Part shown: positions 1 through 64,000 of the stretch, one piece after another
How positions within the stretch are numbered: position 1 is the first letter of the stretch
Layout: each line of letters begins with the position of its first letter
From: Neobacillus sp. FSL H8-0543
Lineage (GTDB): Bacteria; Bacillota; Bacilli; Bacillales; Cytobacillaceae
DNA: 64,000 bases
NCBI RefSeq assembly: GCF_038592905.1
Contig: NZ_CP151943.1
Span: forward strand, 3,670,501 to 3,734,500
Reading direction: 5' to 3'
Notes under the pieces: model-generated
Databases searched by the model: none
What the model was told of the DNA's origin: nothing
What the model saw: the letters and a program-made list of their open reading frames with translations, nothing else
Position numbers and translations under genes: made by a program

Positions 1-71
1 TGTTTTCCGAAATGTCGCTTCTATTTAACAAATCATCATATTGATTTTTCGTCAGTTAAGGAGGAAATCAA

Positions 72-149
72 ATGGATTGGTATATATGGTTCGCAGTAAT
101 TGTTGCTGTTGTTATTATTATTGGGTATAAATCTTCTAAAAAGAAATAA
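72..149 (+). CDS. 25-residue single-pass membrane peptide
   Basis: The peptide starts MDWYIWFAVIVAVV, is one hydrophobic helix, and ends in a basic tail SSKKK. A near-perfect ribosome site (AAGGAGGAAAT) lies just upstream of the ATG, which is the main reason to believe it. It sits in front of an intergenic element, like many small membrane proteins in this region. Function unknown. Confidence 0.5.
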   Translation: MDWYIWFAVIVAVVIIIGYKSSKKK

Positions 150-152
150 TGC

Positions 153-210
153 TTGTTGAACTAAATGGGTGCTTATGTTGAATAAGGAGATTACTGGGGG
201 CGATCCTCTA
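153..210 (+). repeat. Intergenic element copy, degenerate
   Basis: Left core GAACTAAATGGGTGC is followed by TTATGTTGAATAAGGAG. No clear right core. Confidence 0.6.
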
Positions 211-515
211 GACAATAAAAAACAGTCTCCGAAGGACTCTGCTTCATTTTCATAAGCCACGACTTCCTTTGTTTTTCCTCTTAATGGGAAGGAACCTCGC
301 TACGTAACTGAGTTTTCCTTTAAAATATAAATAATTTGAAGAAATACGTCCTTCATAAATATCATACTCGTTGCCGTTTTTTTGCTGTAATTACTATGAC
401 ATATAAATAGGCGTCCATTCAAATATTGCAGGTCTGATTTAACGGACATAAAATCTTTATCACTGCGGCATATTATATTTATCAAAGATATTTTAATGAA
501 TTGAGGTTTTTAAAA
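211..515. other. Gene-poor stretch
   Basis: About 300 bases without a convincing gene. A 61-codon reading frame exists on the minus strand but has no ribosome site or recognisable family. Confidence 0.5.
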
Positions 516-653
516 ATGGATGAAATGCGAACTACCAATCAAGTCGAAGAAGTTAATAAACACCTTAAAGAAATTCCCAAAGAAGCCGAAGAAAGAAGAA
601 TTGAAAATCAGCCTCAAACTGATAAAAACGAGAAAGCCATCGAGCCGTTTTAA
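516..653 (+). CDS. Small hydrophilic protein (45 aa)
   Basis: A highly charged peptide (MDEMRTTNQVEEVNKHL at the start, ending EKAIEPF), probably helical and rich in Glu and Lys. The upstream ribosome site is weak. It is followed by a clear intrinsic terminator. An overlapping frame in this DNA encodes nothing recognisable. Function unknown. Confidence 0.4.
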   Translation: MDEMRTTNQVEEVNKHLKEIPKEAEERRIENQPQTDKNEKAIEPF

Positions 654-706
654 TTTGAAAACGGCAAACCAAAGAATCTTGCTGACCACAAATTTCATTA
701 ACCATA

Positions 707-745
707 AAACAGGGCATAGAAATTTCCTATGCCCTGTTTTTATTT
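707..745 (+). terminator. Intrinsic terminator
   Basis: A 13-base stem AAACAGGGCATAG pairs with its complement across a six-base loop and is followed by TTTTTATTTATT. Confidence 0.8.
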
Positions 746-798
746 ATTGGATCTGTTAAAGAATGTAGTTTTTCTTCTCCATCTAAATTTAGTTACCT

Positions 799-860
799 TT
801 CAAAGGGGTGCTACGGCAGCCTTTTTTTATTGTACTAAAGGGTAGTTTAGGTCAAGAAGG
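799..860 (+). repeat. Intergenic element copy
   Basis: AAGGGGTGC and a GC-rich hairpin with a T-run are followed by right core ACTAAAGGGTAG-TTTAGGTCAAGAAGG. It marks the left edge of a duplicated DUF2750 unit. Confidence 0.75.
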
Positions 861-865
861 TATGG

Positions 866-946
866 GGCAAGCGGGGAACAGGTTATGATATGAAGCCAAA
901 AGTGGTTTTGGAACGTATTCAATATGAACTCAGTTTAATTGATTAA
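866..946 (+). pseudogene. DUF2750 C-terminal remnant (internal deletion)
   Basis: This stretch is almost identical to the last 80 bases of the intact DUF2750 gene ending at 11909, including the stop codon. The preceding GTATGGGGCA matches that gene's leader. About 350 bases between leader and C-terminus are missing, with GGCA at both edges of the gap, so a short-repeat deletion is likely. The following element is also shared. The unit is a dead duplicate. Confidence 0.85.
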
Positions 947-950
947 CCTT

Positions 951-1040
951 ATTCAACTAATAGGTGCAAGAGTTGAAAATCCCGCTGCCTTAATGGTGGC
1001 TTTTTCTTATTGAGCTAACGAGCAGTTTTGTTTAAGAACG
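951..1040 (+). repeat. Intergenic element copy
   Basis: ATTCAACTAATAGGTGC, a CCGCTGCC hairpin with T-run, then GAGCTAACGAGCAG. Identical to the copy at 11914 up to the right core, then divergent. Confidence 0.85.
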
Positions 1041-1211
1041 GGGATATATTTATTAGCCAATAAACAAATAAATCCATCCAAGAGGGATTCTCCAAGGATA
1101 GATTTATTTGTAATTCTAGCTATCTAAACATTCTTTAGTTGGCAGGATTCTTCTTCCAGTCACTTTTCTTTTACTAACAACTATCCCGCAGTGTCACTTC
1201 ATCTTAAACTC

Positions 1212-1751
1212 CTAATAATCTAATTGACGTAAATACAATAAGATTTCATTTTCATTTAGTTTTTTAAACTTATACTTACGAACTTGGCTTTCAATTTTCT
1301 TTTTGTCATCATCTTTACTACTGAATAAATCTACTAAGTGCAAAATTACTTCTGTCAACACAGTTACTAATCCACCTGACCATACTGCCCCAAATTCCCA
1401 ACCTAATGTTTCTGTATCAGAAAGTTGTGACTTCACTAATTCATCCATTTCTTTTTTGTATTCGCCTTTGATTAGAATATATTCTTCCTTATTTCTAAAG
1501 GCTAATAGTAAATCTTCAACATTATAAACTTCGAAATAAGCATTTTCCTTCTCTAATTGTATTAATTCATCTAGCACAGTTCCTTCACTTTTCTCTACTG
1601 TTTTCGCAATAGCTTGAATTGTTTTGACTGAATAATGATTGACACTTTTTTTATTAACACTTGAAAGCATTTGCTGACTGATTCCAGTTTCTTTAAATAC
1701 ATCGTATCGTTTTTTCCTGTTCTTTTGCAGATAAATATCTAATAGACTCAT
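1212..1751 (-). CDS. HTH-like protein with a central membrane segment (179 aa)
   Basis: The first 60 residues look like a Cro/C1-type helix-turn-helix (KRYDVFKETGISQQMLSSVN, then YSVKTIQAIAKTV). The middle contains one hydrophobic stretch (VWSGGLVTVLTEVILHLVDL, about residues 123-142), and the C-terminus is basic. Similar unnamed proteins occur in lactobacilli, enterococci and bacilli, to my recollection. It lies alone between two intergenic elements on the strand opposite to most neighbours. It could be a membrane-tethered regulator or part of a toxin-antitoxin-like module; neither is shown. Confidence 0.75.
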   Translation of the reverse strand: MSLLDIYLQKNRKKRYDVFKETGISQQMLSSVNKKSVNHYSVKTIQAIAKTVEKSEGTVLDELIQLEKENAYFEVYNVEDLLLAFRNKEEYILIKGEYKKEMDELVKSQLSDTETLGWEFGAVWSGGLVTVLTEVILHLVDLFSSKDDDKKKIESQVRKYKFKKLNENEILLYLRQLDY

Positions 1752-1897
1752 TTTAAAATTCTCCTTTCCCTATAATAAATTATTTTTTACTAAAAAATTT
1801 TTTTGCTTAATTATATTTTAGTATATGTGTAAAAAAATGTAAATTGTTATTTTATTTAATAATCAATTAATTTTATTTTTTCGTTGTATCACGTAAG

Positions 1898-2004
1898 TTT
1901 GTGAAAGTTTGCACTTAAACTAACGGGTGCAAGAGTTGAAGAATGGGGTTGCTGCGGCGATCCTTTTTGTTATTGAGCTAACGAAGCAGGTTAGTAAAAG
2001 AAGG
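1898..2004 (+). repeat. Intergenic element copy, full length
   Basis: GTGAAAGTTTGCACTTAAAC leads into TAACGGGTGC-AAGAGTTGAAGAA, hairpin GGGTTGCTGCGGCGATCC with T-run, then GAGCTAACGAAGCAGGTTAG. Confidence 0.9.
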
Positions 2005-2065
2005 TATATACGAGAAGAGTGATGAAATATATTAAAATAGATAATTGAATTGGGGGAGGAAATAA

Positions 2066-2503
2066 GTGAAAAAATTTATAATTATTGTAATTATATTATT
2101 GGTTGCTATTGGTATTATTGGTTGTTCAAAGAGTGAGGCTTATGGGTCAGAGGAAGCGATTAAAAGAGGCGATATTGTTTACCAAAATGAAGTTGTTAAC
2201 TTAGAAAGGTTTGAACAGTTCTTAATTAACATATCTAACAAGAAAGAAGACACTATACGAGTTACAGGCTATACTGACGAAGGAGACCCTATATTCCAAG
2301 ATTTACGTTTTGATGGGGAAGTCATTCATTACATATATGACAATTCAAATGATGAATATGCTGGAAAAGATAAAGGAAAAGAGACTGATGTTTGCAAAGA
2401 GGTAATTGGGAAAGAAAATATACAAGACGAAATCGAGTATTTAATAAGTGGTTGTTCCAAGAATCTTCAAAACTTTTTAATTAGTGTAGAGAAAAAACAT
2501 TAA
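2066..2503 (+). CDS. DUF4362 lipoprotein
   Basis: A 145-residue secreted lipoprotein. The GTG start follows a strong GGGGGAGGAAATAA site. A hydrophobic signal ends in lipobox IIGC with Cys20 as the lipid-anchored residue. The mature part matches the DUF4362 pattern I know from Bacillus: an A-I-x-x-G-D-I-V start, VTGYTDEGDPIFQDLRFDG, and a late paired-Cys region (DVCKE and SGCSKN). The protein should sit on the outer face of the membrane; its role is unknown. It is flanked by intergenic elements on both sides and is transcribed alone. Confidence 0.88.
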   Translation: MKKFIIIVIILLVAIGIIGCSKSEAYGSEEAIKRGDIVYQNEVVNLERFEQFLINISNKKEDTIRVTGYTDEGDPIFQDLRFDGEVIHYIYDNSNDEYAGKDKGKETDVCKEVIGKENIQDEIEYLISGCSKNLQNFLISVEKKH

Positions 2504-2530
2504 AGTAGATGTACGGGACTTTTAAATACA

Positions 2531-2610
2531 TTGTGAAATATTGTACTTAAACAAACGGGTGCGAGAATATAAGAAGCAACGCTGCTGCGTTGTTTCTTTA
2601 CTTAATAATG
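2531..2610 (+). repeat. Intergenic element copy
   Basis: TTGTGAAATATTGTACTTAA-ACAAACGGGTGC, then hairpin GCAACGCTGCTGCGTTGTTTC. The right core is degenerate. Confidence 0.8.
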
Positions 2611-2709
2611 TTGATAATCTTAAAAATTGAATGTAACCTTGTTAATCTGGGTTTCTCTGCTTTTGTTTAATTGTTAATAATCTTGTTTCCTCATAAGTAG
2701 GATTTATAT

Positions 2710-2901
2710 CTACCATATTTTTTTAAATAACTTAGTATATATTAATGAAAGTACAGCTTGTGAAATTAGAACTAATGATACAGTCAATGTCATTACATTA
2801 TGGTCAAATACAGCTAATATTGCCATAGTTATGCCAGTTAAGATAAAAAGAACACTTAGAAAAGGCGTTACTTTAATTAGTATTTTAAGTTTTTGGTTCA
2901 T
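2710..2901 (-). CDS. Small two-helix membrane protein (63 aa)
   Basis: MNQKLKILIKVTPFLSVLF begins the first hydrophobic helix and a second spans MTLTVSLVLISQAVLSLIY; the C-terminus is basic (KLFKKIW). AAAGGGGA lies before the ATG on this strand. It is one of many short membrane proteins bounded by intergenic elements. Function unknown. Confidence 0.65.
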   Translation of the reverse strand: MNQKLKILIKVTPFLSVLFILTGITMAILAVFDHNVMTLTVSLVLISQAVLSLIYTKLFKKIW

Positions 2902-3000
2902 AGAATCTATTCCCCTTTCGTATTTTAATTTGTTAATTTGATTTTATAATAATTATACAATGAATGTTAAAATTTTCTATTTTTTTATAATATTTTTTTG

Positions 3001-3090
3001 TGTTCAACATAAACGTGCTTTAATCTAGAAGGATAAGGCACCTGTATGTTGAATTCTTTATTGAACAAACAGGCAGGTTAGCTTAAGAAT
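3001..3090 (+). repeat. Intergenic element copy
   Basis: Degenerate left core TTCAACATAAACGTGCTTTA; right part TTGAACAAACAGGCAGGTTAG is clear. Confidence 0.75.
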
Positions 3091-3162
3091 AATAGTAAAT
3101 ACCCAAACACTTATGGTAAAGTAAGGATATGAATTCGGATGAATATTAAGGGAGGATGAGTA

Positions 3163-3708
3163 ATGACAAAGAAGAAAAATGAAACGTTTGAATGGGTTAA
3201 ATCGATTATGGGTGCACTTGTTATAGCATTTATTATTCGCTCTTTTTTCTTTACACCCATTGTTGTTGACGGTGAATCAATGAATCCCACTCTCCAGAAC
3301 AAGGACCGTATGGTTGTAACCAAAATTGGGGAACCGAAAAGATTTGATATTGTTGTGTTTCACGCACCAGACGGTAGGGATTACATAAAACGTGTAATCG
3401 GACTCCCAGGTGACAGTATTGAGTATAAGAATGATGTTTTATATATAAATGGGAAGGCATACAACGAACCTTATTTAGAAAAATATAAGAAAAGACTTAA
3501 TGATGAAACTTTAACATACTCTTTCACTTTAAAAGAGACCGCGGTAGGTAGTGATACTGTCCCTAAAGATAGTTTGTTTGTAATGGGAGATAACAGAAAG
3601 CATAGCAACGACAGCCGTGATATTGGAGCGATACCAATGGAAAAGGTAATAGGGACAACAAATGTTGTTTATTATCCAATAAAAGAAATTAAAATCGTAA
3701 ATAACTAA
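3163..3708 (+). CDS. lepB: Type I signal peptidase (SipS/LepB family)
   Basis: A 181-residue enzyme that removes signal peptides from exported proteins at the outer membrane face. One N-terminal membrane anchor (about residues 14-32) precedes the catalytic boxes: GESMNPT with nucleophile Ser39, and RDYIKRVIGLPGD with general base Lys76. FVMGDNRKHSNDSRDIG is the conserved GDNR box. Length and single anchor fit the Gram-positive SipS type. The ATG follows GGGAGGATGAGTA. The gene lies alone between intergenic elements with no substrate gene beside it, so it is probably an extra paralog rather than a dedicated peptidase. Confidence 0.95.
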   Translation: MTKKKNETFEWVKSIMGALVIAFIIRSFFFTPIVVDGESMNPTLQNKDRMVVTKIGEPKRFDIVVFHAPDGRDYIKRVIGLPGDSIEYKNDVLYINGKAYNEPYLEKYKKRLNDETLTYSFTLKETAVGSDTVPKDSLFVMGDNRKHSNDSRDIGAIPMEKVIGTTNVVYYPIKEIKIVNN

Positions 3709-3739
3709 TTGTTGCTTATGCATATTGTTGGACTGGTCT

Positions 3740-3830
3740 CTTCTTCAAAACCATAGGGTGCGTTGTCCAGGAAGGGCTAATCACCTTTTTTGTTGAATTC
3801 CTTATTTAACAAACGGGGCAGCATTCCTAT
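3740..3830 (+). repeat. Intergenic element copy
   Basis: TTCTTCAAAACCATAGGGTGC, an internal hairpin, then TTATTTAACAAACGGGGCAG. Confidence 0.8.
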
Positions 3831-3841
3831 ATTAAAGCTAA

Positions 3842-3890
3842 GATTGTGAAAAAATGTACCTAAACTAACGGGTAGCTTTAGTTGAAGAAG
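3842..3890 (+). repeat. Intergenic element, left half only
   Basis: GATTGTGAAAAAATGTACCT, AAACTAACGGGTAGC and TTTAGTTGAAGAAG, directly followed by a terminator. No right half. Confidence 0.85.
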
Positions 3891-3893
3891 CGA

Positions 3894-3921
3894 AAAGGAC
3901 CCAAAATGGTCCTTTTGTCTT
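3894..3921 (+). terminator. Intrinsic terminator
   Basis: AAAAGGACC pairs with GGTCCTTTT across CAAAAT and is followed by GTCTTTG. Confidence 0.65.
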
Positions 3922-3960
3922 TGATTAATAAAATTAAAATTTCATAATATAATCTTTATT

Positions 3961-4827
3961 CTATTGGTAGATTGTTACCCGTTCTTTATTCATATTATCA
4001 TAATAAGGTTCTAAGTATTGTTCGAAAGTTTGATAAGGGGTAGCCACTTGATTAATTTTTTCGATTAATTTGTTTCTAGCCCACAATTCCACTCCAAGCT
4101 CATTTGCAGCTATCCAAGCTGGCTCTGTAAAATAACTTGTAGTAATAACCATAGCTTTGGAACATTTATATAACTGTTTTCCTGTATAGACTTGCTGAAT
4201 TGCAGAGTTACTTAATTTATTTCGGGGTGTAATACGTTTACATTGAATTGCATATTTTCGAGAATTTTTCTGAGCTAAAATATCGACACCTTGATCCCCG
4301 GTCTTTTTAGTTATTTGTACGTTTTTGTAATCTAATTTTCTTAATAAGTTAGCAACATATTCTTCAAATTCAAAACCACTAAAGGAGTCTATAACTGAAA
4401 TATCTGCTACTTCTAATTGATATTCCTTAAATTTCTTGGTTTTAAATCTTTCTAGTTTTTCTTGGATACGTTTACGATTATTATCATATTCCTCTTTTAC
4501 TTCATCATAAGACTTTGTCAAAATCACAGTAAAATAATTAGAGACACCACTTATACCCCACATTAAGCATATTAAGAGAGGACACCAATACCACCATTTA
4601 TAAAAAAAATCTTGCCAAAAAAATAAACCGATTATGGCTGCTACTATGCAAATAATTCCGTACTTTAAATCTCTTTTCCTTGAATTCATAGCTATGTTAT
4701 GTCTTCGTTCTTCATCTTTCCATAATTCATCTAATTCACAATCTGGGCAATAAAATTCTATTATGTCTCCTATTTCAGACATTCGTTCTTGGCAACTTTT
4801 TTTATGTATTGTACAAACTCGAACCAT
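3961..4827 (-). CDS. Membrane-anchored Mrr-type endonuclease domain protein
   Basis: A 288-residue protein. The N-terminus has two Cys/His clusters (VCTIHKKSC, YCPDCELDEL) that look like a small zinc site. Two hydrophobic helices follow (about 57-72 and 81-103), then a charged helical linker. The C-terminal half is a restriction endonuclease-like Mrr_cat domain: SGFEFEEYVANLLRKLDY, TGDQGVDILAQ and YAIQCKR carry the E, D and QxK-type catalytic residues. Such proteins are assigned to DNA restriction or defence, but no methylase or partner is present. It sits alone between two intergenic elements. Confidence 0.82.
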   Translation of the reverse strand: MVRVCTIHKKSCQERMSEIGDIIEFYCPDCELDELWKDEERRHNIAMNSRKRDLKYGIICIVAAIIGLFFWQDFFYKWWYWCPLLICLMWGISGVSNYFTVILTKSYDEVKEEYDNNRKRIQEKLERFKTKKFKEYQLEVADISVIDSFSGFEFEEYVANLLRKLDYKNVQITKKTGDQGVDILAQKNSRKYAIQCKRITPRNKLSNSAIQQVYTGKQLYKCSKAMVITTSYFTEPAWIAANELGVELWARNKLIEKINQVATPYQTFEQYLEPYYDNMNKERVTIYQ

Positions 4828-4949
4828 TGGGTATCACCTTTCAACTATATATCTTTTAATATACCATTTTTTGGAGATGATAAGGTCCTTTTTGCCAATA
4901 TATGCAGGTTGTAACAAAATCAGTTAATAAAATAGGAATTTGGTTATAC

Positions 4950-5025
4950 CTTCTTAAACTAAAGGGTGCATATATACAGTATCAGCAAAAAAACATTGAT
5001 TTGATGGACCCTTTATCTTTTTTTA
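4950..5025 (+). repeat. Intergenic element copy, degenerate
   Basis: CTTCTTAAACTAAAGGGTGC is clear; the right core is not recognisable. Confidence 0.6.
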
Positions 5026-5049
5026 TATGTATTCATAGATAAGCGTTTA

Positions 5050-5156
5050 AGGACTTGACTTGGAGCCTCAGTGGGAACGATTTGTCTCGAAAGGCTGAAG
5101 CAGTTGTTTCAGCAGGCAAACGAGCCTATCATACCCACCTCTCCAAGTAAAGTCCT
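5050..5156. other. Long imperfect hairpin (about 107 bp)
   Basis: The outer arms AGGACTTGACTTGGAG and CTCCAAGTAAAGTCCT pair at 15 of 16 positions. Inside, GTGGG pairs with CCCAC, CTCG with CGAG, and GCTGAA with TTCAGC around a short loop. The layered helices suggest a structured RNA or a miniature inverted-repeat element. No T-run follows, so a terminator is unlikely. I do not recognise the family. Confidence 0.6.
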
Positions 5157-5382
5157 ATCGTTGTTTACGTTGAAAACTATATTTACTTACTGAAGATATT
5201 AAGTAAGCAAAGTTAGAAAAGTGGCTGTTTTTGTTTCATTATTTACGATGGATACGGACAAAAATCATACTGTATATATGGTGCAGATTAGTTTAAGAGC
5301 GTTGTTTAACTTGTGTTCGACAATCGGTCCACTTAATGGAATAAATAATGTTAAAATTGATTCAATTAAAAGCGAAAGAAAG

Positions 5383-5712
5383 ATGCGTTCTAATATGGTC
5401 TTAGCTTTGGAAATTGTGCGTATTTTACTACCTCTTGTACTAGTAGGTGGGATTGCAGTATTTGTAGTTATAAGAATGAAACATAAATACAAGAAAGGCA
5501 CCCTGTGTAAGAAAAAGTCAAAAGGTGCTCAAAATTTACTAGATAGTCTAATACCACTCGGAATGATGATTGGATGTGCTGTTGCTATACTTCTTAGCAT
5601 ATTTTTCCCAATCACTTTATTATCTACAATTGGTTTGGGAGCTGGAATAGGTTTATTATTAGGATATTTTGCTTATGAAATTTACAGCAATAAAGAAGAA
5701 AATTATTCATAA
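5383..5712 (+). CDS. Small two-helix membrane protein
   Basis: From the ATG at 5383 the product is 109 residues: MRSNMVLALEIVRILLPLVL opens a first membrane helix, a basic loop (KHKYKKGTLCKKKSKG) follows, and a long hydrophobic stretch (IPLGMMIGCAVAILLSIF onward) makes one or two further helices. The frame is open upstream to about 5221, but that part is hydrophilic and without a ribosome site, so the later start is preferred. Function unknown. Confidence 0.55.
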   Translation: MRSNMVLALEIVRILLPLVLVGGIAVFVVIRMKHKYKKGTLCKKKSKGAQNLLDSLIPLGMMIGCAVAILLSIFFPITLLSTIGLGAGIGLLLGYFAYEIYSNKEENYS

Positions 5713-5722
5713 ATTACTATTT

Positions 5723-5839
5723 TCCTCAATTGGGTGCGATTGTGGAGTAAACCTTACTTTTCTTCTTAAAGTAACGCGGGCGATAGCAGTACAGAACTGT
5801 CGCTTCTTCAACTATTGAAGCAGGATAGTTCAAGAAGGA
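5723..5839 (+). repeat. Intergenic element copy
   Basis: CAATTGGGTGCGATTG, hairpin GCGATAGCAGTACAGAACTG-TCGC, then TTCAACTATTGAAGCAGGATAG. Both cores are diverged. Confidence 0.7.
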
Positions 5840-5896
5840 ATTTAACAATTAATTGGAGAATAATGTATTAGGATAAATTTATTTGGAGGTCTCTCT

Positions 5897-6085
5897 ATGT
5901 GGAGGTTATTTTTGTATTTCCTTTTATTAATTATAAGTTCATATATTTTATTTTTAATAATTAATTTGCTTTTACCAGATGGTGGAGATGCTTATGGTTC
6001 GTTACTTATGATTGTCATAATACAACTCTGTCTAATAATCTCTATTCAAATATATTCTCTAAAAATAAAAACAAATAAGGATTGA
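5897..6085 (+). CDS. Small two-helix membrane protein (62 aa)
   Basis: Two hydrophobic helices (LFLYFLLLIISSYILFLII and SLLMIVIIQLCLIISIQIY) join through a short acidic loop LLPDGGDAYG. TTTGGAGGTCTCTCT precedes the ATG. The stop codon lies inside the start of the next intergenic element. Function unknown. Confidence 0.65.
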   Translation: MWRLFLYFLLLIISSYILFLIINLLLPDGGDAYGSLLMIVIIQLCLIISIQIYSLKIKTNKD

Positions 6086-6150
6086 TTGGGTAGCGTTTCT
6101 GTAATATGCAGGAACGCTTTTTTCACTAACGGGGCAGTTTAGTTGAAGAA
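6082..6150 (+). repeat. Intergenic element copy
   Basis: GATTGGGTAGCGTTTC, hairpin AGCGTTTC...GGAACGCTTTTTT, then CACTAACGGGGCAG-TTTAGTTGAAGAAAC with a near-consensus right core. Confidence 0.9.
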
Positions 6151-6216
6151 ACAAAAGCTAAACGTGATAAAATAATGAATATAATTTTATGCATAAGGTG
6201 AAAGGGTGAATAATTT

Positions 6217-7692
6217 TTGGAGTTAATTTTTAATAAAATTCTCAAAGAAGAATTAACAATTAAAGAAATCCAAGAAGCATTCGAGACGGGAGTTTTAACT
6301 TCAAAAGAACTCGTAATGTACTACCTATACAGGATAGCTAAGTATGACCAAAGTGGGCCCAAGTTGAATTCTATACTTGAGATAAATCCTGACGCAATCT
6401 TTATTGCAGAGGGTTTAGACCATGAAAGAAAAATAAAAGGAGCTAGAGGTCTACTTCACGGTATTCCTGTTTTGCTTAAAGACAATATCGAAACAAAAGA
6501 TAAAATGCATACAAGTGCAGGAGCCTTAGCTTTAGAAAATCATTTGAGTACAAAAGATGCATTTTTAGTAGAAAAACTACGGGAAGCAGGAGCTGTTATT
6601 ATTGGAAAGACTAATATGACCGAATTAGCGAATGGAATGTCTACAACGATGTGGGCAGGTTACAGTTCAAGAGGTGGTCAAACGCTAAATCCTTATGGTC
6701 CAGGTGAATTTTTTGTTGGGGGTTCTAGTTCAGGCTCGGCTGTGGCGGTTGCAGCCAATTTAACCATATTGTCCATCGGAACAGAAACTGACGCTTCCAT
6801 TCTTAGTCCTGCCATTCAAAACTCGGTGGTGGGGATTAAACCAACAGTTGGTTTAATTAGCCGAAGTGGAATTCTTCCTTTTACTTACACACAAGATACC
6901 CCAGGTCCTTTTGCAAGGACAGTTACTGACGCAGCTATTTTATTAGGGACTTTAACTGGTGTCGACCAGTTTGACCCAGCTACATATAAGAGTGAAGGTA
7001 TTTCTTGTCAAGATTATACAGCCTTTTTAGATAAAGAAGGACTAAATGGTGCAAGAATTGGTGTTTTTAACAATGCTTCTGAAGATTATTATAGGGATTC
7101 AGGTGAGTACGATGAAGACCTTTTTAAAAATGCCATTCAGTCAGTGAGAAGTAAAGGAGCAGAAGTTATCGAGCAACTTGATATCCCATCTTTTCACAGG
7201 GAATGGAGTTGGGGGGTTCCTATTTATGAAATGAAACATGCATTAGGAAATTACCTTTCCCAGCTTCCTTCTTATCTGCCTGTACATTCAGATACAGAAT
7301 TAATTGAATTTAATACTAAGAATGAAGAGAAGACGTTAAAGTATGGGCAGAATATGCTAGATTATAGACAGGGATTACAACATAACACATTGGCGAATCC
7401 TGAATATTTAAATGCAAAACTAGAAGATTTATATTTTTCCCAAGTGCAAGGTATTGATTTTGCTTTAAAAGAGTATAATCTGGATGCAATATTGTTTCCT
7501 TCTTATATCGGTTCTACTATTTGTGCTAAAGCTGGCTATCCTTCCATCGCAGTCCCCGCAGGTTATATGGAAAATGGAAGACCCTTCGGAATAACTTTTG
7601 CTGGCGGTGCCTTTAGTGAAGGAACATTAATTAAGCTAGCGTATTCTTTTGAACAAATTACAAAATATAGAAAACCCCCACTCTTCAACTAA
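6217..7692 (+). CDS. Amidase signature family protein
   Basis: A 491-residue Ser-Ser-Lys amidase of the GatA/amidase-signature superfamily, which hydrolyses carboxamides. Lys88 lies in GIPVLLKDNIETKD, the glycine/serine loop is FFVGGSSSGSAVAVAANL (about 166-182), and the nucleophile region is IGTETDASILSPA with Ser194, where most relatives have GTDTGGSIRIPA. The TTG start follows GAAAGGGTGA. It is not part of a gatCAB operon, so a stand-alone amidase of unknown substrate is more likely than tRNA amidotransferase. The last codons (CTC TTC AAC TAA) are the left arm of the next intergenic element, so the element provides the stop. Confidence 0.9.
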   Translation: MELIFNKILKEELTIKEIQEAFETGVLTSKELVMYYLYRIAKYDQSGPKLNSILEINPDAIFIAEGLDHERKIKGARGLLHGIPVLLKDNIETKDKMHTSAGALALENHLSTKDAFLVEKLREAGAVIIGKTNMTELANGMSTTMWAGYSSRGGQTLNPYGPGEFFVGGSSSGSAVAVAANLTILSIGTETDASILSPAIQNSVVGIKPTVGLISRSGILPFTYTQDTPGPFARTVTDAAILLGTLTGVDQFDPATYKSEGISCQDYTAFLDKEGLNGARIGVFNNASEDYYRDSGEYDEDLFKNAIQSVRSKGAEVIEQLDIPSFHREWSWGVPIYEMKHALGNYLSQLPSYLPVHSDTELIEFNTKNEEKTLKYGQNMLDYRQGLQHNTLANPEYLNAKLEDLYFSQVQGIDFALKEYNLDAILFPSYIGSTICAKAGYPSIAVPAGYMENGRPFGITFAGGAFSEGTLIKLAYSFEQITKYRKPPLFN

Positions 7693-7770
7693 GGGGGAAA
7701 GAGTTAAACAAGGTGTTGCAGCGGCAGCATCTTTTTTCTTATTCTGCTAACGGTGCAGTTTACTTGAATA
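7682..7770 (+). repeat. Intergenic element copy overlapping the amidase stop
   Basis: TCTTCAACTAAGGGGG, AAGAGTTAAACAAGG, hairpin TGTTGCAGCGGCAGCA with T-run, then CTGCTAACGGTGCAGTTTAC. Confidence 0.88.
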
Positions 7771-7827
7771 AAAAGACAAAGCTTTTTATAGGTATAAATA
7801 AGCTGATAAAATTGAGGAGTGGAATGA

Positions 7828-8253
7828 ATGGGGATAAGAAATGCGAATGTTGAGGATTTCCAGCAAATTTCTTTGTTATTAAACCAGTTGGACTATCAAG
7901 ATACAGAACCTTTTATAAAAGAAAAAGTTGAAATATTTCTTATGGACCCGAATGAGGTCTTATTAGTGTTTGAAGATGATAAAAGTGTTATTGCTTTAAT
8001 TTCGGTTCATTTTATACCTCAATTAGCTGTAAAAGGAGATTTCGCAAGGATAAGTTATTTTGCAGTTGATAAAAACATTAGAAGTAAGGGGATAGGACGT
8101 AAAATTGAAGAATATTGTACTGATTTAGCCATAAAAAGACAGTGCGATAGAATCGAAGTGCATTGCCATTCAAGGAGAAAAGATGCACATAGGTTTTATA
8201 GGCGACAAGGGTTTACTGAATCACCAGAATACTTTATTAAAATGTTACCTTAA
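7828..8253 (+). CDS. GNAT family N-acetyltransferase
   Basis: A 141-residue acetyl-CoA-dependent acetyltransferase. The acetyl-CoA loop is visible in ISYFAVDKNIRSKGIGRKIE (R-S-K-G-I-G), and the C-terminal HRFYRRQGF is the usual motif B end of the fold. The ATG follows GAGGAGTGGA. Flanked by intergenic elements and transcribed alone; the acetyl acceptor cannot be predicted. Confidence 0.9.
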   Translation: MGIRNANVEDFQQISLLLNQLDYQDTEPFIKEKVEIFLMDPNEVLLVFEDDKSVIALISVHFIPQLAVKGDFARISYFAVDKNIRSKGIGRKIEEYCTDLAIKRQCDRIEVHCHSRRKDAHRFYRRQGFTESPEYFIKMLP

Positions 8254-8269
8254 TCTGACTAATTTACGT

Positions 8270-8364
8270 ATTCTTCTTCAACTAACGGGTAGCAAGAATT
8301 ACAGAAAGTGATCGCTGCGGCGGTTTTTTTTCTTGTTGTACTAACGGGACAGTATTGTTCAATA
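8270..8364 (+). repeat. Intergenic element copy, full length
   Basis: TTCTTCTTCAACTAACGGGT and AGCAAGAATTAC, hairpin TCGCTGCGGCGG with T-run, then TTGTACTAACGGGACAG. The left arm is the best match to the inverted right arm TTAGTTGAAGAA seen elsewhere. Bases 8365-8598 after it hold no gene I can see. Confidence 0.9.
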
Positions 8365-8598
8365 ATCAAAGGGAAACATTGAGAAAAAATAGGTGGAAAG
8401 TATATGAATAATTACCCCCAATTGACACCGTTAGGGAATTGAGGAAGGAGTTAAAAATAATTTAATACAAAATTAGTGAAATGATTCTTTTCTTCACTGG
8501 CAATGCTGGTATCTTATAATTATATTAATCGTCCCTTTGTTAATACTAGAATTTGAAACAGGATATTGCAAAATAACAGGAAATAGGAGGTATGAAAT

Positions 8599-9036
8599 TT
8601 GAAGATCCAAAGAATAGATCATGTGGGTGTAATCGTAAATGATCTCTCTGCCGCTAAAGAGTTTTTTCTCGATTTTGGACTTGAGGTGAAAGGGGAATGG
8701 GAAATGGAAGGAGAGTTGATGGGATATGCAGTTGGGCTTAATGACGTTAAAGTAGCGTGTGTAGGATTGGGAATGCCAGACGGTCAGACATGGATAGAGC
8801 TAATCAAATTTTATACGCCGTCAGATGAAAAAGATATTCAGCAACCCTTTGCAAATACACTGGGTATCCGACATATTGCATTTACTGTTGAAGATATTGA
8901 AGCTGTTGTTGCCAAATTGAAAAAGAAGGGTACGGAAATCTTTAGTGAGATACAGCAATATGAAGAAAGTTATAAATTATGCTACGTTCGTGGTCCAGAG
9001 GGAATTATTTTGGAGCTGGCTGAGGAAATCAAATAA
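8599..9036 (+). CDS. VOC (glyoxalase/bleomycin-resistance fold) protein
   Basis: A 145-residue VOC protein with two beta-alpha-beta-beta-beta modules. Likely metal ligands are in RIDHVGVIV (His8), MDGQ/WIELIKF, IRHIAFTV and GIILELAEE. The TTG start follows AGGAGGTATGAAAT at normal spacing; an earlier ATG is out of frame. Methylmalonyl-CoA epimerase-like members have this length and two-module layout, but no pathway genes are adjacent, so only the fold is assigned. Confidence 0.88.
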   Translation: MKIQRIDHVGVIVNDLSAAKEFFLDFGLEVKGEWEMEGELMGYAVGLNDVKVACVGLGMPDGQTWIELIKFYTPSDEKDIQQPFANTLGIRHIAFTVEDIEAVVAKLKKKGTEIFSEIQQYEESYKLCYVRGPEGIILELAEEIK

Positions 9037-9088
9037 GTAATGTTAATTAAAATGAAAGTACGACTCTTTGTTACTTTCTATTTTTTTA

Positions 9089-9165
9089 GTTTGTGAAGAA
9101 ATGTACTTCAACTAACGGGTAGCAATAGTGAAAAGGGCAGCGTATATCCGTTGCCTTTCTCACTA
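9089..9165 (+). repeat. Intergenic element, left half, bounding the recombinase unit
   Basis: TTTGTGAAGAAATGTACTTC, AACTAACGGGTAGCAATAGTG, then hairpin GGCAGCGTATATCCGTTGCC. It adjoins the recombinase 3-prime end; a diverged equivalent stands beside the second copy. Confidence 0.88.
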
Positions 9166-9170
9166 CATCT

Positions 9171-10009
9171 TTAAAAATACTTTCTATAAAATTCTCTTCT
9201 AATGCTGCCACTTAACTGAGCATAAATCCTAGTGGTCTCGCTTTTTTCGTGCCCTAGTAGACTTTGAATAACATCAATCGGAGCTCCGTTGTTTAAAAGG
9301 TGGGTAGCATAGCTATGGCGTAGTTGATGTGGATGGATTTCTTTGTTGATCCCTGCTCGATTTGATATTCGCTTTATGATGTACCTCATCTGTCCAATAC
9401 TCATTCTATGTGGGTACCGTTCAGTAACAAAAATAGCGGGATCTTTATCCTGGCGAAGGTCTAAATATCGCTTGGGCCAGATTTCACACCGTATATTAAA
9501 GTAGACCTCTCTTTCCTTATCACCCTTCCCAAGCACAATTGCAGAACGATTGGACCAATTAATACGATTTTTATCAAGAGAAACAATTTCGCCTATTCTA
9601 CATCCTGTTGAAAACATAAATTCAAATAATCCTTTTCCAATGGAGTAAAACACGCTTCCCTCAAATGTTCAATTTCTCTCTCTGTCAAAAACTTTGGAAT
9701 CCGTTTTCCTTGTTTAGGTTCTTTGATTTTGGCAGTTGGATTTTTGGGTATATGCCCTTCCTCGTGGGACCAACGAAATATCGATTTAATGAATCGAATT
9801 CGGTGGGCCAAACTTGACGGCTTTAAGTGTTCACTGGATTTTGCTAAATACCTTTTCAGTTGATCTGTCGTTAATGATCCAATATCCACATCGCTAAAGT
9901 GTTGAATAAGTAGCTTAGATTGTAATCTATATGCTTTTAATGTCTGTGGAGAAAATCCTTCAATTCTTTTATCCGATTCATATAATTCCCAGGCTTTTGA
10001 TAATAACAA
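9171..10009 (-). pseudogene. Tyrosine recombinase (phage integrase family), frameshifted, copy 1
   Basis: Together the two frames encode about 280 residues of an XerC/D-sized tyrosine recombinase. The N-terminal SAM-like DNA-binding domain starts from TTG at 10009 behind AAGGAGGAGTTAT. The catalytic domain keeps TGCRIGEI (Arg), HPHQLRHSYATHLL (His-x-x-Arg), LLGHEKSETTRIYAQ (His and Tyr). The frame breaks near 9631-9640: GGAAAAGG here, where the second copy has GGAAAAAGC, a one-base deletion. Unless the sequence is wrong at this run, no full enzyme is made. The gene and flanks lie between element halves, and a second decayed copy is at 13126-13895. It lacks the long extra helix insertion expected of IntI. 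Confidence 0.9.
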
Positions 10010-10080
10010 AATAACTCCTCCTTATCGGTTATATTAGAGGAATTATTGCCTTGATTATAGAAATAGAAACATTTGGGTAT

Positions 10081-10114
10081 TGAAATAACGAAGCAGGTTA
10101 ATTCAAGAAGAACG
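10081..10114 (+). repeat. Intergenic element, right half
   Basis: TGAAATAACGAAGCAGGTTA followed by ATTCAAGAAGAA, closing the recombinase unit on its other side. Confidence 0.8.
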
Positions 10115-10159
10115 TCGAATTGTGCTATTTTCATCGCAAGAAACAAGAAAGATAACCAA

Positions 10160-10233
10160 TAAATTTATTAAACAAACGGGTGCGGTTTTTCAATGGAGAT
10201 CGCTTTTCTTCTTTAAGTAACATTGCAGGTTAG
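10160..10233 (+). repeat. Intergenic element copy, interrupted by intron
   Basis: TTTATTAAACAAACGGGTGC, hairpin GGAGATCGCTTTTCTTC, then AAGTAACATTGCAGGTTAGT. The right arm stops where the group II intron begins. Confidence 0.85.
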
Positions 10234-11064
10234 TAAGAATCAAATGACGGGGTAACGCCCTGAAGGGTTCTCTCTTAGTCGAATAGCACTGGATTTGGAA
10301 AGAATGATAGTGTTATAAGCTCGGCGAAAAGGCGTAAAAATTTGCCGTAACAGGTTAAGCTGACGAAAGCCTACCCGATGGGGTGGCGTAAATCATGATG
10401 CTTGAGTAGAAAGAATATGGTGAGAATGCGAATAAACCTAAAAGAAATGGTTAAGCTGACGAACTTCTGAATGTACGGGTCTACACCTGCGACACATAGA
10501 AATGTGTATATCACCAAATTGTGAGGTTAGATGTGGATGAGTAAGACTAACTAATATGAAAATCCAAGATACGTTACAGGCGTATGAATGCTAACAGGAT
10601 TACAGGAAGCACCTAAGTTCATTCTATAATAGATATAATTCAACGTTGTAAGCTGATAACGTGGAGGGCTTACTCCCGAAGAAACGTTGACAAGGAAAGC
10701 AATTATGACATTAGTAATTGTATAACTTGTCTTTATATCAGTGAAAGTGGTGGCACAGTACCAATGAAAGGTCTAATCAGCCTGGAGGGATAGCCACTAG
10801 ACCAAGGAAGAATCATTTAATCATGCAAGGCAAATCTTTATCGGTTAATAAGGTTCTTGTGAGACTAATAGAGGTTCACCTCCTACGGGAGGCACCGACT
10901 TATTAAAACGGAGGAATTGGGACATGGATGGGGCTACGAATTCAGAAGTGTTGATGATTAAATCAAATTGGATTAGTTGGAACGCCGTATGAGATGAAAG
11001 TCTCATGTACGGTGTGAACAGGGAGAAAAGGGAGCGATAATCTCAAACCCTTACCTATCTATAT
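10234..11064 (+). mobile_element. Group II intron without reverse transcriptase (bacterial class B-like)
   Basis: About 830 bases of structured RNA sequence. The domain V hairpin at about 10980-11018 is AACGCCGTATGAGATGAAAG followed by TCTCATGTACGGTGTGAA, and a domain VI-like stem with GGGAGCGATAATCTC ends at ACCTATCTAT near 11062. The domain I region (GGTGAGAATGCGAATAAACC, AAAAGAAATGGTTAAGCTGA) resembles class B introns of bacilli. Around 10800-10830 GGAAGAATCATTTAATCATG resembles the usual start of the intron protein, but only about 20 codons follow before a stop; the protein is missing. The 5-prime GTGCG end is not obvious, so that boundary is approximate. Splicing would need a protein in trans. 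Confidence 0.82.
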
Positions 11065-11069
11065 AAAGA

Positions 11070-11133
11070 AAAGAGGAATTTTATTATGCTGTGTAGAATT
11101 TTTCAAAGCAAAGGATAAAAATTCCTTTTTTTA
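11070..11133 (+). terminator. Possible terminator-like hairpin
   Basis: AAAGAGGAATTTTA pairs loosely with ATAAAAATTCCTTTTTTT across a wide loop. The T-run is good, the loop is unusually long. Confidence 0.35.
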
Positions 11134-11145
11134 GGGGGGATATTA

Positions 11146-11331
11146 GTGAATTTCTTGGTTAGTGTTATAGCAATCTGTTGTGGGTCTTGGATGTCCATTT
11201 ATTTATATGGGTTATATGCAACACAATCAGCAAAATATAATCACGGTCTCATAATATTTCCATTATTACTGTTATCTATTGTCATCTACTGTGTTTATTC
11301 AGAAACAAAAAAAATTGAAAAAAATAAGTAA
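11146..11331 (+). CDS. Small two-helix membrane protein (61 aa)
   Basis: The GTG start follows AGGGGGGATATTA. Two hydrophobic helices (NFLVSVIAICCGSWMSIYLY and GLIIFPLLLLSIVIYCVY) end in a basic tail EKNK. It lies between the intron and an intergenic element. Function unknown. Confidence 0.65.
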   Translation: MNFLVSVIAICCGSWMSIYLYGLYATQSAKYNHGLIIFPLLLLSIVIYCVYSETKKIEKNK

Positions 11332-11378
11332 AGTTAATTACTATGTTTATGCCTAACTTCAGCATACCTTTTACAATG

Positions 11379-11487
11379 TTTGTGAAGAAAAACACTTAAA
11401 CAACCAGGTGCTAGGGTTAAAGATGGGGTTGTGGCGGCAGCTCCTTTTTTTGTTGATCAACTAACGGTGCAGTTTAGGTCAAGAAGG
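11379..11487 (+). repeat. Intergenic element copy, full length
   Basis: TTTGTGAAGAAAAACACTTA, AACAACCAGGTGC, hairpin GGGGTTGTGGCGGCAGCTCC with T-run, then GATCAACTAACGGTGCAG and TTTAGGTCAAGAAGG. Confidence 0.9.
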
Positions 11488-11546
11488 TATGGGGCAAAAC
11501 AACGGAGAATTAATACCTTAATATTTATAAAAAGTAGGTGTTATTA

Positions 11547-11909
11547 TTGTCTCAATCAGCTGTACAATGGAGTACATTTATAAAGGAAATTATTAAGTAT
11601 CGTAAAATATGGACAATTAAGGACGATGGTGGTATTCCAACTTCAACAAATATTGACGGTGAGACATCAATGCCTTTTTGGTCTTTAAAATTAAGGGCAG
11701 AAAAAATTACTGAAAATGTTCCTGCTTATAGTGGATTCCAGCTATATGAAATTAAATTTGATGATTTTCTTAATCGATGGTTAAAAGGTCTGGAGAAAGA
11801 TGGATTATATTTGGGAGTAAATTGGAGTGGCAAGCGGGCAACAGGTTATGATATGAAGCCAAAAGAGGTTTTGGAACGTATTCAATATGAACTCAGTTTA
11901 ATTGATTAA
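11547..11909 (+). CDS. DUF2750 family protein (intact copy)
   Basis: From the TTG at 11547 the product is 120 residues: SQSAVQWSTFIKEIIKYRK, WTIKDDGGIPTS, SMPFWSLKLRAEKITENVPA, then a C-terminal part with WLKGL, LGVNWSGKRATGYDMKP and VLERIQYELSLID. This is the DUF2750 pattern. AAGTAGGTG sits 6-9 bases upstream; a GTG at 11538 overlaps it, and the truncated paralog at 33173 also begins at the equivalent TTG. Function unknown; the family often sits near toxin-immunity-like genes. Two other copies in this window are broken. Confidence 0.88.
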   Translation: MSQSAVQWSTFIKEIIKYRKIWTIKDDGGIPTSTNIDGETSMPFWSLKLRAEKITENVPAYSGFQLYEIKFDDFLNRWLKGLEKDGLYLGVNWSGKRATGYDMKPKEVLERIQYELSLID

Positions 11910-11913
11910 CCTT

Positions 11914-12000
11914 ATTCAACTAATAGGTGCAAGAGTTGAAAATCCCGCTGCCTTAATGGTGGCTTTTTCTTATTGAGCTAACGATGCAGTTTAGTTTAAG
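11914..12000 (+). repeat. Intergenic element copy
   Basis: ATTCAACTAATAGGTGC, CCGCTGCC hairpin, GAGCTAACGATGCAGTTTAG. Same as 951-1040 until the right core. Confidence 0.88.
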
Positions 12001-12081
12001 TAATTGTTAACACACAAATATATTTTTATAAAGGAAAAAAAGGTTAGACAAACATTAGATAATATGCATTTCCTACTTAGG

Positions 12082-12203
12082 GTGTGAAGAAATTAACTAA
12101 AACTAAATGGGTACGATTGTTGAACAATGGTAATCGCCTTTTCTTCTTGAACTAACCTGCACCTTTTCTTCTTGAAGTAAAGGTGCAGGTTAGTGTAAGA
12201 AGG
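12082..12203 (+). repeat. Intergenic element with a doubled right core
   Basis: GTGAAGAAATTAACTAAAAC, AAATGGGTACGATTG, hairpin, then TTCTTCTTGAACTAACCTGC directly followed by TTCTTCTTGAAGTAAAGGTG and CAGGTTAGTGTAAGAAGG. The two right-core versions are adjacent, one in the reverse sense at the spacer. Confidence 0.85.
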
Positions 12204-12258
12204 ATTTGTTATATTTTGTAGCGAATTTAGTAATCTAAAAAGTTAAGGAGACTACATT

Positions 12259-12678
12259 TTGAAATCCCTAGAAATAGCTCAATTAATTGATTTAGATGAT
12301 ATAGTGAAAATTGATAAACAAGTAATCGGTAACAATTGCAGGTGTGAATATATTAGGAAAGCCATTGAAGAAGAGAGATGTATAGTTGCTAATGATAAGA
12401 ATCTTATCGTTGGTTTTTTAATATTTGATACTCATTTCTTTGGTTGTAGCTTTATTTCACTGATAATTGTTAGACCAACTGAAAGACGTAAAGGATACGC
12501 TACATCGCTTATTGAGTATTTTATAAACATCTCGCCAACAAAGAAAATTTTCTCTTCAACCAATAAATCAAATCAAAGAATGCAAGAAGTTTTTAAAGCA
12601 AATGGATTCATACAAAGTGGTTTTATTGAAAATTTAGATGAAGGAGACCCAGAGATAATATACTTTAAATCTAAATAA
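12259..12678 (+). CDS. GNAT family N-acetyltransferase
   Basis: A 139-residue acetyltransferase with TTG start behind AAGGAGACTACATT. The acetyl-CoA loop is VRPTERRKGYATSLIEYF (R-R-K-G-Y-A), and MQEVFKANGFIQSGFIENLD is the usual end of the fold. RimI-like in size, but the acceptor is unknown. Bounded by intergenic elements. Confidence 0.88.
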   Translation: MKSLEIAQLIDLDDIVKIDKQVIGNNCRCEYIRKAIEEERCIVANDKNLIVGFLIFDTHFFGCSFISLIIVRPTERRKGYATSLIEYFINISPTKKIFSSTNKSNQRMQEVFKANGFIQSGFIENLDEGDPEIIYFKSK

Positions 12679-12679
12679 G

Positions 12680-12756
12680 TTCTTGTTGAACTAACGGGTG
12701 CATATCTACAAAAAGCAGCAGATATGCTTTTCACTAATGTGGCAAGTTTGTTTTGC
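12680..12756 (+). repeat. Intergenic element copy
   Basis: TTCTTGTTGAACTAACGGGT-GC, hairpin CATATCTAC...GCAGATATG, then CACTAATGTGGCAAGTTTG. Confidence 0.85.
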
Positions 12757-12815
12757 TAATCTAAGAATAAGGGAGCATTTGGTAAAAACCTAAATTGTTA
12801 AGGAAGAGGAAAAAA

Positions 12816-13016
12816 TTGAAATGTTCTAAATGCAATAAAGAAAATAATAGCTACTTAACAAAATGTAAATATTGCGGCAATAGATTTTTACCTTTAGAAA
12901 CAAATAGAACAGAATTGAAGTATTGTGAATGTGGTTGTCCAGTTCCATTAACAAAGGGAAAAGGATATTGTGTAAATTGTAAAGAAGAAGTATCTAGTTT
13001 TGAACTTTTGAATTAG
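12816..13016 (+). CDS. Double zinc-ribbon protein (66 aa)
   Basis: Four Cys pairs are visible: CSKCNKEN, CKYCGNRF, CECGCPVP and CVNCKEE, giving two zinc ribbons. The TTG at 12816 follows AGGAAGAGGAAAA; an earlier in-frame TTG at 12795 would put that ribosome site inside the gene, so the later start is chosen. Could bind nucleic acid or a protein partner; no further assignment. Confidence 0.7.
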   Translation: MKCSKCNKENNSYLTKCKYCGNRFLPLETNRTELKYCECGCPVPLTKGKGYCVNCKEEVSSFELLN

Positions 13017-13048
13017 TATGAGAGGTTTTCTTATGTTCTTTAACACTA

Positions 13049-13110
13049 TGGAACAAGAGTTGAAGTAGTTTTTCTATTCTCATTAAGCTAAAGTGAGCAG
13101 TAGTGAAAAG
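13049..13110 (+). repeat. Intergenic element, degenerate, bounding recombinase copy 2
   Basis: AACACTATGGAACAAGAGTTGAAG, then CATTAAGCTAAAGTGAGCAG-TAGTGAAAAGG, which aligns with the left boundary of recombinase copy 1. Confidence 0.6.
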
Positions 13111-13125
13111 GCAGCGGAGCATCCG

Positions 13126-13895
13126 TTGTGGTTTCGCTTTTTTCGTGCCCAAGTAAACTTTGAATAACATCAATGGGAGCTCCGTTGTTCAATAGGTATG
13201 TGGCGTAGTTGTTGTGGATGGATTTCTTTGTTGATCGCTGCACGACTTGATATTCGTTTTATGATGTACCTTATCTGTGCAATACTCATTTTGTGTGGCT
13301 GCCTTTCGGTAACAAAAATAGCTGGGTCTTTATCCTGGCGAAGGTCTAAGTATCGTTTGAGCCAGATTTCACACCGTATATTAAAATAGACCTCCCTTTC
13401 TTTATCTCCCTTTCCAAGGACAACATCAGAACGATTTGACCAATTAATACAATTCTTTTCAAGAGAAACAATTTCACCTATTCTACAACCTGTTTAAAAC
13501 ATAAATTCGAATAATGCTTTTTCCATTGGAGTAAAACAGGCTTCCCTCAAATGTTCAATTTCTTTTTCCGTTAGGAATTTTGGAATCCGTATTCCTTGTT
13601 TAGATTCTTTGATTTTCACAGCTGTATTTTTGGGTATATTACCTTCCTCGTGTGACTAACGAAATATCGATTTAATGAATCGAATTCGATGAGATAAACT
13701 TGATGGCTATAGGTGTTCACTGGATTTTGCTAAGTATTCCTTCAACTGTTCAGTCGTCACAGATTCAATATTCACATCATTAATGTGTTGGATAAGTAGC
13801 TTAGATTGGAGCCTATACGCTTTTAATGTCTGAGGAGAGAATCCTTCAATCCTTTTATCGGATTCATAAAGTTCCTAGGCTTTTGATAATAACAA
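13126..13895 (-). pseudogene. Tyrosine recombinase, decayed copy 2
   Basis: DNA similar throughout to 9230-10009. It lacks the last codons of copy 1 (including the catalytic Tyr region) and has several in-frame stops, for example TTTTAAACA where copy 1 reads TTTTCAACA, and TAG replacing the Trp codon at the seventh position. It keeps the frame at the site where copy 1 is shifted (GGAAAAAGC). Both promoter-side flanks share the same AT-rich stretch up to a right core. A dead paralog from an older duplication. Confidence 0.88.
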
Positions 13896-13965
13896 AATAA
13901 TTCCTCCTTATCGGTTATTTTAGAGGAATTATTGCCTTGATTATGGAAATGAAAAAGTTAGGTAT

Positions 13966-13991
13966 TGAACTATCTGGCAGGTTAGTGAAAT
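13966..13991 (+). repeat. Intergenic element, right half
   Basis: GAACTATCTGGCAGGTTAGTG closes recombinase copy 2. Confidence 0.7.
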
Positions 13992-14053
13992 AAAGCAATC
14001 CTTGTTATTTTGTTATAATGGAAATAAAATCTTAACTATTATTAGGAGATAAA

Positions 14054-14437
14054 ATGTTTGCGAAAATTAAGGTTTGGGCTAGGAATTTAAAACGACAGAT
14101 ATTTATTCTTTATTTTGCTTGTAAGGATTCAAGAGTACCTTGGTACGCTAAAGTATTTACGGCTTCTGTGGTCGCTTATGCGTTCAGTCCGATTGACCTC
14201 ATACCAGATTTTATACCCATTCTTGGCTTTTTAGATGATGTAATTATCCTTCCGTTAGGGATAATGTTTGCATTGAAGATGATTCCGAAAGATGTATTAT
14301 CTGACTGTGAAACTAAGGCAGAAGAAATGATGAAAAACGGTAAGCCGAAGAATTGGATAGTAGGTTCAATAATAGTATTGATTTGGGGTTTAATTACAAT
14401 ATGGGCTATTATAAAAATTTATAGCTTCTTCAGCTAA
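14054..14437 (+). CDS. YkvA family (DUF1232) membrane protein
   Basis: A 127-residue protein with the DUF1232 signature: DSRVPWYAKVFTASVVAYAF, then SPIDLIPDFIPILGFLDD. A C-terminal membrane helix (WIVGSIIVLIWGLITIWAII) follows. ATTAGGAGATAAA precedes the ATG. The final codons TTC TTC AGC TAA are the left arm of the next intergenic element, so the element carries the stop, as for the amidase. Function unknown. Confidence 0.92.
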   Translation: MFAKIKVWARNLKRQIFILYFACKDSRVPWYAKVFTASVVAYAFSPIDLIPDFIPILGFLDDVIILPLGIMFALKMIPKDVLSDCETKAEEMMKNGKPKNWIVGSIIVLIWGLITIWAIIKIYSFFS

Positions 14438-14519
14438 CGATGGGCGATAGTTTAAGATCACCAGCTGCTTCGGCGGCTTTTTTTCTTGTTCCACTAACGG
14501 GCAGTAATTTTGAAGTAGC
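14424..14519 (+). repeat. Intergenic element copy overlapping the YkvA stop
   Basis: CTTCTTCAGCTAACGATGGGC, TAGTTTAAGATC, hairpin AGCTGCTTCGGCGGCT with T-run, then TTCCACTAACGGGCAG-TAATTTTGAAG. Confidence 0.88.
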
Positions 14520-14688
14520 TTGGCAATCAGCTTTAGCCATAACTGATACCACAGTTATAATTTTAAATGAGATAGATGTATTTGATTGTAGTGATTTTAA
14601 TATTATTGTACGCTCAACCCTAAATCAACAAGTGTCCTTTTACTTATTAAATATTAACCAAAAAGGATCATCTAGTACAGCTGGATAA
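14520..14688 (+). other. Possible gene fragment, unrecognised
   Basis: The frame through TDTTVIILNEIDVFDCSDFN and TLNQQVSFYLLN has protein-like composition, but its open 5-prime end lies in an intergenic element and no start with ribosome site exists. It may be a 3-prime remnant or chance. Confidence 0.25.
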
Positions 14689-14745
14689 AAAACATGGGAA
14701 TAGTTAACAATTATCCTAAAAGGACGTGTCCTAGAGGGGATAAGG

Positions 14746-14892
14746 TTGGTCGTTAAAAGAGCAAATATCACAGTAGATCCAGAAGTATTCGATGAGTTTT
14801 ATAAATACGCAGCTAAAAAGGGAATTAAGTTTTCGACCTGGGTACAAGTTTAAACGGAAGAATTCGTTGAGGAAGAAAGGCTGATGGAATAA
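14746..14892 (+). pseudogene. Ribbon-helix-helix-like protein with in-frame stop
   Basis: From TTG at 14746, behind AGAGGGGATAAGG, the frame reads VKRANITVDPEVFDEFYKYA, KKGIKFSTWVQV, then TAA at 14851, and continues in frame as TEEFVEEERLMEE to TAA at 14890. The first part has the beta strand then two helices of a MetJ/Arc/CopG fold; the tail after the stop reads as its natural end. A 35-residue truncated product is possible. Confidence 0.6.
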
Positions 14893-14897
14893 TTACG

Positions 14898-14934
14898 CAA
14901 AAAGCGCTCATAAATTTGAGTGCCTTTTTCTTTG
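14898..14934 (+). terminator. Intrinsic terminator
   Basis: AAAAAGCGCTCA pairs with TGAGTGCCTTTTT across TAAATT. Confidence 0.75.
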
Positions 14935-15041
14935 TGGAAATAAAAATTAACTTTTCTCCACATTACAGTGATACTTGTCCAAACATAAAAGTTTCTTAAG
15001 AATAATTTAAAGTATTCCAGGGTAAAGGGGGGAATTAAACA

Positions 15042-15350
15042 ATGAGTCGAAAAAGTGATCGTTCCAGAAATAATCGTAGCGAAGATGTACGTAGTGACGT
15101 TGATGTAGATGTTGATTTTGATTCTAGAAACAGAAATGAAGCAGAAAATGATACTGATGTTAGACTAAAAGATCAAAACAAAAATATGGCAAGAGCAACT
15201 CTTAATAATAGTGGAAATTCAAGAATCGATATTGACATTAAAGTTGATAGTGAATCTCGTGTTAAAGTACGTTCAAGATCTGAAGCTGATTCTGATCAGG
15301 AGCAAGAACAAGAACAAGAACAGGAAAATGAGCGTAGAAGACGTAGTTAG
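15042..15350 (+). CDS. Low-complexity acidic/Arg protein with Gln-Glu tail
   Basis: A 102-residue hydrophilic protein. It has an N-terminal Ser/Arg/Asn segment, alternating Asp-Val (SDVDVDVDFDSR), an NNSGNSRIDIDIKVDSESR block, then SEADSDQEQEQEQEQE and Arg residues. A paralog with the same block order is at 48978-49295. The ATG follows GGGGGGAATTAAACA and a terminator follows. Composition suggests a spore-surface or matrix protein of bacilli, but I cannot name it. Confidence 0.8.
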   Translation: MSRKSDRSRNNRSEDVRSDVDVDVDFDSRNRNEAENDTDVRLKDQNKNMARATLNNSGNSRIDIDIKVDSESRVKVRSRSEADSDQEQEQEQEQENERRRRS

Positions 15351-15365
15351 TTAATAGCCTTAAAT

Positions 15366-15415
15366 AGGGGTACTGATTCTAGGGATACTAGCCTCTGGTA
15401 CCCCCTTTGTTTTGG
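15366..15415 (+). terminator. Intrinsic terminator
   Basis: AGGGGTAC pairs with GTACCCCCTTT; the loop contains a small secondary stem. Confidence 0.65.
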
Positions 15416-15588
15416 AGAATTATTTAGCCTCGTTTTTTTGAATAGCTATTTACGTCGTACTTGTATTTACTACTCTCCATAAATGTTTACAAATGTTGAT
15501 TTAGCAACGTTTATGGATAAGTTGAACACATGGAAGAAAATGCGACGTAAGCAAAGTGTGAAAAATCAGGGTAAATTCACACTGTTTT

Positions 15589-15680
15589 ATCACGCTAACA
15601 GGTGCAAGAGTTGAAGATCTGGGCTGTCGTTGAGGCAGCTTTTTCTTATTCTGCTCTAACGGTCAGTTAAGTTGAACAAG
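15589..15680 (+). repeat. Intergenic element copy
   Basis: CACGCTAACAGGTGC-AAGAGTTGAAG, hairpin GGGCTGTCGTTGAGGCAGCT with T-run, then TGCTCTAACGGTCAGTTAAG and TTGAACAAG. Confidence 0.85.
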
Positions 15681-15767
15681 ATTTATATTCCATTCAAAGA
15701 ATATTTAATTATAAATCCTGCAAGATAAAACGGGAATTTCGTGAATAAACTATTTGCAAAAAATTAA

Positions 15768-15920
15768 ATGCTTAAGTCATCTAATTTTACAACAGCAGAT
15801 CTATTGGCAGGGTATAGAATCTTATCATCTAAAGATGGCATAGTGATAAACTATAAAGAAGGTATTGGTAGTATAAAAATTTCGCCGAGAGATAAATCTA
15901 TATTCATATCTGAATTTTAA
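15768..15920 (+). CDS. Short uncharacterised open frame (50 aa)
   Basis: MLKSSNFTTADLLAGYRI begins a protein-like frame ending KISPRDKSIFISEF. There is no good ribosome site, so it may be the 3-prime remnant of a longer gene. A terminator follows at 15962. Confidence 0.3.
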   Translation: MLKSSNFTTADLLAGYRILSSKDGIVINYKEGIGSIKISPRDKSIFISEF

Positions 15921-15961
15921 AAAAGGATTCCAAATGTGAAGACCAGAGATTGATTAATATT

Positions 15962-15995
15962 AAAACGCCGAACTTCATTGTTCAGCGTTTTTTCT
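15962..15995 (+). terminator. Intrinsic terminator
   Basis: AAAACGCCGAAC pairs with GTTCAGCGTTTTTT across a short loop. Confidence 0.75.
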
Positions 15996-16118
15996 AATTT
16001 TAAATATCAACATTAAACTTTAACAGAGCCAATAAATTAAAAAGAAAATAGAAGCGTCGGTTGACACTTCTATACACTAAAGAAGTAGTGTGTTTTGTTC
16101 TGTGATTCTTTTACAAGG

Positions 16119-16229
16119 TTAGTACCCGCTCATGAAACTTGCGCCAACAATAATTAAAAGAATGAATAGAACCACGATTAGTACGAAGTTCATTCTAGAT
16201 CCACCACCATATCCGCCATCGTATGACAT
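16119..16229 (-). CDS. YjcZ family sporulation peptide (36 aa)
   Basis: MSYDGGYGGGSRMNFVLIVV then a hydrophobic helix LFILLIIVGASFM and SGY end. A Gly/Tyr-rich head with one membrane helix is the YjcZ-type sporulation peptide pattern. GAGGTGGTGATACATT precedes the ATG on the minus strand. Two further family members lie at 24063 and 61604. Confidence 0.88.
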   Translation of the reverse strand: MSYDGGYGGGSRMNFVLIVVLFILLIIVGASFMSGY

Positions 16230-16406
16230 AATGTATCACCACCTCTTTATAGAATCTATATAATATATGGAATGATGGTAAATCTGAAATGGACAAACAT
16301 GGAATTTTGAATATATAGATCAATCACTTTTTAGTTGTGATTTTGGTATAACAATTACGGAATTACGTCAGCTTTCGAACCAATAGTGCAATAAATTCGA
16401 GGGGCA

Positions 16407-16500
16407 TATTCAAGTAACGGGTAGCGAGAGTTAAACAAAGGGGTGCTGCGGCAGCTCTTTTTCTTGTTCCACTAACTGGTCAGGTTAATTGAAGAAATGG
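16407..16500 (+). repeat. Intergenic element copy, full length
   Basis: ATATTCAAGTAACGGGTAGC-GAGAGTTAAAC, hairpin GGGTGCTGCGGCAGCTC with T-run, then TTCCACTAACTGGTCAGGTT and AATTGAAGAAATGG. Confidence 0.9.
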
Positions 16501-16536
16501 TGGGTAGAATATTTTATTTTTGGGAGATGGCTTTTG

Positions 16537-16812
16537 ATGTTAAAAGATGTTTGTAATTGCAAATTTACCAATTCATTTAAACTAGAGGCGGATTTTGTGG
16601 CTGACCCAATTTGGTGCAACGCATGTGGCTGGAATCTCGATATTGATGACTTTCCGTTGACAGATAATCTTAAAAATGCCTTATATCAATGGACTGAACA
16701 ATGTAAGAAAATCCCAATTAATGAACATAATGCAATCGGGCAAAATCTTACTGAAAAGGTGAAAGAAGAAATAGGCTCAGAATATAGAATCATATTTATA
16801 CCTGACAAGTAA
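16537..16812 (+). CDS. Small conserved Cys-rich protein (91 aa)
   Basis: MLKDVCNCKFTNSFKLEADF, VADPIWCNACGWNLDIDDF and LTEKVKEEIG match a hypothetical family I recall from Bacillus. The CNC and WCNACG pairs could hold zinc. TGGGAGATGG lies before the ATG at 16537; an upstream in-frame ATG at 16489 starts inside the intergenic element and is less likely. Confidence 0.72.
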   Translation: MLKDVCNCKFTNSFKLEADFVADPIWCNACGWNLDIDDFPLTDNLKNALYQWTEQCKKIPINEHNAIGQNLTEKVKEEIGSEYRIIFIPDK

Positions 16813-16860
16813 CAACCCTCAAATGGGCGAGGGTTTTACTCACGGGCAGGGTAAAATGAA

Positions 16861-16966
16861 ATACTAACGGGTGCGTTAGCACAACAACTAAAAATCAATT
16901 TTTGAAGTTCTTTTAAATTTTTCAATCTTCAGCAATCGTGCGCTTTAGTTAAACAAGACCATCATT
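16861..16966 (+). repeat. Intergenic element copy, enlarged
   Basis: ATACTAACGGGTGCGTTAGC opens it and CAATCGTGCGCTTTAGTTAA closes it, with an AT-rich insert in place of the usual hairpin. Confidence 0.7.
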
Positions 16967-16992
16967 TCGATGGTCTATTTTTACGTCCAAAA
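16967..16992 (+). terminator. Intrinsic terminator
   Basis: GACCATC pairs with GATGGTC across ATTTC, followed by TATTTTT. Confidence 0.7.
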
Positions 16993-17020
16993 CTAGAAGT
17001 AGATTTCGGCGATCCAGTGT

Positions 17021-17055
17021 GAAATGTTACACTTAAACGCAGCAGGTTAGTGGAT
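17021..17055 (+). repeat. Intergenic element, collapsed
   Basis: GTGTGAAATGTTACACTTAA joins directly to ACGCAGCAGGTTAGTGG: the left leader is fused to a right core, as if the interior were deleted. Confidence 0.7.
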
Positions 17056-17097
17056 ATGTGAATGATCGTCCACCTCTGTCTGTAAACCAATTTACAT

Positions 17098-17253
17098 CCA
17101 TTTGGGGAATTTAAAGGGCAAAACACCCTTAACGGAAATCAGGGAACAGTTTCAGTATTTAATATTCAAGATGATGGTAGTTTAGTAAGATTGCAGGTTG
17201 CCGCCTGGACTAACTATCCATACTATGGGTCGCAAGGCTTAGCTGTTCTTTGA
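17098..17253 (+). pseudogene. 3-prime gene remnant, unrecognised
   Basis: The frame through GQNTLNGNQGTVSVFNIQDD and LVRLQVAAWTNYPYYGSQGL ends in TGA and reads like part of a beta-propeller protein, but there is no start. With 17254-17465, where I see no gene, it fills the gap before the next CDS. Confidence 0.35.
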
Positions 17254-17465
17254 TTCTAATGGATACACCATACTGTTCGAACTAGAAATCTTGCTTGCAA
17301 TTATGTTGTCTCATAATAAAAGCCACCAGTATGGGGCAGCCTTGTTCCATTTGTTTTTCATCATTGATTTTAATTTTCCGCTAATACCCTATTACACTTG
17401 TCCATTACGAAATTTATGTCAATACATATAATGTCGTATGGCGATAAGTAAATGGGGGTGAAAAA

Positions 17466-17717
17466 ATGTCAATTGAACATTTTCATGGGCTGTGTCACAG
17501 ACATATGGGTAGGGCTGTTGAAATCAGAACCCATGACGGGAGAATTCATAGGGGAATCATTCATCGAGTTTCCAACAACAGAGTTTATCTTCAACCAATT
17601 GGACGACCTAGAAATCTAGGCGGTTTTGGTTATGGAGGCTGGGGCTGGGGTTGGGGCGCTGGAATTGCACTAGGTTTTATTGCGTCATTAGCTGTAATTT
17701 CTCTATTCTTTTGGTAG
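17466..17717 (+). CDS. Small protein with Sm-like head and Gly/Trp-rich membrane tail
   Basis: An 83-residue protein. The head (CHRHMGRAVEIRTHDGRIHR then GIIHRVSNNRVYLQPI) has the strand pattern of a short SH3/Sm-like barrel. A GGFGYGGWGWGWGAG linker and a hydrophobic end (IALGFIASLAVISLFFW) follow. TGGGGGTGAAAAA precedes the ATG. Similar uncharacterised proteins occur in spore-forming bacilli, to my recollection. Possibly spore-related. Confidence 0.75.
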   Translation: MSIEHFHGLCHRHMGRAVEIRTHDGRIHRGIIHRVSNNRVYLQPIGRPRNLGGFGYGGWGWGWGAGIALGFIASLAVISLFFW

Positions 17718-17862
17718 TTCATAAAATGATGTTGTAAGATTTATAAAGTGTTAAAGCATAAAAGCGCAAGAACCTCGATCAGCTAGGCGTTGGAGCTAGA
17801 TTCCGATAAACTACATTCAAAGTGATCAACAAAGGATCATTTGATCGTTACTTGATTCAATA

Positions 17863-17898
17863 AAAAACGGACGAGAATTGTTTTTCGTCTGTTTTTTT
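17863..17898 (+). terminator. Terminator, probably shared by convergent genes
   Basis: AAAAAACGGACGAGA pairs with TTTTTCGTCTGTTTTTTT. A- and T-runs on both sides allow use from either strand, for 17466 and for 17915. Confidence 0.8.
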
Positions 17899-17914
17899 CC
17901 TTATTATCAGTCTT

Positions 17915-18691
17915 TCACTTTATTTGAGCAATATGGTCTGTTTTGATATTAAGTAGATCCTTACTTGTTTTGTTAGTTGCTTCAATATAATTCATAACCA
18001 AGTAATGCCCAACACAGTACCCTAACATTTTCGGATAGAAACGTGATCCATACAATATGCTTTGATGTTTAAGGTCATTTTTTGGAACATCTTTATTTGG
18101 GAGCACTAAATTTTTCCACATTTTCTTTAGCTCTTCATTGGAATAATACGATGTCCAAGTAGCTAAGAATTCTTCACCCAATCTTTCACTTACTGCATTT
18201 TCAGCTAATCCTTCTAAAATGATTGTGTCCAGCAATACGTAATCCTCTTCGTTTTTTTGAAACTTGGATAATCGGCAAACATGGTTATACTCATGTGTAA
18301 ACAATGCCCTTATTTCCTTTTCCATGTTATCCTCTGAAATAAATAAAAGTAGTTTATCCTTGAAGGCCAAACCTGATTTTCCGTTAAAGCCCTGTTTTAA
18401 TTTAAGGTTGTTTTTATCTGATGGAAAAATAAAAATAGGGATATTTGGTCCTTCCCACGCTTTTTGAAGTCGTAGACTTTCTTCTTGGACAATTTCCCAC
18501 ACCTTATTTTTTTGTAATTCTTTCACTACCTCGTTTCCGTTCCCAAAAGGATGATACATTCCATGTAGAGTTAAGTAATCGTAGATTTCGGAAGCATGAG
18601 CACCCTCAAAGTGAACTGTTAACTTTTCACATATTTCAATTGGTTTATGATACGAATCGTGCAACCACTTATCTGTTCTAATAACGCCCAT
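17915..18691 (-). CDS. DUF2268 (YjaZ-type) putative zinc protease
   Basis: A 258-residue protein with zinc-protease motif FTHEYNHVCRL: His133, Glu134 and His137, and a downstream ILEGLAENAVSERLGEEF that can give the third ligand. Length and the C-terminal YGSRFYPKMLGYCVGHYLV block fit the DUF2268/YjaZ family. No signal peptide, so cytoplasmic. Transcribed alone. Confidence 0.88.
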   Translation of the reverse strand: MGVIRTDKWLHDSYHKPIEICEKLTVHFEGAHASEIYDYLTLHGMYHPFGNGNEVVKELQKNKVWEIVQEESLRLQKAWEGPNIPIFIFPSDKNNLKLKQGFNGKSGLAFKDKLLLFISEDNMEKEIRALFTHEYNHVCRLSKFQKNEEDYVLLDTIILEGLAENAVSERLGEEFLATWTSYYSNEELKKMWKNLVLPNKDVPKNDLKHQSILYGSRFYPKMLGYCVGHYLVMNYIEATNKTSKDLLNIKTDHIAQIK

Positions 18692-18869
18692 ATAACCCCC
18701 CCTTACGACGCATTTTGTTTAAAAATACATTATGCACTTATCACATAAAGGTTCCTATTCCCCCCTAATAGACCTTTAAAAGTTCATTTGTGTTTATTAA
18801 TATATCGTGAACAAATTTATCCCATTTTCATAAAATAATGTACAATTTCTAAAAAGGATGTGACTGAAT

Positions 18870-19583
18870 TTGAATTACACTTATCTTGATTGTTTAGCAA
18901 TATTTGGAGTTGGAGGTGCCCATCCTGGAGGCCTTCAACTAACAAAAGAGCTCTTATCAAGGGAAAAAATAGATGAAACAAAGTCGATTCTTGATGCTGG
19001 GTGTGGAACAGGGCAAACCTCTGCATATATTGCAGAACAGTACCAATGTAATGTTACTTCCTTAGATTGTAATAAAATCATGTTGGATAAGGCTAGTCAA
19101 AGATTTTCATCCTTACATTTACCAATTGAAGTTAAGCAAGGGAGCACTGAACATCTTCCTTTCGATGAGGATTTATTTGATATTATTCTTTCAGAATCAG
19201 TAATATCCTTTACAGATGTCTCCTTAACAATTCCTGAATTTAAAAGAGTATTAAAGCCAAATGGTGTTTTGCTTGCTATTGAAATGGTACTTGAAAAATC
19301 ACTTTCTGAAGATGAATTGAAATCTATCGTTAATTTTTATGGAGTTTCTCGATTACTAACTGAAAATGAATGGTATAACTTATTCAAAAGAGCCGGTATT
19401 AAACAAGTTAGTGTAGAGAAGTTTAAACTTGAGTTGGATGAAAATGATGTGCAAAATGTTACGGATTTTTCACTTTCGGAGAATATTGATGATAAATTCT
19501 TTGAAATTTTTGAAAAGCACTTGCACTTCACAACAGTTTATAAGGATATACTAGGTTTTCGACTATTCAGATGTTGTATTTGA
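18870..19583 (+). CDS. Class I SAM-dependent methyltransferase
   Basis: A 237-residue methyltransferase. Motif I is ILDAGCGTGQTSAYIAEQ, with CNVTSLDCN as the acidic strand-2 end and LFDIILSESVISFTD for motif II. LKPNGVLLAIEM is motif III. The TTG start lies after AAAAAGGATGTGACTGAA. It has UbiE-like length and motif spacing, but the substrate cannot be read from sequence or neighbours. Confidence 0.88.
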   Translation: MNYTYLDCLAIFGVGGAHPGGLQLTKELLSREKIDETKSILDAGCGTGQTSAYIAEQYQCNVTSLDCNKIMLDKASQRFSSLHLPIEVKQGSTEHLPFDEDLFDIILSESVISFTDVSLTIPEFKRVLKPNGVLLAIEMVLEKSLSEDELKSIVNFYGVSRLLTENEWYNLFKRAGIKQVSVEKFKLELDENDVQNVTDFSLSENIDDKFFEIFEKHLHFTTVYKDILGFRLFRCCI

Positions 19584-19689
19584 ACTGTTCAAATCATACA
19601 TTTCCTTGCTCTTTTCGAGGCTTTATTTGAGATTAGCTATTTGGGGGTTCAACAAGGTGTAATGCCATTTTCTTATTCAACGGTATGAG

Positions 19690-19736
19690 TTTGTGAAGAA
19701 TTGTACTTAAAGTAACGAGTGCTTTAATTGAATAAA
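19690..19736 (+). repeat. Intergenic element, left half
   Basis: TTTGTGAAGAATTGTACTTA, AAGTAACGAGTGC and TTTAATTGAATAAAT, directly followed by a terminator. Confidence 0.82.
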
Positions 19737-19743
19737 TAGTATA

Positions 19744-19778
19744 AAAAACGCTAAGAGTTTTCGCTCTAAGTTTTTTTT
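19744..19778 (+). terminator. Intrinsic terminator
   Basis: AAAAACGCTAAGAG pairs with CTCTAAG-TTTTTTTT across a short loop. Confidence 0.7.
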
Positions 19779-19994
19779 ATGCCAATTCTAATGTTATTTA
19801 CAATGTTAAATCTGTTGCTAATTCTGTTTCGATTTTGCCTTCTAAATGCGTTTTTGTACTTCAAAACCGAACTACTTAAATTCACTTGTGGTAGTCTTTT
19901 TCCCGAGATCCTATACGGGGGAAAGACAATTCGTGAATAAGTTGCAACTTTTCTAATCAACATAAGAAGTATACAAATTAGAAGAAGGTGTATT

Positions 19995-21104
19995 ATGGCG
20001 AAAAATTGTTATTGGTCATTCACTATCATTTCTTTAAGCATGGTATTTTTACTAATGTCTTCCTGTAGTCAATCACAAAGAAAAGAGGAAGAATACAAGA
20101 CCAATAAAACTCCCCGAGAGGTTTTAGGTTTCTATACAGAACAGGAAGGAACATTACCAAGGTCTCAACCTACAGTTAACTCACAATTCACTAATTTAAG
20201 CATCATTGCACCCTTTTGGTATAAGCTTGATGATAAACGACCAGGCAATCTTATAGATTCAGTTACAGTAGATCATAAAAGAAAGGTTATTCAGAGTGCT
20301 CATGAAAAACACATAAAGGTATATATGGTTGTACATAATCTCTTTTATGAAACCGAGGAGAAGGGAAAGCAGGTAGCGAGTAATATACTCCATAACGATA
20401 AAAACCGCAATGTTTTCATTCAGAACTTACGGAATGAAATGAATCAGTTTAAATATGACGGTATTAATATTGACATGGAAAATTTGTATTTGAATGACCG
20501 AGATCCCTTTAGTCTGCTGATAAAAAAATTGTCTGACGCTTTGCATCTAGATGGAAAAGTGGTTACAGTTTCGGTCCCGGCAAACACAGGTGATTCCCGT
20601 GCTAATCCCTGGTCTCCGTGGTTTGATTACGAAAAGCTTGGTTTATTTTCAGATAGCTTAATGATTATGACATACGATGAGCACAACCCAAGAACAACAC
20701 CCGGGTCAACAGCATCAGTCAATTGGACAGAAGCAACGATTCGTTATGCTTTGAAGCATGGAGTACCACCATCAAAAATTTTACTCGGTGTCGCTAGTTA
20801 TGGATGGGACTGGGATACAACAGCAAATGAAACTTTGTATAGCTCCCATGCAATGTTAATGGGTCAGATAACAAAATATAAAGCTAAAGTTATATGGGAC
20901 TCTCGTTCGCAAACACCTCATTTCAGTTACGTAGATAAAAAACATCATAGCCACCAGGCTTGGTTTGAGAATAGCCACAGTCTGCGGTTTAAGCTAAACC
21001 TTGTAGAAAAATATAACTTACGGGGAATCGGAATTTGGCGACTTGGCTTAGAAGACCCAATGTACTGGACGACCATACCCGAGAAAATAAAAGTAAAAAA
21101 GTGA
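19995..21104 (+). CDS. Glycoside hydrolase family 18 lipoprotein
   Basis: A 369-residue protein. Signal peptide with lipobox LLMSSC (Cys24) predicts outer-face anchoring. The catalytic GH18 barrel begins at REVLGFYTEQEG; the strand-4 motif is KYDGINIDMEN, with Asp160 and proton donor Glu162. LMIMTYDEHN, LGVASYGWDWD and GIGIWRLGLEDP are later barrel strands. It resembles the catalytic part of SleL/YaaH-type spore cortex N-acetylglucosaminidases without LysM repeats. ATG follows AGAAGGTGTATT. Confidence 0.9.
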   Translation: MAKNCYWSFTIISLSMVFLLMSSCSQSQRKEEEYKTNKTPREVLGFYTEQEGTLPRSQPTVNSQFTNLSIIAPFWYKLDDKRPGNLIDSVTVDHKRKVIQSAHEKHIKVYMVVHNLFYETEEKGKQVASNILHNDKNRNVFIQNLRNEMNQFKYDGINIDMENLYLNDRDPFSLLIKKLSDALHLDGKVVTVSVPANTGDSRANPWSPWFDYEKLGLFSDSLMIMTYDEHNPRTTPGSTASVNWTEATIRYALKHGVPPSKILLGVASYGWDWDTTANETLYSSHAMLMGQITKYKAKVIWDSRSQTPHFSYVDKKHHSHQAWFENSHSLRFKLNLVEKYNLRGIGIWRLGLEDPMYWTTIPEKIKVKK

Positions 21105-21155
21105 TGGAAATGGTCTACCAAGAAACAAGGAATGCTTCAGATGAAAGTGACAAGT

Positions 21156-21240
21156 TTGAATTTGAACTAACGGGGGCACGATACGAAGAACCAGCTGCCA
21201 AAAATTCTTGGTGGATTTTTCTTATTCAGATAATGGGTGA
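21156..21240 (+). repeat. Intergenic element copy
   Basis: TTTGAACTAACGGGGGCACG, hairpin CAGCTGCC region, then TTCTTATTCAGATAATGGG. Right core degenerate. Confidence 0.75.
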
Positions 21241-21392
21241 GGCTTCGTCAATAAATAGATAATGAACGTCCTGTGACATTACTCTCCTTAAAGATCTGAA
21301 CTGTTTTACTCTAAATCTAAAATGCTCTGTTATATTTTTCTTGTCCTTGGACAAACTTATTTAGTCAGATTTAATTCAAGGAGGAATCAAAT

Positions 21393-21560
21393 ATGGCAAA
21401 CGATATCAAACAGAAAATGGACCCGCAATATTGTATGAGTTGGGTAGAGAAACATAGCAACCCAATCCCTAATTGGTCAGCCGTTTCAAAGGTATCTCTT
21501 GATTGGGTAAATGAACATACATCAACTGGTTCGCCCATTAACGGATTCGAACTTCAGTAA
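21393..21560 (+). CDS. Small soluble protein (55 aa)
   Basis: MANDIKQKMDPQYCMSWVEK starts a 55-residue hydrophilic protein with several Trp residues, ending GSPINGFELQ. A strong CAAGGAGGAATCAAAT site and a terminator just after the stop make it convincing. No family recognised. Confidence 0.7.
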   Translation: MANDIKQKMDPQYCMSWVEKHSNPIPNWSAVSKVSLDWVNEHTSTGSPINGFELQ

Positions 21561-21561
21561 C

Positions 21562-21589
21562 AAGGAGAGACACACTCTCCTCTTTTTTA
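21562..21589 (+). terminator. Intrinsic terminator
   Basis: AAGGAGAG pairs with CTCTCCT across ACACA, followed by CTTTTTT. Confidence 0.75.
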
Positions 21590-21639
21590 TGCCTTAAGGT
21601 TTTTATATTCCTGCTTCAAATATAGCTCTAAAAAGTTTT

Positions 21640-21830
21640 TATTTAAAGTAAAGTGTGTACTTTATTAACAAGGTTCAACGACTTTTGTTATTCTGCTAAA
21701 GGGGAGATTAGCGACATAAGCTCCCTGTAACTTTCATTACCTTTTCTTGCTCGATTTTTAAGGGAGATTTAGAAGTATTCTACTTAAAGTAAGAGGGCGT
21801 ATGTTCAATAAGGGAATCGCATATTGTACC
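21640..21830 (+). repeat. Two degenerate intergenic element copies
   Basis: ATTCTGCTAAAGGGGAGATTAG is a decayed right core near 21695, and ATTCTACTTAAAGTAAGAGG with GCGTATGTTCAATAAGGG is a decayed left core near 21775. Confidence 0.55.
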
Positions 21831-21865
21831 ATTTTTTTGAGATGAACTAGTGTTTATGGATAAGA

Positions 21866-21892
21866 AAAAGACCATCTAGTAAGGATGGTCTT
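21866..21892 (-). terminator. Intrinsic terminator for the NlpC/P60 gene
   Basis: AAAGACCATC and its complement flank TAGTAA; read on the minus strand the hairpin ends in CTTTTTCTT. It overlaps the stop codon. Confidence 0.7.
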
Positions 21893-22344
21893 TATACGCG
21901 TTTTGTTCCAACATATCTTGGATGCCAATATGGGTTGTTTGTGCTTGTAATCATGACTCCTTTTGATGAAGAAGCCATAATCATTTTACCATTCCCGATA
22001 TACATGGCAACATGTGTTGGGCTACTTGCCTTGGTTGGAGCATAAAACATTAAATCACCTGGTTGAATATAATTATAGATACGATATCCGTTACCGTAGA
22101 ACATTTGGGCGGCTGTGCGATTTAGTGTTTTTCCAGCCCTTGCGTAGGAATACTTAATAAATCCTGAACAATCAAAACCACTTGGTGACATCCCACCCCA
22201 TTGATAAGGTACTCCAATATTAGACTTCGCAACCGAAACTGCTTTTGTATGATAATAAGCTGCTTCCGCTTTATCACCCATGTTAGCAAACAAAGAGCTG
22301 AAAGAAACTATAATGATAAAAGCTACGACGAATTTCTTAAGCAT
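21892..22344 (-). CDS. NlpC/P60 family cell-wall peptidase
   Basis: A 150-residue secreted cysteine peptidase that should cut peptide stems of peptidoglycan. Signal peptide ends near KAEA-A at about residue 29. The catalytic domain shows GVPYQWGGMSPSGFDCSGF with nucleophile Cys59, PGDLMFY, and THVAMYIGNGKMI with His111. There are no SH3 or LysM repeats, so the catalytic domain stands alone. Upstream AGGAGGTAACAAAC supports the ATG. Confidence 0.93.
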   Translation of the reverse strand: MLKKFVVAFIIIVSFSSLFANMGDKAEAAYYHTKAVSVAKSNIGVPYQWGGMSPSGFDCSGFIKYSYARAGKTLNRTAAQMFYGNGYRIYNYIQPGDLMFYAPTKASSPTHVAMYIGNGKMIMASSSKGVMITSTNNPYWHPRYVGTKRV

Positions 22345-22530
22345 GTTTGTTACCTCCTAGTGTGATTTGGTAGTTTAAATATACTAGAAAGGTGTAACAG
22401 TGATATCACAGCAAAATTACAAATTCATTAAAAATTATTTTGATATAATTTTATGTTTGTTACTATTGTTAAATAAGAATATCAACATCATACATTAACA
22501 GTGCCAACAAAAAATCAAATGATTTTGGCA

Positions 22531-22570
22531 AAAAATAAGACCCTTCGATTTATGAAAATCAAGGGTCTTA
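22531..22570 (-). terminator. Intrinsic terminator for the LysE gene
   Basis: TAAGACCCTTGATTTTC and its complement form a long stem; on the minus strand it runs into CTTATTTTTTG. Confidence 0.75.
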
Positions 22571-22589
22571 CCTAATATTTAAAAATAAT

Positions 22590-23222
22590 CTAATTATGGG
22601 TCTTTTCAAGAGCTAGTTTTATACCAAAACCTATCAGTATAGTACCTGTGATTCCTTCAACAATATTTTGTGTTTTAGGTTTTTTCATAAAAGCACTAAT
22701 CTGATTAATTAAATAGACATAAAGTAAAAACCATACGGCAGTCAATACAGTATAAGTGATACCCATTATTAGAAACGGGAAAAAGGTATTGCTTCCAGAG
22801 TCAACGAATTGAGGCAAAAAGGTTAAGAAAAAGACAGCAACTTTGGGATTTAGTATATTTGTAAGGAAACCTTGTTTAAAACAAGACGTGTTTACAAACT
22901 GGCTTTTTGTGTTCATCTCAAGGCTTGCTGCTTCTTCCTTATTCTTCAAAGACCATAATGTCTTAACACCCAGATAAATTAAGTAGACAGCACCCACGTA
23001 TTTGAAGACTGAAAATAAGTACGCTGATTTCACAATGATGGCTGAAAGTCCTAAAACGGCAGCAGAAGTATGGATAAGAAGGGCACAACAGGTACCTAAA
23101 GCAGTTTTAAGACCACCGATTCGCCCAACGGTGACAGTATTTTTTGTAGCAATTGCAGTGTCGGGACCAGGTAATATTATTAGAAAAATACACATAAGAA
23201 CAAACAGATAAAAGTTTTCCAT
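22590..23222 (-). CDS. LysE/RhtB family amino-acid exporter
   Basis: A 210-residue membrane protein with about six helices. The signature IILPGPDTAIATKNTVTVGR near the N-terminus, GGLKTALGTCCALLIHT and FLTNILNPKVAVFFLTFLPQF are typical of LysE/RhtB translocators, which export amino acids or derivatives. Transcribed alone with its own terminator. Confidence 0.92.
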   Translation of the reverse strand: MENFYLFVLMCIFLIILPGPDTAIATKNTVTVGRIGGLKTALGTCCALLIHTSAAVLGLSAIIVKSAYLFSVFKYVGAVYLIYLGVKTLWSLKNKEEAASLEMNTKSQFVNTSCFKQGFLTNILNPKVAVFFLTFLPQFVDSGSNTFFPFLIMGITYTVLTAVWFLLYVYLINQISAFMKKPKTQNIVEGITGTILIGFGIKLALEKTHN

Positions 23223-23325
23223 TTTATTAACACCTTTCTGATAATGAAAAGTTCTGAATATGTAATTCTTACATTGTATTATATATAAATCGTGTTATTA
23301 ATTGAATATAAACCTTATTATTTTG

Positions 23326-23412
23326 ATGTACTTGTTGAACTAACGGGACGATGCTTCTATAACGAAGGATCGCTTTTCTTATTCAAGTAACGGGGAAGTT
23401 TAGGTTAACAAG
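23326..23412 (+). repeat. Intergenic element copy
   Basis: GTACTTGTTGAACTAACGGG-ACGATGCTTC, hairpin GATGC..GGATCGC with T-run, then TATTCAAGTAACGGGGAAG and TTTAGGTTAACAAG. Confidence 0.85.
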
Positions 23413-23734
23413 AGAGCGGCAAATCCATTGCTCTTTTATGTTGCATTTGACCCATTATACGCAAACTTTAGAGGGCTGAAAAACAGAAAAAAGAAAAAAA
23501 GACCACTCCTTTAACAGAGTAGTCAAAGTCCCATAATAAGCTGACAGAGGCTTTCTCTAAGAGTTTATGGTGTATGACAATTTAAAAGAACCACCATTAT
23601 TTGACATATCTATCAATTAACTCAAACTCCGGAAAAAATAAGACTAGTTTTTATAAACTAGTCTCAAATAATAAGGCGTATATTCCTCTTTGTTCAATTT
23701 CATAGTTGATCGACCTTCCTCATCCAGCCGTAGA
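23413..23734. other. Gene-free stretch
   Basis: No gene seen. A perfect hairpin GACTAGTTTTTATAAACTAG-TC lies at about 23641-23663. Confidence 0.45.
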
Positions 23735-23816
23735 ATCAGTATTGACGGTTCTGAACCATCTTCATTCTCTGTGGTGAAGCGCTGATTTTTGCGCTTCATG
23801 GATGGATAACGGGTGC
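23735..23816 (+). repeat. Second intergenic repeat family, copy 1
   Basis: ATCAGTATTGAC, TTCATTCTCTGTGGTG, hairpin GAAGCGC-tgattttt-GCGCTTC, ATGGATGG, then TAACGGGTGC. It shares order and sequence with 32164-32245, where the hairpin stem differs but pairing is kept. Confidence 0.7.
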
Positions 23817-23889
23817 TTTACTTTAACAGCTGCTGGATTTGGTGTTAGTAAACCATATGTACAAGGTGAAGGTGATAAAGCCGAGTGAA

Positions 23890-24374
23890 CAAGTGCTGAT
23901 TTAAAGTAAAAAAATTTCCCCCAAAAAGGGCTTAGCCTATTGGGAATTAACATGAACGGATGCATATGATAGGGTTAGCCGAAGCACCATAGCCGCTTAA
24001 CCTCCCTTGCACATACACCTTAAAAGGAATTCTCAAATACAAAAAAGTGTAATTGGTTTTTCTTAGAAACAGATAACTGCTCCAACGATGATTAACAAGA
24101 TAAATAATACAACGATTAATGCAAAACAACCGCCACCGAAACCGACGCCGCCGTAGCAGTATCCACCACAACCACCAAATCCGTCGTATCCACCATATCC
24201 AAACATTAGATAGCCCTCCTTTATATACATATTCCTTATAAAATATGCTGAGAAATTAAGGTGGGAAGGGCTATTTCCCTAGTTTTTATGAGGACAAAAC
24301 TAGGGAATATGATTAAAGCAGTAAATAGTGAGCCGAGCGCTGCTGAAAAATGCCTAATTTTTTTATTCAAGTAA
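23890..24374 (+). repeat. Duplicated YjcZ-containing block, copy 1
   Basis: About 480 bases nearly identical to 61397-61915, from CAAGTGCTGAT through the YjcZ gene to the left arm TTATTCAAGTAA of an intergenic element, where identity ends. This copy lacks about 34 bases holding the terminator hairpin present in the other copy. Confidence 0.85.
24063..24206 (-). CDS. YjcZ family sporulation peptide (47 aa)
   Basis: MFGYGGYDGFGGCGGYCYGG is a Gly/Tyr/Cys-rich head, and CFALIVVLFILLIIVGAVIC a single membrane helix. AAGGAGGGCTATCTA precedes the ATG. It differs from the 61604 copy at a few head positions (Asp8 and Cys17 here, Gly there). Confidence 0.88.
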   Translation of the reverse strand: MFGYGGYDGFGGCGGYCYGGVGFGGGCFALIVVLFILLIIVGAVICF

Positions 24375-24397
24375 ATGGCAGTATAGTTGTATAAAGG
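24360..24397 (+). repeat. Intergenic element, right half
   Basis: TTTTATTCAAGTAAATGGCA followed by GTATAGTTGTATAAAGG. Confidence 0.65.
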
Positions 24398-24525
24398 TAT
24401 AAAAAGAATGCAATATTTTCCATTTTCCTTAAAAATTGTATGCTATAAAAACTAAGACTTCTTATTATATAAACAATGACATGGATGTAGGCTTTTTTTC
24501 ATACATTAATTTGTGAGGTGATGAA

Positions 24526-24969
24526 ATGGCAAGAGTAAGGGCTAGAAGTCATGAAGTAGATGAAATGGCAAGAATGATGAGAGCAGAAGCAGAAGGCGAA
24601 GGACAGCAAGGAATGTTATATGTTGGAAATGTAATAATAAATCGTGTTGTAGCACAATGCTTAGATTTCAAAGGTGTACCCACTATTCATGATGTAATAT
24701 TTCAAGTACAAGGAGGAAATTATTCTTTTGAAGCAGTGCAAAAAGGGAATGTATTTTATCAAAGATCAAGAACTTCTGAAAGAAGATTAGCACAACAAAA
24801 TATTAATAGTTGGAGAGATCATCCTGCGAAATATGCTCTTTGGTATTTTAATCCAACGGCGCCAGGGTGTCCTCCTACATGGTACGATCAACCTCATACT
24901 GGTCAATTTAAAGAACATTGTTTTTATGAACCAAAACCTGGAACATGTGATAGTGTTTATAGAGGTTAA
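24526..24969 (+). CDS. cwlJ: Spore cortex-lytic hydrolase CwlJ
   Basis: A 147-residue Hydrolase_2 (SleB/CwlJ) protein without signal peptide or binding domain, as in CwlJ. Key blocks: EVDEMARMMRAEAEGEGQQG with the catalytic Glu region, GNVIINRVVAQC, VFYQRSRTSERRLAQ, HPAKYALWYFNP and FKEHCFYEP. CwlJ degrades spore cortex during germination and needs GerQ in B. subtilis; gerQ is not in the window. ATG follows TGTGAGGTGATGAA. Own terminator. Confidence 0.93.
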   Translation: MARVRARSHEVDEMARMMRAEAEGEGQQGMLYVGNVIINRVVAQCLDFKGVPTIHDVIFQVQGGNYSFEAVQKGNVFYQRSRTSERRLAQQNINSWRDHPAKYALWYFNPTAPGCPPTWYDQPHTGQFKEHCFYEPKPGTCDSVYRG

Positions 24970-24995
24970 GCTAACTCTATGAGTTAGCTTTTTTA
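24966..24995 (+). terminator. Intrinsic terminator after cwlJ
   Basis: AAGCTAACTC pairs with GAGTTAGCTT across TAT, followed by TTTT. Confidence 0.8.
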
Positions 24996-25056
24996 CATAA
25001 TTAGAATATTTACACAAAATAAAACAATACTTTTAGTATTTTATCCAAGAAAGCAA

Positions 25057-25162
25057 TATTGTGAAATATTGCACTTAAGTTAAAGGGTGCGTTGATCCAA
25101 GAAGGATTAACGCTTCTTTATGTTGAACTTATTGAACTAAAGTCGCAGGTTTGTTCAGCAAA
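25057..25162 (+). repeat. Intergenic element copy, full length
   Basis: TATTGTGAAATATTGCACTT, AAGTTAAAGGGTGCGTTGATC, hairpin, then TTATTGAACTAAAGTCGCAG-GTTTGTTCAGC. Confidence 0.85.
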
Positions 25163-25220
25163 TCTTAATGAATAGTGTACAATAAATAATAACGAACGTA
25201 TGTTTTTTAGGGGGAGAAAA

Positions 25221-25745
25221 ATGAAGAAAGCACTACTGGTTATAGACGTTCAAAATGGAATGTTTCAAGAAGGTAATGTCGTCTTTAAAGGGGAAAGAAT
25301 GCTACAAAATTTAAAAGATTTAATCGTACAAGCACGCTCTACTAAGACACCTATTTTTTATATACAGCATAACGCACCCGCTGGTAAACCTTTAGAGTAT
25401 GGGACAAAGGGGTGGGAGATTCATCCTGAAATAACTCCAAAAAATCAGGATGTAATCATTCAAAAAGCAACTCCTGATTCATTTTATAATACTTCTTTAG
25501 ATGAAGAACTGAAAAAACAAGGGATTGACCATTTGGTTATTGCAGGAATTCAAACAGAAGCGTGTGTGGATACAACTTGCAGAAGGGCTTTTAGTATGGA
25601 ATATAAGGTCACTTTAGTTTCAGATACACACAGCACTTGGGATTCACAGGACATTACTGCCCAACAAATTATTAACCATCACAACGAAGTATTACGTTGG
25701 TTTGCCGCTGTTTACCCAAGTAAAGATATTACATTCGATAGCTGA
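25221..25745 (+). CDS. Isochorismatase-like cysteine hydrolase
   Basis: A 174-residue hydrolase of the isochorismatase/nicotinamidase fold. ALLVIDVQNGMF supplies the catalytic Asp, VIIQKATPDSFYNT the Lys, and IAGIQTEACVDTTCRRAF the nucleophilic Cys. ATG at 25221 follows AGGGGGAGAAAA; an in-frame ATG at 25200 would contain that site. Substrate unknown (an amide or ether of a small acid). Flanked by intergenic elements. Confidence 0.92.
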   Translation: MKKALLVIDVQNGMFQEGNVVFKGERMLQNLKDLIVQARSTKTPIFYIQHNAPAGKPLEYGTKGWEIHPEITPKNQDVIIQKATPDSFYNTSLDEELKKQGIDHLVIAGIQTEACVDTTCRRAFSMEYKVTLVSDTHSTWDSQDITAQQIINHHNEVLRWFAAVYPSKDITFDS

Positions 25746-25845
25746 TTGTGAAATTATGTGCTTAAACTAACGGGTGCAAGAGTGTTATTACGGGGTTGCT
25801 GCGGCAACCTCTTTTCTTATTGAACGGGGCAGTTTAGTTGAAGTA
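25745..25845 (+). repeat. Intergenic element copy, full length
   Basis: GATTGTGAAATTATGTGCTT, AAACTAACGGGTGC-AAGAGTG, hairpin GGGTTGCTGCGGCAACCTC with T-run, then TTATTGAACGGGGCAG and TTTAGTTGAAGTAG (four bases lost in the core). Confidence 0.92.
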
Positions 25846-25892
25846 GAGAAATGTCCCCTTTATGTCGGTTTGACAAATATTGCGACATAAAG

Positions 25893-26108
25893 GTGGCTTA
25901 TGAAATCCATACTTTACCGAAGGATGTAGCAAAAATTGTAGATCATTATCAATTCATTGCTTATAAACAACAAAGCCCTAAAATATCAATCCTTTATTGC
26001 ATATTAGATGACTTTCAAAATTAGTAGAATACACTTTCAGCAACTCATTGGATTGAAAGTAACCTTTGAGATTTAGCCATTGCTTTTCAAGACGGAAGAA
26101 CAATGTAA
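25893..26108 (+). pseudogene. Decayed small gene, family not recognised
   Basis: From a GTG the frame reads AYEIHTLPKDVAKIVDHYQF, AYKQQSPKISILYCILDDFQN then TAG. Shifted frames continue plausibly as LVEYTFSNSLD and WIESNL-stop-DLAIAFQDGRTM. At least two shifts and one stop make it a pseudogene. Confidence 0.6.
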
Positions 26109-26192
26109 GTGCGAAGAATGAGCAAAATAGGTTTCACAATAGCATTTGATTCACATAAAATAAAGAAAATTTTAGTTCTGGGGCTGGTAATA

Positions 26193-26603
26193 ATGGAACT
26201 TCCAAAGAATATGAGCAATACCAGAAAAGATTTCAGCGAGAAAAAAAGTAATGAAATTTTAGGACTGGGAAAAGAGGTTGCATTAGGGCTTTGGATTCAA
26301 GTAATAGGTCAGATCATTGAAATTAAAGGTTTATCAGGGCTTTTGCATATTGAGGAAGATGCAAATACAATTGGTGAACAACAAATACTAACTGGTGTTT
26401 GGATTAAGACGATTGGACAAATATTAGAGGCTATTTCTGTATCAAGTCAAATAGGAGAAACAGATTTAATAAAACTGCTGCAAGAACAAAAACTCGCCAT
26501 CACAGGAGATTTGCTTGTGTCAATTGGTTCTGCTTATGAAGTAATCGGAGGAATTCATGTACTTGAAGAGGAAACAGACAAAATTCCTCGCATAGTTCCA
26601 TAA
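26193..26603 (+). CDS. DUF6944-like repetitive protein
   Basis: A 136-residue protein built of about three degenerate repeats: LWIQVIGQIIEIKGL, VWIKTIGQILEAISVS and DLLVSIGSAYEVIGGI, each W/L-x-x-I/V-I-G plus helix. The pattern fits the repetitive family I know as DUF6944 in Bacillus. The frame is open to 26109; ATG at 26193 is chosen because similarity starts after it, though its ribosome site is weak. Confidence 0.68.
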   Translation: MELPKNMSNTRKDFSEKKSNEILGLGKEVALGLWIQVIGQIIEIKGLSGLLHIEEDANTIGEQQILTGVWIKTIGQILEAISVSSQIGETDLIKLLQEQKLAITGDLLVSIGSAYEVIGGIHVLEEETDKIPRIVP

Positions 26604-26676
26604 AGAAAATGATCGGACATTAGTAAAAAAAGTGAACATTTAGCGAAGAATGGAAAATATGTGCCGCAATACTGTT

Positions 26677-26767
26677 ATAAGTTACAAACGGGGGCGTTTC
26701 TTCCAGATCAGCTGCCATTTCAGGCGGCTTTTTCTTTTTGAACTAAAGTGGCAGTAAAAGTTCAATG
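26677..26767 (+). repeat. Intergenic element copy
   Basis: AAGTTACAAACGGGGGCG, hairpin CAGCTGCCATTTCAGGCGGCT with T-run, then TTGAACTAAAGTGGCAGTAA and AAGTTCAATGG. The following 26768-27027 shows no convincing gene. Confidence 0.82.
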
Positions 26768-27027
26768 GTGGTTTAATCCATTGATACCATCAATAATATG
26801 ACTAAAAGGATTCATAGCAAGTAAAGTGGGTAATCATTTTGAAAATTTATCAACGACTAGATGAGTTCTTTGGAAACTCTATTTATATTTATCCAAAAAC
26901 ATAAAGAATTATTATAATTTTTAATAAATTTACATTAAATATAAAGTATAATCAAAATGTTAATTGTTTATATAAATGAGTAGTATGCCGTCTCAACTTA
27001 CAACCCAAATGAAAAGGAGAAATTTTT

Positions 27028-27992
27028 ATGAGAGCGATGGTTTACCATAAATATGGTACAAAAGACGTGCTTAAACTTACAGAATTAGATGTGCCTAAAC
27101 CAAAGGACAATGAAATCCTCGTAAACGTTAAAGCGGTATCGGTAAATTCTTGGGACTGGGATCTACTAAGAGGGAAGCCGTTCTTATCTCGTATTGGAGG
27201 ATTAATAAAGCCAAAATATAAAATTTTAGGTGCAGATATTGCAGGGCGAGTTGAGGTTGTAGGTAAAGACATAAAACAGTTTCAACCAGGTGATGAAGTT
27301 TTTGGTGACATTTCTTGGTGTGGTTGGGGTGGATATGCTGAATACATAAGTGTACGTGAAGAGGCTTTAACGCTAAGCCAGCTACTATGTCTTACGAGGA
27401 AGCAGCAGCAATACCTCAAGCTGCTGTCTTTGCGTTACAGGCACTCCGTGATAAAGGGAAAATTAAGGAAGGACAAATGGTTCTAATAAATGGTGCTGGG
27501 GGAGGCGTAGGGACTTTTGGATTGCAGATTGCAAAATAATATAGGGCTGAGGTAACGTGTGTAGACAATTCGAGAAAATTGGAAATGCTTCAGTCAATTG
27601 GAGCGGATTATGTTATTGACTACACACAAGAGGATTTCACCAAGAAAGGTAAATGTTATGATCTAGTTATTGATGTAGTAGGAAATAGATCAGCCCTTGA
27701 TTACAAGCGTATATTAAAACCTTTGGGCACTTATGTTATGGTGGGAGGTTCATTTTCTCGAATTTTACAAGTAATTTTCGTTGCTCCAATAATCTCTAAA
27801 ACTGAACGTAAGAATATGAATGTTCTTATACACAAACCTAACGGAAAAGACCAAAAGTTTCTATCTGAGCTTTTTGAAGCTGGCAAGTTAGTACCTGTTA
27901 TTGACAAAAGGTACTCTTTAAGTGAGGTTGAAGAGGCTATTCGATATCTTGGAGAAGGAAACGCAAAGGGAAAAGTTGTCATCACTGTATGA
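27028..27992 (+). pseudogene. Zinc-type alcohol dehydrogenase/quinone oxidoreductase, broken
   Basis: Reads as one medium-chain dehydrogenase of about 320 residues: RAMVYHKYGTKDVLKLTE, ILGADIAGRVEVVGKDIKQF, GDEVFGDISW, then after a frameshift near 27372 [20 protein letters not shown] and the NAD(P) loop [20 protein letters not shown] at 27537 follows that Lys codon, and the rest (VDNSRKLEMLQSIGADYVID to GKVVITV) is intact. With one shift and one stop it cannot make a full enzyme. ATG follows AAAAGGAGAAATTTTT. Confidence 0.9.
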
Positions 27993-28079
27993 AAACTATT
28001 AAGGAATAATAACGAAGAGACAGAAGGTTGGCGATATTTTCAGGTGGTATCGCCTATTCTAATCAAGGGTTTCTTATTG

Positions 28080-28126
28080 CTTGTGAAGTAATTCACTTAA
28101 AGTAACGGGGGCTTGAGTTCAAGGGT
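28080..28126 (+). repeat. Intergenic element, left half
   Basis: CTTGTGAAGTAATTCACTTA, AAGTAACGGGGGC and TTGAGTTCAAGGG. Confidence 0.8.
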
Positions 28127-28192
28127 ATGCTTAATAAATAACGCAACACTTTTTTTACGAAAGGTACAGGAAAATCTCGTTTGAGAGACCCC

Positions 28193-28425
28193 TTATTGTT
28201 CTTCTATATTATATTTCTTCATCAGTTTCTAGGCTTGTTCGATTCCTTTTTCTGCTAGATACACTGATTTTGATTGCTTGCTGCCACGAATGTAATCATT
28301 CTCTGTTAATTCATTTAGTGAATCAAAAGGATAACCTTTCCAACTTCTCTGAGCATCCCCTAATCCATAATTTTCTGGAAAAGATGTTAAATGCAATAAT
28401 ATTAACGTTAATTCATGGAATTTAA
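28193..28425 (-). pseudogene. DUF6429-like gene remnant
   Basis: On the minus strand the frame reads HELTLILLHLTSF, QRSWKGYPFDSLNELTENDY, GSKQSKSVYLAEKGIEQA, a TAG near 28229, then KLMKKYNIEEQ. This resembles the short DUF6429 family I recall from Bacillus. No start codon remains and one in-frame stop is present. Confidence 0.6.
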
Positions 28426-28482
28426 AGATTGTTTAATTAATTTTAGTAAATTTACGACATAGTTTTGTGGGAGTGGAAAAGT

Positions 28483-28719
28483 ATGGATTATTCATTCGCG
28501 GAGTATGAAAGAGATATAGAAATGGGGCACGAAATTGAGTTTAGGTATAAAGGGAAAGTATATATAAATATTAATGCAAAAGATGGGTATGGATTTAGGG
28601 GAGATTTTAAAGACATTGTTTATTATAAAACCCCTCAAGAACTTTTGGATAACGGAACGATAAATGGAAAAAAATTGAGGGATATATGGGACGAAGTTGC
28701 GGTTATTACCATATTTTAA
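28483..28719 (+). CDS. Uncharacterised small protein (78 aa)
   Basis: MDYSFAEYERDIEMGHEIEF, KGKVYININAKDGYGF and LLDNGTINGKKLRDIWDEV give a beta-rich soluble protein. ATG at 28483 is behind GTGGGAGTGGAAAA. A hypothetical family in bacilli, to my recollection. Followed by an intergenic element. Confidence 0.68.
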   Translation: MDYSFAEYERDIEMGHEIEFRYKGKVYININAKDGYGFRGDFKDIVYYKTPQELLDNGTINGKKLRDIWDEVAVITIF

Positions 28720-28740
28720 ATTGTTGTTAAAACTATCTTG

Positions 28741-28830
28741 TCTTATCCAACGGGGGCAAGAGTTACACAAGGAGGTGCTGCGGCAGCTCCTTTTAATATT
28801 GAGCTAACAGGGCAGGTTTGTTCAAGAAAA
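28741..28830 (+). repeat. Intergenic element copy, full length
   Basis: TATCCAACGGGGGCAAGAGTT, hairpin GGAGGTGCTGCGGCAGCTCC, then ATTGAGCTAACAGGGCAGGT and TTGTTCAAGAA. Confidence 0.9.
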
Positions 28831-28915
28831 ATTCATTCTAAATAAAGGAACGGAACCTAATAAATGGTATGATTTAAAAAAAGCGGAGAACTTTTTATGA
28901 ACGGAGAAAAATTTT

Positions 28916-29092
28916 ATGGGCAAAAGAGTCTTGATTTCTGCATTTATTGCTACAATTCTTGTCATAGTTATTCGTGCTATACTTCGTGACAATGGGATTC
29001 ATAACTTTTTTAGCGAAAATTCAATAGGTGGATTTTTAATACAATGGAGCATTTATGTATTCCTTATATTGTTTTTTAAAAAGAAGGTATGA
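28916..29092 (+). CDS. Small two-helix membrane protein (58 aa)
   Basis: MGKRVLISAFIATILVIVI opens a first helix; IGGFLIQWSIYVFLILFF forms the second and a basic KKKV tail ends it. ACGGAGAAAAATTTT precedes the ATG. Function unknown. Confidence 0.6.
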   Translation: MGKRVLISAFIATILVIVIRAILRDNGIHNFFSENSIGGFLIQWSIYVFLILFFKKKV

Positions 29093-29117
29093 AAGAAAAG
29101 ACTTTTGCATTTGTAAC

Positions 29118-29152
29118 ATCTTAGTTCAACTAACGGGTGCGTTTAATTAATA
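29118..29152 (+). repeat. Intergenic element, left half
   Basis: ATCTTAGTTCAACTAACGGG-TGCGTTTAATTAAT. Confidence 0.75.
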
Positions 29153-29265
29153 AGCAAAACGGGTCCATAATAAAATTTGCATTGTTCATTCTCAAATGGA
29201 AAAATAACGGTAGGCTATCACTTTTAACGTTGAAACTTTATTGGCGTTATCAATTAGGAGGCAAT

Positions 29266-29463
29266 ATGAGTGTAGGTAAACAGTTAATATTAGGATTATC
29301 AATCTATTCAGTATCGGCAGTAATAATATTTGGGTTACTTTGGTATTTTAATCCTTCTCTAAATGAATATCTTAGGAGTGCAATTACTACTTCTCCTATT
29401 TTAATATCCTTTGTCCTGACACGAATAATTGTTGATAGAATTAAAACAAAACAAAATGATTAA
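29266..29463 (+). CDS. Small two-helix membrane protein (65 aa)
   Basis: SVGKQLILGLSIYSVSAVII and AITTSPILISFVLTRIIVD are hydrophobic helices; the tail is basic. ATTAGGAGGCAAT fixes the ATG at 29266; the upstream open frame to 29137 begins in an intergenic element. Function unknown. Confidence 0.68.
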   Translation: MSVGKQLILGLSIYSVSAVIIFGLLWYFNPSLNEYLRSAITTSPILISFVLTRIIVDRIKTKQND

Positions 29464-29503
29464 TATCAGGATGTCCTCCTTGTTAACTAAACAAAAGATA
29501 AGG

Positions 29504-29598
29504 TTCTTACCCAACTAACGGGGGCTTTAGTGAAAGTATAAGGAGTTGCTTAGGCGACTCTTTCTTGTTGAACTAAAGACGCAGGTTAATTGAAGAAT
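29504..29598 (+). repeat. Intergenic element copy, full length
   Basis: TTCTTACCCAACTAACGGGG-GCTTTAGTGAAAG, hairpin AGGAGTTGCTTAGGCGACTC with T-run, then CTTGTTGAACTAAAGACGCA-GGTTAATTGAAGAATG. Confidence 0.92.
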
Positions 29599-29628
29599 GA
29601 TTTTTATATAGTACATTTTAATTTAGAT

Positions 29629-29817
29629 TCATTTTTGTTTTTGTTTGAGAAACCTTAAGCGAATATATACCCCTAAACAAATTAAGCCTATAATAGCGTT
29701 GAGTATAACTTCCCACAATGGAGAGTAAAAGGATTTAGAAATTGCCCCTATTTCAAAAGCTAAGAACAAAATAAGCCAAACCCACGACTTATAGCGTTGA
29801 TAATAAAATGATAACAA
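29629..29817 (-). CDS. Small two-helix membrane protein (62 aa)
   Basis: Helices SWVWLILFLAFEIGAISK and LWEVILNAIIGLICLGVYI are followed by a basic RLRFLKQKQK tail. A TTG at 29817 stands nine bases after AAGGAG; the TTG at 29826 would leave no spacing, so the later one is preferred. Function unknown. Confidence 0.6.
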   Translation of the reverse strand: MLSFYYQRYKSWVWLILFLAFEIGAISKSFYSPLWEVILNAIIGLICLGVYIRLRFLKQKQK

Positions 29818-29971
29818 TTTAAACAACTCCTTAGTTTTCTATCAGTCTATATTTTACACTATTTAGAAATATCTGTAATGAACCTTTTTCGTCAAATTGA
29901 AAGTAAAAGGGATATTGAAACTATGCTGTTCTTTTGTGATTTAGTCTCACACTTTTAATTTATTCGAAGCA

Positions 29972-30070
29972 AGATTGTGAAGTTTGTACTTAATGCTAAT
30001 GGGGGCGATGCTTCAATTACGAAGGATCGCTTTTTCTTTTTCAAGTAACTGGGAAGGTTAGGTGAAGAAC
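29972..30070 (+). repeat. Intergenic element copy, full length
   Basis: AGATTGTGAAGTTTGTACTT, AATGCTAATGGGGGCGATGC, hairpin GAAGGATCGC with T-run, then TTCAAGTAACTGGGAAGGTT and AGGTGAAGAAC. Confidence 0.87.
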
Positions 30071-30160
30071 ATGAAGAATATGAGTTTTTTGTTAAACGTT
30101 CTTGGTGCATATAATATCAAAAGAAAAAGAACCCATTATTGAGTTCTTCCTCTAGACATT

Positions 30161-30185
30161 TCACCCGTTAGCCACCCATGCAGCA
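30161..30185 (-). repeat. Fragment of the second repeat family, inverted
   Basis: Read on the minus strand: TGCTGCATGGGTGGCTAACG-GGTGA, matching TGCATGGATGGCTAACGGGG at 32222-32241. Confidence 0.55.
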
Positions 30186-30259
30186 GTTCTTCAACATCTG
30201 AGGTTAACGGGGAATTTACATTTCCTTGTTAAATTGATTGGAATCTTTATGAAAAATAG

Positions 30260-30565
30260 CTACTTATTTATAGGTTTAATATTATTACTCACATCACGAT
30301 TATTGGATGCTGTATTGTTATCTGCTTCAGCCGTCTCCACCATCTCCACCATCTGGTTACCAATAACACCGCCTGAAACACCGCCTATAACAGTACCAAT
30401 TAGTCCAAATGGAGCACCTATCATAGCACCCGCAACGGCATCATTAAAAGTTCCAACTGCTTCACCAAAGTCACTGGTACCTTGATTAGCATTACTCCCA
30501 GCCTGGTTGTTGCCACTTTCTTCTACATTCCCACCAAAGTTATTGCGTTCGTCACTGTGATTCAT
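30260..30565 (-). CDS. Glycine-zipper protein (101 aa)
   Basis: A polar Asn/Ser/Gln-rich head (NHSDERNNFGGNVEES) leads into a Gly-zipper hairpin GAMIGAPFGLIGTVIGGVSG, then a polar tail. DFGEAVGTFNDAVAGAMIG parallels DAGEAVGTGVGAFTGDTMA of the smaller protein at 41865. GAGGAAGTGAATAG precedes the ATG. Possibly membrane- or spore-associated; function unknown. Confidence 0.75.
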   Translation of the reverse strand: MNHSDERNNFGGNVEESGNNQAGSNANQGTSDFGEAVGTFNDAVAGAMIGAPFGLIGTVIGGVSGGVIGNQMVEMVETAEADNNTASNNRDVSNNIKPINK

Positions 30566-30724
30566 CTATTCACTTCCTCGTTTATTAATAGGGAATATGT
30601 TAAATATGAACGGACACCATTCTAAACATATACTACCCAGTTGAAGTAGTTTTACTCACTATATGTTTAGGAAGCACGCTTTAACCTCATTAATGCAGCT
30701 ATAAAGGTATACACCAAGGGCATT

Positions 30725-30780
30725 GCGTTAAAAAGGTGCTTTTTTGTTTTTCAACAAACGGTCAAGTTAGTTAAACAAGA
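30725..30780 (+). repeat. Intergenic element copy, diverged
   Basis: TAAAAAGGTGC, T-run, then TTTTTCAACAAACGGTCAAG-TTAGTTAAACAAG. Confidence 0.75.
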
Positions 30781-30820
30781 TATTGTATAATATTGGTTAT
30801 TAATTGATTGGGGGAATCAA

Positions 30821-31318
30821 ATGTTAATCAGAGAAATAAATCCTGATGATGCTGAAGGTCTAGTGAAATTAATTTATCAAGTTGAAAGTGAGTCCCACTT
30901 TATGCTCTTCGAATCAGGAGAAAGAAAAATTAGTCCAGAGGAGCAGGAAAAAAGAATTGAAGCAATGAGGAAAACTGAGAATTCGACCATTTCCATTGCA
31001 GAAGAAAATAATGAATTAGTTGGTTATTTAATTGCTATTGGCGGCTACGCCCAAAAAAACAAGCATTCCGTATATCTTGTTATTGGTGTCTTGGCTCAAT
31101 ATCGAGGGGGTGGTATCGGAACAAAACTATTTCAACAATTAGAGAATTGGGCAAAAGAACATAATATTCACCGCTTAGAATTGACCGTAATGACCCGAAA
31201 TGTTGCTGGAAATGGGCTATATAAGAAAATGGGGTTTAAAATTGAAGGAACAAAAAGGCATTCGCTATATTTTGAAGGTGAATTTGTAGATGAATATTAT
31301 ATGTCTAAACTGTTATAA
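30821..31318 (+). CDS. GNAT family N-acetyltransferase
   Basis: A 165-residue acetyltransferase. LVIGVLAQYRGGGIGTKLFQ carries the acetyl-CoA loop, and LELTVMTRNVAGNGLYKKMG-FKIEGT is the classical last half of RimJ/RimL/SpeG-like or generic GNAT enzymes. TGGGGGAATCAA precedes the ATG. Substrate unknown. Confidence 0.92.
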   Translation: MLIREINPDDAEGLVKLIYQVESESHFMLFESGERKISPEEQEKRIEAMRKTENSTISIAEENNELVGYLIAIGGYAQKNKHSVYLVIGVLAQYRGGGIGTKLFQQLENWAKEHNIHRLELTVMTRNVAGNGLYKKMGFKIEGTKRHSLYFEGEFVDEYYMSKLL

Positions 31319-31377
31319 AAAGATCTGTTAAAGTAAGGAGTGGTTAAGAACAATATGTACGGCTGCTTTGACAGACA

Positions 31378-31417
31378 TTTTTCTTCTTCAACTAAAGGTG
31401 CTGGTTAGTTGAAGAAA
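31378..31417 (+). repeat. Isolated core site, near-perfect palindrome
   Basis: TTCTTCAACTAA, spacer AGGTGCTGG, TTAGTTGAAGAA: 12-base arms are exact inverted repeats. The clearest example of the core that other elements contain twice. Confidence 0.92.
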
Positions 31418-31474
31418 GAATGCCAAGTAAATTTAAAATAAAATAAGAGAAGTTTTATGGAAAGGATGGGGATT

Positions 31475-32010
31475 ATGGAACAGTGGGTTGATGTTCAAAC
31501 ACTTATCTGGTTATTTCCAATTATGTTTATCCTTCATGATTTTGAAGAAATTATTATGGTTGAAAGGTGGATGAAGAGAAATTCAACTATAATATATGAC
31601 ATATTGCCGAAAAGAATTGCGGATAGAGTAATTAAACAATTTTCTATGTCAACAGCCCAGTTTGCAGTTGTCGTATTAGTTATTTTCCTATTCGTAAGTA
31701 GTTCAACAGTTATGGCAACCAATATGTAATTCAAGGTTTACTTGGTAATATTTATATTTTTACCATTATTACAACGGTTTTTTTTCTACACGCTTTTACT
31801 CATATTGGTCAATCTATCATTCTTCGTTCAGTTACGCCCGGTGCATTTACTTCGTTGATTGTTATCATTCCATACAGTTTAGTTTTATATCGTTCATTAT
31901 TAGTGAATGAAGTAATTACATGGGAAATTATTTTTCTATGCTTACCTTTTTGTCTCTTAATTATCCCAGTTGCTTTGCTTGCTCATTGGATTGGAAAAAA
32001 AGTAGTATAG
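31475..32010 (+). pseudogene. HXXEE-type membrane protein, frameshifted
   Basis: The first frame gives LIWLFPIMFILHDFEEIIMV, the HxxEE signature, then a helix ending near 31722 in TAA. The other frame continues with YVIQGLLGNIYIFTIITT, FLHAFTHIGQSIILRSVTPG and a final LLAHWIGKKVV to TAG at 32010. Joined they make a typical HXXEE protein of about 175 residues with four or five helices. One indel near 31716-31722 splits it. ATG at 31475 follows AAGGATGGGG. Confidence 0.85.
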
Positions 32011-32163
32011 AAATCTAATATGCTAATTTTACTACCATGAAAATAAGTTTCTTCAACATTAGAAAAATGACAATACTTAAGAAGACCCTGCTCAATCGTT
32101 AAAAAAAGAGGAGAGTGGTAATTAAAAAGTCTATGGATTAGGGTTGACTGGATTAAGGTCAGT

Positions 32164-32245
32164 ATCAGTATTGACACTTCCTAACCATTTTCATTCTCTG
32201 TGGTGCAGTACTGATTTTGGCTGCATGGATGGCTAACGGGGTGCG
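32164..32245 (+). repeat. Second intergenic repeat family, copy 2
   Basis: ATCAGTATTGAC, TTCATTCTCTGTGGTG, hairpin GCAGTactgattttgGCTGC, ATGGATGG, TAACGGGGTGC. See copy at 23735. Confidence 0.72.
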
Positions 32246-32290
32246 TTTCTTCAATTGTAGTGACGCTTTTTTACTAACGATGCAGGGTAT
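32228..32290 (+). repeat. Intergenic element copy
   Basis: TGGCTAACGGGGTGCG, hairpin GCG..TTCAATTGTAG..CGC with T-run, then ACTAACGATGCAGGGTA. Overlaps the end of the second repeat family. Confidence 0.75.
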
Positions 32291-32366
32291 TTTTTATAAC
32301 ATATTAAGGGAAATATAGTACTGTATAAAGATAAAGTTGAGAAGTTATTAAATGGAGGAGAAAGTT

Positions 32367-32567
32367 ATGAAGAAATTTTTATCCAAGAATATACATTGGC
32401 TATTAATTATCTTTGTAGTGATAAATTTGATTATTGGCTTTACTAACTTTACATATTCAAAAAAAGATATTATAGCAATATTTTTTGGAATGGTTGGATT
32501 AATAGGGGTTACCTATCTTGCTTTTCATATAGAGGTTCAGAAAAGAAGGGAAAAAGAAGAAAAATGA
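32367..32567 (+). CDS. Small two-helix membrane protein (66 aa)
   Basis: IHWLLIIFVVINLIIGF and IIAIFFGMVGLIGVTYLAF are hydrophobic helices, with a basic tail EVQKRREKEEK. ATG at 32367 has ATGGAGGAGAAAGTT before it; the ATG at 32352 lies in that ribosome site. Function unknown. Confidence 0.68.
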   Translation: MKKFLSKNIHWLLIIFVVINLIIGFTNFTYSKKDIIAIFFGMVGLIGVTYLAFHIEVQKRREKEEK

Positions 32568-32612
32568 TATTCCAGCATAAACAAGTTTGAACATTATATA
32601 CAATATAAAAAC

Positions 32613-32711
32613 AGGTACTTCTTGAACAAACGGGTGCTTTACTACAATAAAGAGGGCTTGCTGATGCAGCCCTTTTTTTATTAAGCTAATTGGCAGGTTA
32701 CATGAAGAAGG
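32613..32711 (+). repeat. Intergenic element copy, full length
   Basis: GTACTTCTTGAACAAACGGG-TGCTTTACTACAATAAAG, hairpin GGGCTTGCTGATGCAGCCC with T-run, then AAGCTAATTGGCAGGTTA and CATGAAGAAGG. Confidence 0.9.
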
Positions 32712-32768
32712 ATTGTTAATTCTATCTGCCCTATTGTGTAATTTAAATGATAAAAATAGTGGTGCTTA

Positions 32769-33044
32769 ATGGATATTTTGTATGATGATAAATATCATCT
32801 ACATTTAGGTTATTACGAGGATAACTGTGATTATGAGTCGGTAGCACTTAAAAGACAATCTGAGGATGTATGGGATGTATTCTTTGATTTTAAAGGGTAT
32901 GGGATTAATAATATTACACCAGAAAACGAATTGACTTTAGAACCATTTGGAACCAGAATATTTTCCATCGACAATAAAGAATTCGATTATGATATTGGAG
33001 TACAGCAGTTTAAGCGATGGTTATCCATTAATAAAATAATCTAA
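32769..33044 (+). CDS. Uncharacterised acidic protein (91 aa)
   Basis: MDILYDDKYHLHLGYYEDN then YESVALKRQSEDVWDVFFDF and FKRWLSINKII. A soluble, beta-rich, acidic protein of the size common for immunity-like orphan genes. Weak ribosome site (AGTGGTGC). No family recognised. Confidence 0.6.
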   Translation: MDILYDDKYHLHLGYYEDNCDYESVALKRQSEDVWDVFFDFKGYGINNITPENELTLEPFGTRIFSIDNKEFDYDIGVQQFKRWLSINKII

Positions 33045-33075
33045 ATCGTTATTAATTAAGATGACCGCTATGGCA

Positions 33076-33114
33076 TTTTGTTGTTGGACTAACAGGCAGG
33101 TTAGCATAAGAAGG
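33076..33114 (+). repeat. Intergenic element, right half
   Basis: TGTTGTTGGACTAACAGGCA-GGTTAGCATAAGAAGG. Confidence 0.85.
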
Positions 33115-33172
33115 TATTGTAAAAGCAATGGAGAATAAATACCTTAACCTTTATTAAAAAGTAGGTGTTAGT

Positions 33173-33421
33173 TTGTCTCAATCGTCGGCACAATGGAGTG
33201 CATTTATAAAAGAAATTATTGAACATCGCAAAGTATGGACTATTAGGGACGAAGGTGGTATCCCTACCTCAACAAATATAGACGGTGAAACATCGATGCC
33301 ATTTTGGTCTTTGAAATCAAGGGCGGAAAAAATCATTGAAAATGTTACTGCTTATAACGGATTCCAAGCATTTTATTCGCAGGATTTCATAACCCTTGAT
33401 ATGGATTTAACGATTAATTGA
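33173..33421 (+). pseudogene. DUF2750 gene, 3-prime truncated at the IS110 element
   Basis: The first 65 codons (SQSSAQWSAFIKEIIEHRKV, WSLKSRAEKIIENVTAYNGF) match the intact gene at 11547. After AACGGATTCCAAGC (about 33368) similarity stops and unrelated sequence gives AFYSQDFITLDMDLTIN before a stop. The missing C-terminal half is not found on the far side of the mobile element, so insertion came with a deletion. TTG start behind AAGTAGGTGTTAGT. Confidence 0.85.
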
Positions 33422-35160
33422 AAAGAGTTCAGATCATTACGGCTCCGTGAAGGCATAGTGAAATAAAGGAGTTAAATGAAACTCCATATTTTACCATGTG
33501 ATGTACATTCTCCACGCCGCCCCTGGAGGCTTTCCCTCCCATGTCTCAACGGGTCATTTGCCCTATCATTCCTTCGTCATGCCTATCCAAGGGGGGGAGG
33601 CCAGTTATGCTAAAGTGATGGGTCAATGCCCTTTTGTTCAATAAATCTGGTACTCCGTACATATTTGAAATCCTGCGAATAAGCCAACATTCGATAAGTG
33701 TAAAACTATTAATCACACTTTATTATTATGATTATTGAAGTTTACCCTTTCGGGGAAACTAGTGAGTTTTTCTAAGAATCTATTAGTTCTTATGCTGCTA
33801 AGGAAGTTAAGGGTTGTAATCTTTCTGGGCAATAGGATTCATTTAGTTTGGCTATTCCTACAAATATTCGAGCCAGTTTACCAACCAATTTCATAATTGA
33901 TTTCATCTTCTTGATATTTTTTACCTTTACATTTAATGTGTGAATAGCTTTAAACTCAGGGTTGTTCATGACAAGGCTCATCGTCGCTAAGTAGATGAAA
34001 CGCCGCAGTCTAGATCTTCCCCGTTTAGAAATGACAATTTGACCTTTCCACTTTCCCAAACTTGCCTCAGCTAGGTGCAATCCTGCATGACGTAGTAAAG
34101 AATTGCCGTGGGCAAAGCCACTTAAATCTCCAGCTTCTCCTAAAATACCAGCCAATGAAATTTCACTAATTCCTTTAATGGTAAGCAAATGATTGGCATA
34201 AGGAATTTGTTTAAGTACTTCTGTTACTTGTTCTTCAACTCTTTCGAGTTGTGTTGTTGCGAGGTCATATTCCTCTAGTAATTGTTGTAGATGAAATTTA
34301 TAAGCATCAAGTGCCTGCCTAGTACCAATCGAATGTTTGGCTAAATGTATAAGTAATTGGGCTTTTCTTAATCCAGGCTGTCTCTTCATCAGTGACTTCC
34401 ACCCGTTAACAACGTTTTGAGGTTGCATTGAACGCAATTCCATCGGGGTAGGAAATAAGCGAAGGGTTGCGATTGCCCCTTTACCTTTCACGTCTTTAAA
34501 CACTTGTCGGAGCTCTGGAAAGACAACAACTACCCAACGATTTAATTGGTTGATTGAACTAACTAGACGCTTAACAATCACGTCACGGTTAGACATAAGA
34601 ACTCGAAGTTCTTCAAATGATTCAGAAGTTGGACGAACGATGGAATAGTAACCATTCTTCACCATATCAGCAATAACTAGTGCATCATTTTTATCGCTTT
34701 TTGACTGGGTATTATCTCGATTCTCTTTGTTCCTTTTTACATGGTACGGATTTACGGTTACTACATCAATATTCTGTTCGAAAAGCCATTTTGATAGATT
34801 AATCCAGTAACGTCCCGGTTCCATGCCGACTATAGTTGTATCTAAGTTATTGGTCCTTTTAAGTTTGTTAATCCAGTTTAATAAAATAGTAAATCCCTCA
34901 TGTTATTTTCAAATGTGATAGGATCGCCGACAATAATTCCACGGAAATTTACAGCACGAGCGACATGAAATTGTTGAGCAATGTCCACACCAACAACAAG
35001 GTGTTTATCGGAAATTCTTTCTATTAGTTGATTTTGTTTATCTTGCATTTTAAACTTCATAGTAGGGGTTCCTCCTAAGATTTTGAGTTAGAGTGGTGTC
35101 TATACTCATATCTTACTGAGGAGCTCCTTTTTAATCAAAGTCAATAATTAACTCACTACA
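33370..35160 (-). mobile_element. IS110-family insertion sequence, approximate limits
   Basis: The limits are set by loss of similarity to DUF2750 on the left and by reappearance of an element right core (GCTAAAGAAGCAGTTTAG) at 35164 on the right. About 420 bases downstream of the transposase and 100 upstream are noncoding; IS110 relatives carry a guide (bridge/seek) RNA in such noncoding ends, and the longer 33430-33789 part is the candidate. I found no terminal inverted repeats, as expected for this family. Confidence 0.75.
33790..35060 (-). pseudogene. IS110-family transposase, frameshifted
   Basis: The N-terminus (HLVVGVDIAQQFHVARAVNF) is the start of the RuvC-like DEDD domain. The frame ends at TAA near 34878; restoring one G in the GGG at 34895-34897 would read MRGFTILLNWINKL and continue into GMEPGRYWINLSKWLFEQ. 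The second frame holds the rest of DEDD_Tnp_IS110 (SDKNDALVIADM) and the C-terminal transposase domain (IKGISEISLAGILGEAGDLS, HAGLHLAEASLGKWKGQI, KRGRSRLRRFIYLATM) with its Ser. One base loss makes it inactive unless rescued. ATG follows AGGAGGAACCCC. Confidence 0.92.
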
Positions 35161-35163
35161 GGA

Positions 35164-35191
35164 ATGCTAAAGAAGCAGTTTAGTTTAAGAG
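35164..35191 (+). repeat. Intergenic element, right half after IS110
   Basis: ATGCTAAAGAAGCAGTTTAGTTTAAGAG. Confidence 0.72.
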
Positions 35192-35223
35192 TACTATTCG
35201 ATTAACAATCGGGCCAAATTGTT

Positions 35224-35310
35224 GAAGATCAGCAGGATTTAAAAGAGATGATCTAAAACTTAGGAGCTTCTGTATCAACTACAGAGCAAGTTACTCTTAA
35301 ATTAAAATAA
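35224..35310 (+). pseudogene. Small gene remnant, unrecognised
   Basis: EDQQDLKEMI, TAA, NLGASVSTTEQVTLKLK then TAA: a short hydrophilic frame interrupted by one stop and lacking a start. The rest of 35311-35415 shows only a decayed element left core (TTAAATAAAAGGGCG). Confidence 0.3.
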
Positions 35311-35415
35311 TTGGTATTTGAACGATTTCACGGTTACCCTAATTCTTATTAAATAAAAGGGCGTAAGAATTATACAAAGATGGACTGTGTCATTAATTTG
35401 TTATAGGAGCTATTA

Positions 35416-35508
35416 ATGAAAGAAGAACAAGAAATTATCGGGACGGATAAGCCACTTGTTCTTCTCATTCTATTTTTTATTTTTGTTGATAATAAAGTAT
35501 TAAATTAA
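35416..35508 (+). CDS. Possible 30-residue membrane peptide
   Basis: MKEEQEIIGTDKPLVLLILF then FIFVDNKVLN. ATAGGAGCTATTA is a good ribosome site, but the peptide is very short. Confidence 0.35.
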   Translation: MKEEQEIIGTDKPLVLLILFFIFVDNKVLN

Positions 35509-35569
35509 GTAAAAAGCTAATCAAACTATAACGGTCTTACAGGGTAAACATATTTCGCAATATGGGTTG

Positions 35570-36529
35570 TTAATCATTATCACCTTGAGCACCATCATAT
35601 ACTTTTAAAATAATGCGACCGCGCCCATGACCTTGTTGAGATATTTTATGTGCTTCATCCACTGTTTCTAATGAAACAAGTTTTGAAATGACGATCCTTA
35701 ACTTTCTATCTGCAATCATTTGGGTAATTGTCTGAGAAATAATTTTCGTTTCCTCAGGATAATACGGAATAAACGGTTTTACTGTTTTTAGTCCATACAT
35801 ACGTATTTTATCAGCTGATGGCTGTTCAACTAAAGATAGAAGTTTCCCTCCTTTTTTCACAACGGACCAGGATCTTTCTAACGTATCTCCGCCCACCGTA
35901 TCGACAACCAGGTCTACATCCTGGACTATGTTCTCAAAAGAGGCGGAAGTATAATCAATGACAGTGTCTACTCCTAATAAGGAAAGGAAGTCTAAATTTC
36001 TCCCTGAACTGGTTCCAATAACATGTGCTCCCTTCCATTTAGCCAATTGGACTGCAATAGAACCAAATCCTCCTGCTGCTCCATGAATCAGCACTTTTTC
36101 ACCTTCCCTTAATTCTCCGTCCCTAAATAGAGTAAGCCACGCTAAAATAGCACTCCCAGGGATTGCTGCTGCCTCTTGAAATGTTATTGTTGAAGGTTTA
36201 GGAAAAAGTTCTTCTCTTGATGCTATGGTAAACTCAGCGTAAGTTCCATATTTGCTCCGTCCAAAGACCTCCTGTCCGATGTAAAAATCATGTACATTGC
36301 GGCCAATTTTCTCCACAGTTCCTGCAAATGTTGTCCCAGGGGTATAAGGAAAGATTGCGGGGCGACTATCCTTAAAGTAACCTTCACGGTATTTCCAATC
36401 ATACGGAAGTACTCCAACGGTATGAACCCGAATTAACACCTCATCAGAGCTGGGCTGCGGAATAGGAATCCTTTCGAGTTTTAATTGTTCCGGTCCACCG
36501 TATTGGTAAACTCGAATGGCTTTCATCAT
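35570..36529 (-). CDS. NADPH:quinone oxidoreductase-like MDR protein
   Basis: A 319-residue medium-chain dehydrogenase without the zinc ligands. The N-terminal barrel is KAIRVYQYGGPEQLKLERIP, the Rossmann loop GAAGGFGSIAVQLAK, and GRGRIILKVYD the end. Two ATGs open the gene; the second may be used. It starts 6 bases after the MFS gene and forms an operon with it. Together with the exporter it may handle a reactive quinone-like or toxic compound. Confidence 0.92.
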   Translation of the reverse strand: MMKAIRVYQYGGPEQLKLERIPIPQPSSDEVLIRVHTVGVLPYDWKYREGYFKDSRPAIFPYTPGTTFAGTVEKIGRNVHDFYIGQEVFGRSKYGTYAEFTIASREELFPKPSTITFQEAAAIPGSAILAWLTLFRDGELREGEKVLIHGAAGGFGSIAVQLAKWKGAHVIGTSSGRNLDFLSLLGVDTVIDYTSASFENIVQDVDLVVDTVGGDTLERSWSVVKKGGKLLSLVEQPSADKIRMYGLKTVKPFIPYYPEETKIISQTITQMIADRKLRIVISKLVSLETVDEAHKISQQGHGRGRIILKVYDGAQGDND

Positions 36530-36535
36530 AATGAA

Positions 36536-37918
36536 TCATATCCTTTCTTTATTTTTTTGTAATAGTCGGCCATTTTCGTCTTCTACATAAAATGTGACAA
36601 TTATCCAATTTAACATTGCCAGTATGAAAAATCCAAAGTATATAATACTGTATATTGCTGTTTGGCTATCGAAGGCAACAGGGTTTAAGGGAGGGAAATT
36701 GTTTAACTCGATTAATTTGGTAGTAATTGCTCCACATATGGCAATGGAAATAAAGTTTGACAAACTGTATACACCCATACCAATGCCTGATTGCTCTATA
36801 GATAGTTTTCTAGATATCCAATTGGTTAGAGATGGTTGCATAAAAACATATCCAATTTCCGTGAGAATAAGACATAAAGACATGACCCAATACGTATATC
36901 CCGAAAGAGATGAGAGTAAAAGAAAACCAATACTAAGAAGGAGGAGAGATAGCCTTATTACATATCTGCTTCCTTTTCGATCAGACAATGCCCCGCCATA
37001 TGACCCTAACAAGCCTGAAGTAATAGCTGAAGGAGCCAATAGTAATCCAATCCAAAACCCATTTAATCCATAAAATTGACTGAAAAGCAATGGAGTGATC
37101 AGAAATACACCAAAATTGGCAGAGGTATTCACTGCACCCATTATGACTCCATAACGATAGGTAGCATCTTGAAAGAGGTGCATTGGAATAAAAGGATTAA
37201 CAGATTTACTTTGCTGAATAAGGAATAAGATTAATAAACATACTGATCCAATAAAAAGCCAAACATTCAGTAGGGTAATAGCTTCCATTAGACAAATAAT
37301 AAAGACTGTGAGTAATCCTGCACCCAGAAGGTTCACTTTTCCGGCATTTTTTTGTACATCATTCGGGAACCATTTGAGAATAAAAGGAAGAGTTAGAATA
37401 ATGAACGTAGAAAATAGAAATAAAAAACGCCAATGCAAGATTCCGGTGAAAATCCCGCCCAATATCGGGCCAACTACTCCTGAAAATGCCATGACAGAGG
37501 CTAGAATCCCAAGTGCTTTTCCACGGCGTTCTGCATCAACATAGCGAACAGGGGCTATCATCGCTAAAGAGGGAATAGATGATACACCAATTCCTTGGAT
37601 CACACGGCCAACAATTAACAGAGAGAAATCTGGAGCAATTAAACAAAAGATGGATCCGGCGGAAAATAAAAGAACCCCAAAAACAGCAAGACTCTTCATT
37701 CCAAAGTGATCTGATAATTTTCCGTATATTAGGGCACCTATTGCTGAAATGATTCCCGAAACAGTGACCACCCAACTGGCAATAGAAGGAGATATTGTAA
37801 ACTGTTCAGATATATCAGGTAAAGCCACGTTCAACATAAAGCTGTTTATTATCGCAAATGGGACCATGAAACAAAGCAAACGAATGACACGAGTTTCTTG
37901 CAGGACTGAAAGCTTCAT
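36536..37918 (-). CDS. MFS drug exporter (DHA2-like)
   Basis: A 460-residue transporter with 12-14 membrane helices. Motif A between helices 2 and 3 is GKLSDHFGMKSLAVFG, and helix 4-5 carries GRVIQGIGVSSIPSLAMIAP and FSGVVGPILGGIF (motif C GxxxGPxxGG), which marks drug/proton antiporters. First gene of the operon with the oxidoreductase, divergent from a LysR regulator. Substrate unknown. Confidence 0.92.
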   Translation of the reverse strand: MKLSVLQETRVIRLLCFMVPFAIINSFMLNVALPDISEQFTISPSIASWVVTVSGIISAIGALIYGKLSDHFGMKSLAVFGVLLFSAGSIFCLIAPDFSLLIVGRVIQGIGVSSIPSLAMIAPVRYVDAERRGKALGILASVMAFSGVVGPILGGIFTGILHWRFLFLFSTFIILTLPFILKWFPNDVQKNAGKVNLLGAGLLTVFIICLMEAITLLNVWLFIGSVCLLILFLIQQSKSVNPFIPMHLFQDATYRYGVIMGAVNTSANFGVFLITPLLFSQFYGLNGFWIGLLLAPSAITSGLLGSYGGALSDRKGSRYVIRLSLLLLSIGFLLLSSLSGYTYWVMSLCLILTEIGYVFMQPSLTNWISRKLSIEQSGIGMGVYSLSNFISIAICGAITTKLIELNNFPPLNPVAFDSQTAIYSIIYFGFFILAMLNWIIVTFYVEDENGRLLQKNKERI

Positions 37919-38043
37919 GGTTTCCAGACCTCCCTATAAGGATTGTCACCACATTAACAGTATATTTCTGAATACATATAATGGAAAATATATATTTGTT
38001 TATATAATGATAATGTTAAGCTTATGAAAGGAGTAAAAATGAA
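37919..38043. promoter_or_regulatory. Divergent promoter and likely LysR operator region
   Basis: 125 bases between the MFS gene and the LysR gene. The AT-rich GAATACATATAATGGAAAAT and ATATATATTTGTTTATATAA stretches contain partial dyads that would suit a LysR site; exact boxes cannot be fixed. Confidence 0.5.
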
Positions 38044-38925
38044 ATGGATTTGCTTCAGCTAAAGTATTTTCAAAAGGTTGCTCAATTAAAACATTTGACA
38101 CAGGCTGCAAACAAGCTATATATCTCACAACCTGCTCTTAGCCAAACCATCGCAAGGCTGGAAAAAGATATTGGAGTACCATTATTTAACCGTACAGGGA
38201 GACAAATTAATCTAAATGAGTATGGAAGGGTATTTTTGAAAAAAGTTGAGATAGCACTTAATGCATTAGAAGAAGGAAAACGAGAAATAGCTGATATGGC
38301 AGGACTGGAACGGGGAACAGTTTCTATCGACAGCACTTTTTTGCCTCATTTTTCTGATGTCATCAATTCTTTTCGAACTTTCTATCCGGACGTTCAATTT
38401 ACTATTTCCCAGACTACAACAATAGAAAAGAAAGAGCAGCTCCTAGAAAGCGGCGTTATTGATTTTTCTATTTCTTGCAAACCGATTAACAAAAATGGAA
38501 TTTCAAATATTCCAATTCAGACTGAAGAAATGTTGATTGCCGTTCCCTTTAAACATCTCCTAGCTAATCGGAAGAGCGTTAAATTAAGTGAAATTTCAAA
38601 TGAAGATTTCATCCACTTTAAAAAGGGACATTCCTTTCGGGATGCAACAGATGAAATATGCCAAAAAGCGGGATTTACAATGAATGTTGTGTGTGAAGCA
38701 GACGATGCAAATACAATAAAGGAATTATTGAAATCAAATCTGGGAATTGCTTTTTGGTTAGAATCCTTGTTGGAAAAAGATATTCCATTTCATTATTTGC
38801 ACATAGAGGAATCTGAAAGTCAACGGATCTATTATCTATCTTGGTCGGAAAAGAGATACTTATCATTGGCTGCACGGACCTTTCAGGAACTTCTCATTCA
38901 ACACTATAATAATGGGGATAGTTAA
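38044..38925 (+). CDS. LysR family transcriptional regulator
   Basis: A 293-residue regulator. The winged HTH is MDLLQLKYFQKVAQLKHLTQ, AANKLYISQPALSQTIARLE and VPLFNRTGRQINLNEYG; residues from about 90 onward form the ligand-binding domain (VSIDSTFLPHFSDVINSFRT). Start follows AAGGAGTAAAAATGAA. Divergent placement suggests it controls the MFS-oxidoreductase operon. Confidence 0.93.
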   Translation: MDLLQLKYFQKVAQLKHLTQAANKLYISQPALSQTIARLEKDIGVPLFNRTGRQINLNEYGRVFLKKVEIALNALEEGKREIADMAGLERGTVSIDSTFLPHFSDVINSFRTFYPDVQFTISQTTTIEKKEQLLESGVIDFSISCKPINKNGISNIPIQTEEMLIAVPFKHLLANRKSVKLSEISNEDFIHFKKGHSFRDATDEICQKAGFTMNVVCEADDANTIKELLKSNLGIAFWLESLLEKDIPFHYLHIEESESQRIYYLSWSEKRYLSLAARTFQELLIQHYNNGDS

Positions 38926-38984
38926 GAAAAAATACTGTAAAAAAACCAAAAAGAAGTATTGGATAATCTCCATTCAGTTCGACT

Positions 38985-39085
38985 AAATGAAATTAGAGAT
39001 AACACATTTTCCTCCACAATAGGGCGCTCTTTTCTGTAACAAGGAACAGCGCTTATTTTCATTAAAAGGCCAGATTGTTGAATAT
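38985..39085 (+). repeat. Intergenic element copy, degenerate
   Basis: CAGTTCGACTAAATG is followed later by AATAGGGCGCTC, hairpin AGCGCT-related and CATTAAAAGGCCAGATTG-TTGAAT. Confidence 0.5.
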
Positions 39086-39157
39086 AATTTGACGATGTGT
39101 CGTATGAATTTATATTGAAAATATATTCATTCATTAAAAATGAAAGGAAAATGCTAT

Positions 39158-39772
39158 ATGAAATCTGGAGGTAATAAGTTTCTAATTGTAAAAGCCGATG
39201 AAGTTGATTTAGATGTAAGGACGCAAATGTCTGAAATTTTTGCGGAAGGCTTCACTCAATGGCTTGTTTTTTTTTCCAAAGATACAAACATCATTGCAAA
39301 GGCTTTTGCCCACATGATTGTATTAGATCAATTTTATATAGCTATAGCAAATGATAAAGTTGCAGGAGTGACGGCATGTACGGACGGGAAAACATCATCG
39401 GTAAGATTAAATAAAAAAGAGCTGAGAAAGCACTTAGGCTTCTTCAAGGGAAGCATGGCCAGGATCTTTTTAAAAAAGGAGTTTGAAGCCTCTTTTGAAA
39501 ATTCCCCTCCCAATACAGGCTCGATTGAATTTGTTGGAACAGCTCCCGAATTCAAAGGACAGGGGGTAGCATCTCAAATCATCCAGCATATTTTCGAAAA
39601 TACAACGTACAACAATTACGTTATTGAAGAAGTTGCTGATACGAATACTCCGGCAATGAATTTATATAAAAAATTGGGTTTTGAGGAGTATAAACGGAAG
39701 GCTATCCCGCAAAAGGTAGCGAAAAAAATTGGAATCAATAATTTTTTGTCTTTGAAATATGTGAAAAAATAA
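39158..39772 (+). CDS. GNAT family N-acetyltransferase
   Basis: A 204-residue acetyltransferase. IEFVGTAPEFKGQGVASQII is the acetyl-CoA motif, EEVADTNTPAMNLYKKLGFE the end of the fold. ATG at 39158 follows AAAGGAAAATGCTAT; the in-frame ATG at 39140 overlaps that site. The broken TetR gene next to it may once have regulated it. Confidence 0.9.
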   Translation: MKSGGNKFLIVKADEVDLDVRTQMSEIFAEGFTQWLVFFSKDTNIIAKAFAHMIVLDQFYIAIANDKVAGVTACTDGKTSSVRLNKKELRKHLGFFKGSMARIFLKKEFEASFENSPPNTGSIEFVGTAPEFKGQGVASQIIQHIFENTTYNNYVIEEVADTNTPAMNLYKKLGFEEYKRKAIPQKVAKKIGINNFLSLKYVKK

Positions 39773-39816
39773 GAATGATTTTCCGCTAGATGATAGAGCG
39801 AAAAGGAGGGAGAGTT

Positions 39817-40080
39817 CTGGCCTAGAATAAATGAACAATATGAAGCAATGAGAACGGCAACTAAAAACAAAATTCATACTGCTTCAATTAAACTATTTGC
39901 AAAAAAAGGTTTTGCTGCAACTAGTGTTCAGGATATTGCAGACACTGCAGGAATCAGTACTAGACTCTTGTACCCTCATTATAAAACCAATATGATTTGT
40001 TTAATGAAGTTGTTTCATATGCCGCAGCAGGATTAGAAAAAAACGTTGAAACGTTTAAAAACGATTCGTCTCCAGTTTAA
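39817..40080 (+). pseudogene. TetR family regulator, broken
   Basis: AAAAGGAGGGAGAGTT precedes CTG where ATG is expected, and one extra C follows. The HTH then reads KNKIHTASIKLFAKKGFAAT, SVQDIADTAGISTRLLYPHY; a shift near 39990 leads to DLFNEVVSYAAAGLEKNVET and TAA. The ligand domain is absent. Start loss, two shifts and truncation make it nonfunctional. Confidence 0.85.
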
Positions 40081-40115
40081 ATGATTCGCAGATGGTTATA
40101 TAACCTCCTAAATCC

Positions 40116-40160
40116 CTGTTTTTTTATTCAATTAAAAGGGGCCTTAGTGGAATAAGGAGC
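40116..40160 (+). repeat. Intergenic element, left half
   Basis: TTTTATTCAATTAAAAGGGG-CCTTAGTGGAATAAGGAG. Confidence 0.6.
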
Positions 40161-40208
40161 ATTAAAATAATCAAACTTTTTTATAAAAAAATCATACCTA
40201 GTTATAAA

Positions 40209-40254
40209 AGAAACTCCATTATGATCAATCTTTTTTCAAAATGGAGTTTTTCTA
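40209..40254 (+). terminator. Intrinsic terminator-like hairpin
   Basis: AAACTCCATT pairs with AATGGAGTTTTT across an 18-base loop. Confidence 0.6.
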
Positions 40255-40317
40255 TTTGTTGTTAAATAAAGGTTGAAGAGAACTTTTAATCAGTCTTTTT
40301 TATAACGCTACAGCCTT

Positions 40318-40471
40318 TTTTGTTATTCCACAAACGGGGCAGCATTCCTGTAATGAATGAAAGTAATGGTTTCTTATTTCATAAGGAAGATCATCTTTGT
40401 GAAAGAATGTACTTAAACTATCGGGTGCTTTCCTTAAAGATCTGGCTGCAAAAATAGCAGCCTTTTTCTTA
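40318..40471 (+). repeat. Two adjacent intergenic element halves
   Basis: First TTATTCCACAAACGGGGCAG (right core), then TTTGTGAAAGAATGTACTTA, AACTATCGGGTGC and hairpin TGGCTGCAAAAATAGCAGCC with T-run (left half). Confidence 0.82.
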
Positions 40472-40481
40472 TGCTTGGAAT

Positions 40482-40607
40482 TTAATGATTTTTTAGATAA
40501 GTCTCTTGCACTCCTCTGTTTTGTTGCAACAACAAGACTAATCTACAAACCAGTATTTTCTTCTTGGTTTTCTTCTCCGATGCTTTTCTTTTTATATTAT
40601 ACGACAT
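40482..40607 (-). CDS. Possible basic peptide (41 aa)
   Basis: MSYNIKRKASEKKTKKKILV and onward, behind TGTGAGGTGTGAAT on the minus strand. Highly basic; no family recognised. The ribosome site is its only support. Confidence 0.3.
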   Translation of the reverse strand: MSYNIKRKASEKKTKKKILVCRLVLLLQQNRGVQETYLKNH

Positions 40608-40985
40608 ATTCACACCTCACAAAAAGGGAGTACTTAAAATTAGTTCCCCATTCTTCATCTAATTCTTTTTAATAACAATCAAAATGTCACTTCATCAAAT
40701 AGAAAGCTCAGCCATCAAAGTAGGTACTTTAGATCTGTACTTTTACTTCCTAAACTTTCGAGAAGTTTGCCTTAATCTATTTATAGAACCAATGACATAA
40801 GACAATATAGTTAATTCGTATTTATATCTTTATTTTTGTCCGTTTTTGTCTAAATGTGTCAGAATTTTATGCTGAATGCAGGATTGCTGGAAAGCATTTA
40901 TATGACAATATGACTAAATCAAAGCACATGTTCAGATTGTGATAAAAATGATAAAATTCCTATAGTACTGTATGGAGGTGGAGAT
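40608..40985. other. Gene-free stretch
   Basis: I see no gene, repeat core or terminator in this 378-base AT-rich stretch. Confidence 0.5.
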
Positions 40986-41627
40986 TTGTCGATTAATATT
41001 TATCAAATTCATATTAAAACTGACAAGATGGATGAAATTAAGGATTTTTTAGTTAATTGGCTTGAGGATAAATATGGTTATCAACCTGAACTTCAATTAA
41101 ATCAGGATTCCTTCTTCCCATTCTTTGAAAATGAAGTTCCGACACATTTTGCTTTAAGTGTATTGTATGAAGATTGGATATCTATCCTTCATGATTCCTA
41201 TGACCAGCTTATTGATTTAACTTCCAGACTGTCTGCTACTTTCAATACGTTAGTCATCAATGCAATAGGTCAAAGTACAGTAGATACATATAATTTAAAT
41301 ATTTTTCAAGATGGAGATTTAATACGTAAAATAGACTGTGGTGAAGGTTATTTAGGTATCGAACAATACGGTGAACCACTCCCTTTTGAGAAGTCCCCAA
41401 TTGGTAGAAAGTCTGTTTTAGAAGACGAAGACTCCGATTTTTTTGACAATAAAGATATGCAAGAGTATTGCCTTCATTTTAATATCGATATCTTAATTGA
41501 TCCTTCCGTAAAAGATGGGTCATGGAAAGTCATAAAAATACAGAAAGAACCAGAACTCACAAGACCTCCCCATAAATTGTCTTTTATTAATAAAATCCTC
41601 CTTCATGATAAAAAGAAAAGGAATTAG
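40986..41627 (+). CDS. Uncharacterised soluble protein (213 aa)
   Basis: TTG start behind ATGGAGGTGGAGAT. An N-terminal SINIYQIHIKTDKMDEIKDF and HFALSVLYEDWISILHDS part is followed by acidic EDEDSDFFDNKDMQEYC and a basic tail LLHDKKKRN. No signal or membrane segment. Resembles contact-system immunity-type orphans in style only; no family recognised. Confidence 0.7.
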   Translation: MSINIYQIHIKTDKMDEIKDFLVNWLEDKYGYQPELQLNQDSFFPFFENEVPTHFALSVLYEDWISILHDSYDQLIDLTSRLSATFNTLVINAIGQSTVDTYNLNIFQDGDLIRKIDCGEGYLGIEQYGEPLPFEKSPIGRKSVLEDEDSDFFDNKDMQEYCLHFNIDILIDPSVKDGSWKVIKIQKEPELTRPPHKLSFINKILLHDKKKRN

Positions 41628-41649
41628 AGATAACGAAATCGATTAATTT

Positions 41650-41750
41650 GATTGTGAAGTTTTGTACTTAAACGGGGTGCAAGAGTTCAATATCTAAGCT
41701 GTCATTATGGCTGCTTTTCTTTTTGTACAACGGTGAAGGATAGTTAAAGT
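41650..41750 (+). repeat. Intergenic element copy, full length
   Basis: GATTGTGAAGTTTTGTACTT, AAACGGGGTGCAAGAGTTC, hairpin AGCTGTCATTATGGCTGCT with T-run, then TTGTACAACGGTGAAGGATA. Confidence 0.85.
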
Positions 41751-41864
41751 TGCAACGTTTTAAGAACTCATTTAAGCTTCGCGTAAATCTGTCCTAATAG
41801 GGCAAAATATGTTACGGGATTGTGCTGGAAAGCACATGCCTATTTTAAATAAGGAGTGAGATGA

Positions 41865-42074
41865 GTGGCTGATAAAAACCAACGCAATCGTATCGATAAT
41901 GATGCTGGCGAGGCAGTAGGAACTGGTGTAGGTGCTTTTACTGGGGATACCATGGCTTCTGCTCTTGATCCATTTGGTACTGTTGCAGGTGCTGTTGTTG
42001 GCAGAGCGCTGGACAATAAGGTCGGCGAAGGTGCCGATGAGACAAATGACAGTGTTACGAACCGAGAAGATTAG
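41865..42074 (+). CDS. Small glycine-zipper protein (69 aa)
   Basis: GTG start behind AAGGAGTGAGATGA. DAGEAVGTGVGAFTGDTMAS and FGTVAGAVVGRALDNK are a Gly/Ala-rich hairpin between polar ends. Related in layout to the protein at 30260. Function unknown. Confidence 0.72.
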   Translation: MADKNQRNRIDNDAGEAVGTGVGAFTGDTMASALDPFGTVAGAVVGRALDNKVGEGADETNDSVTNRED

Positions 42075-42177
42075 CCTTTAACCAAAATGAGGTACTGAAT
42101 GCATTGGATTCCTCAAAAGGGAGTCCTTTTATTTTTATTAAGTTAATTCAGCTTTTTTTAGGTAAATTTCCAGTAAG

Positions 42178-42263
42178 ATTGTGAATCAATTCACTTAAAG
42201 TAACGGGGGCTTTACTTTAACAAGGGTTAAGCCTTTTTTGTTGTTCCACTAACGGTCAGGATA
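42178..42263 (+). repeat. Intergenic element copy
   Basis: ATTGTGAATCAATTCACTTA, AAGTAACGGGGGCTTTACTT, hairpin, then TTGTTCCACTAACGGTCAGG. Confidence 0.88.
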
Positions 42264-42398
42264 TCTGACGAGGGATGCCCCCGTAAAGTACGAACATCCC
42301 TTTTAATAAAAAATACGGATGGTACCATTTGGATATTATGATAGCCATATAGATAATGTGTCGTAGGATGATTGAGAGTTCAAGTTTTTAAGTCAGCT

Positions 42399-42896
42399 CT
42401 ATTTTCTTTTTGAAATTTTAAATAATTTATGGATGATCGTACTTGTAAAAGAACCTAAAACTGCACTTCCTGCAATATCAGAGGGATAATGTTGTCCTAC
42501 CCAAATTCGTGACAATCCCGTTAAAACCGAGAACCCCAACAGAATAGATCCCACGATGCGTTGATAAAAGAGGACTATTGTTGAAACGGCAAAAGTTAGT
42601 AAAGTATGTTTACTCGGAAAGGAAGAATCGAATTTAGAGGGGGTAAGTATACGTACTCTCCTATCTATAAATGGACGTGGCTTAAAATAAAATAACTTAG
42701 TTATAAAATGCATGAATAATGTAATCACGATAGACACTACTGCTTCAAAAAATACATTCCTTTTTCTAAAAAGCAGAAACACTAAAATAAAAAAGAAAAC
42801 AAATTTGATCTTGTTGGAGGTAAGTATCATTAATTTATCGATAACCAAATAACGTCCAGAAAGTAAATTTATTACACGAAATAGTTTGACATCCAA
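42399..42896 (-). CDS. PAP2 superfamily phosphatase (BcrC-like)
   Basis: A 165-residue membrane phosphatase. The three PAP2 motifs are KLFYFKPRPF, SFPSKHTLLTF and SRIWVGQHYPSDIAGSAV, with four or five helices. Such proteins dephosphorylate undecaprenyl pyrophosphate or lipid phosphates. TTG start two bases after the upstream hydrolase stop, with GGGGTGAATAAGC as ribosome site: translationally coupled pair. Confidence 0.92.
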   Translation of the reverse strand: MDVKLFRVINLLSGRYLVIDKLMILTSNKIKFVFFFILVFLLFRKRNVFFEAVVSIVITLFMHFITKLFYFKPRPFIDRRVRILTPSKFDSSFPSKHTLLTFAVSTIVLFYQRIVGSILLGFSVLTGLSRIWVGQHYPSDIAGSAVLGSFTSTIIHKLFKISKRK

Positions 42897-42898
42897 GC

Positions 42899-43687
42899 TT
42901 ATTCACCCCGTTTACTAGAATGTTTCTCAATAAATTGATAAATAACTTTATTCAATTCACTTGCTGCTTTTGTTGGGAGCTGATGTTTAATGCCTTCAAC
43001 AAAGGTTATTTCGTTTTGAGGAAGTTTACTATGTAATTGTTGTGCATAACGAAAAAATGGTTTATCCTTTTCGCCATATATGAGGGAAATAGGCATATTG
43101 ATTTTTTCAAGTTGATTCGAACTGTTATAGTCCAAACTGTAATCATAATATTGCAAGATGTTCCTTGCATCTCCTTTTTTTGCTTCTAGTAACATCTTCT
43201 CGAATAACTCTTCTGTATCTGAATTGCTTTTTGATATTGACCAAGCCAAAGCAGGCAATGCCCCAATTTTTACAAGGTTTTTAGCAAGAAGTATTCTGTT
43301 TTTTAGGCGCCAGTCACTAACCTCAGACATTCCACTAATAATGATTCCACCTAAAATACGCCCCGTTGATGTTGATAACAAAAATTCCAATAGGATAGAT
43401 GCCCCTGCTGAATAGCCACATAAAAAGGCTTGTTTAATGTCCAGATGGTTCATTAGTTTTTTTATATCCTCTGCAATGAGTGGATAAGTAACGGGTTTGA
43501 TTGAAAAAGGACTCCTTCCATGTCCACGTATATCAAAGGTAATGACCTGAAAATAACTGGATAGTTCTTCTTCCTGATATATGAAGTTTGTGGAAGTTAG
43601 AACAGGCGGATGAATAAAAATGATAGGAATCCCTTTTCCTTTTACAGAGTAGTAAAGGCTACTTTCATCAACTTCGAGGATTGGCAT
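42899..43687 (-). CDS. Alpha/beta hydrolase
   Basis: A 262-residue hydrolase. IIFIHPPVL is the oxyanion HGxP-like loop, FLCGYSAGASILLEF the nucleophile elbow with Ser in GYSAG, ISLIYGEKDKPF the Asp strand, and GIKHQLPTKA the His. ATG behind TTGAGGTGATATA. First gene of a pair with the PAP2 phosphatase. Substrate unknown. Confidence 0.92.
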   Translation of the reverse strand: MPILEVDESSLYYSVKGKGIPIIFIHPPVLTSTNFIYQEEELSSYFQVITFDIRGHGRSPFSIKPVTYPLIAEDIKKLMNHLDIKQAFLCGYSAGASILLEFLLSTSTGRILGGIIISGMSEVSDWRLKNRILLAKNLVKIGALPALAWSISKSNSDTEELFEKMLLEAKKGDARNILQYYDYSLDYNSSNQLEKINMPISLIYGEKDKPFFRYAQQLHSKLPQNEITFVEGIKHQLPTKAASELNKVIYQFIEKHSSKRGE

Positions 43688-43861
43688 TATATCACCTCAA
43701 TAAATAAAACCGTACTTTCATTTATTATTTGACATTTTTGTTGAATCATACAAAAAAGCTTGGTCTCCCTAACTTTTTTACAACTCAAATTCCCACCCAT
43801 CCCTTAGAATGTTATATGTTCCTTGTTAGAAAGCTCGCTCCTTTCCGAAATTGGTAAGAAA

Positions 43862-43909
43862 GATTGTGAAACATTCTACTTAAAGTAACGGGGTGCGTTA
43901 GTTAAGAGG
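43862..43909 (+). repeat. Intergenic element, left half (last before the core block)
   Basis: GATTGTGAAACATTCTACTT, AAAGTAACGGGGTGCGTTAG, TTAAGAGG. No further copy was noticed until 61.9 kb. Confidence 0.82.
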
Positions 43910-43929
43910 AAATTGAAAATAAGTAGTAG

Positions 43930-43967
43930 AAAAATCTCAGTTCACTGAACTGAGATTTTTTATTTTT
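43930..43967. terminator. Bidirectional terminator-like palindrome
   Basis: AAAAATCTCAGTTCACTGAA-CTGAGATTTTTT is a near-perfect palindrome with A- and T-runs. Confidence 0.75.
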
Positions 43968-44121
43968 AATTAAAAATATCACAAAAAATTCATTGCAATT
44001 TGCTATACAAATTCATGTGCATTTTAAAGTGTAAATCTGAGTTTTGTGATAGGGAACGGAATCCGTTTACCTCAAACCACAATCCTTTGAAGTTTGAGGA
44101 TGATCTCATTTTTTAATTAAT

Positions 44122-44991
44122 TTAATTTGGTTCAACATGAACAACTACATCATAGACACAATGTTCCTTAATTAATTTATCCTCAACCATAGAGGCAATA
44201 TCATGAGCGTTTTTTACATCTAAATTGGAATTTACAAGAATCACAATATCCACAACCACATTATTACCGTAATTTCTTGCCCTAATGTCTTTTACACCCT
44301 TAACACCATAACAATTGATAATGGTTGTTTTATAAGAATCTAATTCCTTCTGGTCAAATCCATCAGTGAGATGGTGGGAGGCATCACGGAAAATGTCCCA
44401 AGCGGTTTTACAAATAATTAAGCCAACGATAATAGCAGTAATGGGGTCTAACAAGGGGAGACCAAATTGAGCACCGATAATTCCAATGAAGGTACCTACA
44501 CTGACCCACGCATCTGAAAGATTATCTTTTGCTGCTGCCATGACAGATTGGCTATTAATTTCACTTGCAAGTTTTTTATTGTAACGATACACAAAATACA
44601 TAACAATTGCACAAAAAAGTCCTGTCCAAGCTGCAATTAAATCTGGAGATGCTTCTATTCTATTAAATATACTGGTAAATGCTTGAAATGTAACCTGAAT
44701 GCCAACGCCCATCATAATAAACGAGGCTACCATTGAGGCAACGGTTTCTGCTTTCCAGTGTCCATAAGGATGATCATCATCTGCTGGTCTTTGGGATAAC
44801 TTTAGACCAATTAATACGGCAATAGAGGCAATGATGTCAGTGGCATTGTTCAATCCATCAGCTTTTAAGGCTTCGGAATTAGTCATAAACCCGACAATTA
44901 ATTTTAATGAGGACAAACAAAGATAAGCAATAATACTTATTATTGCTCCACGTTCTCCTCTTTTTAAATCCAAATATGCTTGTTTTTCCAT
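44122..44991 (-). CDS. Cation diffusion facilitator (metal efflux)
   Basis: A 289-residue CDF transporter with six helices and a cytoplasmic C-terminal domain. ALKADGLNNATDIIASIAVL and DDDHPYGHWKAETVAS carry the metal-binding Asp/His residues; DNLSDAWVSVGTFIG is the second Asp pair in helix 5. Closest in style to MneS/MneP (YeaB/YdfM) Mn efflux proteins of B. subtilis, but the metal is inferred. Alone on its strand. Confidence 0.92.
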   Translation of the reverse strand: MEKQAYLDLKRGERGAIISIIAYLCLSSLKLIVGFMTNSEALKADGLNNATDIIASIAVLIGLKLSQRPADDDHPYGHWKAETVASMVASFIMMGVGIQVTFQAFTSIFNRIEASPDLIAAWTGLFCAIVMYFVYRYNKKLASEINSQSVMAAAKDNLSDAWVSVGTFIGIIGAQFGLPLLDPITAIIVGLIICKTAWDIFRDASHHLTDGFDQKELDSYKTTIINCYGVKGVKDIRARNYGNNVVVDIVILVNSNLDVKNAHDIASMVEDKLIKEHCVYDVVVHVEPN

Positions 44992-45212
44992 AATATTTCC
45001 CTCGCTTTATCTCCTCATATATTATGGAACAAAAATATCTAGTGGGTCTAGAGAAACCTTTTGTCAGCCTTCTAACATTGTAAAAGGGATGAAAAAAAGT
45101 TTCTTAAGGTAAACAAAGATTAAAGGTTGAAATTCAAAAATGTTTTCATTCATGATAGAATATGGTGATGTAAATGGGAGAGTTTTATACTATCAAGAAA
45201 GGGGAAACATCA

Positions 45213-45755
45213 ATGAAGAAATTATTTTTCTTAATCATTTTTACATTAGGAATGATTCCAACTATTGCTAATGCACATACTGAATTAACGTTTTCTAACC
45301 CTGAGGCTGGACAAGTTGTAATGGATAATCTAGCAGAATTAGTCCTAACATTTGCAGGGGAAATCGAATCATTAAGTACGATGAAATTAACGAAGGATGG
45401 ACAGGAGATACCATTAAACGTTGAGCTACAAGAAAAACAAATGATTGGTACATTATCTACTCCACTAGATGATGGCTCCTATGTTATTGATTGGAGTATT
45501 GCGGGGGAAGACGGGCATCTGATTACAGGTGAAATCCCATTCTCAGTTCAAGTAGAACAAAAAGTAGAACAAGAGACGGAAACGAAAGAGCCAGATACCT
45601 CAGAAATAAAAGACAATAAAGTGGAAGAAGAAAAACAAAACGATAATTCTTCGGTACAAAATGACAAAAATTCATTGATAAAAATAATTATTCCAGTTGT
45701 GGTGATATTGATATTGGGCATTGGGTTGTTCTTGCTTTACGGAAGGAAAAGATAA
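45213..45755 (+). CDS. CopC-domain copper protein, membrane-anchored
   Basis: A 180-residue protein. Signal peptide is cut after Ala21 in IANA-HTEL, leaving His22 at the mature N-terminus as in CopC copper sites. The CopC beta-barrel runs to about residue 115 (DDGSYVIDWSIAGEDGH with a second His). A Glu/Asn-rich linker and a C-terminal helix (IIIPVVVILILGIGLFLL) follow. ATG at 45213 behind AAAGGGGAAACATCA. One base separates it from the CopD gene: copper uptake pair related to fused YcnJ. Confidence 0.92.
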   Translation: MKKLFFLIIFTLGMIPTIANAHTELTFSNPEAGQVVMDNLAELVLTFAGEIESLSTMKLTKDGQEIPLNVELQEKQMIGTLSTPLDDGSYVIDWSIAGEDGHLITGEIPFSVQVEQKVEQETETKEPDTSEIKDNKVEEEKQNDNSSVQNDKNSLIKIIIPVVVILILGIGLFLLYGRKR

Positions 45756-45756
45756 G

Positions 45757-46833
45757 ATGAATATTTTCATTCCTTTAGCTGAAATCGCTAATTATATAGT
45801 ATTTTCAATCTTAGTAGGGTATGTTGCATTACAATTTGTACCCGATTCCTATAAACCAAAAATTAGTATTTCTAAAAGAAGTCTACTTTTATCCACATTA
45901 GGTATTTATATTTTTACTTTAGGACCTGTTGTTCAAACGATTTCCTATTTTAGCGACAGTGTTGGACTTACTTTAGCGATTTATTCAGTTTTGACTGACT
46001 TTCAAGTAGGAAAAGCATGGATGTTCATTGGATTTATGTCAGTATTCTTATGGATGACCATACTGCTAAATGGCTCTAAATATTTACAAGCACTATGGCT
46101 ATTATTAATGGTTCTAGCGGTTGGGTACTCCAGCCATGTTGCATCGCTGTCATTTTGGGTTGGTTTATTTGCCCACTCCATACATTTTTTAATCGTTACA
46201 CTGTGGACAGGCATATTGATACATGTTGCATGGTTTTCAAAAGATAAACAGAAATGGTCACAATTTTTACGTTGGTTTACTCCGTTTGCAATTGTATGTG
46301 TAATCATCATCGGCATAAGCGGTCTAATTCTTATGTTTAATGTGGTTGAACCGAAGGATTATGTTAAGTCATGGGTTTTACCTTATGGACAAATGCTACT
46401 CTTAAAACATATAAGTATTATTCCTGTACTGGTATTTGCGTTTATAAACGGTGTGCTCGCCAAAAAGGCAGCGACAATACCTTCCTTTAATCCACGTCCT
46501 TGGATAAAAGCTGAAAGTTTTATTATTTTAATCGTTTTTTATTTCACTAGTGTTTTAGGTACGTTATCACCACCTCATGAGGTTGAATTCACGGTAAGAT
46601 CAGAAGGGGCTTCAAAATGGGTGGAATGGCTGTTAGGAAAGGACATTCTGACGACATTAAATATTGGATTAACAACAAATTTTCATGCTGTATTTTTAAT
46701 AATGATTTCTCTCATTTTTTTAGCAATGATCGTGAGTAGTTTTAAAAAAGTAAAACCGATAATTGCTGTTTTTTTCGGATGTAGTTTTATTTTTGCGATG
46801 TATTTTGGCTTGATGTTAACAATGAACTTATAA
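45757..46833 (+). CDS. CopD-family copper import membrane protein
   Basis: A 358-residue protein with about eight helices. WVGLFAHSIHFLIVTLWTGI with its His residues, LLLKHISIIPVLVFAFIN, and the CopD domain end match the family. TSVLGTLSPPHEVEF is a typical loop. ATG at 45757 behind GGAAGGAAAAGATAAG, directly after CopC. Confidence 0.9.
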   Translation: MNIFIPLAEIANYIVFSILVGYVALQFVPDSYKPKISISKRSLLLSTLGIYIFTLGPVVQTISYFSDSVGLTLAIYSVLTDFQVGKAWMFIGFMSVFLWMTILLNGSKYLQALWLLLMVLAVGYSSHVASLSFWVGLFAHSIHFLIVTLWTGILIHVAWFSKDKQKWSQFLRWFTPFAIVCVIIIGISGLILMFNVVEPKDYVKSWVLPYGQMLLLKHISIIPVLVFAFINGVLAKKAATIPSFNPRPWIKAESFIILIVFYFTSVLGTLSPPHEVEFTVRSEGASKWVEWLLGKDILTTLNIGLTTNFHAVFLIMISLIFLAMIVSSFKKVKPIIAVFFGCSFIFAMYFGLMLTMNL

Positions 46834-46845
46834 AGGTGAAAGAAC

Positions 46846-46878
46846 AGACCACTTCAAGATATATTGAGGTGGTCTATT
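46846..46878 (+). terminator. Intrinsic terminator after copCD
   Basis: AGACCACTTCAA pairs with TTGAGGTGGTCT across a short loop. The T-run is weak (ATTAG). Confidence 0.55.
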
Positions 46879-47076
46879 AGTGTTAGATAAACGTGTTAGC
46901 GTTTCAATTGAGTTCCGATAGGGGTTCAACTAATAAATATTTTTTAGTCCTGTCTATTGGTTATTATCAACCTTATTTTGGAGATGGTTTCACAATCTAT
47001 CCATACTAATTACTGTTTATATCTCTTATACTTAATATTGTAATCAAATAAACAAAGAGAGTTGAGGTAATTAATA

Positions 47077-47754
47077 TTGAAATCTAAAAATAAACGCAGT
47101 TCTAATAAAAGTAAAATTTTTGCAATAGCTTTAGGCCTTGTGGCCATAATTGGTATAATATTGGTATTTAGTTATACTCCTGAACCTGATAAAGAAAATG
47201 CTAAACCGCTTGAAATGGAAGGACAGCCTACTATTGGTGAAAAAGATGCCAAGGTTCAAATTGTTGAAATGGGAGATATAATGTGTCCTGCATGTAAAGT
47301 TTGGAGTCTTGAGTTTTTTCCTGTTATAAAAGAAAAATATATTGATACTGGAAAAGCAAACTTCTCATTCACCAATGTTTTATTTCATGAAGAACCTTCA
47401 AAAATAGGAGCCCAAGCATTTGAAGCAGTTTATGATTTATACCCAGATTATTTTTGGGATTATGTTCATAATCTCTACCAAGAGCAACCATCAACTTCTA
47501 ATCACGATGAGGTTTGGATAAACCAAGATGTAGTTGTTGATGTTGCAGATAAAACAATCCCTAATTTTAACAAAGACGAATTTATTACAAAAATGAATAG
47601 TCAAGAAGTACTTGACCAAATAAGTAAAGACGATTTACTAGTAGAGGAAACAGGATTAAAATTAACACCTGGTATCTTTATTAACGGAGTTGAATTAACT
47701 GACCCATTTGATATGGACAAAATAGATGAACTAATTCAAGAGGGGTTAAAGTAA
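47077..47754 (+). CDS. bdbD: DsbA-like thiol oxidase BdbD
   Basis: A 225-residue extracytoplasmic disulfide oxidase. One N-terminal membrane anchor (IFAIALGLVAIIGIILVF), then a thioredoxin fold with active site MCPACKVW (Cys70, Cys73) and cis-Pro segment KLTPGIFINGVEL. TTG start behind GAGTTGAGGTAATT. Overlaps the next gene by one base and works with it: BdbD oxidises exported thiols, BdbC reoxidises BdbD. Confidence 0.93.
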   Translation: MKSKNKRSSNKSKIFAIALGLVAIIGIILVFSYTPEPDKENAKPLEMEGQPTIGEKDAKVQIVEMGDIMCPACKVWSLEFFPVIKEKYIDTGKANFSFTNVLFHEEPSKIGAQAFEAVYDLYPDYFWDYVHNLYQEQPSTSNHDEVWINQDVVVDVADKTIPNFNKDEFITKMNSQEVLDQISKDDLLVEETGLKLTPGIFINGVELTDPFDMDKIDELIQEGLK

Positions 47755-48173
47755 TGAGGACCTCTACTTCAAATTACAATGTATATTATTATGCCGCTGC
47801 GTGGTTGGTAGCTATTACTGCAACATTAGGAAGTTTATTTTACAGTGAAGTAATGAATTTTATCCCATGTAGTTTGTGTTGGTATCAAAGAATATTTATG
47901 TACCCACTTGCATTAATTCTAGGAATTGCAATGTACTATAATGAATATAGTATTAGAAAATATATTTTATTAGTTTCAATTATTGGCTGGTTCATTGCAC
48001 TTTATCATGTTTTACTTCAAAAAATACCTGCAATGAAGGCACTTGAACCATGCAAGCAAGGTGTTCCATGCACCGTCGATTATGTAAACTATTTAGGATT
48101 CATCACTATTCCAATGATGTCATTAACAGCATTTACTTTAATTATTATATTTGTTTGGCGTGTAAAAAAGTAG
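47754..48173 (+). CDS. bdbC: DsbB-like disulfide reoxidase BdbC
   Basis: A 139-residue quinone-linked membrane protein with four helices. CSLCWYQR (Cys39, Cys42) and EPCKQGVPCTVDYVNYLG (Cys100, Cys106) are the two redox pairs of DsbB/BdbC. Starts on the last base of bdbD (TAATG). Confidence 0.94.
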   Translation: MRTSTSNYNVYYYAAAWLVAITATLGSLFYSEVMNFIPCSLCWYQRIFMYPLALILGIAMYYNEYSIRKYILLVSIIGWFIALYHVLLQKIPAMKALEPCKQGVPCTVDYVNYLGFITIPMMSLTAFTLIIIFVWRVKK

Positions 48174-48192
48174 CTTCGGCTGCTTTTTTATT
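48164..48192 (+). terminator. Intrinsic terminator overlapping the bdbC stop
   Basis: AAAAAAGTAGC, tetraloop-like TTCG, GCTGCTTTTTTATTTTT. Confidence 0.75.
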
Positions 48193-48220
48193 TTTGTTAT
48201 AATAGGATCTCGGATATATT

Positions 48221-48252
48221 ATTAACATTAACATTAACATTAACATTAACAT
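48221..48252. repeat. Short tandem repeat, ATTAAC x5
   Basis: Five exact hexamer copies followed by AT. A candidate for length variation; it lies 100 bases before the next small gene. Confidence 0.9.
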
Positions 48253-48355
48253 GCTATTTTAGCTGATAGGGGTGCAACTCTTATAGTCACATTAAACGCT
48301 TTACGACTTCTGAAGGTAAAAGACAAATAAGACGAGTAAATGAAAGGGGAGAATT

Positions 48356-48520
48356 ATGAAAAGGTTACCTTTGATAATTTCAATAATGATCATTGTAATG
48401 TTTTTGGCGATGTGGATGCTTGAGAGAGACTTTACGGAAATAGATTTTCAAACGAGAATTATTATTCCAGCTGGTGCTAGTGCTTTATCAGGATTCATAT
48501 CATACTTCTTATTTAGGTAA
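48356..48520 (+). CDS. Small two-helix membrane protein (54 aa)
   Basis: MKRLPLIISIMIIVMFLAMW and IIIPAGASALSGFISYFLF are hydrophobic segments separated by an acidic loop. GAAAGGGGAGAATT precedes the ATG. Function unknown. Confidence 0.65.
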   Translation: MKRLPLIISIMIIVMFLAMWMLERDFTEIDFQTRIIIPAGASALSGFISYFLFR

Positions 48521-48615
48521 ATATGGTGTATCAATAATGCTTTGGGCACCCCGTCATTAAAAAAAGAGTGAGATGTTTCCAATTGTAATACTAACGTATG
48601 TAAAGAAGAAATAAT

Positions 48616-48903
48616 TTAAAGCCAATTTCTTCTTAAGGGAAAATCATATAATTTTGGTTTGTTTTCAATATTAGTATTATTATTGGATTTCTTTTTTCTC
48701 TTATCCCTTTCGATTAATGTATCAAGTTTTTGAATTGCCTTTTCTAATTCTTTTTCATTTATCTCACCCTTAGCATATAAACTGCATAACACTCCATATG
48801 CTATCGCTTTGGTATCAATATCGATATTTACAACTAAATCAACATCAGAGTTTCCGCTATGTCCTACCAATGTACTTAGTTTATTTAGAACTGGTTTCTC
48901 CAT
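48616..48903 (-). CDS. Uncharacterised protein beside the Gln-Glu repeat protein
   Basis: A 95-residue protein: VGHSGNSDVDLVVNIDIDTK, then helix AIAYGVLCSLYAKGEINEKE and a basic Asn-rich tail. The NSDVDLVVNIDID part echoes the Asp-Val alternation of the protein encoded just upstream (48978), suggesting a functional or structural link. GGGGAGGAAAA precedes the ATG. Possibly a spore component. Confidence 0.72.
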   Translation of the reverse strand: MEKPVLNKLSTLVGHSGNSDVDLVVNIDIDTKAIAYGVLCSLYAKGEINEKELEKAIQKLDTLIERDKRKKKSNNNTNIENKPKLYDFPLRRNWL

Positions 48904-48977
48904 TTTTCCTCCCCCTATATAAAGGGGATACTAGGAAATATTACATCTAAAACCAAGTATCCCTTTTTAAAGTTAAA

Positions 48978-49295
48978 TTAGCGTCTTTGTTCTTGTTCCT
49001 GCTCCTGTTCCTGGTCGGAATCTGCTTCTGATCTTGAACGTACTCTTGCACGTGATTCGCTATCTACGTTAATGTCAAGGTCAATTCTAGAGTTTCCGCT
49101 ATTATTAATTCGTGCTTTAGCAATATTTGTGTTTTTGTCTTTTACATTAACATCAGTATCATTATCTGCGTCATTATCTACTCTAGAATCAAAATCAACA
49201 TCTACATCAACATCACTACGTACATTTTCATTTTGATTATTTCTCTTACGTCCTCTATTACCGAAGATATCTTCGTTTCTCCATACTTTACTCAT
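48978..49295 (-). CDS. Low-complexity acidic/Arg protein with Gln-Glu tail, paralog 2
   Basis: A 105-residue protein, paralogous to 15042-15350: shared blocks RSDVDVDVDFDSR, NNSGNSRIDLDINVDSESR, SRSEADSDQEQEQEQEQ. It has a longer N-terminus (SKVWRNEDIFGNRGRKRNNQ). AGGGGTGAAATAATAA precedes the ATG. Probably co-transcribed with 48616. Function unknown. Confidence 0.8.
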   Translation of the reverse strand: MSKVWRNEDIFGNRGRKRNNQNENVRSDVDVDVDFDSRVDNDADNDTDVNVKDKNTNIAKARINNSGNSRIDLDINVDSESRARVRSRSEADSDQEQEQEQEQRR

Positions 49296-49431
49296 TTATT
49301 ATTTCACCCCTTTACACTGTCTTACTTTAATTTATTCAGAAATGAATTATTAGTTTGGACAAGTGTACATTTTTTTGTAAAAAAAGATTGTAAAGTGTAA
49401 TCACTATAACAAACGGCCAATCGCTAAAAGA

Positions 49432-49566
49432 ATTCTTGTAGGATTAGGTGTTAAATACCTTGAAAAGGTTCTGCAATATGTCCAACAACTGTGGGAAAGA
49501 CCTGTGAATCGAAGAAAGGGAATGCTGTTTACGTACGATGGTAAAAGCGTTGAAGGCAGCTATTAA
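49432..49566 (+). pseudogene. Possible 3-prime gene fragment
   Basis: LVGLGVKYLEKVLQYVQQLW, ERPVNRRKGMLFTYDGKSVE then GSY and stop. Protein-like but with no start codon, in the otherwise empty gap 49296-49587. Confidence 0.3.
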
Positions 49567-49587
49567 AGAATAGCTGCCTTCATATGC

Positions 49588-50679
49588 TTAATATGGCGTG
49601 TAGTCAACATTTGGTGTATAGGTGTTATTTGCATTCCATAATAAAAATTCATTTATCCCCTGTGAATGCAAGGCACGAATCTGATCCTCGATTTCTGACT
49701 TTCCATAGACCTTATAGTTTCCTTTTCCAAGCCATGAGGCTGTGAAATCCTGAAGCCACGGCCGTGAAGTTGGCGGATTTGCTAACTTCTTTATTCGGCT
49801 GTTTTCAACTTTGGCATACTCTTTAACCAGGTGAAAAGGGGCTAAGTCAGGTTTAGGAATACCGAATATGCTTGTCCAATGACTTGGATAAATCATAGCG
49901 GATACGACATCAACGGACTCTGCTATATGGGAGAAGTTTTGTCCAATCCCCGGTGCTTCTGGAATGACAGTAGTATTTCCAAAGACATCAACAGAGATTT
50001 TAACATTATAGGGCTTTAATTTTTGTGCAGCATGTTTAACAAATTCACTTACAGCCAGGACTCTTGCTCTATCTTGAACTTTACCATTAGACTGAAACTT
50101 CCCTTTTTCATAACTAAGTTGATGTTCAAAGGATTCAAATTTCTCAGGGAATCGTACATAATCAAATTGAATTTCATCAAAACCAATATTAATTGCTTCA
50201 TTAGCCATATCGATATTGTATTTCCAAACTTCCTCTAGAAAGGGGTTTGTAAAGGAATCACCGCGTCCATTCTTCCATACCCCATTGTTGGTCCTGAATG
50301 ACAAGTGCGGATTACTATTTGCTAAGACATTATCCTTAAAGACAACGATTCTAGCGATTGTGTATATATTGTTAGCCTTTAATGTATCCATTAGTTTATT
50401 TGGATTTTTAATATATGGACGACTGGCAGGATAAAATGGTGAAGCTTTTGAGGGATTGAAAGTAAGATTACCATGATCATCTTTTATATCAATCACCATT
50501 GCGTTTAAATCTGTTTCTTTAACTAGTGAAAGTAGGCTTTCGAACTTAGGTCCTTGCGTGTTTGACGCTTTAACATAAATTCCCCTGATTGGACCCTGGG
50601 TGTGTGTCGCAGCAAAAACTGGATGGGTATTAAATGAAAAGACCAATAAGATACAAATAAATAAGGTTGCCTTTTTCAT
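49588..50679 (-). CDS. Secreted putative glycoside hydrolase (DUF4015/GHL type)
   Basis: A 363-residue protein with a Sec signal (ending PVFAA-THT). The TIM-barrel domain reads PIRGIYVKASNTQG, LNAMVIDIKDDHGNLTFN, IYTIARIVVFKDNVLA, INIGFDEIQFDYVRFPE and VKISVDVFGNTTV; D-E-I-Q-F-D-Y-V-R-F-P is the hallmark of this putative hydrolase family. Likely acts on cell-wall or extracellular polysaccharide. A hairpin GAAGGCAGCTATT with its complement follows at 49552-49581. Confidence 0.9.
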   Translation of the reverse strand: MKKATLFICILLVFSFNTHPVFAATHTQGPIRGIYVKASNTQGPKFESLLSLVKETDLNAMVIDIKDDHGNLTFNPSKASPFYPASRPYIKNPNKLMDTLKANNIYTIARIVVFKDNVLANSNPHLSFRTNNGVWKNGRGDSFTNPFLEEVWKYNIDMANEAINIGFDEIQFDYVRFPEKFESFEHQLSYEKGKFQSNGKVQDRARVLAVSEFVKHAAQKLKPYNVKISVDVFGNTTVIPEAPGIGQNFSHIAESVDVVSAMIYPSHWTSIFGIPKPDLAPFHLVKEYAKVENSRIKKLANPPTSRPWLQDFTASWLGKGNYKVYGKSEIEDQIRALHSQGINEFLLWNANNTYTPNVDYTPY

Positions 50680-50749
50680 AAACTCACTCCTTATATCTAG
50701 TACTTAATAGCTTCTACATTTTAGAAAATATAATACCTTTAGTGGACAT

Positions 50750-50772
50750 AAAAAAAAGACCTGACTGGTCTT
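50750..50772 (-). terminator. Intrinsic terminator for the DUF445 gene
   Basis: AAGACC and GGTCTT around TGACT; on the minus strand it ends in CTTTTTTTTT. Confidence 0.75.
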
Positions 50773-50776
50773 ATTT

Positions 50777-52033
50777 TTAAATTAATAATTGTAATCCAAC
50801 TAGGATTAGTCCGATGAGAAATCCGCAGACAGCTCCATTGACACGAATCCACTGGAGGTCTTTTCCTACATTTGTTTCAACCATATCAATTAGTGTTTTA
50901 GTGTCTAATTTCTCTAGGTTTTCCTCGACGAGTTTTCCAACCTTTGAATGGTTTTTTTCGATAAATATTGAAATTTGTTTCTTAATCCAAGTTTCCATTG
51001 ATTCGACTTTTTCTTCATCTTCTTTTAGTGTAGTAAGGGCATATCTAATTTGCGGTAAAAGATATCCTTCAAAGAACTGCGGGTCCTGGATATATTCAAT
51101 CGCTTTTTGTTTTAACTCTTCAAGAAAATGGATGATTTTTTCTTCAGGCTCCCATTCAGAACCAATTTGATCCTTCAAGTTATTCAGTTCCTGTAACAAG
51201 CCTTCATCACTTTTTATGCTTTGAAGTTTCGTGTTTATGTGAAACAGGAGTGTTTGTCTATTTTGATTAAATGGATCTTTATAGCTTTTTACACCCTTTT
51301 GTATAAGGTTTTGAATAATACTTCCAAGTTTATCCTCGTTAACAATATTGGTAAATGATTTTAAAGCAAATTGCATAAAACCATCAACCTTAATGTTTTC
51401 AATGGCATCAATAGCCAGACTTCCAAGCTTATCTTTGGTACTTTCTTTTTGAGACCATTCATCAACTTCATTTAGGATAAAATCTAGTGTTTTTTCATCG
51501 TACTTTCTTTTTGATAGACGATCAATAATAAGGGGAAGGTAATGACTAATATCCATTCCGCTAATGATTGACTTTAGTTCTTTTTCAATAATTGGAGCTA
51601 ATTTCTTACTGTCGACTGAATGGAGCAGATGGAGAATGACATTTATGACATTTTTCTGTACCCCCTCACTAGCTACTTCCTTTTCCGCAATTTCGAAAAG
51701 TTTAGCAGTGAATGGAATACTAGCAATTTTCCCTCTGATACTCTCTTTCGTTAGCCAATCATTTTCTAGCATATTGATAATTCCAGAGGTTAATCTCTTC
51801 CTGTTTTTTGGCAATAGTGCGGTATGAGGAATTGGCAGCCCGAGGGGATGACGGAAAAGGGCCGTTACGGCAAACCAGTCAGCGAGTCCGCCTACAAGTC
51901 CTGCTTCAAATCCTCCTTGAAGGAATGTACCCCAAAGGGAATCCTGAAATGGAAGGGTGGCAAGAAAACCTACTCCCATGACAGTTAGAGAAATTGTCGC
52001 TAAATGGCGCGATTTATTCTTTTGTTTTGACAT
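50777..52033 (-). CDS. DUF445 family membrane protein
   Basis: A 418-residue protein. Two membrane helices lie at the ends: ATISLTVMGVGFLATLPF near the N-terminus and GAVCGFLIGLILVGLQLLI at the C-terminus. The signature GGLADWFAVTALFRHPLGLP follows the first helix. The rest is long helical/coiled segments. ATG at 52033 follows GAGGGATACAAAG; an ATG 15 bases earlier lacks a site. Related to YheB/YjiN of unknown function. Confidence 0.9.
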   Translation of the reverse strand: MSKQKNKSRHLATISLTVMGVGFLATLPFQDSLWGTFLQGGFEAGLVGGLADWFAVTALFRHPLGLPIPHTALLPKNRKRLTSGIINMLENDWLTKESIRGKIASIPFTAKLFEIAEKEVASEGVQKNVINVILHLLHSVDSKKLAPIIEKELKSIISGMDISHYLPLIIDRLSKRKYDEKTLDFILNEVDEWSQKESTKDKLGSLAIDAIENIKVDGFMQFALKSFTNIVNEDKLGSIIQNLIQKGVKSYKDPFNQNRQTLLFHINTKLQSIKSDEGLLQELNNLKDQIGSEWEPEEKIIHFLEELKQKAIEYIQDPQFFEGYLLPQIRYALTTLKEDEEKVESMETWIKKQISIFIEKNHSKVGKLVEENLEKLDTKTLIDMVETNVGKDLQWIRVNGAVCGFLIGLILVGLQLLI

Positions 52034-52099
52034 CTTTGTATCCCTCATCTTTTAAAAAATTATTGTTCTTTGCTATTATCTCAATATAGACGAAAAAAG

Positions 52100-52130
52100 C
52101 AAAAAAAAACTCCTCAGATATTTGAGGAGT
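52100..52130 (-). terminator. Intrinsic terminator of the F0-like operon
   Basis: ACTCCTCA pairs with TGAGGAGT across GATATT; on the minus strand it is followed by TTTTTTTTTGC. It overlaps the end of the 52114 gene. Confidence 0.82.
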
Positions 52131-53097
52131 TATCCATTTTCCTTTTCTCAGGTCTAATATGTGTAATTAAACCATCTAAATCAGTAATGTAAAACTGCGT
52201 TTCAGGTACGGCTTTAAGGTAATGCTCTTGAATCAATTGATAATAGTTTACTCTTTTTTGCGGGTCAAAACGCAACATTGGGTATTCCTTGCGTTCTTTC
52301 ACATATAAATCGACAGCTTTTTGGACAATGTCCATTTCAACTGGAATTTTTCGTTCATTTTCTTCAAAAAGATTATATGTTTCTTTAGACATATAAATCT
52401 TTTTAGAAGGAATCCCCCTTAAAATATCTGCTAGCTGGTTAAAGTCAATGCTGTTATCTTCCTGAATAAGTATTGTTCTGTATACACCTTTTGGTAAATT
52501 TTCTGAAAACTCCCTCACTGCCTTACGAACTTGTTCAATTGAAACATCAATTATTTGATACTCTTTTATATTTTTCACTCCATTTTGCAAATTACTTTCA
52601 TCTGCGTTTTTCACCTTTTGCTTTTCAACAGGGCTTTTAAAGTACTTTTGATACATTACATAACCAGTTAATCCGCCAATTCCTATGCCGAAAAATGTAC
52701 CAATTAGTGTAAACATAGGATAAAAGCTATAGGTAGTATCTAGATAGGAGCCTAGTTTATAAAAGGCAAAAACGGTTAATGCGATCGTAATCCCAAAGAC
52801 CATATTTAATGAAAGGGTTTTCATTAAAAAGTTAGTAAATTCGTTCCATTCTTCACCGTGGTTATCCTTATCACCTTTTAGAAATTTTCTAACATCTTTT
52901 CGCATTTCTTCTGAAACATTATTGTCTGTGAAAAAGCCCTCTAAATATTCAACTTCACTTTTATTTTCATTTTTTAATATACATGCGGTTTTTTCGGTGT
53001 TTCCCTTTGTGTAATGAACATAAATAAACTTATCTTCAAAGCCCAGTTCCAGAATTTCGGTAACTCTTCCTAGGTATTTTGTGAATTTGTGCTTCAT
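52114..53097 (-). CDS. AtpZ/AtpI-like membrane hairpin protein with N- and C-terminal soluble domains
   Basis: A 327-residue protein. The N-terminal 90 residues are soluble (KYLGRVTEILELGFEDKFIY). Helices at about 92-115 and 125-147 include YKLGSYLDTTYSFYPMFTLI and GTFFGIGIGGLTGYVMYQKY, the pattern of the short AtpZ/AtpI proteins found with F1F0 operons. A linker and a long C-terminal domain follow (VSIEQVRKAVREFSENLPKG, AVPETQFYITDLDGLITHI), which I associate tentatively with DUF3939. It starts 4 bases after the subunit b gene, so it is operonic. AtpI/AtpZ proteins help assemble c-rings or bring Mg; here the c subunit is missing. Confidence 0.75.
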   Translation of the reverse strand: MKHKFTKYLGRVTEILELGFEDKFIYVHYTKGNTEKTACILKNENKSEVEYLEGFFTDNNVSEEMRKDVRKFLKGDKDNHGEEWNEFTNFLMKTLSLNMVFGITIALTVFAFYKLGSYLDTTYSFYPMFTLIGTFFGIGIGGLTGYVMYQKYFKSPVEKQKVKNADESNLQNGVKNIKEYQIIDVSIEQVRKAVREFSENLPKGVYRTILIQEDNSIDFNQLADILRGIPSKKIYMSKETYNLFEENERKIPVEMDIVQKAVDLYVKERKEYPMLRFDPQKRVNYYQLIQEHYLKAVPETQFYITDLDGLITHIRPEKRKMDNSSNI

Positions 53098-53101
53098 AAT
53101 A

Positions 53102-53491
53102 TTATGCCCCTTTTACATGTTCTTTATGCACAAATGAGCGGGTGCGAAATGCTTCATCCTTAGCGGTTTGCAGTATTTCTCTTGCTTCGGCTTTCGCTGC
53201 TGAAATCATTAGATTTGCTTCCTTTTCACTATATTTCATAATCTCTCTGGCATCCTTTCTAGCCTGGGTAAGAATTTCAGTACTAGATTCCAGATTTTTT
53301 TCTGCTTCAATCTTGTATTGCTCTGTGAGCTGCAGCTGATTTTCAATGTGTGATTTTCTGCTTTCCATAACACTGACAATTTTCTTAAAAACAAGCTTTT
53401 TCAAAATAAATACGAGAACGGTAAAAATAATAGCCTGGTAAATCATCGTTCCTAATGAAACAGGAAGACCGAAAATAGTTATATCTCCCAT
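53102..53491 (-). CDS. atpF: Short F0 ATP synthase subunit b paralog
   Basis: A 129-residue protein with an N-terminal helix (MIYQAIIFTVLVFILKKLVF) followed by a charged amphipathic coil (KSHIENQLQLTEQYKIEAEK, ARKDAREIMKYSEKEANLMI, AEAREILQTAKDEAFRT): the peripheral stalk subunit b pattern. Ordinary Bacillus b is about 160-170 residues; this one lacks the last 30-40 residues that contact delta. 23 bases after atpB-like and 4 bases before the AtpZ-like gene. Confidence 0.88.
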   Translation of the reverse strand: MGDITIFGLPVSLGTMIYQAIIFTVLVFILKKLVFKKIVSVMESRKSHIENQLQLTEQYKIEAEKNLESSTEILTQARKDAREIMKYSEKEANLMISAAKAEAREILQTAKDEAFRTRSFVHKEHVKGA

Positions 53492-53514
53492 TCTAGCACA
53501 CTCCTTTTATATTA

Positions 53515-54303
<789 letters not shown>

Positions 54304-54465
54304 TTATATTGTTTGCGCTTTCATTATATGATTAAAGTCCTAGTTTTGCAACGAAGTTCACAATTTATTGCTAATTTTCTGATTATTAAGTATAGCACGG
54401 TTTCAACTGAAATTAACATAAAATTGGTAATACCTTTTCCTTTGTTTGTTATAGTTAAAAGACTG

Positions 54466-54497
54466 AAAAAGGTAACCAGTTGTTGGCTACCTTTTTT
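54466..54497 (-). terminator. Intrinsic terminator for the HesB-like gene
   Basis: AAAAAGGTAACCAG / TTGGCTACCTTTTTT hairpin; T-runs on both strands. Confidence 0.65.
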
Positions 54498-54510
54498 AAA
54501 AAATTTGCTG

Positions 54511-54816
54511 CTAATTAACAGCAATTTCTTCTTTGAAAGTTATTTGGATTTCATTTGAAAGGTCGTTTATTGAAAAATATGTTTGTGTATCCTCAAAAAA
54601 CCATACATCATTACCTTCAACAAAAAATGTAATTCCATTAACTTCTTTAGTGAATCCAGCGTTTGATGGTGTTTCTGCAGAAAAGGCTAAACTAAATCCT
54701 TTATGTTTTTCTCCAAACCCAGCATATTGAGGAAACATCCGAACGGTAAAGGGCTTTTTAATTTCGAATTCTTTGTTAAACCAAGTAGTAGCTCTTTCGT
54801 CGATTGAAATAAACAT
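54511..54816 (-). CDS. HesB-like (YneR-type) protein
   Basis: A 101-residue protein of HesB/IscA fold: ISIDERATTWFNKEFEIKKP, FTVRMFPQYAGFGEKHKGFS, VNGITFFVEGNDVWFFED. It lacks the three Cys residues of A-type Fe-S carriers, as in the YneR branch. Function in Fe-S metabolism is uncertain. Confidence 0.85.
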   Translation of the reverse strand: MFISIDERATTWFNKEFEIKKPFTVRMFPQYAGFGEKHKGFSLAFSAETPSNAGFTKEVNGITFFVEGNDVWFFEDTQTYFSINDLSNEIQITFKEEIAVN

Positions 54817-55284
54817 ATAAATACACCAGCCTTTTTCAAATTGTTATAAATTTAAAATCAGAGTAATCGTGGCTTTGGATTTAGGACTTCATTTCTTACT
54901 AATTCCAGGATATAGCTTTTTGGCTAATCTGCATGTGATATTATTCATATACTTTCGCGGGATTAGGAAACTGTAATAAAAAGTTCATAATTTGTCTTTA
55001 TACCATCAAATAAGTGCAGAAAATCACCAACATCATTAGGAATTTACGGTTAAATAAAGGTAAATAATATAACAATATTTATTAGAGGCTTAAATGGATA
55101 AGGATTGGACATAGGATTTAGAACATGATGAGTATGTATTGAGAGTATGGAAACTTGGATAGTGTAGGAATATCAGTTTATTCCTGTCCTTAATGGGGAG
55201 AGGTCAATTGTTCTTTATTTTGTAACATACATATGTTGTTAATGGTGCTAAACTGATATTAATAACAATAAGGGAGTTTTTATT
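54817..55284. other. Gene-free stretch
   Basis: I see no gene, repeat core or clear structured element in these 468 bases between divergent genes; both promoters should lie here. Confidence 0.55.
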
Positions 55285-55593
55285 ATGGGTCAGGATTTTG
55301 AAAAGCTTACGGATAATATAAATGAAATAAAAACTATGATTAATAATTTCAGTCATACCCTAGAAAATATTGAGAAGAGACTTTCCCGTTTAGAGCAAAT
55401 GGATAGAATAGAACACCGAGTAGAAGTGAATCAAATCGACCTATCAGACATTAAAGAATCCTTAGAACGTATAGAGGAAATACAGAGAACAGAAAACAAA
55501 GAAGAAATACAACATATCAACCGCCGCCTCGATTCTCATTTAGTAAAATTGGCTAAAGCAGAAGAAGAAATTATCATTCTCAGAAACAAATAA
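55285..55593 (+). CDS. Coiled-coil protein (102 aa)
   Basis: Heptad-rich throughout: INEIKTMINNFSHTLENIEK, RLSRLEQMDRIEHRVEVNQI and SLERIEEIQRTENKEEIQHI. No membrane segment. AAGGGAGTTTTTATT precedes the ATG. Function unknown; resembles small coiled-coil partners of phage or sporulation origin. Confidence 0.75.
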   Translation: MGQDFEKLTDNINEIKTMINNFSHTLENIEKRLSRLEQMDRIEHRVEVNQIDLSDIKESLERIEEIQRTENKEEIQHINRRLDSHLVKLAKAEEEIIILRNK

Positions 55594-55610
55594 CTACTTC
55601 GCGAAAAAAC

Positions 55611-55647
55611 AAAAAGATCAGATACCTAAATTGTATCTGATCTTTTT
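55611..55647 (+). terminator. Terminator, usable on both strands
   Basis: AAAAAGATCAGATAC pairs with GTATCTGATCTTTTT across CTAAATT. Confidence 0.85.
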
Positions 55648-55655
55648 GTGACTTC

Positions 55656-55841
55656 CTATGATTTCCCCAATAATGCTTTGACACCATAGTAAAGTAAAGC
55701 GAAAGAAAATATTAGTATTGCTATTGCACCAACAATATTAAAAAATGGTACCAAACCACTCAAGAAAGTTACAGGTGGCATGCTATTTAAGGCAAAGCCA
55801 GCCAATATACAAGCTAAAAATAAGAATGATGAGTGCTTCAT
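55656..55841 (-). CDS. Small two-helix membrane protein (61 aa)
   Basis: SSFLFLACILAGFALNSMPP and FFNIVGAIAILIFSFALLYY are hydrophobic; GLVPFFNIVG joins them. AAGGGGGGATAATAA precedes the ATG. Function unknown. Confidence 0.65.
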   Translation of the reverse strand: MKHSSFLFLACILAGFALNSMPPVTFLSGLVPFFNIVGAIAILIFSFALLYYGVKALLGKS

Positions 55842-55899
55842 TTATTATCCCCCCTTAGAATAAGATATGCATATTAGTAGGGGGTGATTGGACATAAAA

Positions 55900-55930
55900 T
55901 AAAAAAACAGACCAAAAAGGTCTGTTTATA
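55900..55930 (-). terminator. Intrinsic terminator for the CNNM-type gene
   Basis: AAACAGACC pairs with GGTCTGTTT; on the minus strand it ends in TTTTTTTATTTTA. Confidence 0.8.
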
Positions 55931-55938
55931 TAGCAATA

Positions 55939-57291
55939 TTAAGAAAGTACTTCTGAACTTGGTAACACCATTTTAGGGTTATTTTGTTCTTCAGCACTTG
56001 CATTTTTTATTACTTCAAGATATTTAATATGATGTTCTTCCATATCAATGATTTTGAAAGTATAGGCATCATGAAGAAGAAGGTCTCCTTCTTTTGCTTC
56101 ATAATTTTCAGTAAGGATCCAACCACCAATGGTATCAATATCTTCATCATTGATATCGACTCCCAACAAATCATTGACTTCGCTTACTAAGACCTTTGAG
56201 TCAATAATATAATGGTTTTCCTCAATTTTGCGAATCTCTGGGATTTCATCCATATCAAACTCATCACGGATTTCTCCAACAATCTCTTCAAGTATATCTT
56301 CAACGGTAACAAGCCCTGAGGTTCCACCGTATTCATCCATTAAGATTGCCATATGCATCCGTTCTTTTTGCATTTTTACAAGCAAATCATGAATCGGAAT
56401 CGTTTCAATTACTCTAATAATGGGTCGGGTATAGTAATCTAGTGTCTTTGTTGATGGTTTTTCAATACCAATTAAATCCGTCACCATTTCCTTGATATTA
56501 ACGAGCCCGATAATATGATCCTTATCACCGTCAATAATTGGATACCTAGTGAATTTTTCCTCTCGGATTACTTGAAGAAAGGTTTCTAATGTATCATCCT
56601 TTGACAATGAAACAATCTCTGTTCTTGGAACCATGATTTCTTTTGCAATCCGGTTATCAAATTCAAATATTTTATTTACATACTTAAACTCAGATTGGTT
56701 AATTTCACCACTTTTATAGCTTTCAGATAGGATAATTCGAAGCTCTTCCTCAGTATGGGCGATTTCACTCTCAGAAACAGGCTTTAGCCCAAAAATGCTA
56801 GTCACTATCCGTGCTGATCCATTTAGCACCCAAATAAACGGGTACATGATTTTGTAAAAGAGAATAAGCGGGCGTGACATAACTAGAGTAATTAATTCGG
56901 CTTTCTGTATGGCCAATGTTTTTGGAGCGAGCTCTCCTACGACAACATGTAAAAACGTTATCGTGGCAAATGCAATCCCAAACGATAATATTTGGCTAAC
57001 ACTCTCGGGTACTTCCATCCGACCGAAAAGAGGTGAAAGCAGATGTTCGATTGTTGACTCTCCAATCCAACCTAAACCAAGGGCAGTAATCGTAATTCCT
57101 AACTGACAGGCAGAAAGGTACTCATCAAGATTCGAAATTACTCTCTTAGCTGTAATAGCACTCGAATTTCCTTCTTCAATCAACTGGTCTATTCTTGAGC
57201 TCCGAACTTTAACAATAGCAAACTCTGAAGCTACAAAAAAAGCAGTTAAAGCAATTAAAATGGCTATGATCACCAAGTTAAATATGTCCAA
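55939..57291 (-). CDS. CNNM/CorB-type transporter (hemolysin family), MpfA/YhdP-like
   Basis: A 450-residue protein. Helices in the DUF21 domain: [56 protein letters not shown]. Then a CBS pair ([40 protein letters not shown]) and a C-terminal CorC_HlyC domain. This family moves magnesium and perhaps other divalents. A MerR gene follows the promoter side, an arrangement like yhdP-yhdQ of B. subtilis, which supports the MpfA-like reading. Confidence 0.9.
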
Positions 57292-57363
57292 ATAATCCCT
57301 TATCTCGTTTTATAAACGAGTAAGGAGTCACCTCCTAGTAAGTGCAAAAATTAACTCGTTACA

Positions 57364-57773
57364 TTAAGAAGGGATATCATTTAAAAACGGCCGCAGCAGA
57401 TTCAAACTCTTTGTATACTTGGCCTTTTGATGTTCATCCAAATTCGCCAATATTGGATAAAGATCAAATAAATCACTTTGAAGCTGCTTCATTTGTTTAG
57501 TCACCGCTTTTATATGTTGATCCACTTCTGTATCACGAAGCTTCTTATCTTTTTTCATATCTAGCTTTCTCTTAATCTCGTCTAATGGATAATGCAAACC
57601 CTTGCATTCTTCAATAAATTTTAAATCCTTTAAAGATTCATCAGAATAAATGCGGTAATTTGATTTAGATCGTTCTGCGTTTAATAAACCGATAGACGTA
57701 TAATAGTCAATGGTTCGTTTCGATACCCCAGCGATTTCTGCTAATTCGCCAATGCGATAAACAGCCCCATCAT
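57364..57773 (-). pseudogene. MerR family regulator, frameshifted at its start
   Basis: The frame beginning GAVYRIGELAEIAGVSKRTI and DYYTSIGLLNAERSKSNYRI is a complete MerR winged HTH, continuing in frame through LHYPLDEIKRKLDMKKDKK and a coiled coil to LLRPFLNDIPS. Its proper start ATGATG at 57773-57768 is followed by GGGG; five G would put MM-GAVYRIGE in frame. In the given sequence an upstream TGA blocks that frame. Either a genuine mutation or a homopolymer error. If restored, 136-138 residues, likely local regulator of the CNNM-type gene. Confidence 0.75.
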
Positions 57774-57954
57774 ATCACCTCTACAATATAAATTAACACT
57801 AATTATATAAAAATAAAACTGTACAGTCAAACGTACTGGTTTGTACAGTAATTGCTATTAACATTTTATGGCGAGGGAGCTTGTTTTATGAATAAAAAAT
57901 CCATTAAAGCTTTTCCTTGTAAAAGTAATAATTTAATAGTATATTCATAGTGGA

Positions 57955-58066
57955 TTCAATTGAATATTTCCACAGGGGGAGCTGCTTCTAGCGGCTGAGA
58001 GTGAACGTTCGAGTTCTGACCCTATGAACCTGTTAGTTAACGCTAGCGTAGGGATGGTGGTTTGCC
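57955..58066 (+). promoter_or_regulatory. TPP riboswitch (THI-box)
   Basis: Conserved pieces in order: ACAGGGGGAGCTGC, GCGGCTGAGAGTG, TTCTGACCCTATGAACCTG, TTAACGCTAGCGTAGGGA. These form the thiamine pyrophosphate aptamer. A terminator follows at once and thiT begins 100 bases later, so TPP should switch off transport. Confidence 0.97.
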
Positions 58067-58074
58067 GGATATTA

Positions 58075-58119
58075 AAGCAATGCAGACAATCCTTAGGAAG
58101 TCTTGCATTGCTTTTTTTA
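58075..58119 (+). terminator. Riboswitch-controlled terminator
   Basis: AAGCAATGCAGAC pairs with GTCTTGCATTGCTT, followed by TTTTTTATTG. Confidence 0.9.
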
Positions 58120-58224
58120 TTGTTTTTATCGGGGCGCCATATAGGCAAAATAGGTAATTTTCGAACGTTCCTCTTAGAGTGAAAGCTTAGTCAGCACTGC
58201 TGAACACAAAAGGGGGAAAAGTTA

Positions 58225-58809
58225 ATGAAGCAAGAGCGCAACAACACATTGTTTTTAGTAGAAGTAGCTGTTTTTTCAGCGCTAGCCTTTTTATTTGATT
58301 TTATTTCAGGCCTGCTATCTTTAAAAATTTGGCCACAGGGGGGATCAATATCCTTTGCTATGGTGCCTATTTTTCTGATGGCTTTTAGATGGGGGATTAA
58401 AGGAGGAATATTATCAGGATTTTTACTTGGCTTACTTCAGTTTATCCTGGGATTTTCACAAATTTATAGCCCGCTTCAAGGGATCATTGATTATGGAATT
58501 GCATTTTCTGTTCTTGGGTTAGCGGGGATTTTTGGTTCGCAGGTGAAAAATGCTTTAGCTGATAATAAAAAGGGGAAATGGATGATATATGCTGTTTTTG
58601 GAGTGTTTATCGGAAGTGTCCTCCGTTATTTCTGCCATGTGGCAGCCGGAATTGTCTTTTTTGGAGAATACGCACCTGCAGGACAGCCTGTAGCCATATA
58701 CTCACTTGTATATAATGGTACATACATGCTTCCTAGCTTTATTGTCAGTGCAATTATAGTAATCCTTGTCATAGGTGCAGCACCAAAGAAAATGATTCGA
58801 GGAAAATGA
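58225..58809 (+). CDS. thiT: Thiamine ECF transporter S component ThiT
   Basis: A 194-residue membrane protein with six helices. FDFISGLLSLKIWPQGGSIS, FAMVPIFLMAFRWGIKGGIL and LPSFIVSAIIVILVIGAAP match the ThiT substrate-binding subunit, which works with the shared EcfAA'T module (not in this window). The TPP riboswitch in front supports thiamine as substrate. ATG behind AAGGGGGAAAAGTTA. Confidence 0.96.
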   Translation: MKQERNNTLFLVEVAVFSALAFLFDFISGLLSLKIWPQGGSISFAMVPIFLMAFRWGIKGGILSGFLLGLLQFILGFSQIYSPLQGIIDYGIAFSVLGLAGIFGSQVKNALADNKKGKWMIYAVFGVFIGSVLRYFCHVAAGIVFFGEYAPAGQPVAIYSLVYNGTYMLPSFIVSAIIVILVIGAAPKKMIRGK

Positions 58810-58822
58810 CATAGGAATGAGT

Positions 58823-58858
58823 AAAGGAAAAGTGTCTTATACTTTTCCTTTTTTTTTC
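58823..58858 (+). terminator. Intrinsic terminator after thiT
   Basis: AAAGGAAAAGTGTC / ATACTTTTCCTTTTTTTTT hairpin. Confidence 0.82.
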
Positions 58859-58923
58859 GAACTTTTGTCACAATATGCATTTTCTGAGCCGTGTTTTAAT
58901 GATAAAATTACCTTATAAAGAAA

Positions 58924-58940
58924 GATAATCATTCTCAATT
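58924..58940 (+). promoter_or_regulatory. Probable Fur box
   Basis: GATAATCATTCTCAATT matches the GATAATnATTATCATT-like iron-regulator site at most positions and lies 22 bases before feoA. Confidence 0.7.
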
Positions 58941-58962
58941 AACCTAGATAAGGGTGATAGAT

Positions 58963-59187
58963 ATGTTCGGATCTTTTAAAGCAGGAGACAAGGGAAAAAT
59001 AATTGACATATCTAATGTTGGCCGCCTTGTTCAAAGACGATTGCTTGACTTAGGTATTATGGAAGGCTCGGAGGTATGTGTCAAATGTGTGATGCCTTTT
59101 GGCGGTCCTGTCATGATTGAGTCATGTGGACAATGTGTGGGACTTAGACGCAAAGAAGCCTCGTTAATAGAAGTGGAGCGAGTATAA
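58963..59187 (+). CDS. feoA: Ferrous iron transport protein A
   Basis: A 74-residue SH3-like protein: KGKIIDISNVGRLVQRRLLD, LGIMEGSEVCVKCVMPFGGP, then LRRKEASLIEVERV. FeoA binds and regulates FeoB. ATG at 58963 follows ATAAGGGTGATAG; the GTG at 58954 lies in that site. The stop overlaps the feoB start. Confidence 0.92.
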   Translation: MFGSFKAGDKGKIIDISNVGRLVQRRLLDLGIMEGSEVCVKCVMPFGGPVMIESCGQCVGLRRKEASLIEVERV

Positions 59188-61193
59188 TGGAAATTGCTCT
59201 TATAGGTAACCCAAACACAGGGAAGACATCATTGTTTAATAATCTAACAGGTTCCTATGAGTATGTTGGCAACTGGAGCGGTGTTACAGTTGAAAAAAAA
59301 GTAGGAATCTTCAAAAACAATAGTGGGAAATTAATTGATTTACCAGGTGTATATTCACTAAATCCATTATCTAGGGATGAGGGGGTTGTTACCTCTTTCT
59401 TTTTAAAGGAACCAGCTGATTGCTTGCTGAATATTTTAGATGCTTCTCAATTAGAACGTAATTTACATTTAACACTTCAGCTTCTTGAATACAAAAAGCC
59501 AATGTATATTGGTTTAAATATGATTGATGTCGCCAATAATCGTGGTATTAAAATCAACTCGGATAAACTATCACAGGCTTTAGGTGTACCAGTTGTTCCA
59601 GTGGTTGCAAGAAGCGGTAAGGGCTGCGAAACGTTGGCCGAGGTAATATCTACGGAAACGAATCAGGCAGATTCGAAAATACTTGTCAATTATGGAAAAG
59701 AAATTGAAGCTGTGATATCTACATTATCCGTTACGCTCCAAGGAAAAACGGAGCATTCACCACGATGGCTAGCGATACAATGGCTTGAGGGTAATGAGTA
59801 CGTACGTGATTATCTAGCCGATATTATTGATACAAGCCAACTAGAATCACAGAAACTTAAATTAGAGTCCAAAATTAGACAACAAAATAATAATGGTAAA
59901 TCTCTGGCCAATTATATCTATCTTCAAAGAAAAGCTGCTATTGATAGAATTATTGAAGCTTCTGTTCAAAGAGAGAAGGAAAGTGTCCCTTTATCAGAGA
60001 AAATTGATTCAATCGTTACTAACCGTTATTTAGGAATGCCGATCTTTTTGGTACTAATGTATTTTATGTTTATGCTAACCTTTGATTGGCTTGGATTGCC
60101 ATTGTCTGATGTATTAGACGGGTTTATAACAGGTCCAGTTACATTTGCCTTTGAGTATTTTCTAAACGCAATCCATGCTTCAGATTTTATCCATGCCTTG
60201 ATTATTGAAGGAATAGTGGCGGGTGTTGGAGGGGTTCTTGTATTTGTACCGCAAATTTTTATCCTTTTCTTCTTTATCTCTTTATTAGAGGATTCTGGAT
60301 ACATGGCTCGTGTTGCGCTTGTAATGGATAGAATTATGGAATCTGTTGGTCTTAATGGGAAGGCTTTTATTCCGATGATGATAGGATTCGGCTGTAATGT
60401 GCCAGGAGTTATGGCTGCTCGAACGATTGAAACACCACGAGAAAGACTCATGACGATTCTTTTAACCCCCTTAATGTCCTGTTCGGCACGTTTACCAGTA
60501 TACGCACTCTTCGTTGGCGCATTTTTTGCTGGGAATAAGGCATTTATTGTCCTTAGCTTATATGTTCTTGGTATTGTTGTTGCTCTAACCTTAGCAAAAG
60601 TATTTTCGAAAACATTACTAAAATCTGAAACATCATTATTCGTTATCGAACTACCTCCGTATCGGTTTCCACAGGTTCAATCGCTATGGAGAAGTACTTG
60701 GGATAAAGGGAAAGGGTTTGTGAGAAAAGCAGGGACATTTATCTTTGCAGGTTCTGTCTTTATCTGGCTATTGTCCTATGCAGGACCAAGTGGTTTAAAG
60801 GTGGATATGGATGACAGTTTCTTAGCGGCAATTGGGAATGTCATTGCGCCATTATTAGAACCAATCGGGTTTGGAACATGGCAGGCTTCAGCATCCTTAA
60901 TTACTGGATTCCTGGCAAAAGAAGCGATTATATCTACAATGAATATTATCTATTTTATTCCCGAAACGGCTAGTTTGTCGGGAATGCTGGTTGATTATTA
61001 TACACCGCTTGCTGCCTATAGCTTTATGGTTTTTATTCTATTATATATACCTTGCTTAGCAACTGTGGCAACGATTTATAAAGAAACAGAATCAAAAAAG
61101 TGGACTGCTTTTTCGATGATTTATGCATTAGGTATCGCCTATGTATTATGTTTAATCATATACCAGGGTGGAAGACTGTTTGGCCTTGTCTAA
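59187..61193 (+). CDS. feoB: Ferrous iron transporter FeoB
   Basis: A 668-residue membrane GTPase importing Fe(II). G1 is IGNPNTGKTSLFN (residues 6-18), G2/G3 GNWSGVTVEKK and LIDLPGVYSL, G4 NMIDVA. The membrane domain has the two Gate regions, with FGCNVPGVMAARTIETPRER, LTPLMSCSARLPVYALFVGA and FLAKEAIISTMNI. Length is normal for Gram-positive FeoB. Transcribed with feoA and a Cys-rich partner, with a Fur-type site in front: induced when iron is low. Confidence 0.97.
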   Translation: MEIALIGNPNTGKTSLFNNLTGSYEYVGNWSGVTVEKKVGIFKNNSGKLIDLPGVYSLNPLSRDEGVVTSFFLKEPADCLLNILDASQLERNLHLTLQLLEYKKPMYIGLNMIDVANNRGIKINSDKLSQALGVPVVPVVARSGKGCETLAEVISTETNQADSKILVNYGKEIEAVISTLSVTLQGKTEHSPRWLAIQWLEGNEYVRDYLADIIDTSQLESQKLKLESKIRQQNNNGKSLANYIYLQRKAAIDRIIEASVQREKESVPLSEKIDSIVTNRYLGMPIFLVLMYFMFMLTFDWLGLPLSDVLDGFITGPVTFAFEYFLNAIHASDFIHALIIEGIVAGVGGVLVFVPQIFILFFFISLLEDSGYMARVALVMDRIMESVGLNGKAFIPMMIGFGCNVPGVMAARTIETPRERLMTILLTPLMSCSARLPVYALFVGAFFAGNKAFIVLSLYVLGIVVALTLAKVFSKTLLKSETSLFVIELPPYRFPQVQSLWRSTWDKGKGFVRKAGTFIFAGSVFIWLLSYAGPSGLKVDMDDSFLAAIGNVIAPLLEPIGFGTWQASASLITGFLAKEAIISTMNIIYFIPETASLSGMLVDYYTPLAAYSFMVFILLYIPCLATVATIYKETESKKWTAFSMIYALGIAYVLCLIIYQGGRLFGLV

Positions 61194-61212
61194 CTTTGAA
61201 GGGGTGTAAATT

Positions 61213-61365
61213 ATGATTGCAAATGTTATCATCGGTGCAGCGATCTTTGGCTATGCAACTTGGGCATTAGTTAAATTTATTAATAGATCTAAAAAAGGGA
61301 AATGCGCTGCGTGTGACCTTGAAAAGACCTGCTCCACCAATCAATGTGGGGTTCCGCCGAAGTGA
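61213..61365 (+). CDS. FeoB-associated Cys-rich membrane protein
   Basis: A 50-residue protein: hydrophobic ANVIIGAAIFGYATWALVKF, then KGKCAACDLEKTCSTNQCG. This helix plus C-x2-C...C-x4-C tail is the usual small partner after feoB in Firmicutes. GAAGGGGTGTAAATT precedes the ATG. Confidence 0.92.
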   Translation: MIANVIIGAAIFGYATWALVKFINRSKKGKCAACDLEKTCSTNQCGVPPK

Positions 61366-61540
61366 ATCGAGAAAGACTGCTATCAATGATACCAGTCAAG
61401 TGCTGATAAAGTAAAAAAAATTTCCCCCAAAATAGGGCTTAACCTATTGGGAATTCACATGAACGGATGCATATGATAAGGTAGCCGAAGCACCATAGCC
61501 GCTTAACCTCCATTGCACATACACCTTAATAGGAATTCTC

Positions 61541-61579
61541 AAATACAAAAAAGCCCTACAAGGGCTTTTTTGTATTTTT
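61541..61579 (-). terminator. Intrinsic terminator for YjcZ copy 2
   Basis: AAATACAAAAAAGCCCTACA-AGGGCTTTTTTGTATTTTT; A- and T-runs on both strands, so it may also end the feo transcript. Confidence 0.85.
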
Positions 61580-61603
61580 AAGAAAAGTGTAATTGGTTTT
61601 TAC

Positions 61604-61747
61604 TTAGAAACAGATAACTGCTCCAACGATGATTAACAAGATAAACAAGACAACGATTAATGCAAAACAACCGCCACCGAAACCGACGCCGCCGTAGCCG
61701 TATCCACCACAACCACCAAATCCGCCGTATCCACCATATCCAAACAT
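61604..61747 (-). CDS. YjcZ family sporulation peptide (47 aa), copy 2
   Basis: MFGYGGYGGFGGCGGYGYGG head and the same CFALIVVLFILLIIVGAVIC helix as at 24063. AAGGAGGGCTATCTA precedes the ATG. This copy keeps its terminator. Confidence 0.9.
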   Translation of the reverse strand: MFGYGGYGGFGGCGGYGYGGVGFGGGCFALIVVLFILLIIVGAVICF

Positions 61748-61901
61748 TAGATAGCCCTCCTTTATATACATATTCCTTATAAAATATGCTGAGAAATTAA
61801 GGTGGGAAGGGCTATTTCACTAGTTTTTATGAGGACAAAACTACGGAATATGATTAAAGCAGTAGATAGTGAGCTGAGCGCTGCTGAAAAATGCCTGATT
61901 T

Positions 61902-61940
61902 TTTTTATTCAAGTAACGAAGTAGTTTAGCTGAAGAAGGA
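61902..61940 (+). repeat. Intergenic element, right half
   Basis: TTTTTATTCAAGTAACGAAG-TAGTTTAGCTGAAGAAGG. Confidence 0.82.
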
Positions 61941-62001
61941 ATTATCAAATCGTACTACGAATTGTTATTTATATAAAACATTATAAAAGTGGTGATACAG
62001 T

Positions 62002-62394
62002 ATGATAAATACATATGGATTAGTATTAAATCCTCCTATCGATAGGAATAAAGTTAAGAAAGTAGAGTCTGTTCTTGGTGTTGCTTTTCCCGATGATTAT
62101 GTTGAGTTTATAACATACACTAACGGTGCAGAAGGGAGTATAGATGAAAATTATTTAGTTTTATGGGCAATTGATGAAATTATTGAATTAAATGAAGGTT
62201 ACAGTGTTTATGAATTTGCTAAAGGATTAGTTATATTTGGTTCCGATGGTGGCGAAACGGCATTTGCCTTCGATACCAGAACAACTGAAATGCAAATTGT
62301 CGCTGTTCCATTTATAGGAATGGACTTAGATGAAGTAACAACGTGTTCAAAAACATATAATGGTTTCTTGAAATATTTTTTACATACTTCTTAA
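62002..62394 (+). CDS. SMI1/KNR4 (SUKH) family protein
   Basis: A 130-residue SUKH-fold protein. KVESVLGVAFPDDYVEFITY-TNGAEG is the family signature, followed by LWAIDEIIELNEGYSVYEFA and IFGSDGGETAFAFD. SUKH proteins often act as immunity proteins against contact-dependent or polymorphic toxins; no toxin gene is adjacent. AAAGTGGTGATACAGT precedes the ATG. Confidence 0.92.
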   Translation: MINTYGLVLNPPIDRNKVKKVESVLGVAFPDDYVEFITYTNGAEGSIDENYLVLWAIDEIIELNEGYSVYEFAKGLVIFGSDGGETAFAFDTRTTEMQIVAVPFIGMDLDEVTTCSKTYNGFLKYFLHTS

Positions 62395-62405
62395 TATATA
62401 ATTCT

Positions 62406-62487
62406 TATTTCGCTAACGGATGCGATGCTTTAACTAGGCATCGTCCTTTTCATTGTTCGACTAACGTGCAAGTTAGTTGAAGAAGGA
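62406..62487 (+). repeat. Intergenic element copy, full length
   Basis: TTATTTCGCTAACGGATGCG, hairpin GATGCTTTAACTAGGCATC, then TGTTCGACTAACGTGCAAGT-TAGTTGAAGAAGG. Confidence 0.9.
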
Positions 62488-62494
62488 TTTTTCA

Positions 62495-62566
62495 ATCCCC
62501 TATGGTTTCAGAAGTCCAGATACTGTTGTTGAAGATGATGATTCATTACCAATTGAAGGAAGTTAA
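62495..62566 (+). pseudogene. Possible C-terminal gene remnant
   Basis: PYGFRSPDTVVEDDDSLPIE-GS then TAA, directly after an element right arm, with no start. Acidic tail of unknown origin. Confidence 0.3.
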
Positions 62567-62647
62567 TAAAGGCAAGCCCTTTTTTAATATTGTTCTGGTA
62601 AAATTGGACTAGTCATCATATGAAAATACTTTAGGGGGAGTTACAAA

Positions 62648-63352
62648 TTGAAAGTGGTTTTAGGATTTTTAAAAATGAGATGGAAGTATGTAATAACAGC
62701 ATTGATTGCTCTTAGTATTGGAGCTACAGCTGGTCCTTCACAAGAGCAAGTTGATAGGGCGAATGCTAAGGTAGATGAATTAAAGAAGCAACTTTCTACT
62801 AAAACAGAAACCGTAGCAAGCCTTGAAACAAAAAATAAAGATTTACAAGTGAAAGTAGATAAAGCAGCTCCATGGTTTAAAATGCAAGATGAGCGGAAAC
62901 AAAAGGAAGCTGAAGCTAAGGCCGCTGAAGAGAAACGTTTAGCGGAAGAAAAAGCAAAACAAGAAGAAGAGGCAGCAGCTAAAGCTAAGGCAGAAGCGGA
63001 TGCCAAAGCAGCCGAAGAAGCAAAAGTGGAACAATCAGAACAGCAAATTACAGAAGATAAAGTGAAGGAAATTATTAAGGATTATTCTTATGTAGTAAAT
63101 AACGTTTCTTTTAAAAACGGTGAAATAAAAGCAACGATTGAGTTAGCACCAATGGAACAGTTTTCCGCCGAGGATTTAGCAGTTAATCATTACAGTCAAT
63201 TATCAGATGAGTTATTAAACCATGAAGGCTGGCAAGTACTAACTGTTACATATCCTGATGCAGGGACTATTAGTATGAATCGTAACGAAAAGGAAACAAA
63301 TATGGTTGGTGATTATTTCCCAACCCTGATAATTGAGGAAAGATTAAAATGA
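62648..63352 (+). CDS. Membrane-anchored Ala/Lys/Glu coiled-coil protein (234 aa)
   Basis: TTG start behind TAGGGGGAGTTACAAA. One N-terminal helix (YVITALIALSIGATAG), then a long coiled coil (VDRANAKVDELKKQLSTKTE; AEAKAAEEKRLAEEKAKQEE) rich in Ala, Lys and Glu. The last 90 residues form a folded domain (VKEIIKDYSYVVNNVSFKNG, QLSDELLNHEGWQVLTVTYP). Likely outside the membrane. I do not recognise the C-terminal domain. Confidence 0.82.
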   Translation: MKVVLGFLKMRWKYVITALIALSIGATAGPSQEQVDRANAKVDELKKQLSTKTETVASLETKNKDLQVKVDKAAPWFKMQDERKQKEAEAKAAEEKRLAEEKAKQEEEAAAKAKAEADAKAAEEAKVEQSEQQITEDKVKEIIKDYSYVVNNVSFKNGEIKATIELAPMEQFSAEDLAVNHYSQLSDELLNHEGWQVLTVTYPDAGTISMNRNEKETNMVGDYFPTLIIEERLK

Positions 63353-63353
63353 T

Positions 63354-63386
63354 AAAACAAGCATCCTTAAGGGTGCTTGTTTTTTG
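63354..63386 (+). terminator. Intrinsic terminator
   Basis: AAAACAAGCATCC pairs with GGGTGCTTGTTTTTT. Confidence 0.85.
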
Positions 63387-63470
63387 GCTAACAATACAAA
63401 CATAATTGAACCTGGTCTGTAAGATTTCAACTTTAAAGGAATGTTTACTGACTACTATTTGCGGAATAGC

Positions 63471-63500
63471 TTGTGAAGAAATGTTCTTAAACTATAGATT
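63471..63500 (+). repeat. Intergenic element, leader and left core fragment
   Basis: GCTTGTGAAGAAATGTTCTT and AAACTATAG. Confidence 0.65.
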
Positions 63501-63648
63501 TCACTACTAAGTTTTTTACTTTTTGATTGTGTAGAGAAAAGTGCATTATTTAATTTACAAATCAACAGACATGTTTCAAAGGCCATATAACAATAATATT
63601 TAGTTATTGGATAAAATAATAGGTTGTTTAATATTCCTCGAAAGTCTG

Positions 63649-63679
63649 ACTGCTATCTCTGATAGCAGTTTTTTCTTTT
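63649..63679 (+). terminator. Intrinsic terminator-like hairpin
   Basis: ACTGCTATC pairs with GATAGCAGT, followed by TTTTTCTTTT. No gene is seen upstream of it. Confidence 0.7.
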
Positions 63680-63736
63680 AAAAATGGCAGAACTGGTGTA
63701 AAATTACACTAGCAGGTCATGAAGGAAGGGTTTTTA

Positions 63737-64000
63737 ATGAAAAGGGAAGAAATTATTAGACTGGTTTCCGATAAATTGCGCTTGATACGAACAGAAGCAG
63801 GATATACTCAGGATAAAATGGCTGAAATCATCGGTGTATCAAAGAAGACCCTTGTTCAAATCGAAAAAGGAAGGGTACTGGCAGGCTGGTCAACGGTTGT
63901 CTCAATAGTAGCTTTATTCAGAGAAACTGAAACGGTACAATTTTTATTTGGAAATGAACCTCTTGAAGTTTTGGAGACTGTTGCACGTGAAGGTATCGAC
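63737..64000 (+). CDS. XRE family transcriptional regulator, cut by window end
   Basis: The first 88 codons: KREEIIRLVSDKLRLIRTEA, GYTQDKMAEIIGVSKKTLVQ and IEKGRVLAGWSTVVSIVALF form a Cro/C1-type HTH (about residues 10-60). The frame is open at the window edge. GAAGGAAGGGTTTTTA precedes the ATG. Confidence 0.9.
   Translation, partial: MKREEIIRLVSDKLRLIRTEAGYTQDKMAEIIGVSKKTLVQIEKGRVLAGWSTVVSIVALFRETETVQFLFGNEPLEVLETVAREGID

Follow-up and report, generated by a model that had tools for sequence, protein, structure and literature searches.

The described systems closest to the locus analysed here are integrons (IntI, attI and attC, with chromosomal integrons and CALINs) and the dif/pdif modules of Acinetobacter, which are linked to XerC/XerD. 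Firmicutes very seldom carry complete integrons: an extract of PMC9024848 gives a single one, in Limnochorda pilosa, besides a few CALINs. The dif/pdif modules occur on chromosomes too (PMC12907356, in extract), and pdif sites stand in alternating inverted orientation, with XerC and XerD arms that are unlike one another, a 6-bp spacer and host enzymes acting on them (PMC13141974, in extract). A literature search, with preprints and most subscription papers outside its coverage, returned no system of the kind set out below in Bacillales.

The window (the whole 64-kb stretch of DNA that was analysed) contains 81 core sites scoring at least 13 bits against a trained core profile, 78 of them on the plus strand. 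The main array (150..43911, plus strand) accounts for 78 of these cores, 75 on the plus strand, arranged as double elements and single cores with unrelated genes between them. This confirms the original prediction of unrelated small genes with copies of one element standing between them. About 1.1 cores per 64 kb are expected by chance (the mean over ten window simulations with a first-order Markov model). An IUPAC core pattern allowing up to two mismatches gave 40 matches against 4.7 expected, and none of 100 shuffles reached 40; the null models differ, shuffles serving for the pattern and Markov simulation for the profile. The array runs on leftward past the window edge, where three more cores lie (locus L075), and a second small group of three cores (61902..62486, plus strand) stands around a SUKH-family gene (62002..62394); both were absent from the original prediction. 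Rfam matches in the window were limited to two group II introns and to TPP and c-di-GMP-I riboswitches.

In each core an asymmetric spacer of 8-9 bases is flanked by two arms that are inverted relative to one another (AACTAA / TTAGTT, reaching 12 bases at most), and the cores stand in direct repeat. Two spacer types occur between like arms: L, of the CGGGTGC type, is 8 bases long in 262 of 339 elements, and R, of the CGGGGCAG type, is 9 bases long in 223 of 339. The exact palindrome reported earlier does exist, with perfect inverted arms of 12 bases each and a 9-base spacer, and lies at 31384..31416 (plus strand) rather than at 31381-31413. When two plus-strand cores 35-85 bases apart are joined as a double element, the window yields 25 such elements, with 28 cores left single; these make up more than one third of the 78 plus-strand cores. 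A full double element is found at 1899..2004 (plus strand), comprising a leader, an L core, a GC-rich hairpin with a T-run and an R core. The leader, the hairpin with its T-run and the unrelated gene contents all agree with the earlier description. In a terminator test, 122 of 339 hairpins passed on the core strand and 5 on the other strand, compared with 3 of 750 control windows, and the short hairpins look like directional transcription terminators.

Segments shared between different arrays show where the modules break. The 656 alignments (at least 85% identity over at least 200 bp) were reduced to 211 without integrase overlap and then, once close tandem repeats had been dropped along with segments lying outside arrays, to 101. 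A core is present in both copies at 37 starts and 34 ends of these 101 homologous segments, against 0.07 and 0.06 in a shifted-core control (maxima of 1 and 2 over 300 rounds), and the switch in identity falls inside the core spacer of about 8 bases at 28 starts and 22 ends. No core lies nearby in either copy at 43 of the 101 starts and 42 of the 101 ends. Grouped into families, segments start at an R core in 18 of 26 and at an L core in 2, and end at an L core in 18 of 26 and at an R core in 4; single cores also act as swap points (5 start families and 4 end families). Because swapped units start mostly at R and end mostly at L, the hairpin mostly stays behind. Swapped gene units mostly begin at an R core and stop at the L core that follows, hairpin excluded, and the hairpins and the integrase gene are separate L-to-R modules. 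The proposal that the whole two-core element travels with its gene as an attC-like site is not supported by these ends, nor by the arms of double elements, which show no covariation (z of 1.6 for outer and -1.6 for inner arms).

Particular modules bear out the exchange. The R-to-L module at 1004..1930 (no strand assigned) has a counterpart in Neobacillus novalis (L086) at 99% identity, with different flanks. An isochorismatase module (25128..25770, plus strand), from R core to L core, recurs at 95-96% identity elsewhere in this genome, in the 2.04-Mb array (L065). The module at 3065-3809, which contains a signal peptidase S26 gene (3163..3708, plus strand), is shared with Bacillus sp. cl95 at 94-95%. 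Among larger shared blocks, five of the eight examined end in cores at both sides. The suggested comparison of loci for gain or loss of a single gene plus element gave no clean case: none of 13 candidate gaps between colinear relatives was clearly core-to-core in both copies.

Two decayed genes encoding an Xer-like integrase lie within the array. The first (9171..10009, minus strand) is frameshifted into ORFs at 9593-10009 (N-terminal) and 9171-9653 (catalytic part); its translation contains stops and matches Pfam Phage_integrase at 126 bits together with a SAM-like N domain. The integrase unit begins in the spacer of the L core, with leader, on its 3' side (9091..9135, plus strand) and ends in the spacer of the R core upstream of its start (10074..10111, plus strand). 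The second copy (L011, L012) is more decayed, with its catalytic part at approximately 13127..13580 (minus strand). Neither gene had been noticed in the original prediction. Three copies of the integrase family were found in this genome, all of them broken, so the window array may be a fossil or may be served by another enzyme. Eight other tyrosine-recombinase loci in the same genome have 0-1 core each, in contrast to one family member with five.

Relatives of the window integrase occur at 78 named loci, with the frame unbroken in 72. In all 78 the cores lie mostly on the strand opposite the integrase (1129 of 1161 cores). A core of at least 14 bits is found within 140 nt 5' of the integrase at 56 of 76 loci, 3' of it at 61 of 74 and on both sides at 48 of 78; among the alignments listed, similarity of the integrase unit between loci is confined to the stretch from L-core spacer to R-core spacer. 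The gene sits mid-array: 636 cores lie 3' of it and 693 lie 5' of it. The protein aligns with XerD over residues 19-272 and scores under all NCBIfam cut-offs, the nearest being 212.6 bits against 220. Three integrase proteins scored 95.5, 93.0 and 89.5 bits against the IntI profile TIGR02249, whose cut-off is 265, and an IntI identity was rejected on this basis. Phages as a vehicle were likewise rejected, all 19 phage records that match the integrase being below 60% identity, as was masking of the ribosome site before the integrase by a hairpin (weak; 5 pairs, -1.5 kcal/mol).

Along the 5.3-Mb chromosome, cores cluster in a few arrays and do not lie beside all genes; genome-wide core scans used E limits of 0.1 and 0.01, both including the window's own genome. 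Across 101 loci (119 less 18 duplicates), each turned to its own majority strand, 1445 of 1487 cores are co-oriented. The longest ORF of a module lies on the core strand in 556 modules and on the opposite strand in 122, while 90 have no ORF. Gene content is diverse: 120 sampled ORFs yielded 98 Pfam families. The arrays are found in soil relatives of Bacillus. In six relatives, 20-40 kb past the shared genes at the window array's place held two single cores and no run, and none of 12 window proteins was found there at E<=1e-8, so the chromosomal place of the array is not conserved. Several members of the genus (e.g. G018, G019, G020 and G038) have many cores yet no close full-length integrase, which leaves room for a different acting enzyme or for arrays that outlive their integrase. 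Core counts per genome saturate and are lower bounds, because only about 45 candidates were scored per genome.

We propose that the array consists of gene modules that site-specific recombination at one core, via a dedicated Xer-like integrase, has probably assembled and reshuffled. The best reading is a Bacillales cassette system, integron-like in its working, with simple cores in direct repeat and its own Xer-like integrase as a module. The dedicated tyrosine recombinase, whose gene lies in the array on the other strand from the cores, would carry out recombination between two of them; the DNA between these two would be released as a circle, which would insert at another core with its orientation kept. 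Three kinds of module would take part: genes, short terminator-like hairpins and the integrase gene itself. The site geometry, uniform orientation, spacer switch points, cross-genus blocks ending at cores and integrase linkage are features of the sequences themselves. We infer that the integrase of the array is the acting enzyme, that circles form from array modules and that the substrate is double-stranded rather than folded single-stranded DNA. Several observations count against this reading: the segment starts and ends with no core nearby, the lack of a clean single-module gain or loss among the 13 gaps, the core-rich genomes without a close full-length integrase, the broken state of all three integrase copies in this genome, and the difference between L and R spacers, since strict tyrosine recombinases usually require equal ones.

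A true integron mechanism, with the double element serving as a single attC-like site that recombines in folded single-stranded form and with cassettes made of a gene plus an element, is improbable. The array logic, gene orientation (556 versus 122 modules) and integrase orientation are all integron-like, and outer and inner arms are able to pair since every core is palindromic. Swap units, however, end mostly at L rather than R, certain single cores serve as swap points, the arms do not covary within elements, and the integrase is not IntI and lies mid-array (636 cores 3', 693 cores 5'). Slightly less probable again is that host XerC/XerD or another recombinase uses the cores and that the linked integrase is a mere passenger module, as the arrays in genomes lacking a close full-length integrase and the cores bounding the integrase unit itself could suggest. 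In all 78 loci, nonetheless, the integrase gene sits amid cores and on the other strand from them, whereas the other tyrosine recombinases of this genome are not amid cores.

Two further explanations are both very improbable. REP- or MITE-type terminator repeats might have spread alone, with adjacent genes altered for other reasons; this would suit the terminator-like hairpins of many elements and the small core group outside the main array. Against it, homology between genes stops in the core spacer far more often than chance would give (37 and 34 of 101 versus 0.07 and 0.06), genes as well as elements change at cores, and the cores are clustered and co-oriented. Homologous recombination between repeats with no specific enzyme would draw on the many co-oriented repeats of one family, but the cores are short and imperfect, and the switches fall in the spacer, not anywhere along the arms. 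What is supported of the earlier view is a mobile cassette system in Firmicutes, of tyrosine-recombinase type and integron-like in its array logic; both conditions named as refuting it are contradicted, since genes and not elements alone change at cores and the cores do not lie beside all genes.

Because species have swapped genes exactly at the cores, this appears to be a gene-trading system apart from known integrons. On balance we favour, though less firmly than recombination at the core itself, a gene-capture system of a third kind, next to integrons and dif modules and Bacillales-wide, in which a dedicated Xer-like integrase, a cassette in its own right, moves genes and terminators as well as its own gene among simple cores in direct repeat, with blocks of cassettes passing between genera and onto plasmids. 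A Gram-positive order with large cassette arrays, a different recombinase and a different site would mean that cassettes had evolved there independently, and would offer a store of small accessory genes (98 Pfam families in 120 sampled ORFs) together with a likely route of gene exchange between genera. With gene and terminator parts as separate modules, it would also be a simple new recombination tool.

Like integrons, the arrays hold unrelated, mostly co-oriented genes with a palindromic site between them, carry a tyrosine recombinase gene on the strand opposite the sites (1129 of 1161 cores) and also occur without an integrase. Unlike integrons, they have an Xer-like integrase instead of IntI, simple cores of two spacer types and a hairpin that is mostly not carried along with the gene; whereas an integron integrase stands at the array end next to attI, this one is mid-array and itself bounded by cores. 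They share with the dif/pdif modules of Acinetobacter gene modules bounded by, and shuffled at, short two-arm Xer-type sites (PMC12907356, in extract), but differ from pdif as described in the extract of PMC13141974 in their direct-repeat sites (1445 of 1487 co-oriented), like arms, 8-9-base spacer and linked integrase. The integrase resembles XerA, XerC and XerD (NF040815, TIGR02224 and TIGR02225) across most of the protein (residues 19-272 in the alignment to XerD), yet it falls below every NCBIfam cut-off (nearest 212.6 versus 220 bits) and is tied to arrays. The elements are short, repeated, hairpin-forming and intergenic, as REP and MITE repeats are, but unlike these they are clustered and co-oriented, with genes switching at them.

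The window contains 81 cores of at least 13 bits, scored with a profile trained on the window itself, against a mean of 1.1 in ten first-order Markov simulations of it, which bears out the array of repeated core elements originally noted. The + strand carries 78 of the 81; 78 also lie within 150-43911, 75 of these on the + strand. When a double element (an L core, a hairpin and an R core) is defined as two + cores 35-85 bases apart, 25 double elements and 28 single cores can be distinguished. In the one-contig chromosome of 5,295,870 bases, of which the window is positions 3670501-3734500, AACTAACGGGTGC occurs 25 times with at most one mismatch compared with twice for the reversed pattern, and its matches are concentrated largely in a few clusters.

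Each core consists of inverted arms, in their best form TTCTTCAACTAA and TTAGTTGAAGAA, flanking an asymmetric spacer. Among 339 double elements from a set of 101 loci, spacers of the first (L) core are mostly 8 bases long and of type CGGGTGCN (length 8 in 262), those of the second (R) core mostly 9 bases long and of type CGGGGCAGK (length 9 in 223); both types are seen among single cores. Read from the sequence, the L core often follows a leader, TTGTGAA...ACTTAA. On the core strand, 122 of the 339 hairpins count as terminators by a strict test, compared with five on the other strand and 3 of 750 random windows.

Within the array lies a frameshifted gene for a tyrosine recombinase (9171-10009, - strand), with a second, more damaged copy at about 13127-13580 (- strand); the third family member in this genome, at 2.04 Mb, is broken too. 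The protein is Xer-like, its nearest NCBIfam model scoring 212.6 bits, below the cut-off of 220. A scan of named genomes found relatives encoded in 389 stretches, mainly from Neobacillus and other Bacillales. The best 80 of these yielded 78 integrase loci, from Neobacillus, Peribacillus, Cytobacillus, Mesobacillus, Litchfieldia, Jeotgalibacillus, Psychrobacillus, Sporosarcina, Virgibacillus and others (a few records bear titles, Paenibacillus and Chryseobacterium, that look doubtful). The frame is unbroken across the match in 72 of the 78, and in all 78 the integrase lies on the strand opposite to most cores (1129 of 1161). On the 5' side, 56 of 76 loci have a core of at least 14 bits no more than 140 nt away; 61 of 74 have one so placed on the 3' side, and 48 of 78 on both sides. 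The usual layout is L core, integrase, R core, though others exist. Likeness between loci is limited to the span from the L-core spacer, past the 3' end, to the R-core spacer about 60-75 bases before the start codon, and the neighbours outside are unrelated; the integrase thus occupies the hairpin's place in an ordinary element. Eight other tyrosine-recombinase loci in the same genome have no or one core within about 1.5 kb, compared with five for the 2.04-Mb copy. In 30 aligned sequences (L083-L160, 90 bases upstream of the start codon), a motif of about GKCAATAATTCCT is strongly conserved before the integrase ribosome site, with which it could pair; the consensus fold is weak, and the motif may be a control signal of some kind.

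All-against-all comparison of 101 loci (18 of 119 left out as duplicates) covered 1487 cores, 1445 of them on the majority strand of their locus. It gave 101 segments in array context, from 60 families, shared over at least 200 bp at no less than 85% identity. Starts coincide with a core in both copies in 37 cases, one copy in 19 and neither in 43, and ends in 34, 23 and 42, respectively, with two continued alignments at each side. Shifting the cores within arrays 300 times gave mean both-copy counts of 0.07 for starts and 0.06 for ends (maxima 1 and 2). Limits without a core perhaps reflect decay, weak cores or partial homology. Of eight larger shared blocks examined, five have cores at both ends, including 6.2 kb at 99.2% between N. 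niacini and Mesobacillus maritimus, 1.8 kb with the integrase at 99.1% between N. novalis and N. soli, and 6.25 kb at 99.7% between Paucisalibacillus and Gracilibacillus. Two have a core at one end (Peribacillus loiseleuriae with FJAT-29882; Gracilibacillus with Virgibacillus) and one, of 11 kb at 91%, at neither. In N. niacini and M. maritimus a particular gene module adjoins the integrase, but in Virgibacillus and Gracilibacillus arrays it sits elsewhere.

Counted by family, 18 of 26 starts involve R or Ri cores, 2 involve L and 5 single cores only; of 26 ends, 18 involve L or Li cores, 4 R and 4 single cores only. Genes therefore mostly travel as R-to-L units that do not include the hairpin, while the hairpin and the integrase each form a separate module; the original prediction that the whole element moves with its gene does not fit these ends.

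Site geometry, orientation, the switch points in the spacer and integrase linkage can all be read from these loci. The most economical account is that directly repeated cores undergo site-specific recombination. The linked integrase would recombine two such cores and excise the intervening DNA, presumably as a circle, which would be inserted at another core. Homologous recombination between cores could also swap modules, but is less likely because the switches fall inside the core spacer: in pairs at least 90% identical (28 starts, 22 ends), identity changes there from about 0.7-1.0 in the module to about 0.1-0.55 beyond the core. For such integrase-mediated exchange the substrate would be double-stranded DNA. 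The arm covariation expected of a folded attC-like site is absent from double elements (outer z 1.6, inner z -1.6), a test that weak selection could escape.

In core-to-core stretches of 250-2500 bp, integrase excluded, the longest ATG ORF lies on the core strand in 556 and the opposite strand in 122, and 90 have none of at least 60 aa. Among 120 sampled ORFs (of 540), 98 Pfam families were found at E<=1e-4, including GNAT acetyltransferases (6), DUF3231 (5), DinB (3) and SUKH (3). Little phage or defence content is apparent; two reverse-transcriptase matches may be group II introns. Genes in the window include an amidase, a signal peptidase, a glyoxalase, an isochorismatase, GNATs, a LysE exporter, an MFS transporter and a LysR regulator.

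The window also holds other elements. A group II intron (10218-11064, two Rfam matches) sits at an R core, and arrays L053, L111 and that of N. novalis (L086) have similar copies; this is reminiscent of attC-targeting group IIC introns. An IS110-family transposase (33790-34824) has copies at 93-94% in other arrays. A repeat about 215 bp long (32026-32241 and 23700-23815), terminating in GGATGGCTAACGGG at a core, recurs in arrays L059, L083, L093, L097 and L159, and a 334-bp duplicate (24043-24374 and 61583-61916, 97% identical) has a core at the end of each copy. A c-di-GMP-I riboswitch (40699-40781, -) lies close to the array's right end and a TPP riboswitch at 57965-58072 (+).

Of 150 genomes from the same order or a closer group, 142 have core matches at E<=0.1; in a phylum sample, 6 of 119 have them at E<=0.01 (own genome counted in both). 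Two of the latter from one other family of the same class, G215 and G171, have 25 and 10 matches, so the system may extend beyond the order. Several genus members (G018, G019, G020, G038) have 44-48 scored cores without a close full-length integrase. Relatives of the integrase at 60% identity or more occur on seven plasmid records; on one, Sporosarcina psychrophila pSP10-266k (L161), which also has the integrase, an R-type and an L-type core enclose a stretch with merR, merA and a NUDIX gene (4102-6838).

Our literature search, incomplete in coverage, found no such system for Bacillales, and an earlier description is possible. For Firmicutes, IntegronFinder 2.0 gives one complete integron (PMC9024848). 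The inverted sites, 6-bp spacer and unlike arms of dif modules, as set out in PMC13141974, are not matched here. The integron-like character originally proposed holds for the manner of working, which is alike; the integrase is not matched as an integron integrase (95.5 bits against a cut-off of 265), and its family, its position and the gene-plus-site unit all set the system apart from integrons.
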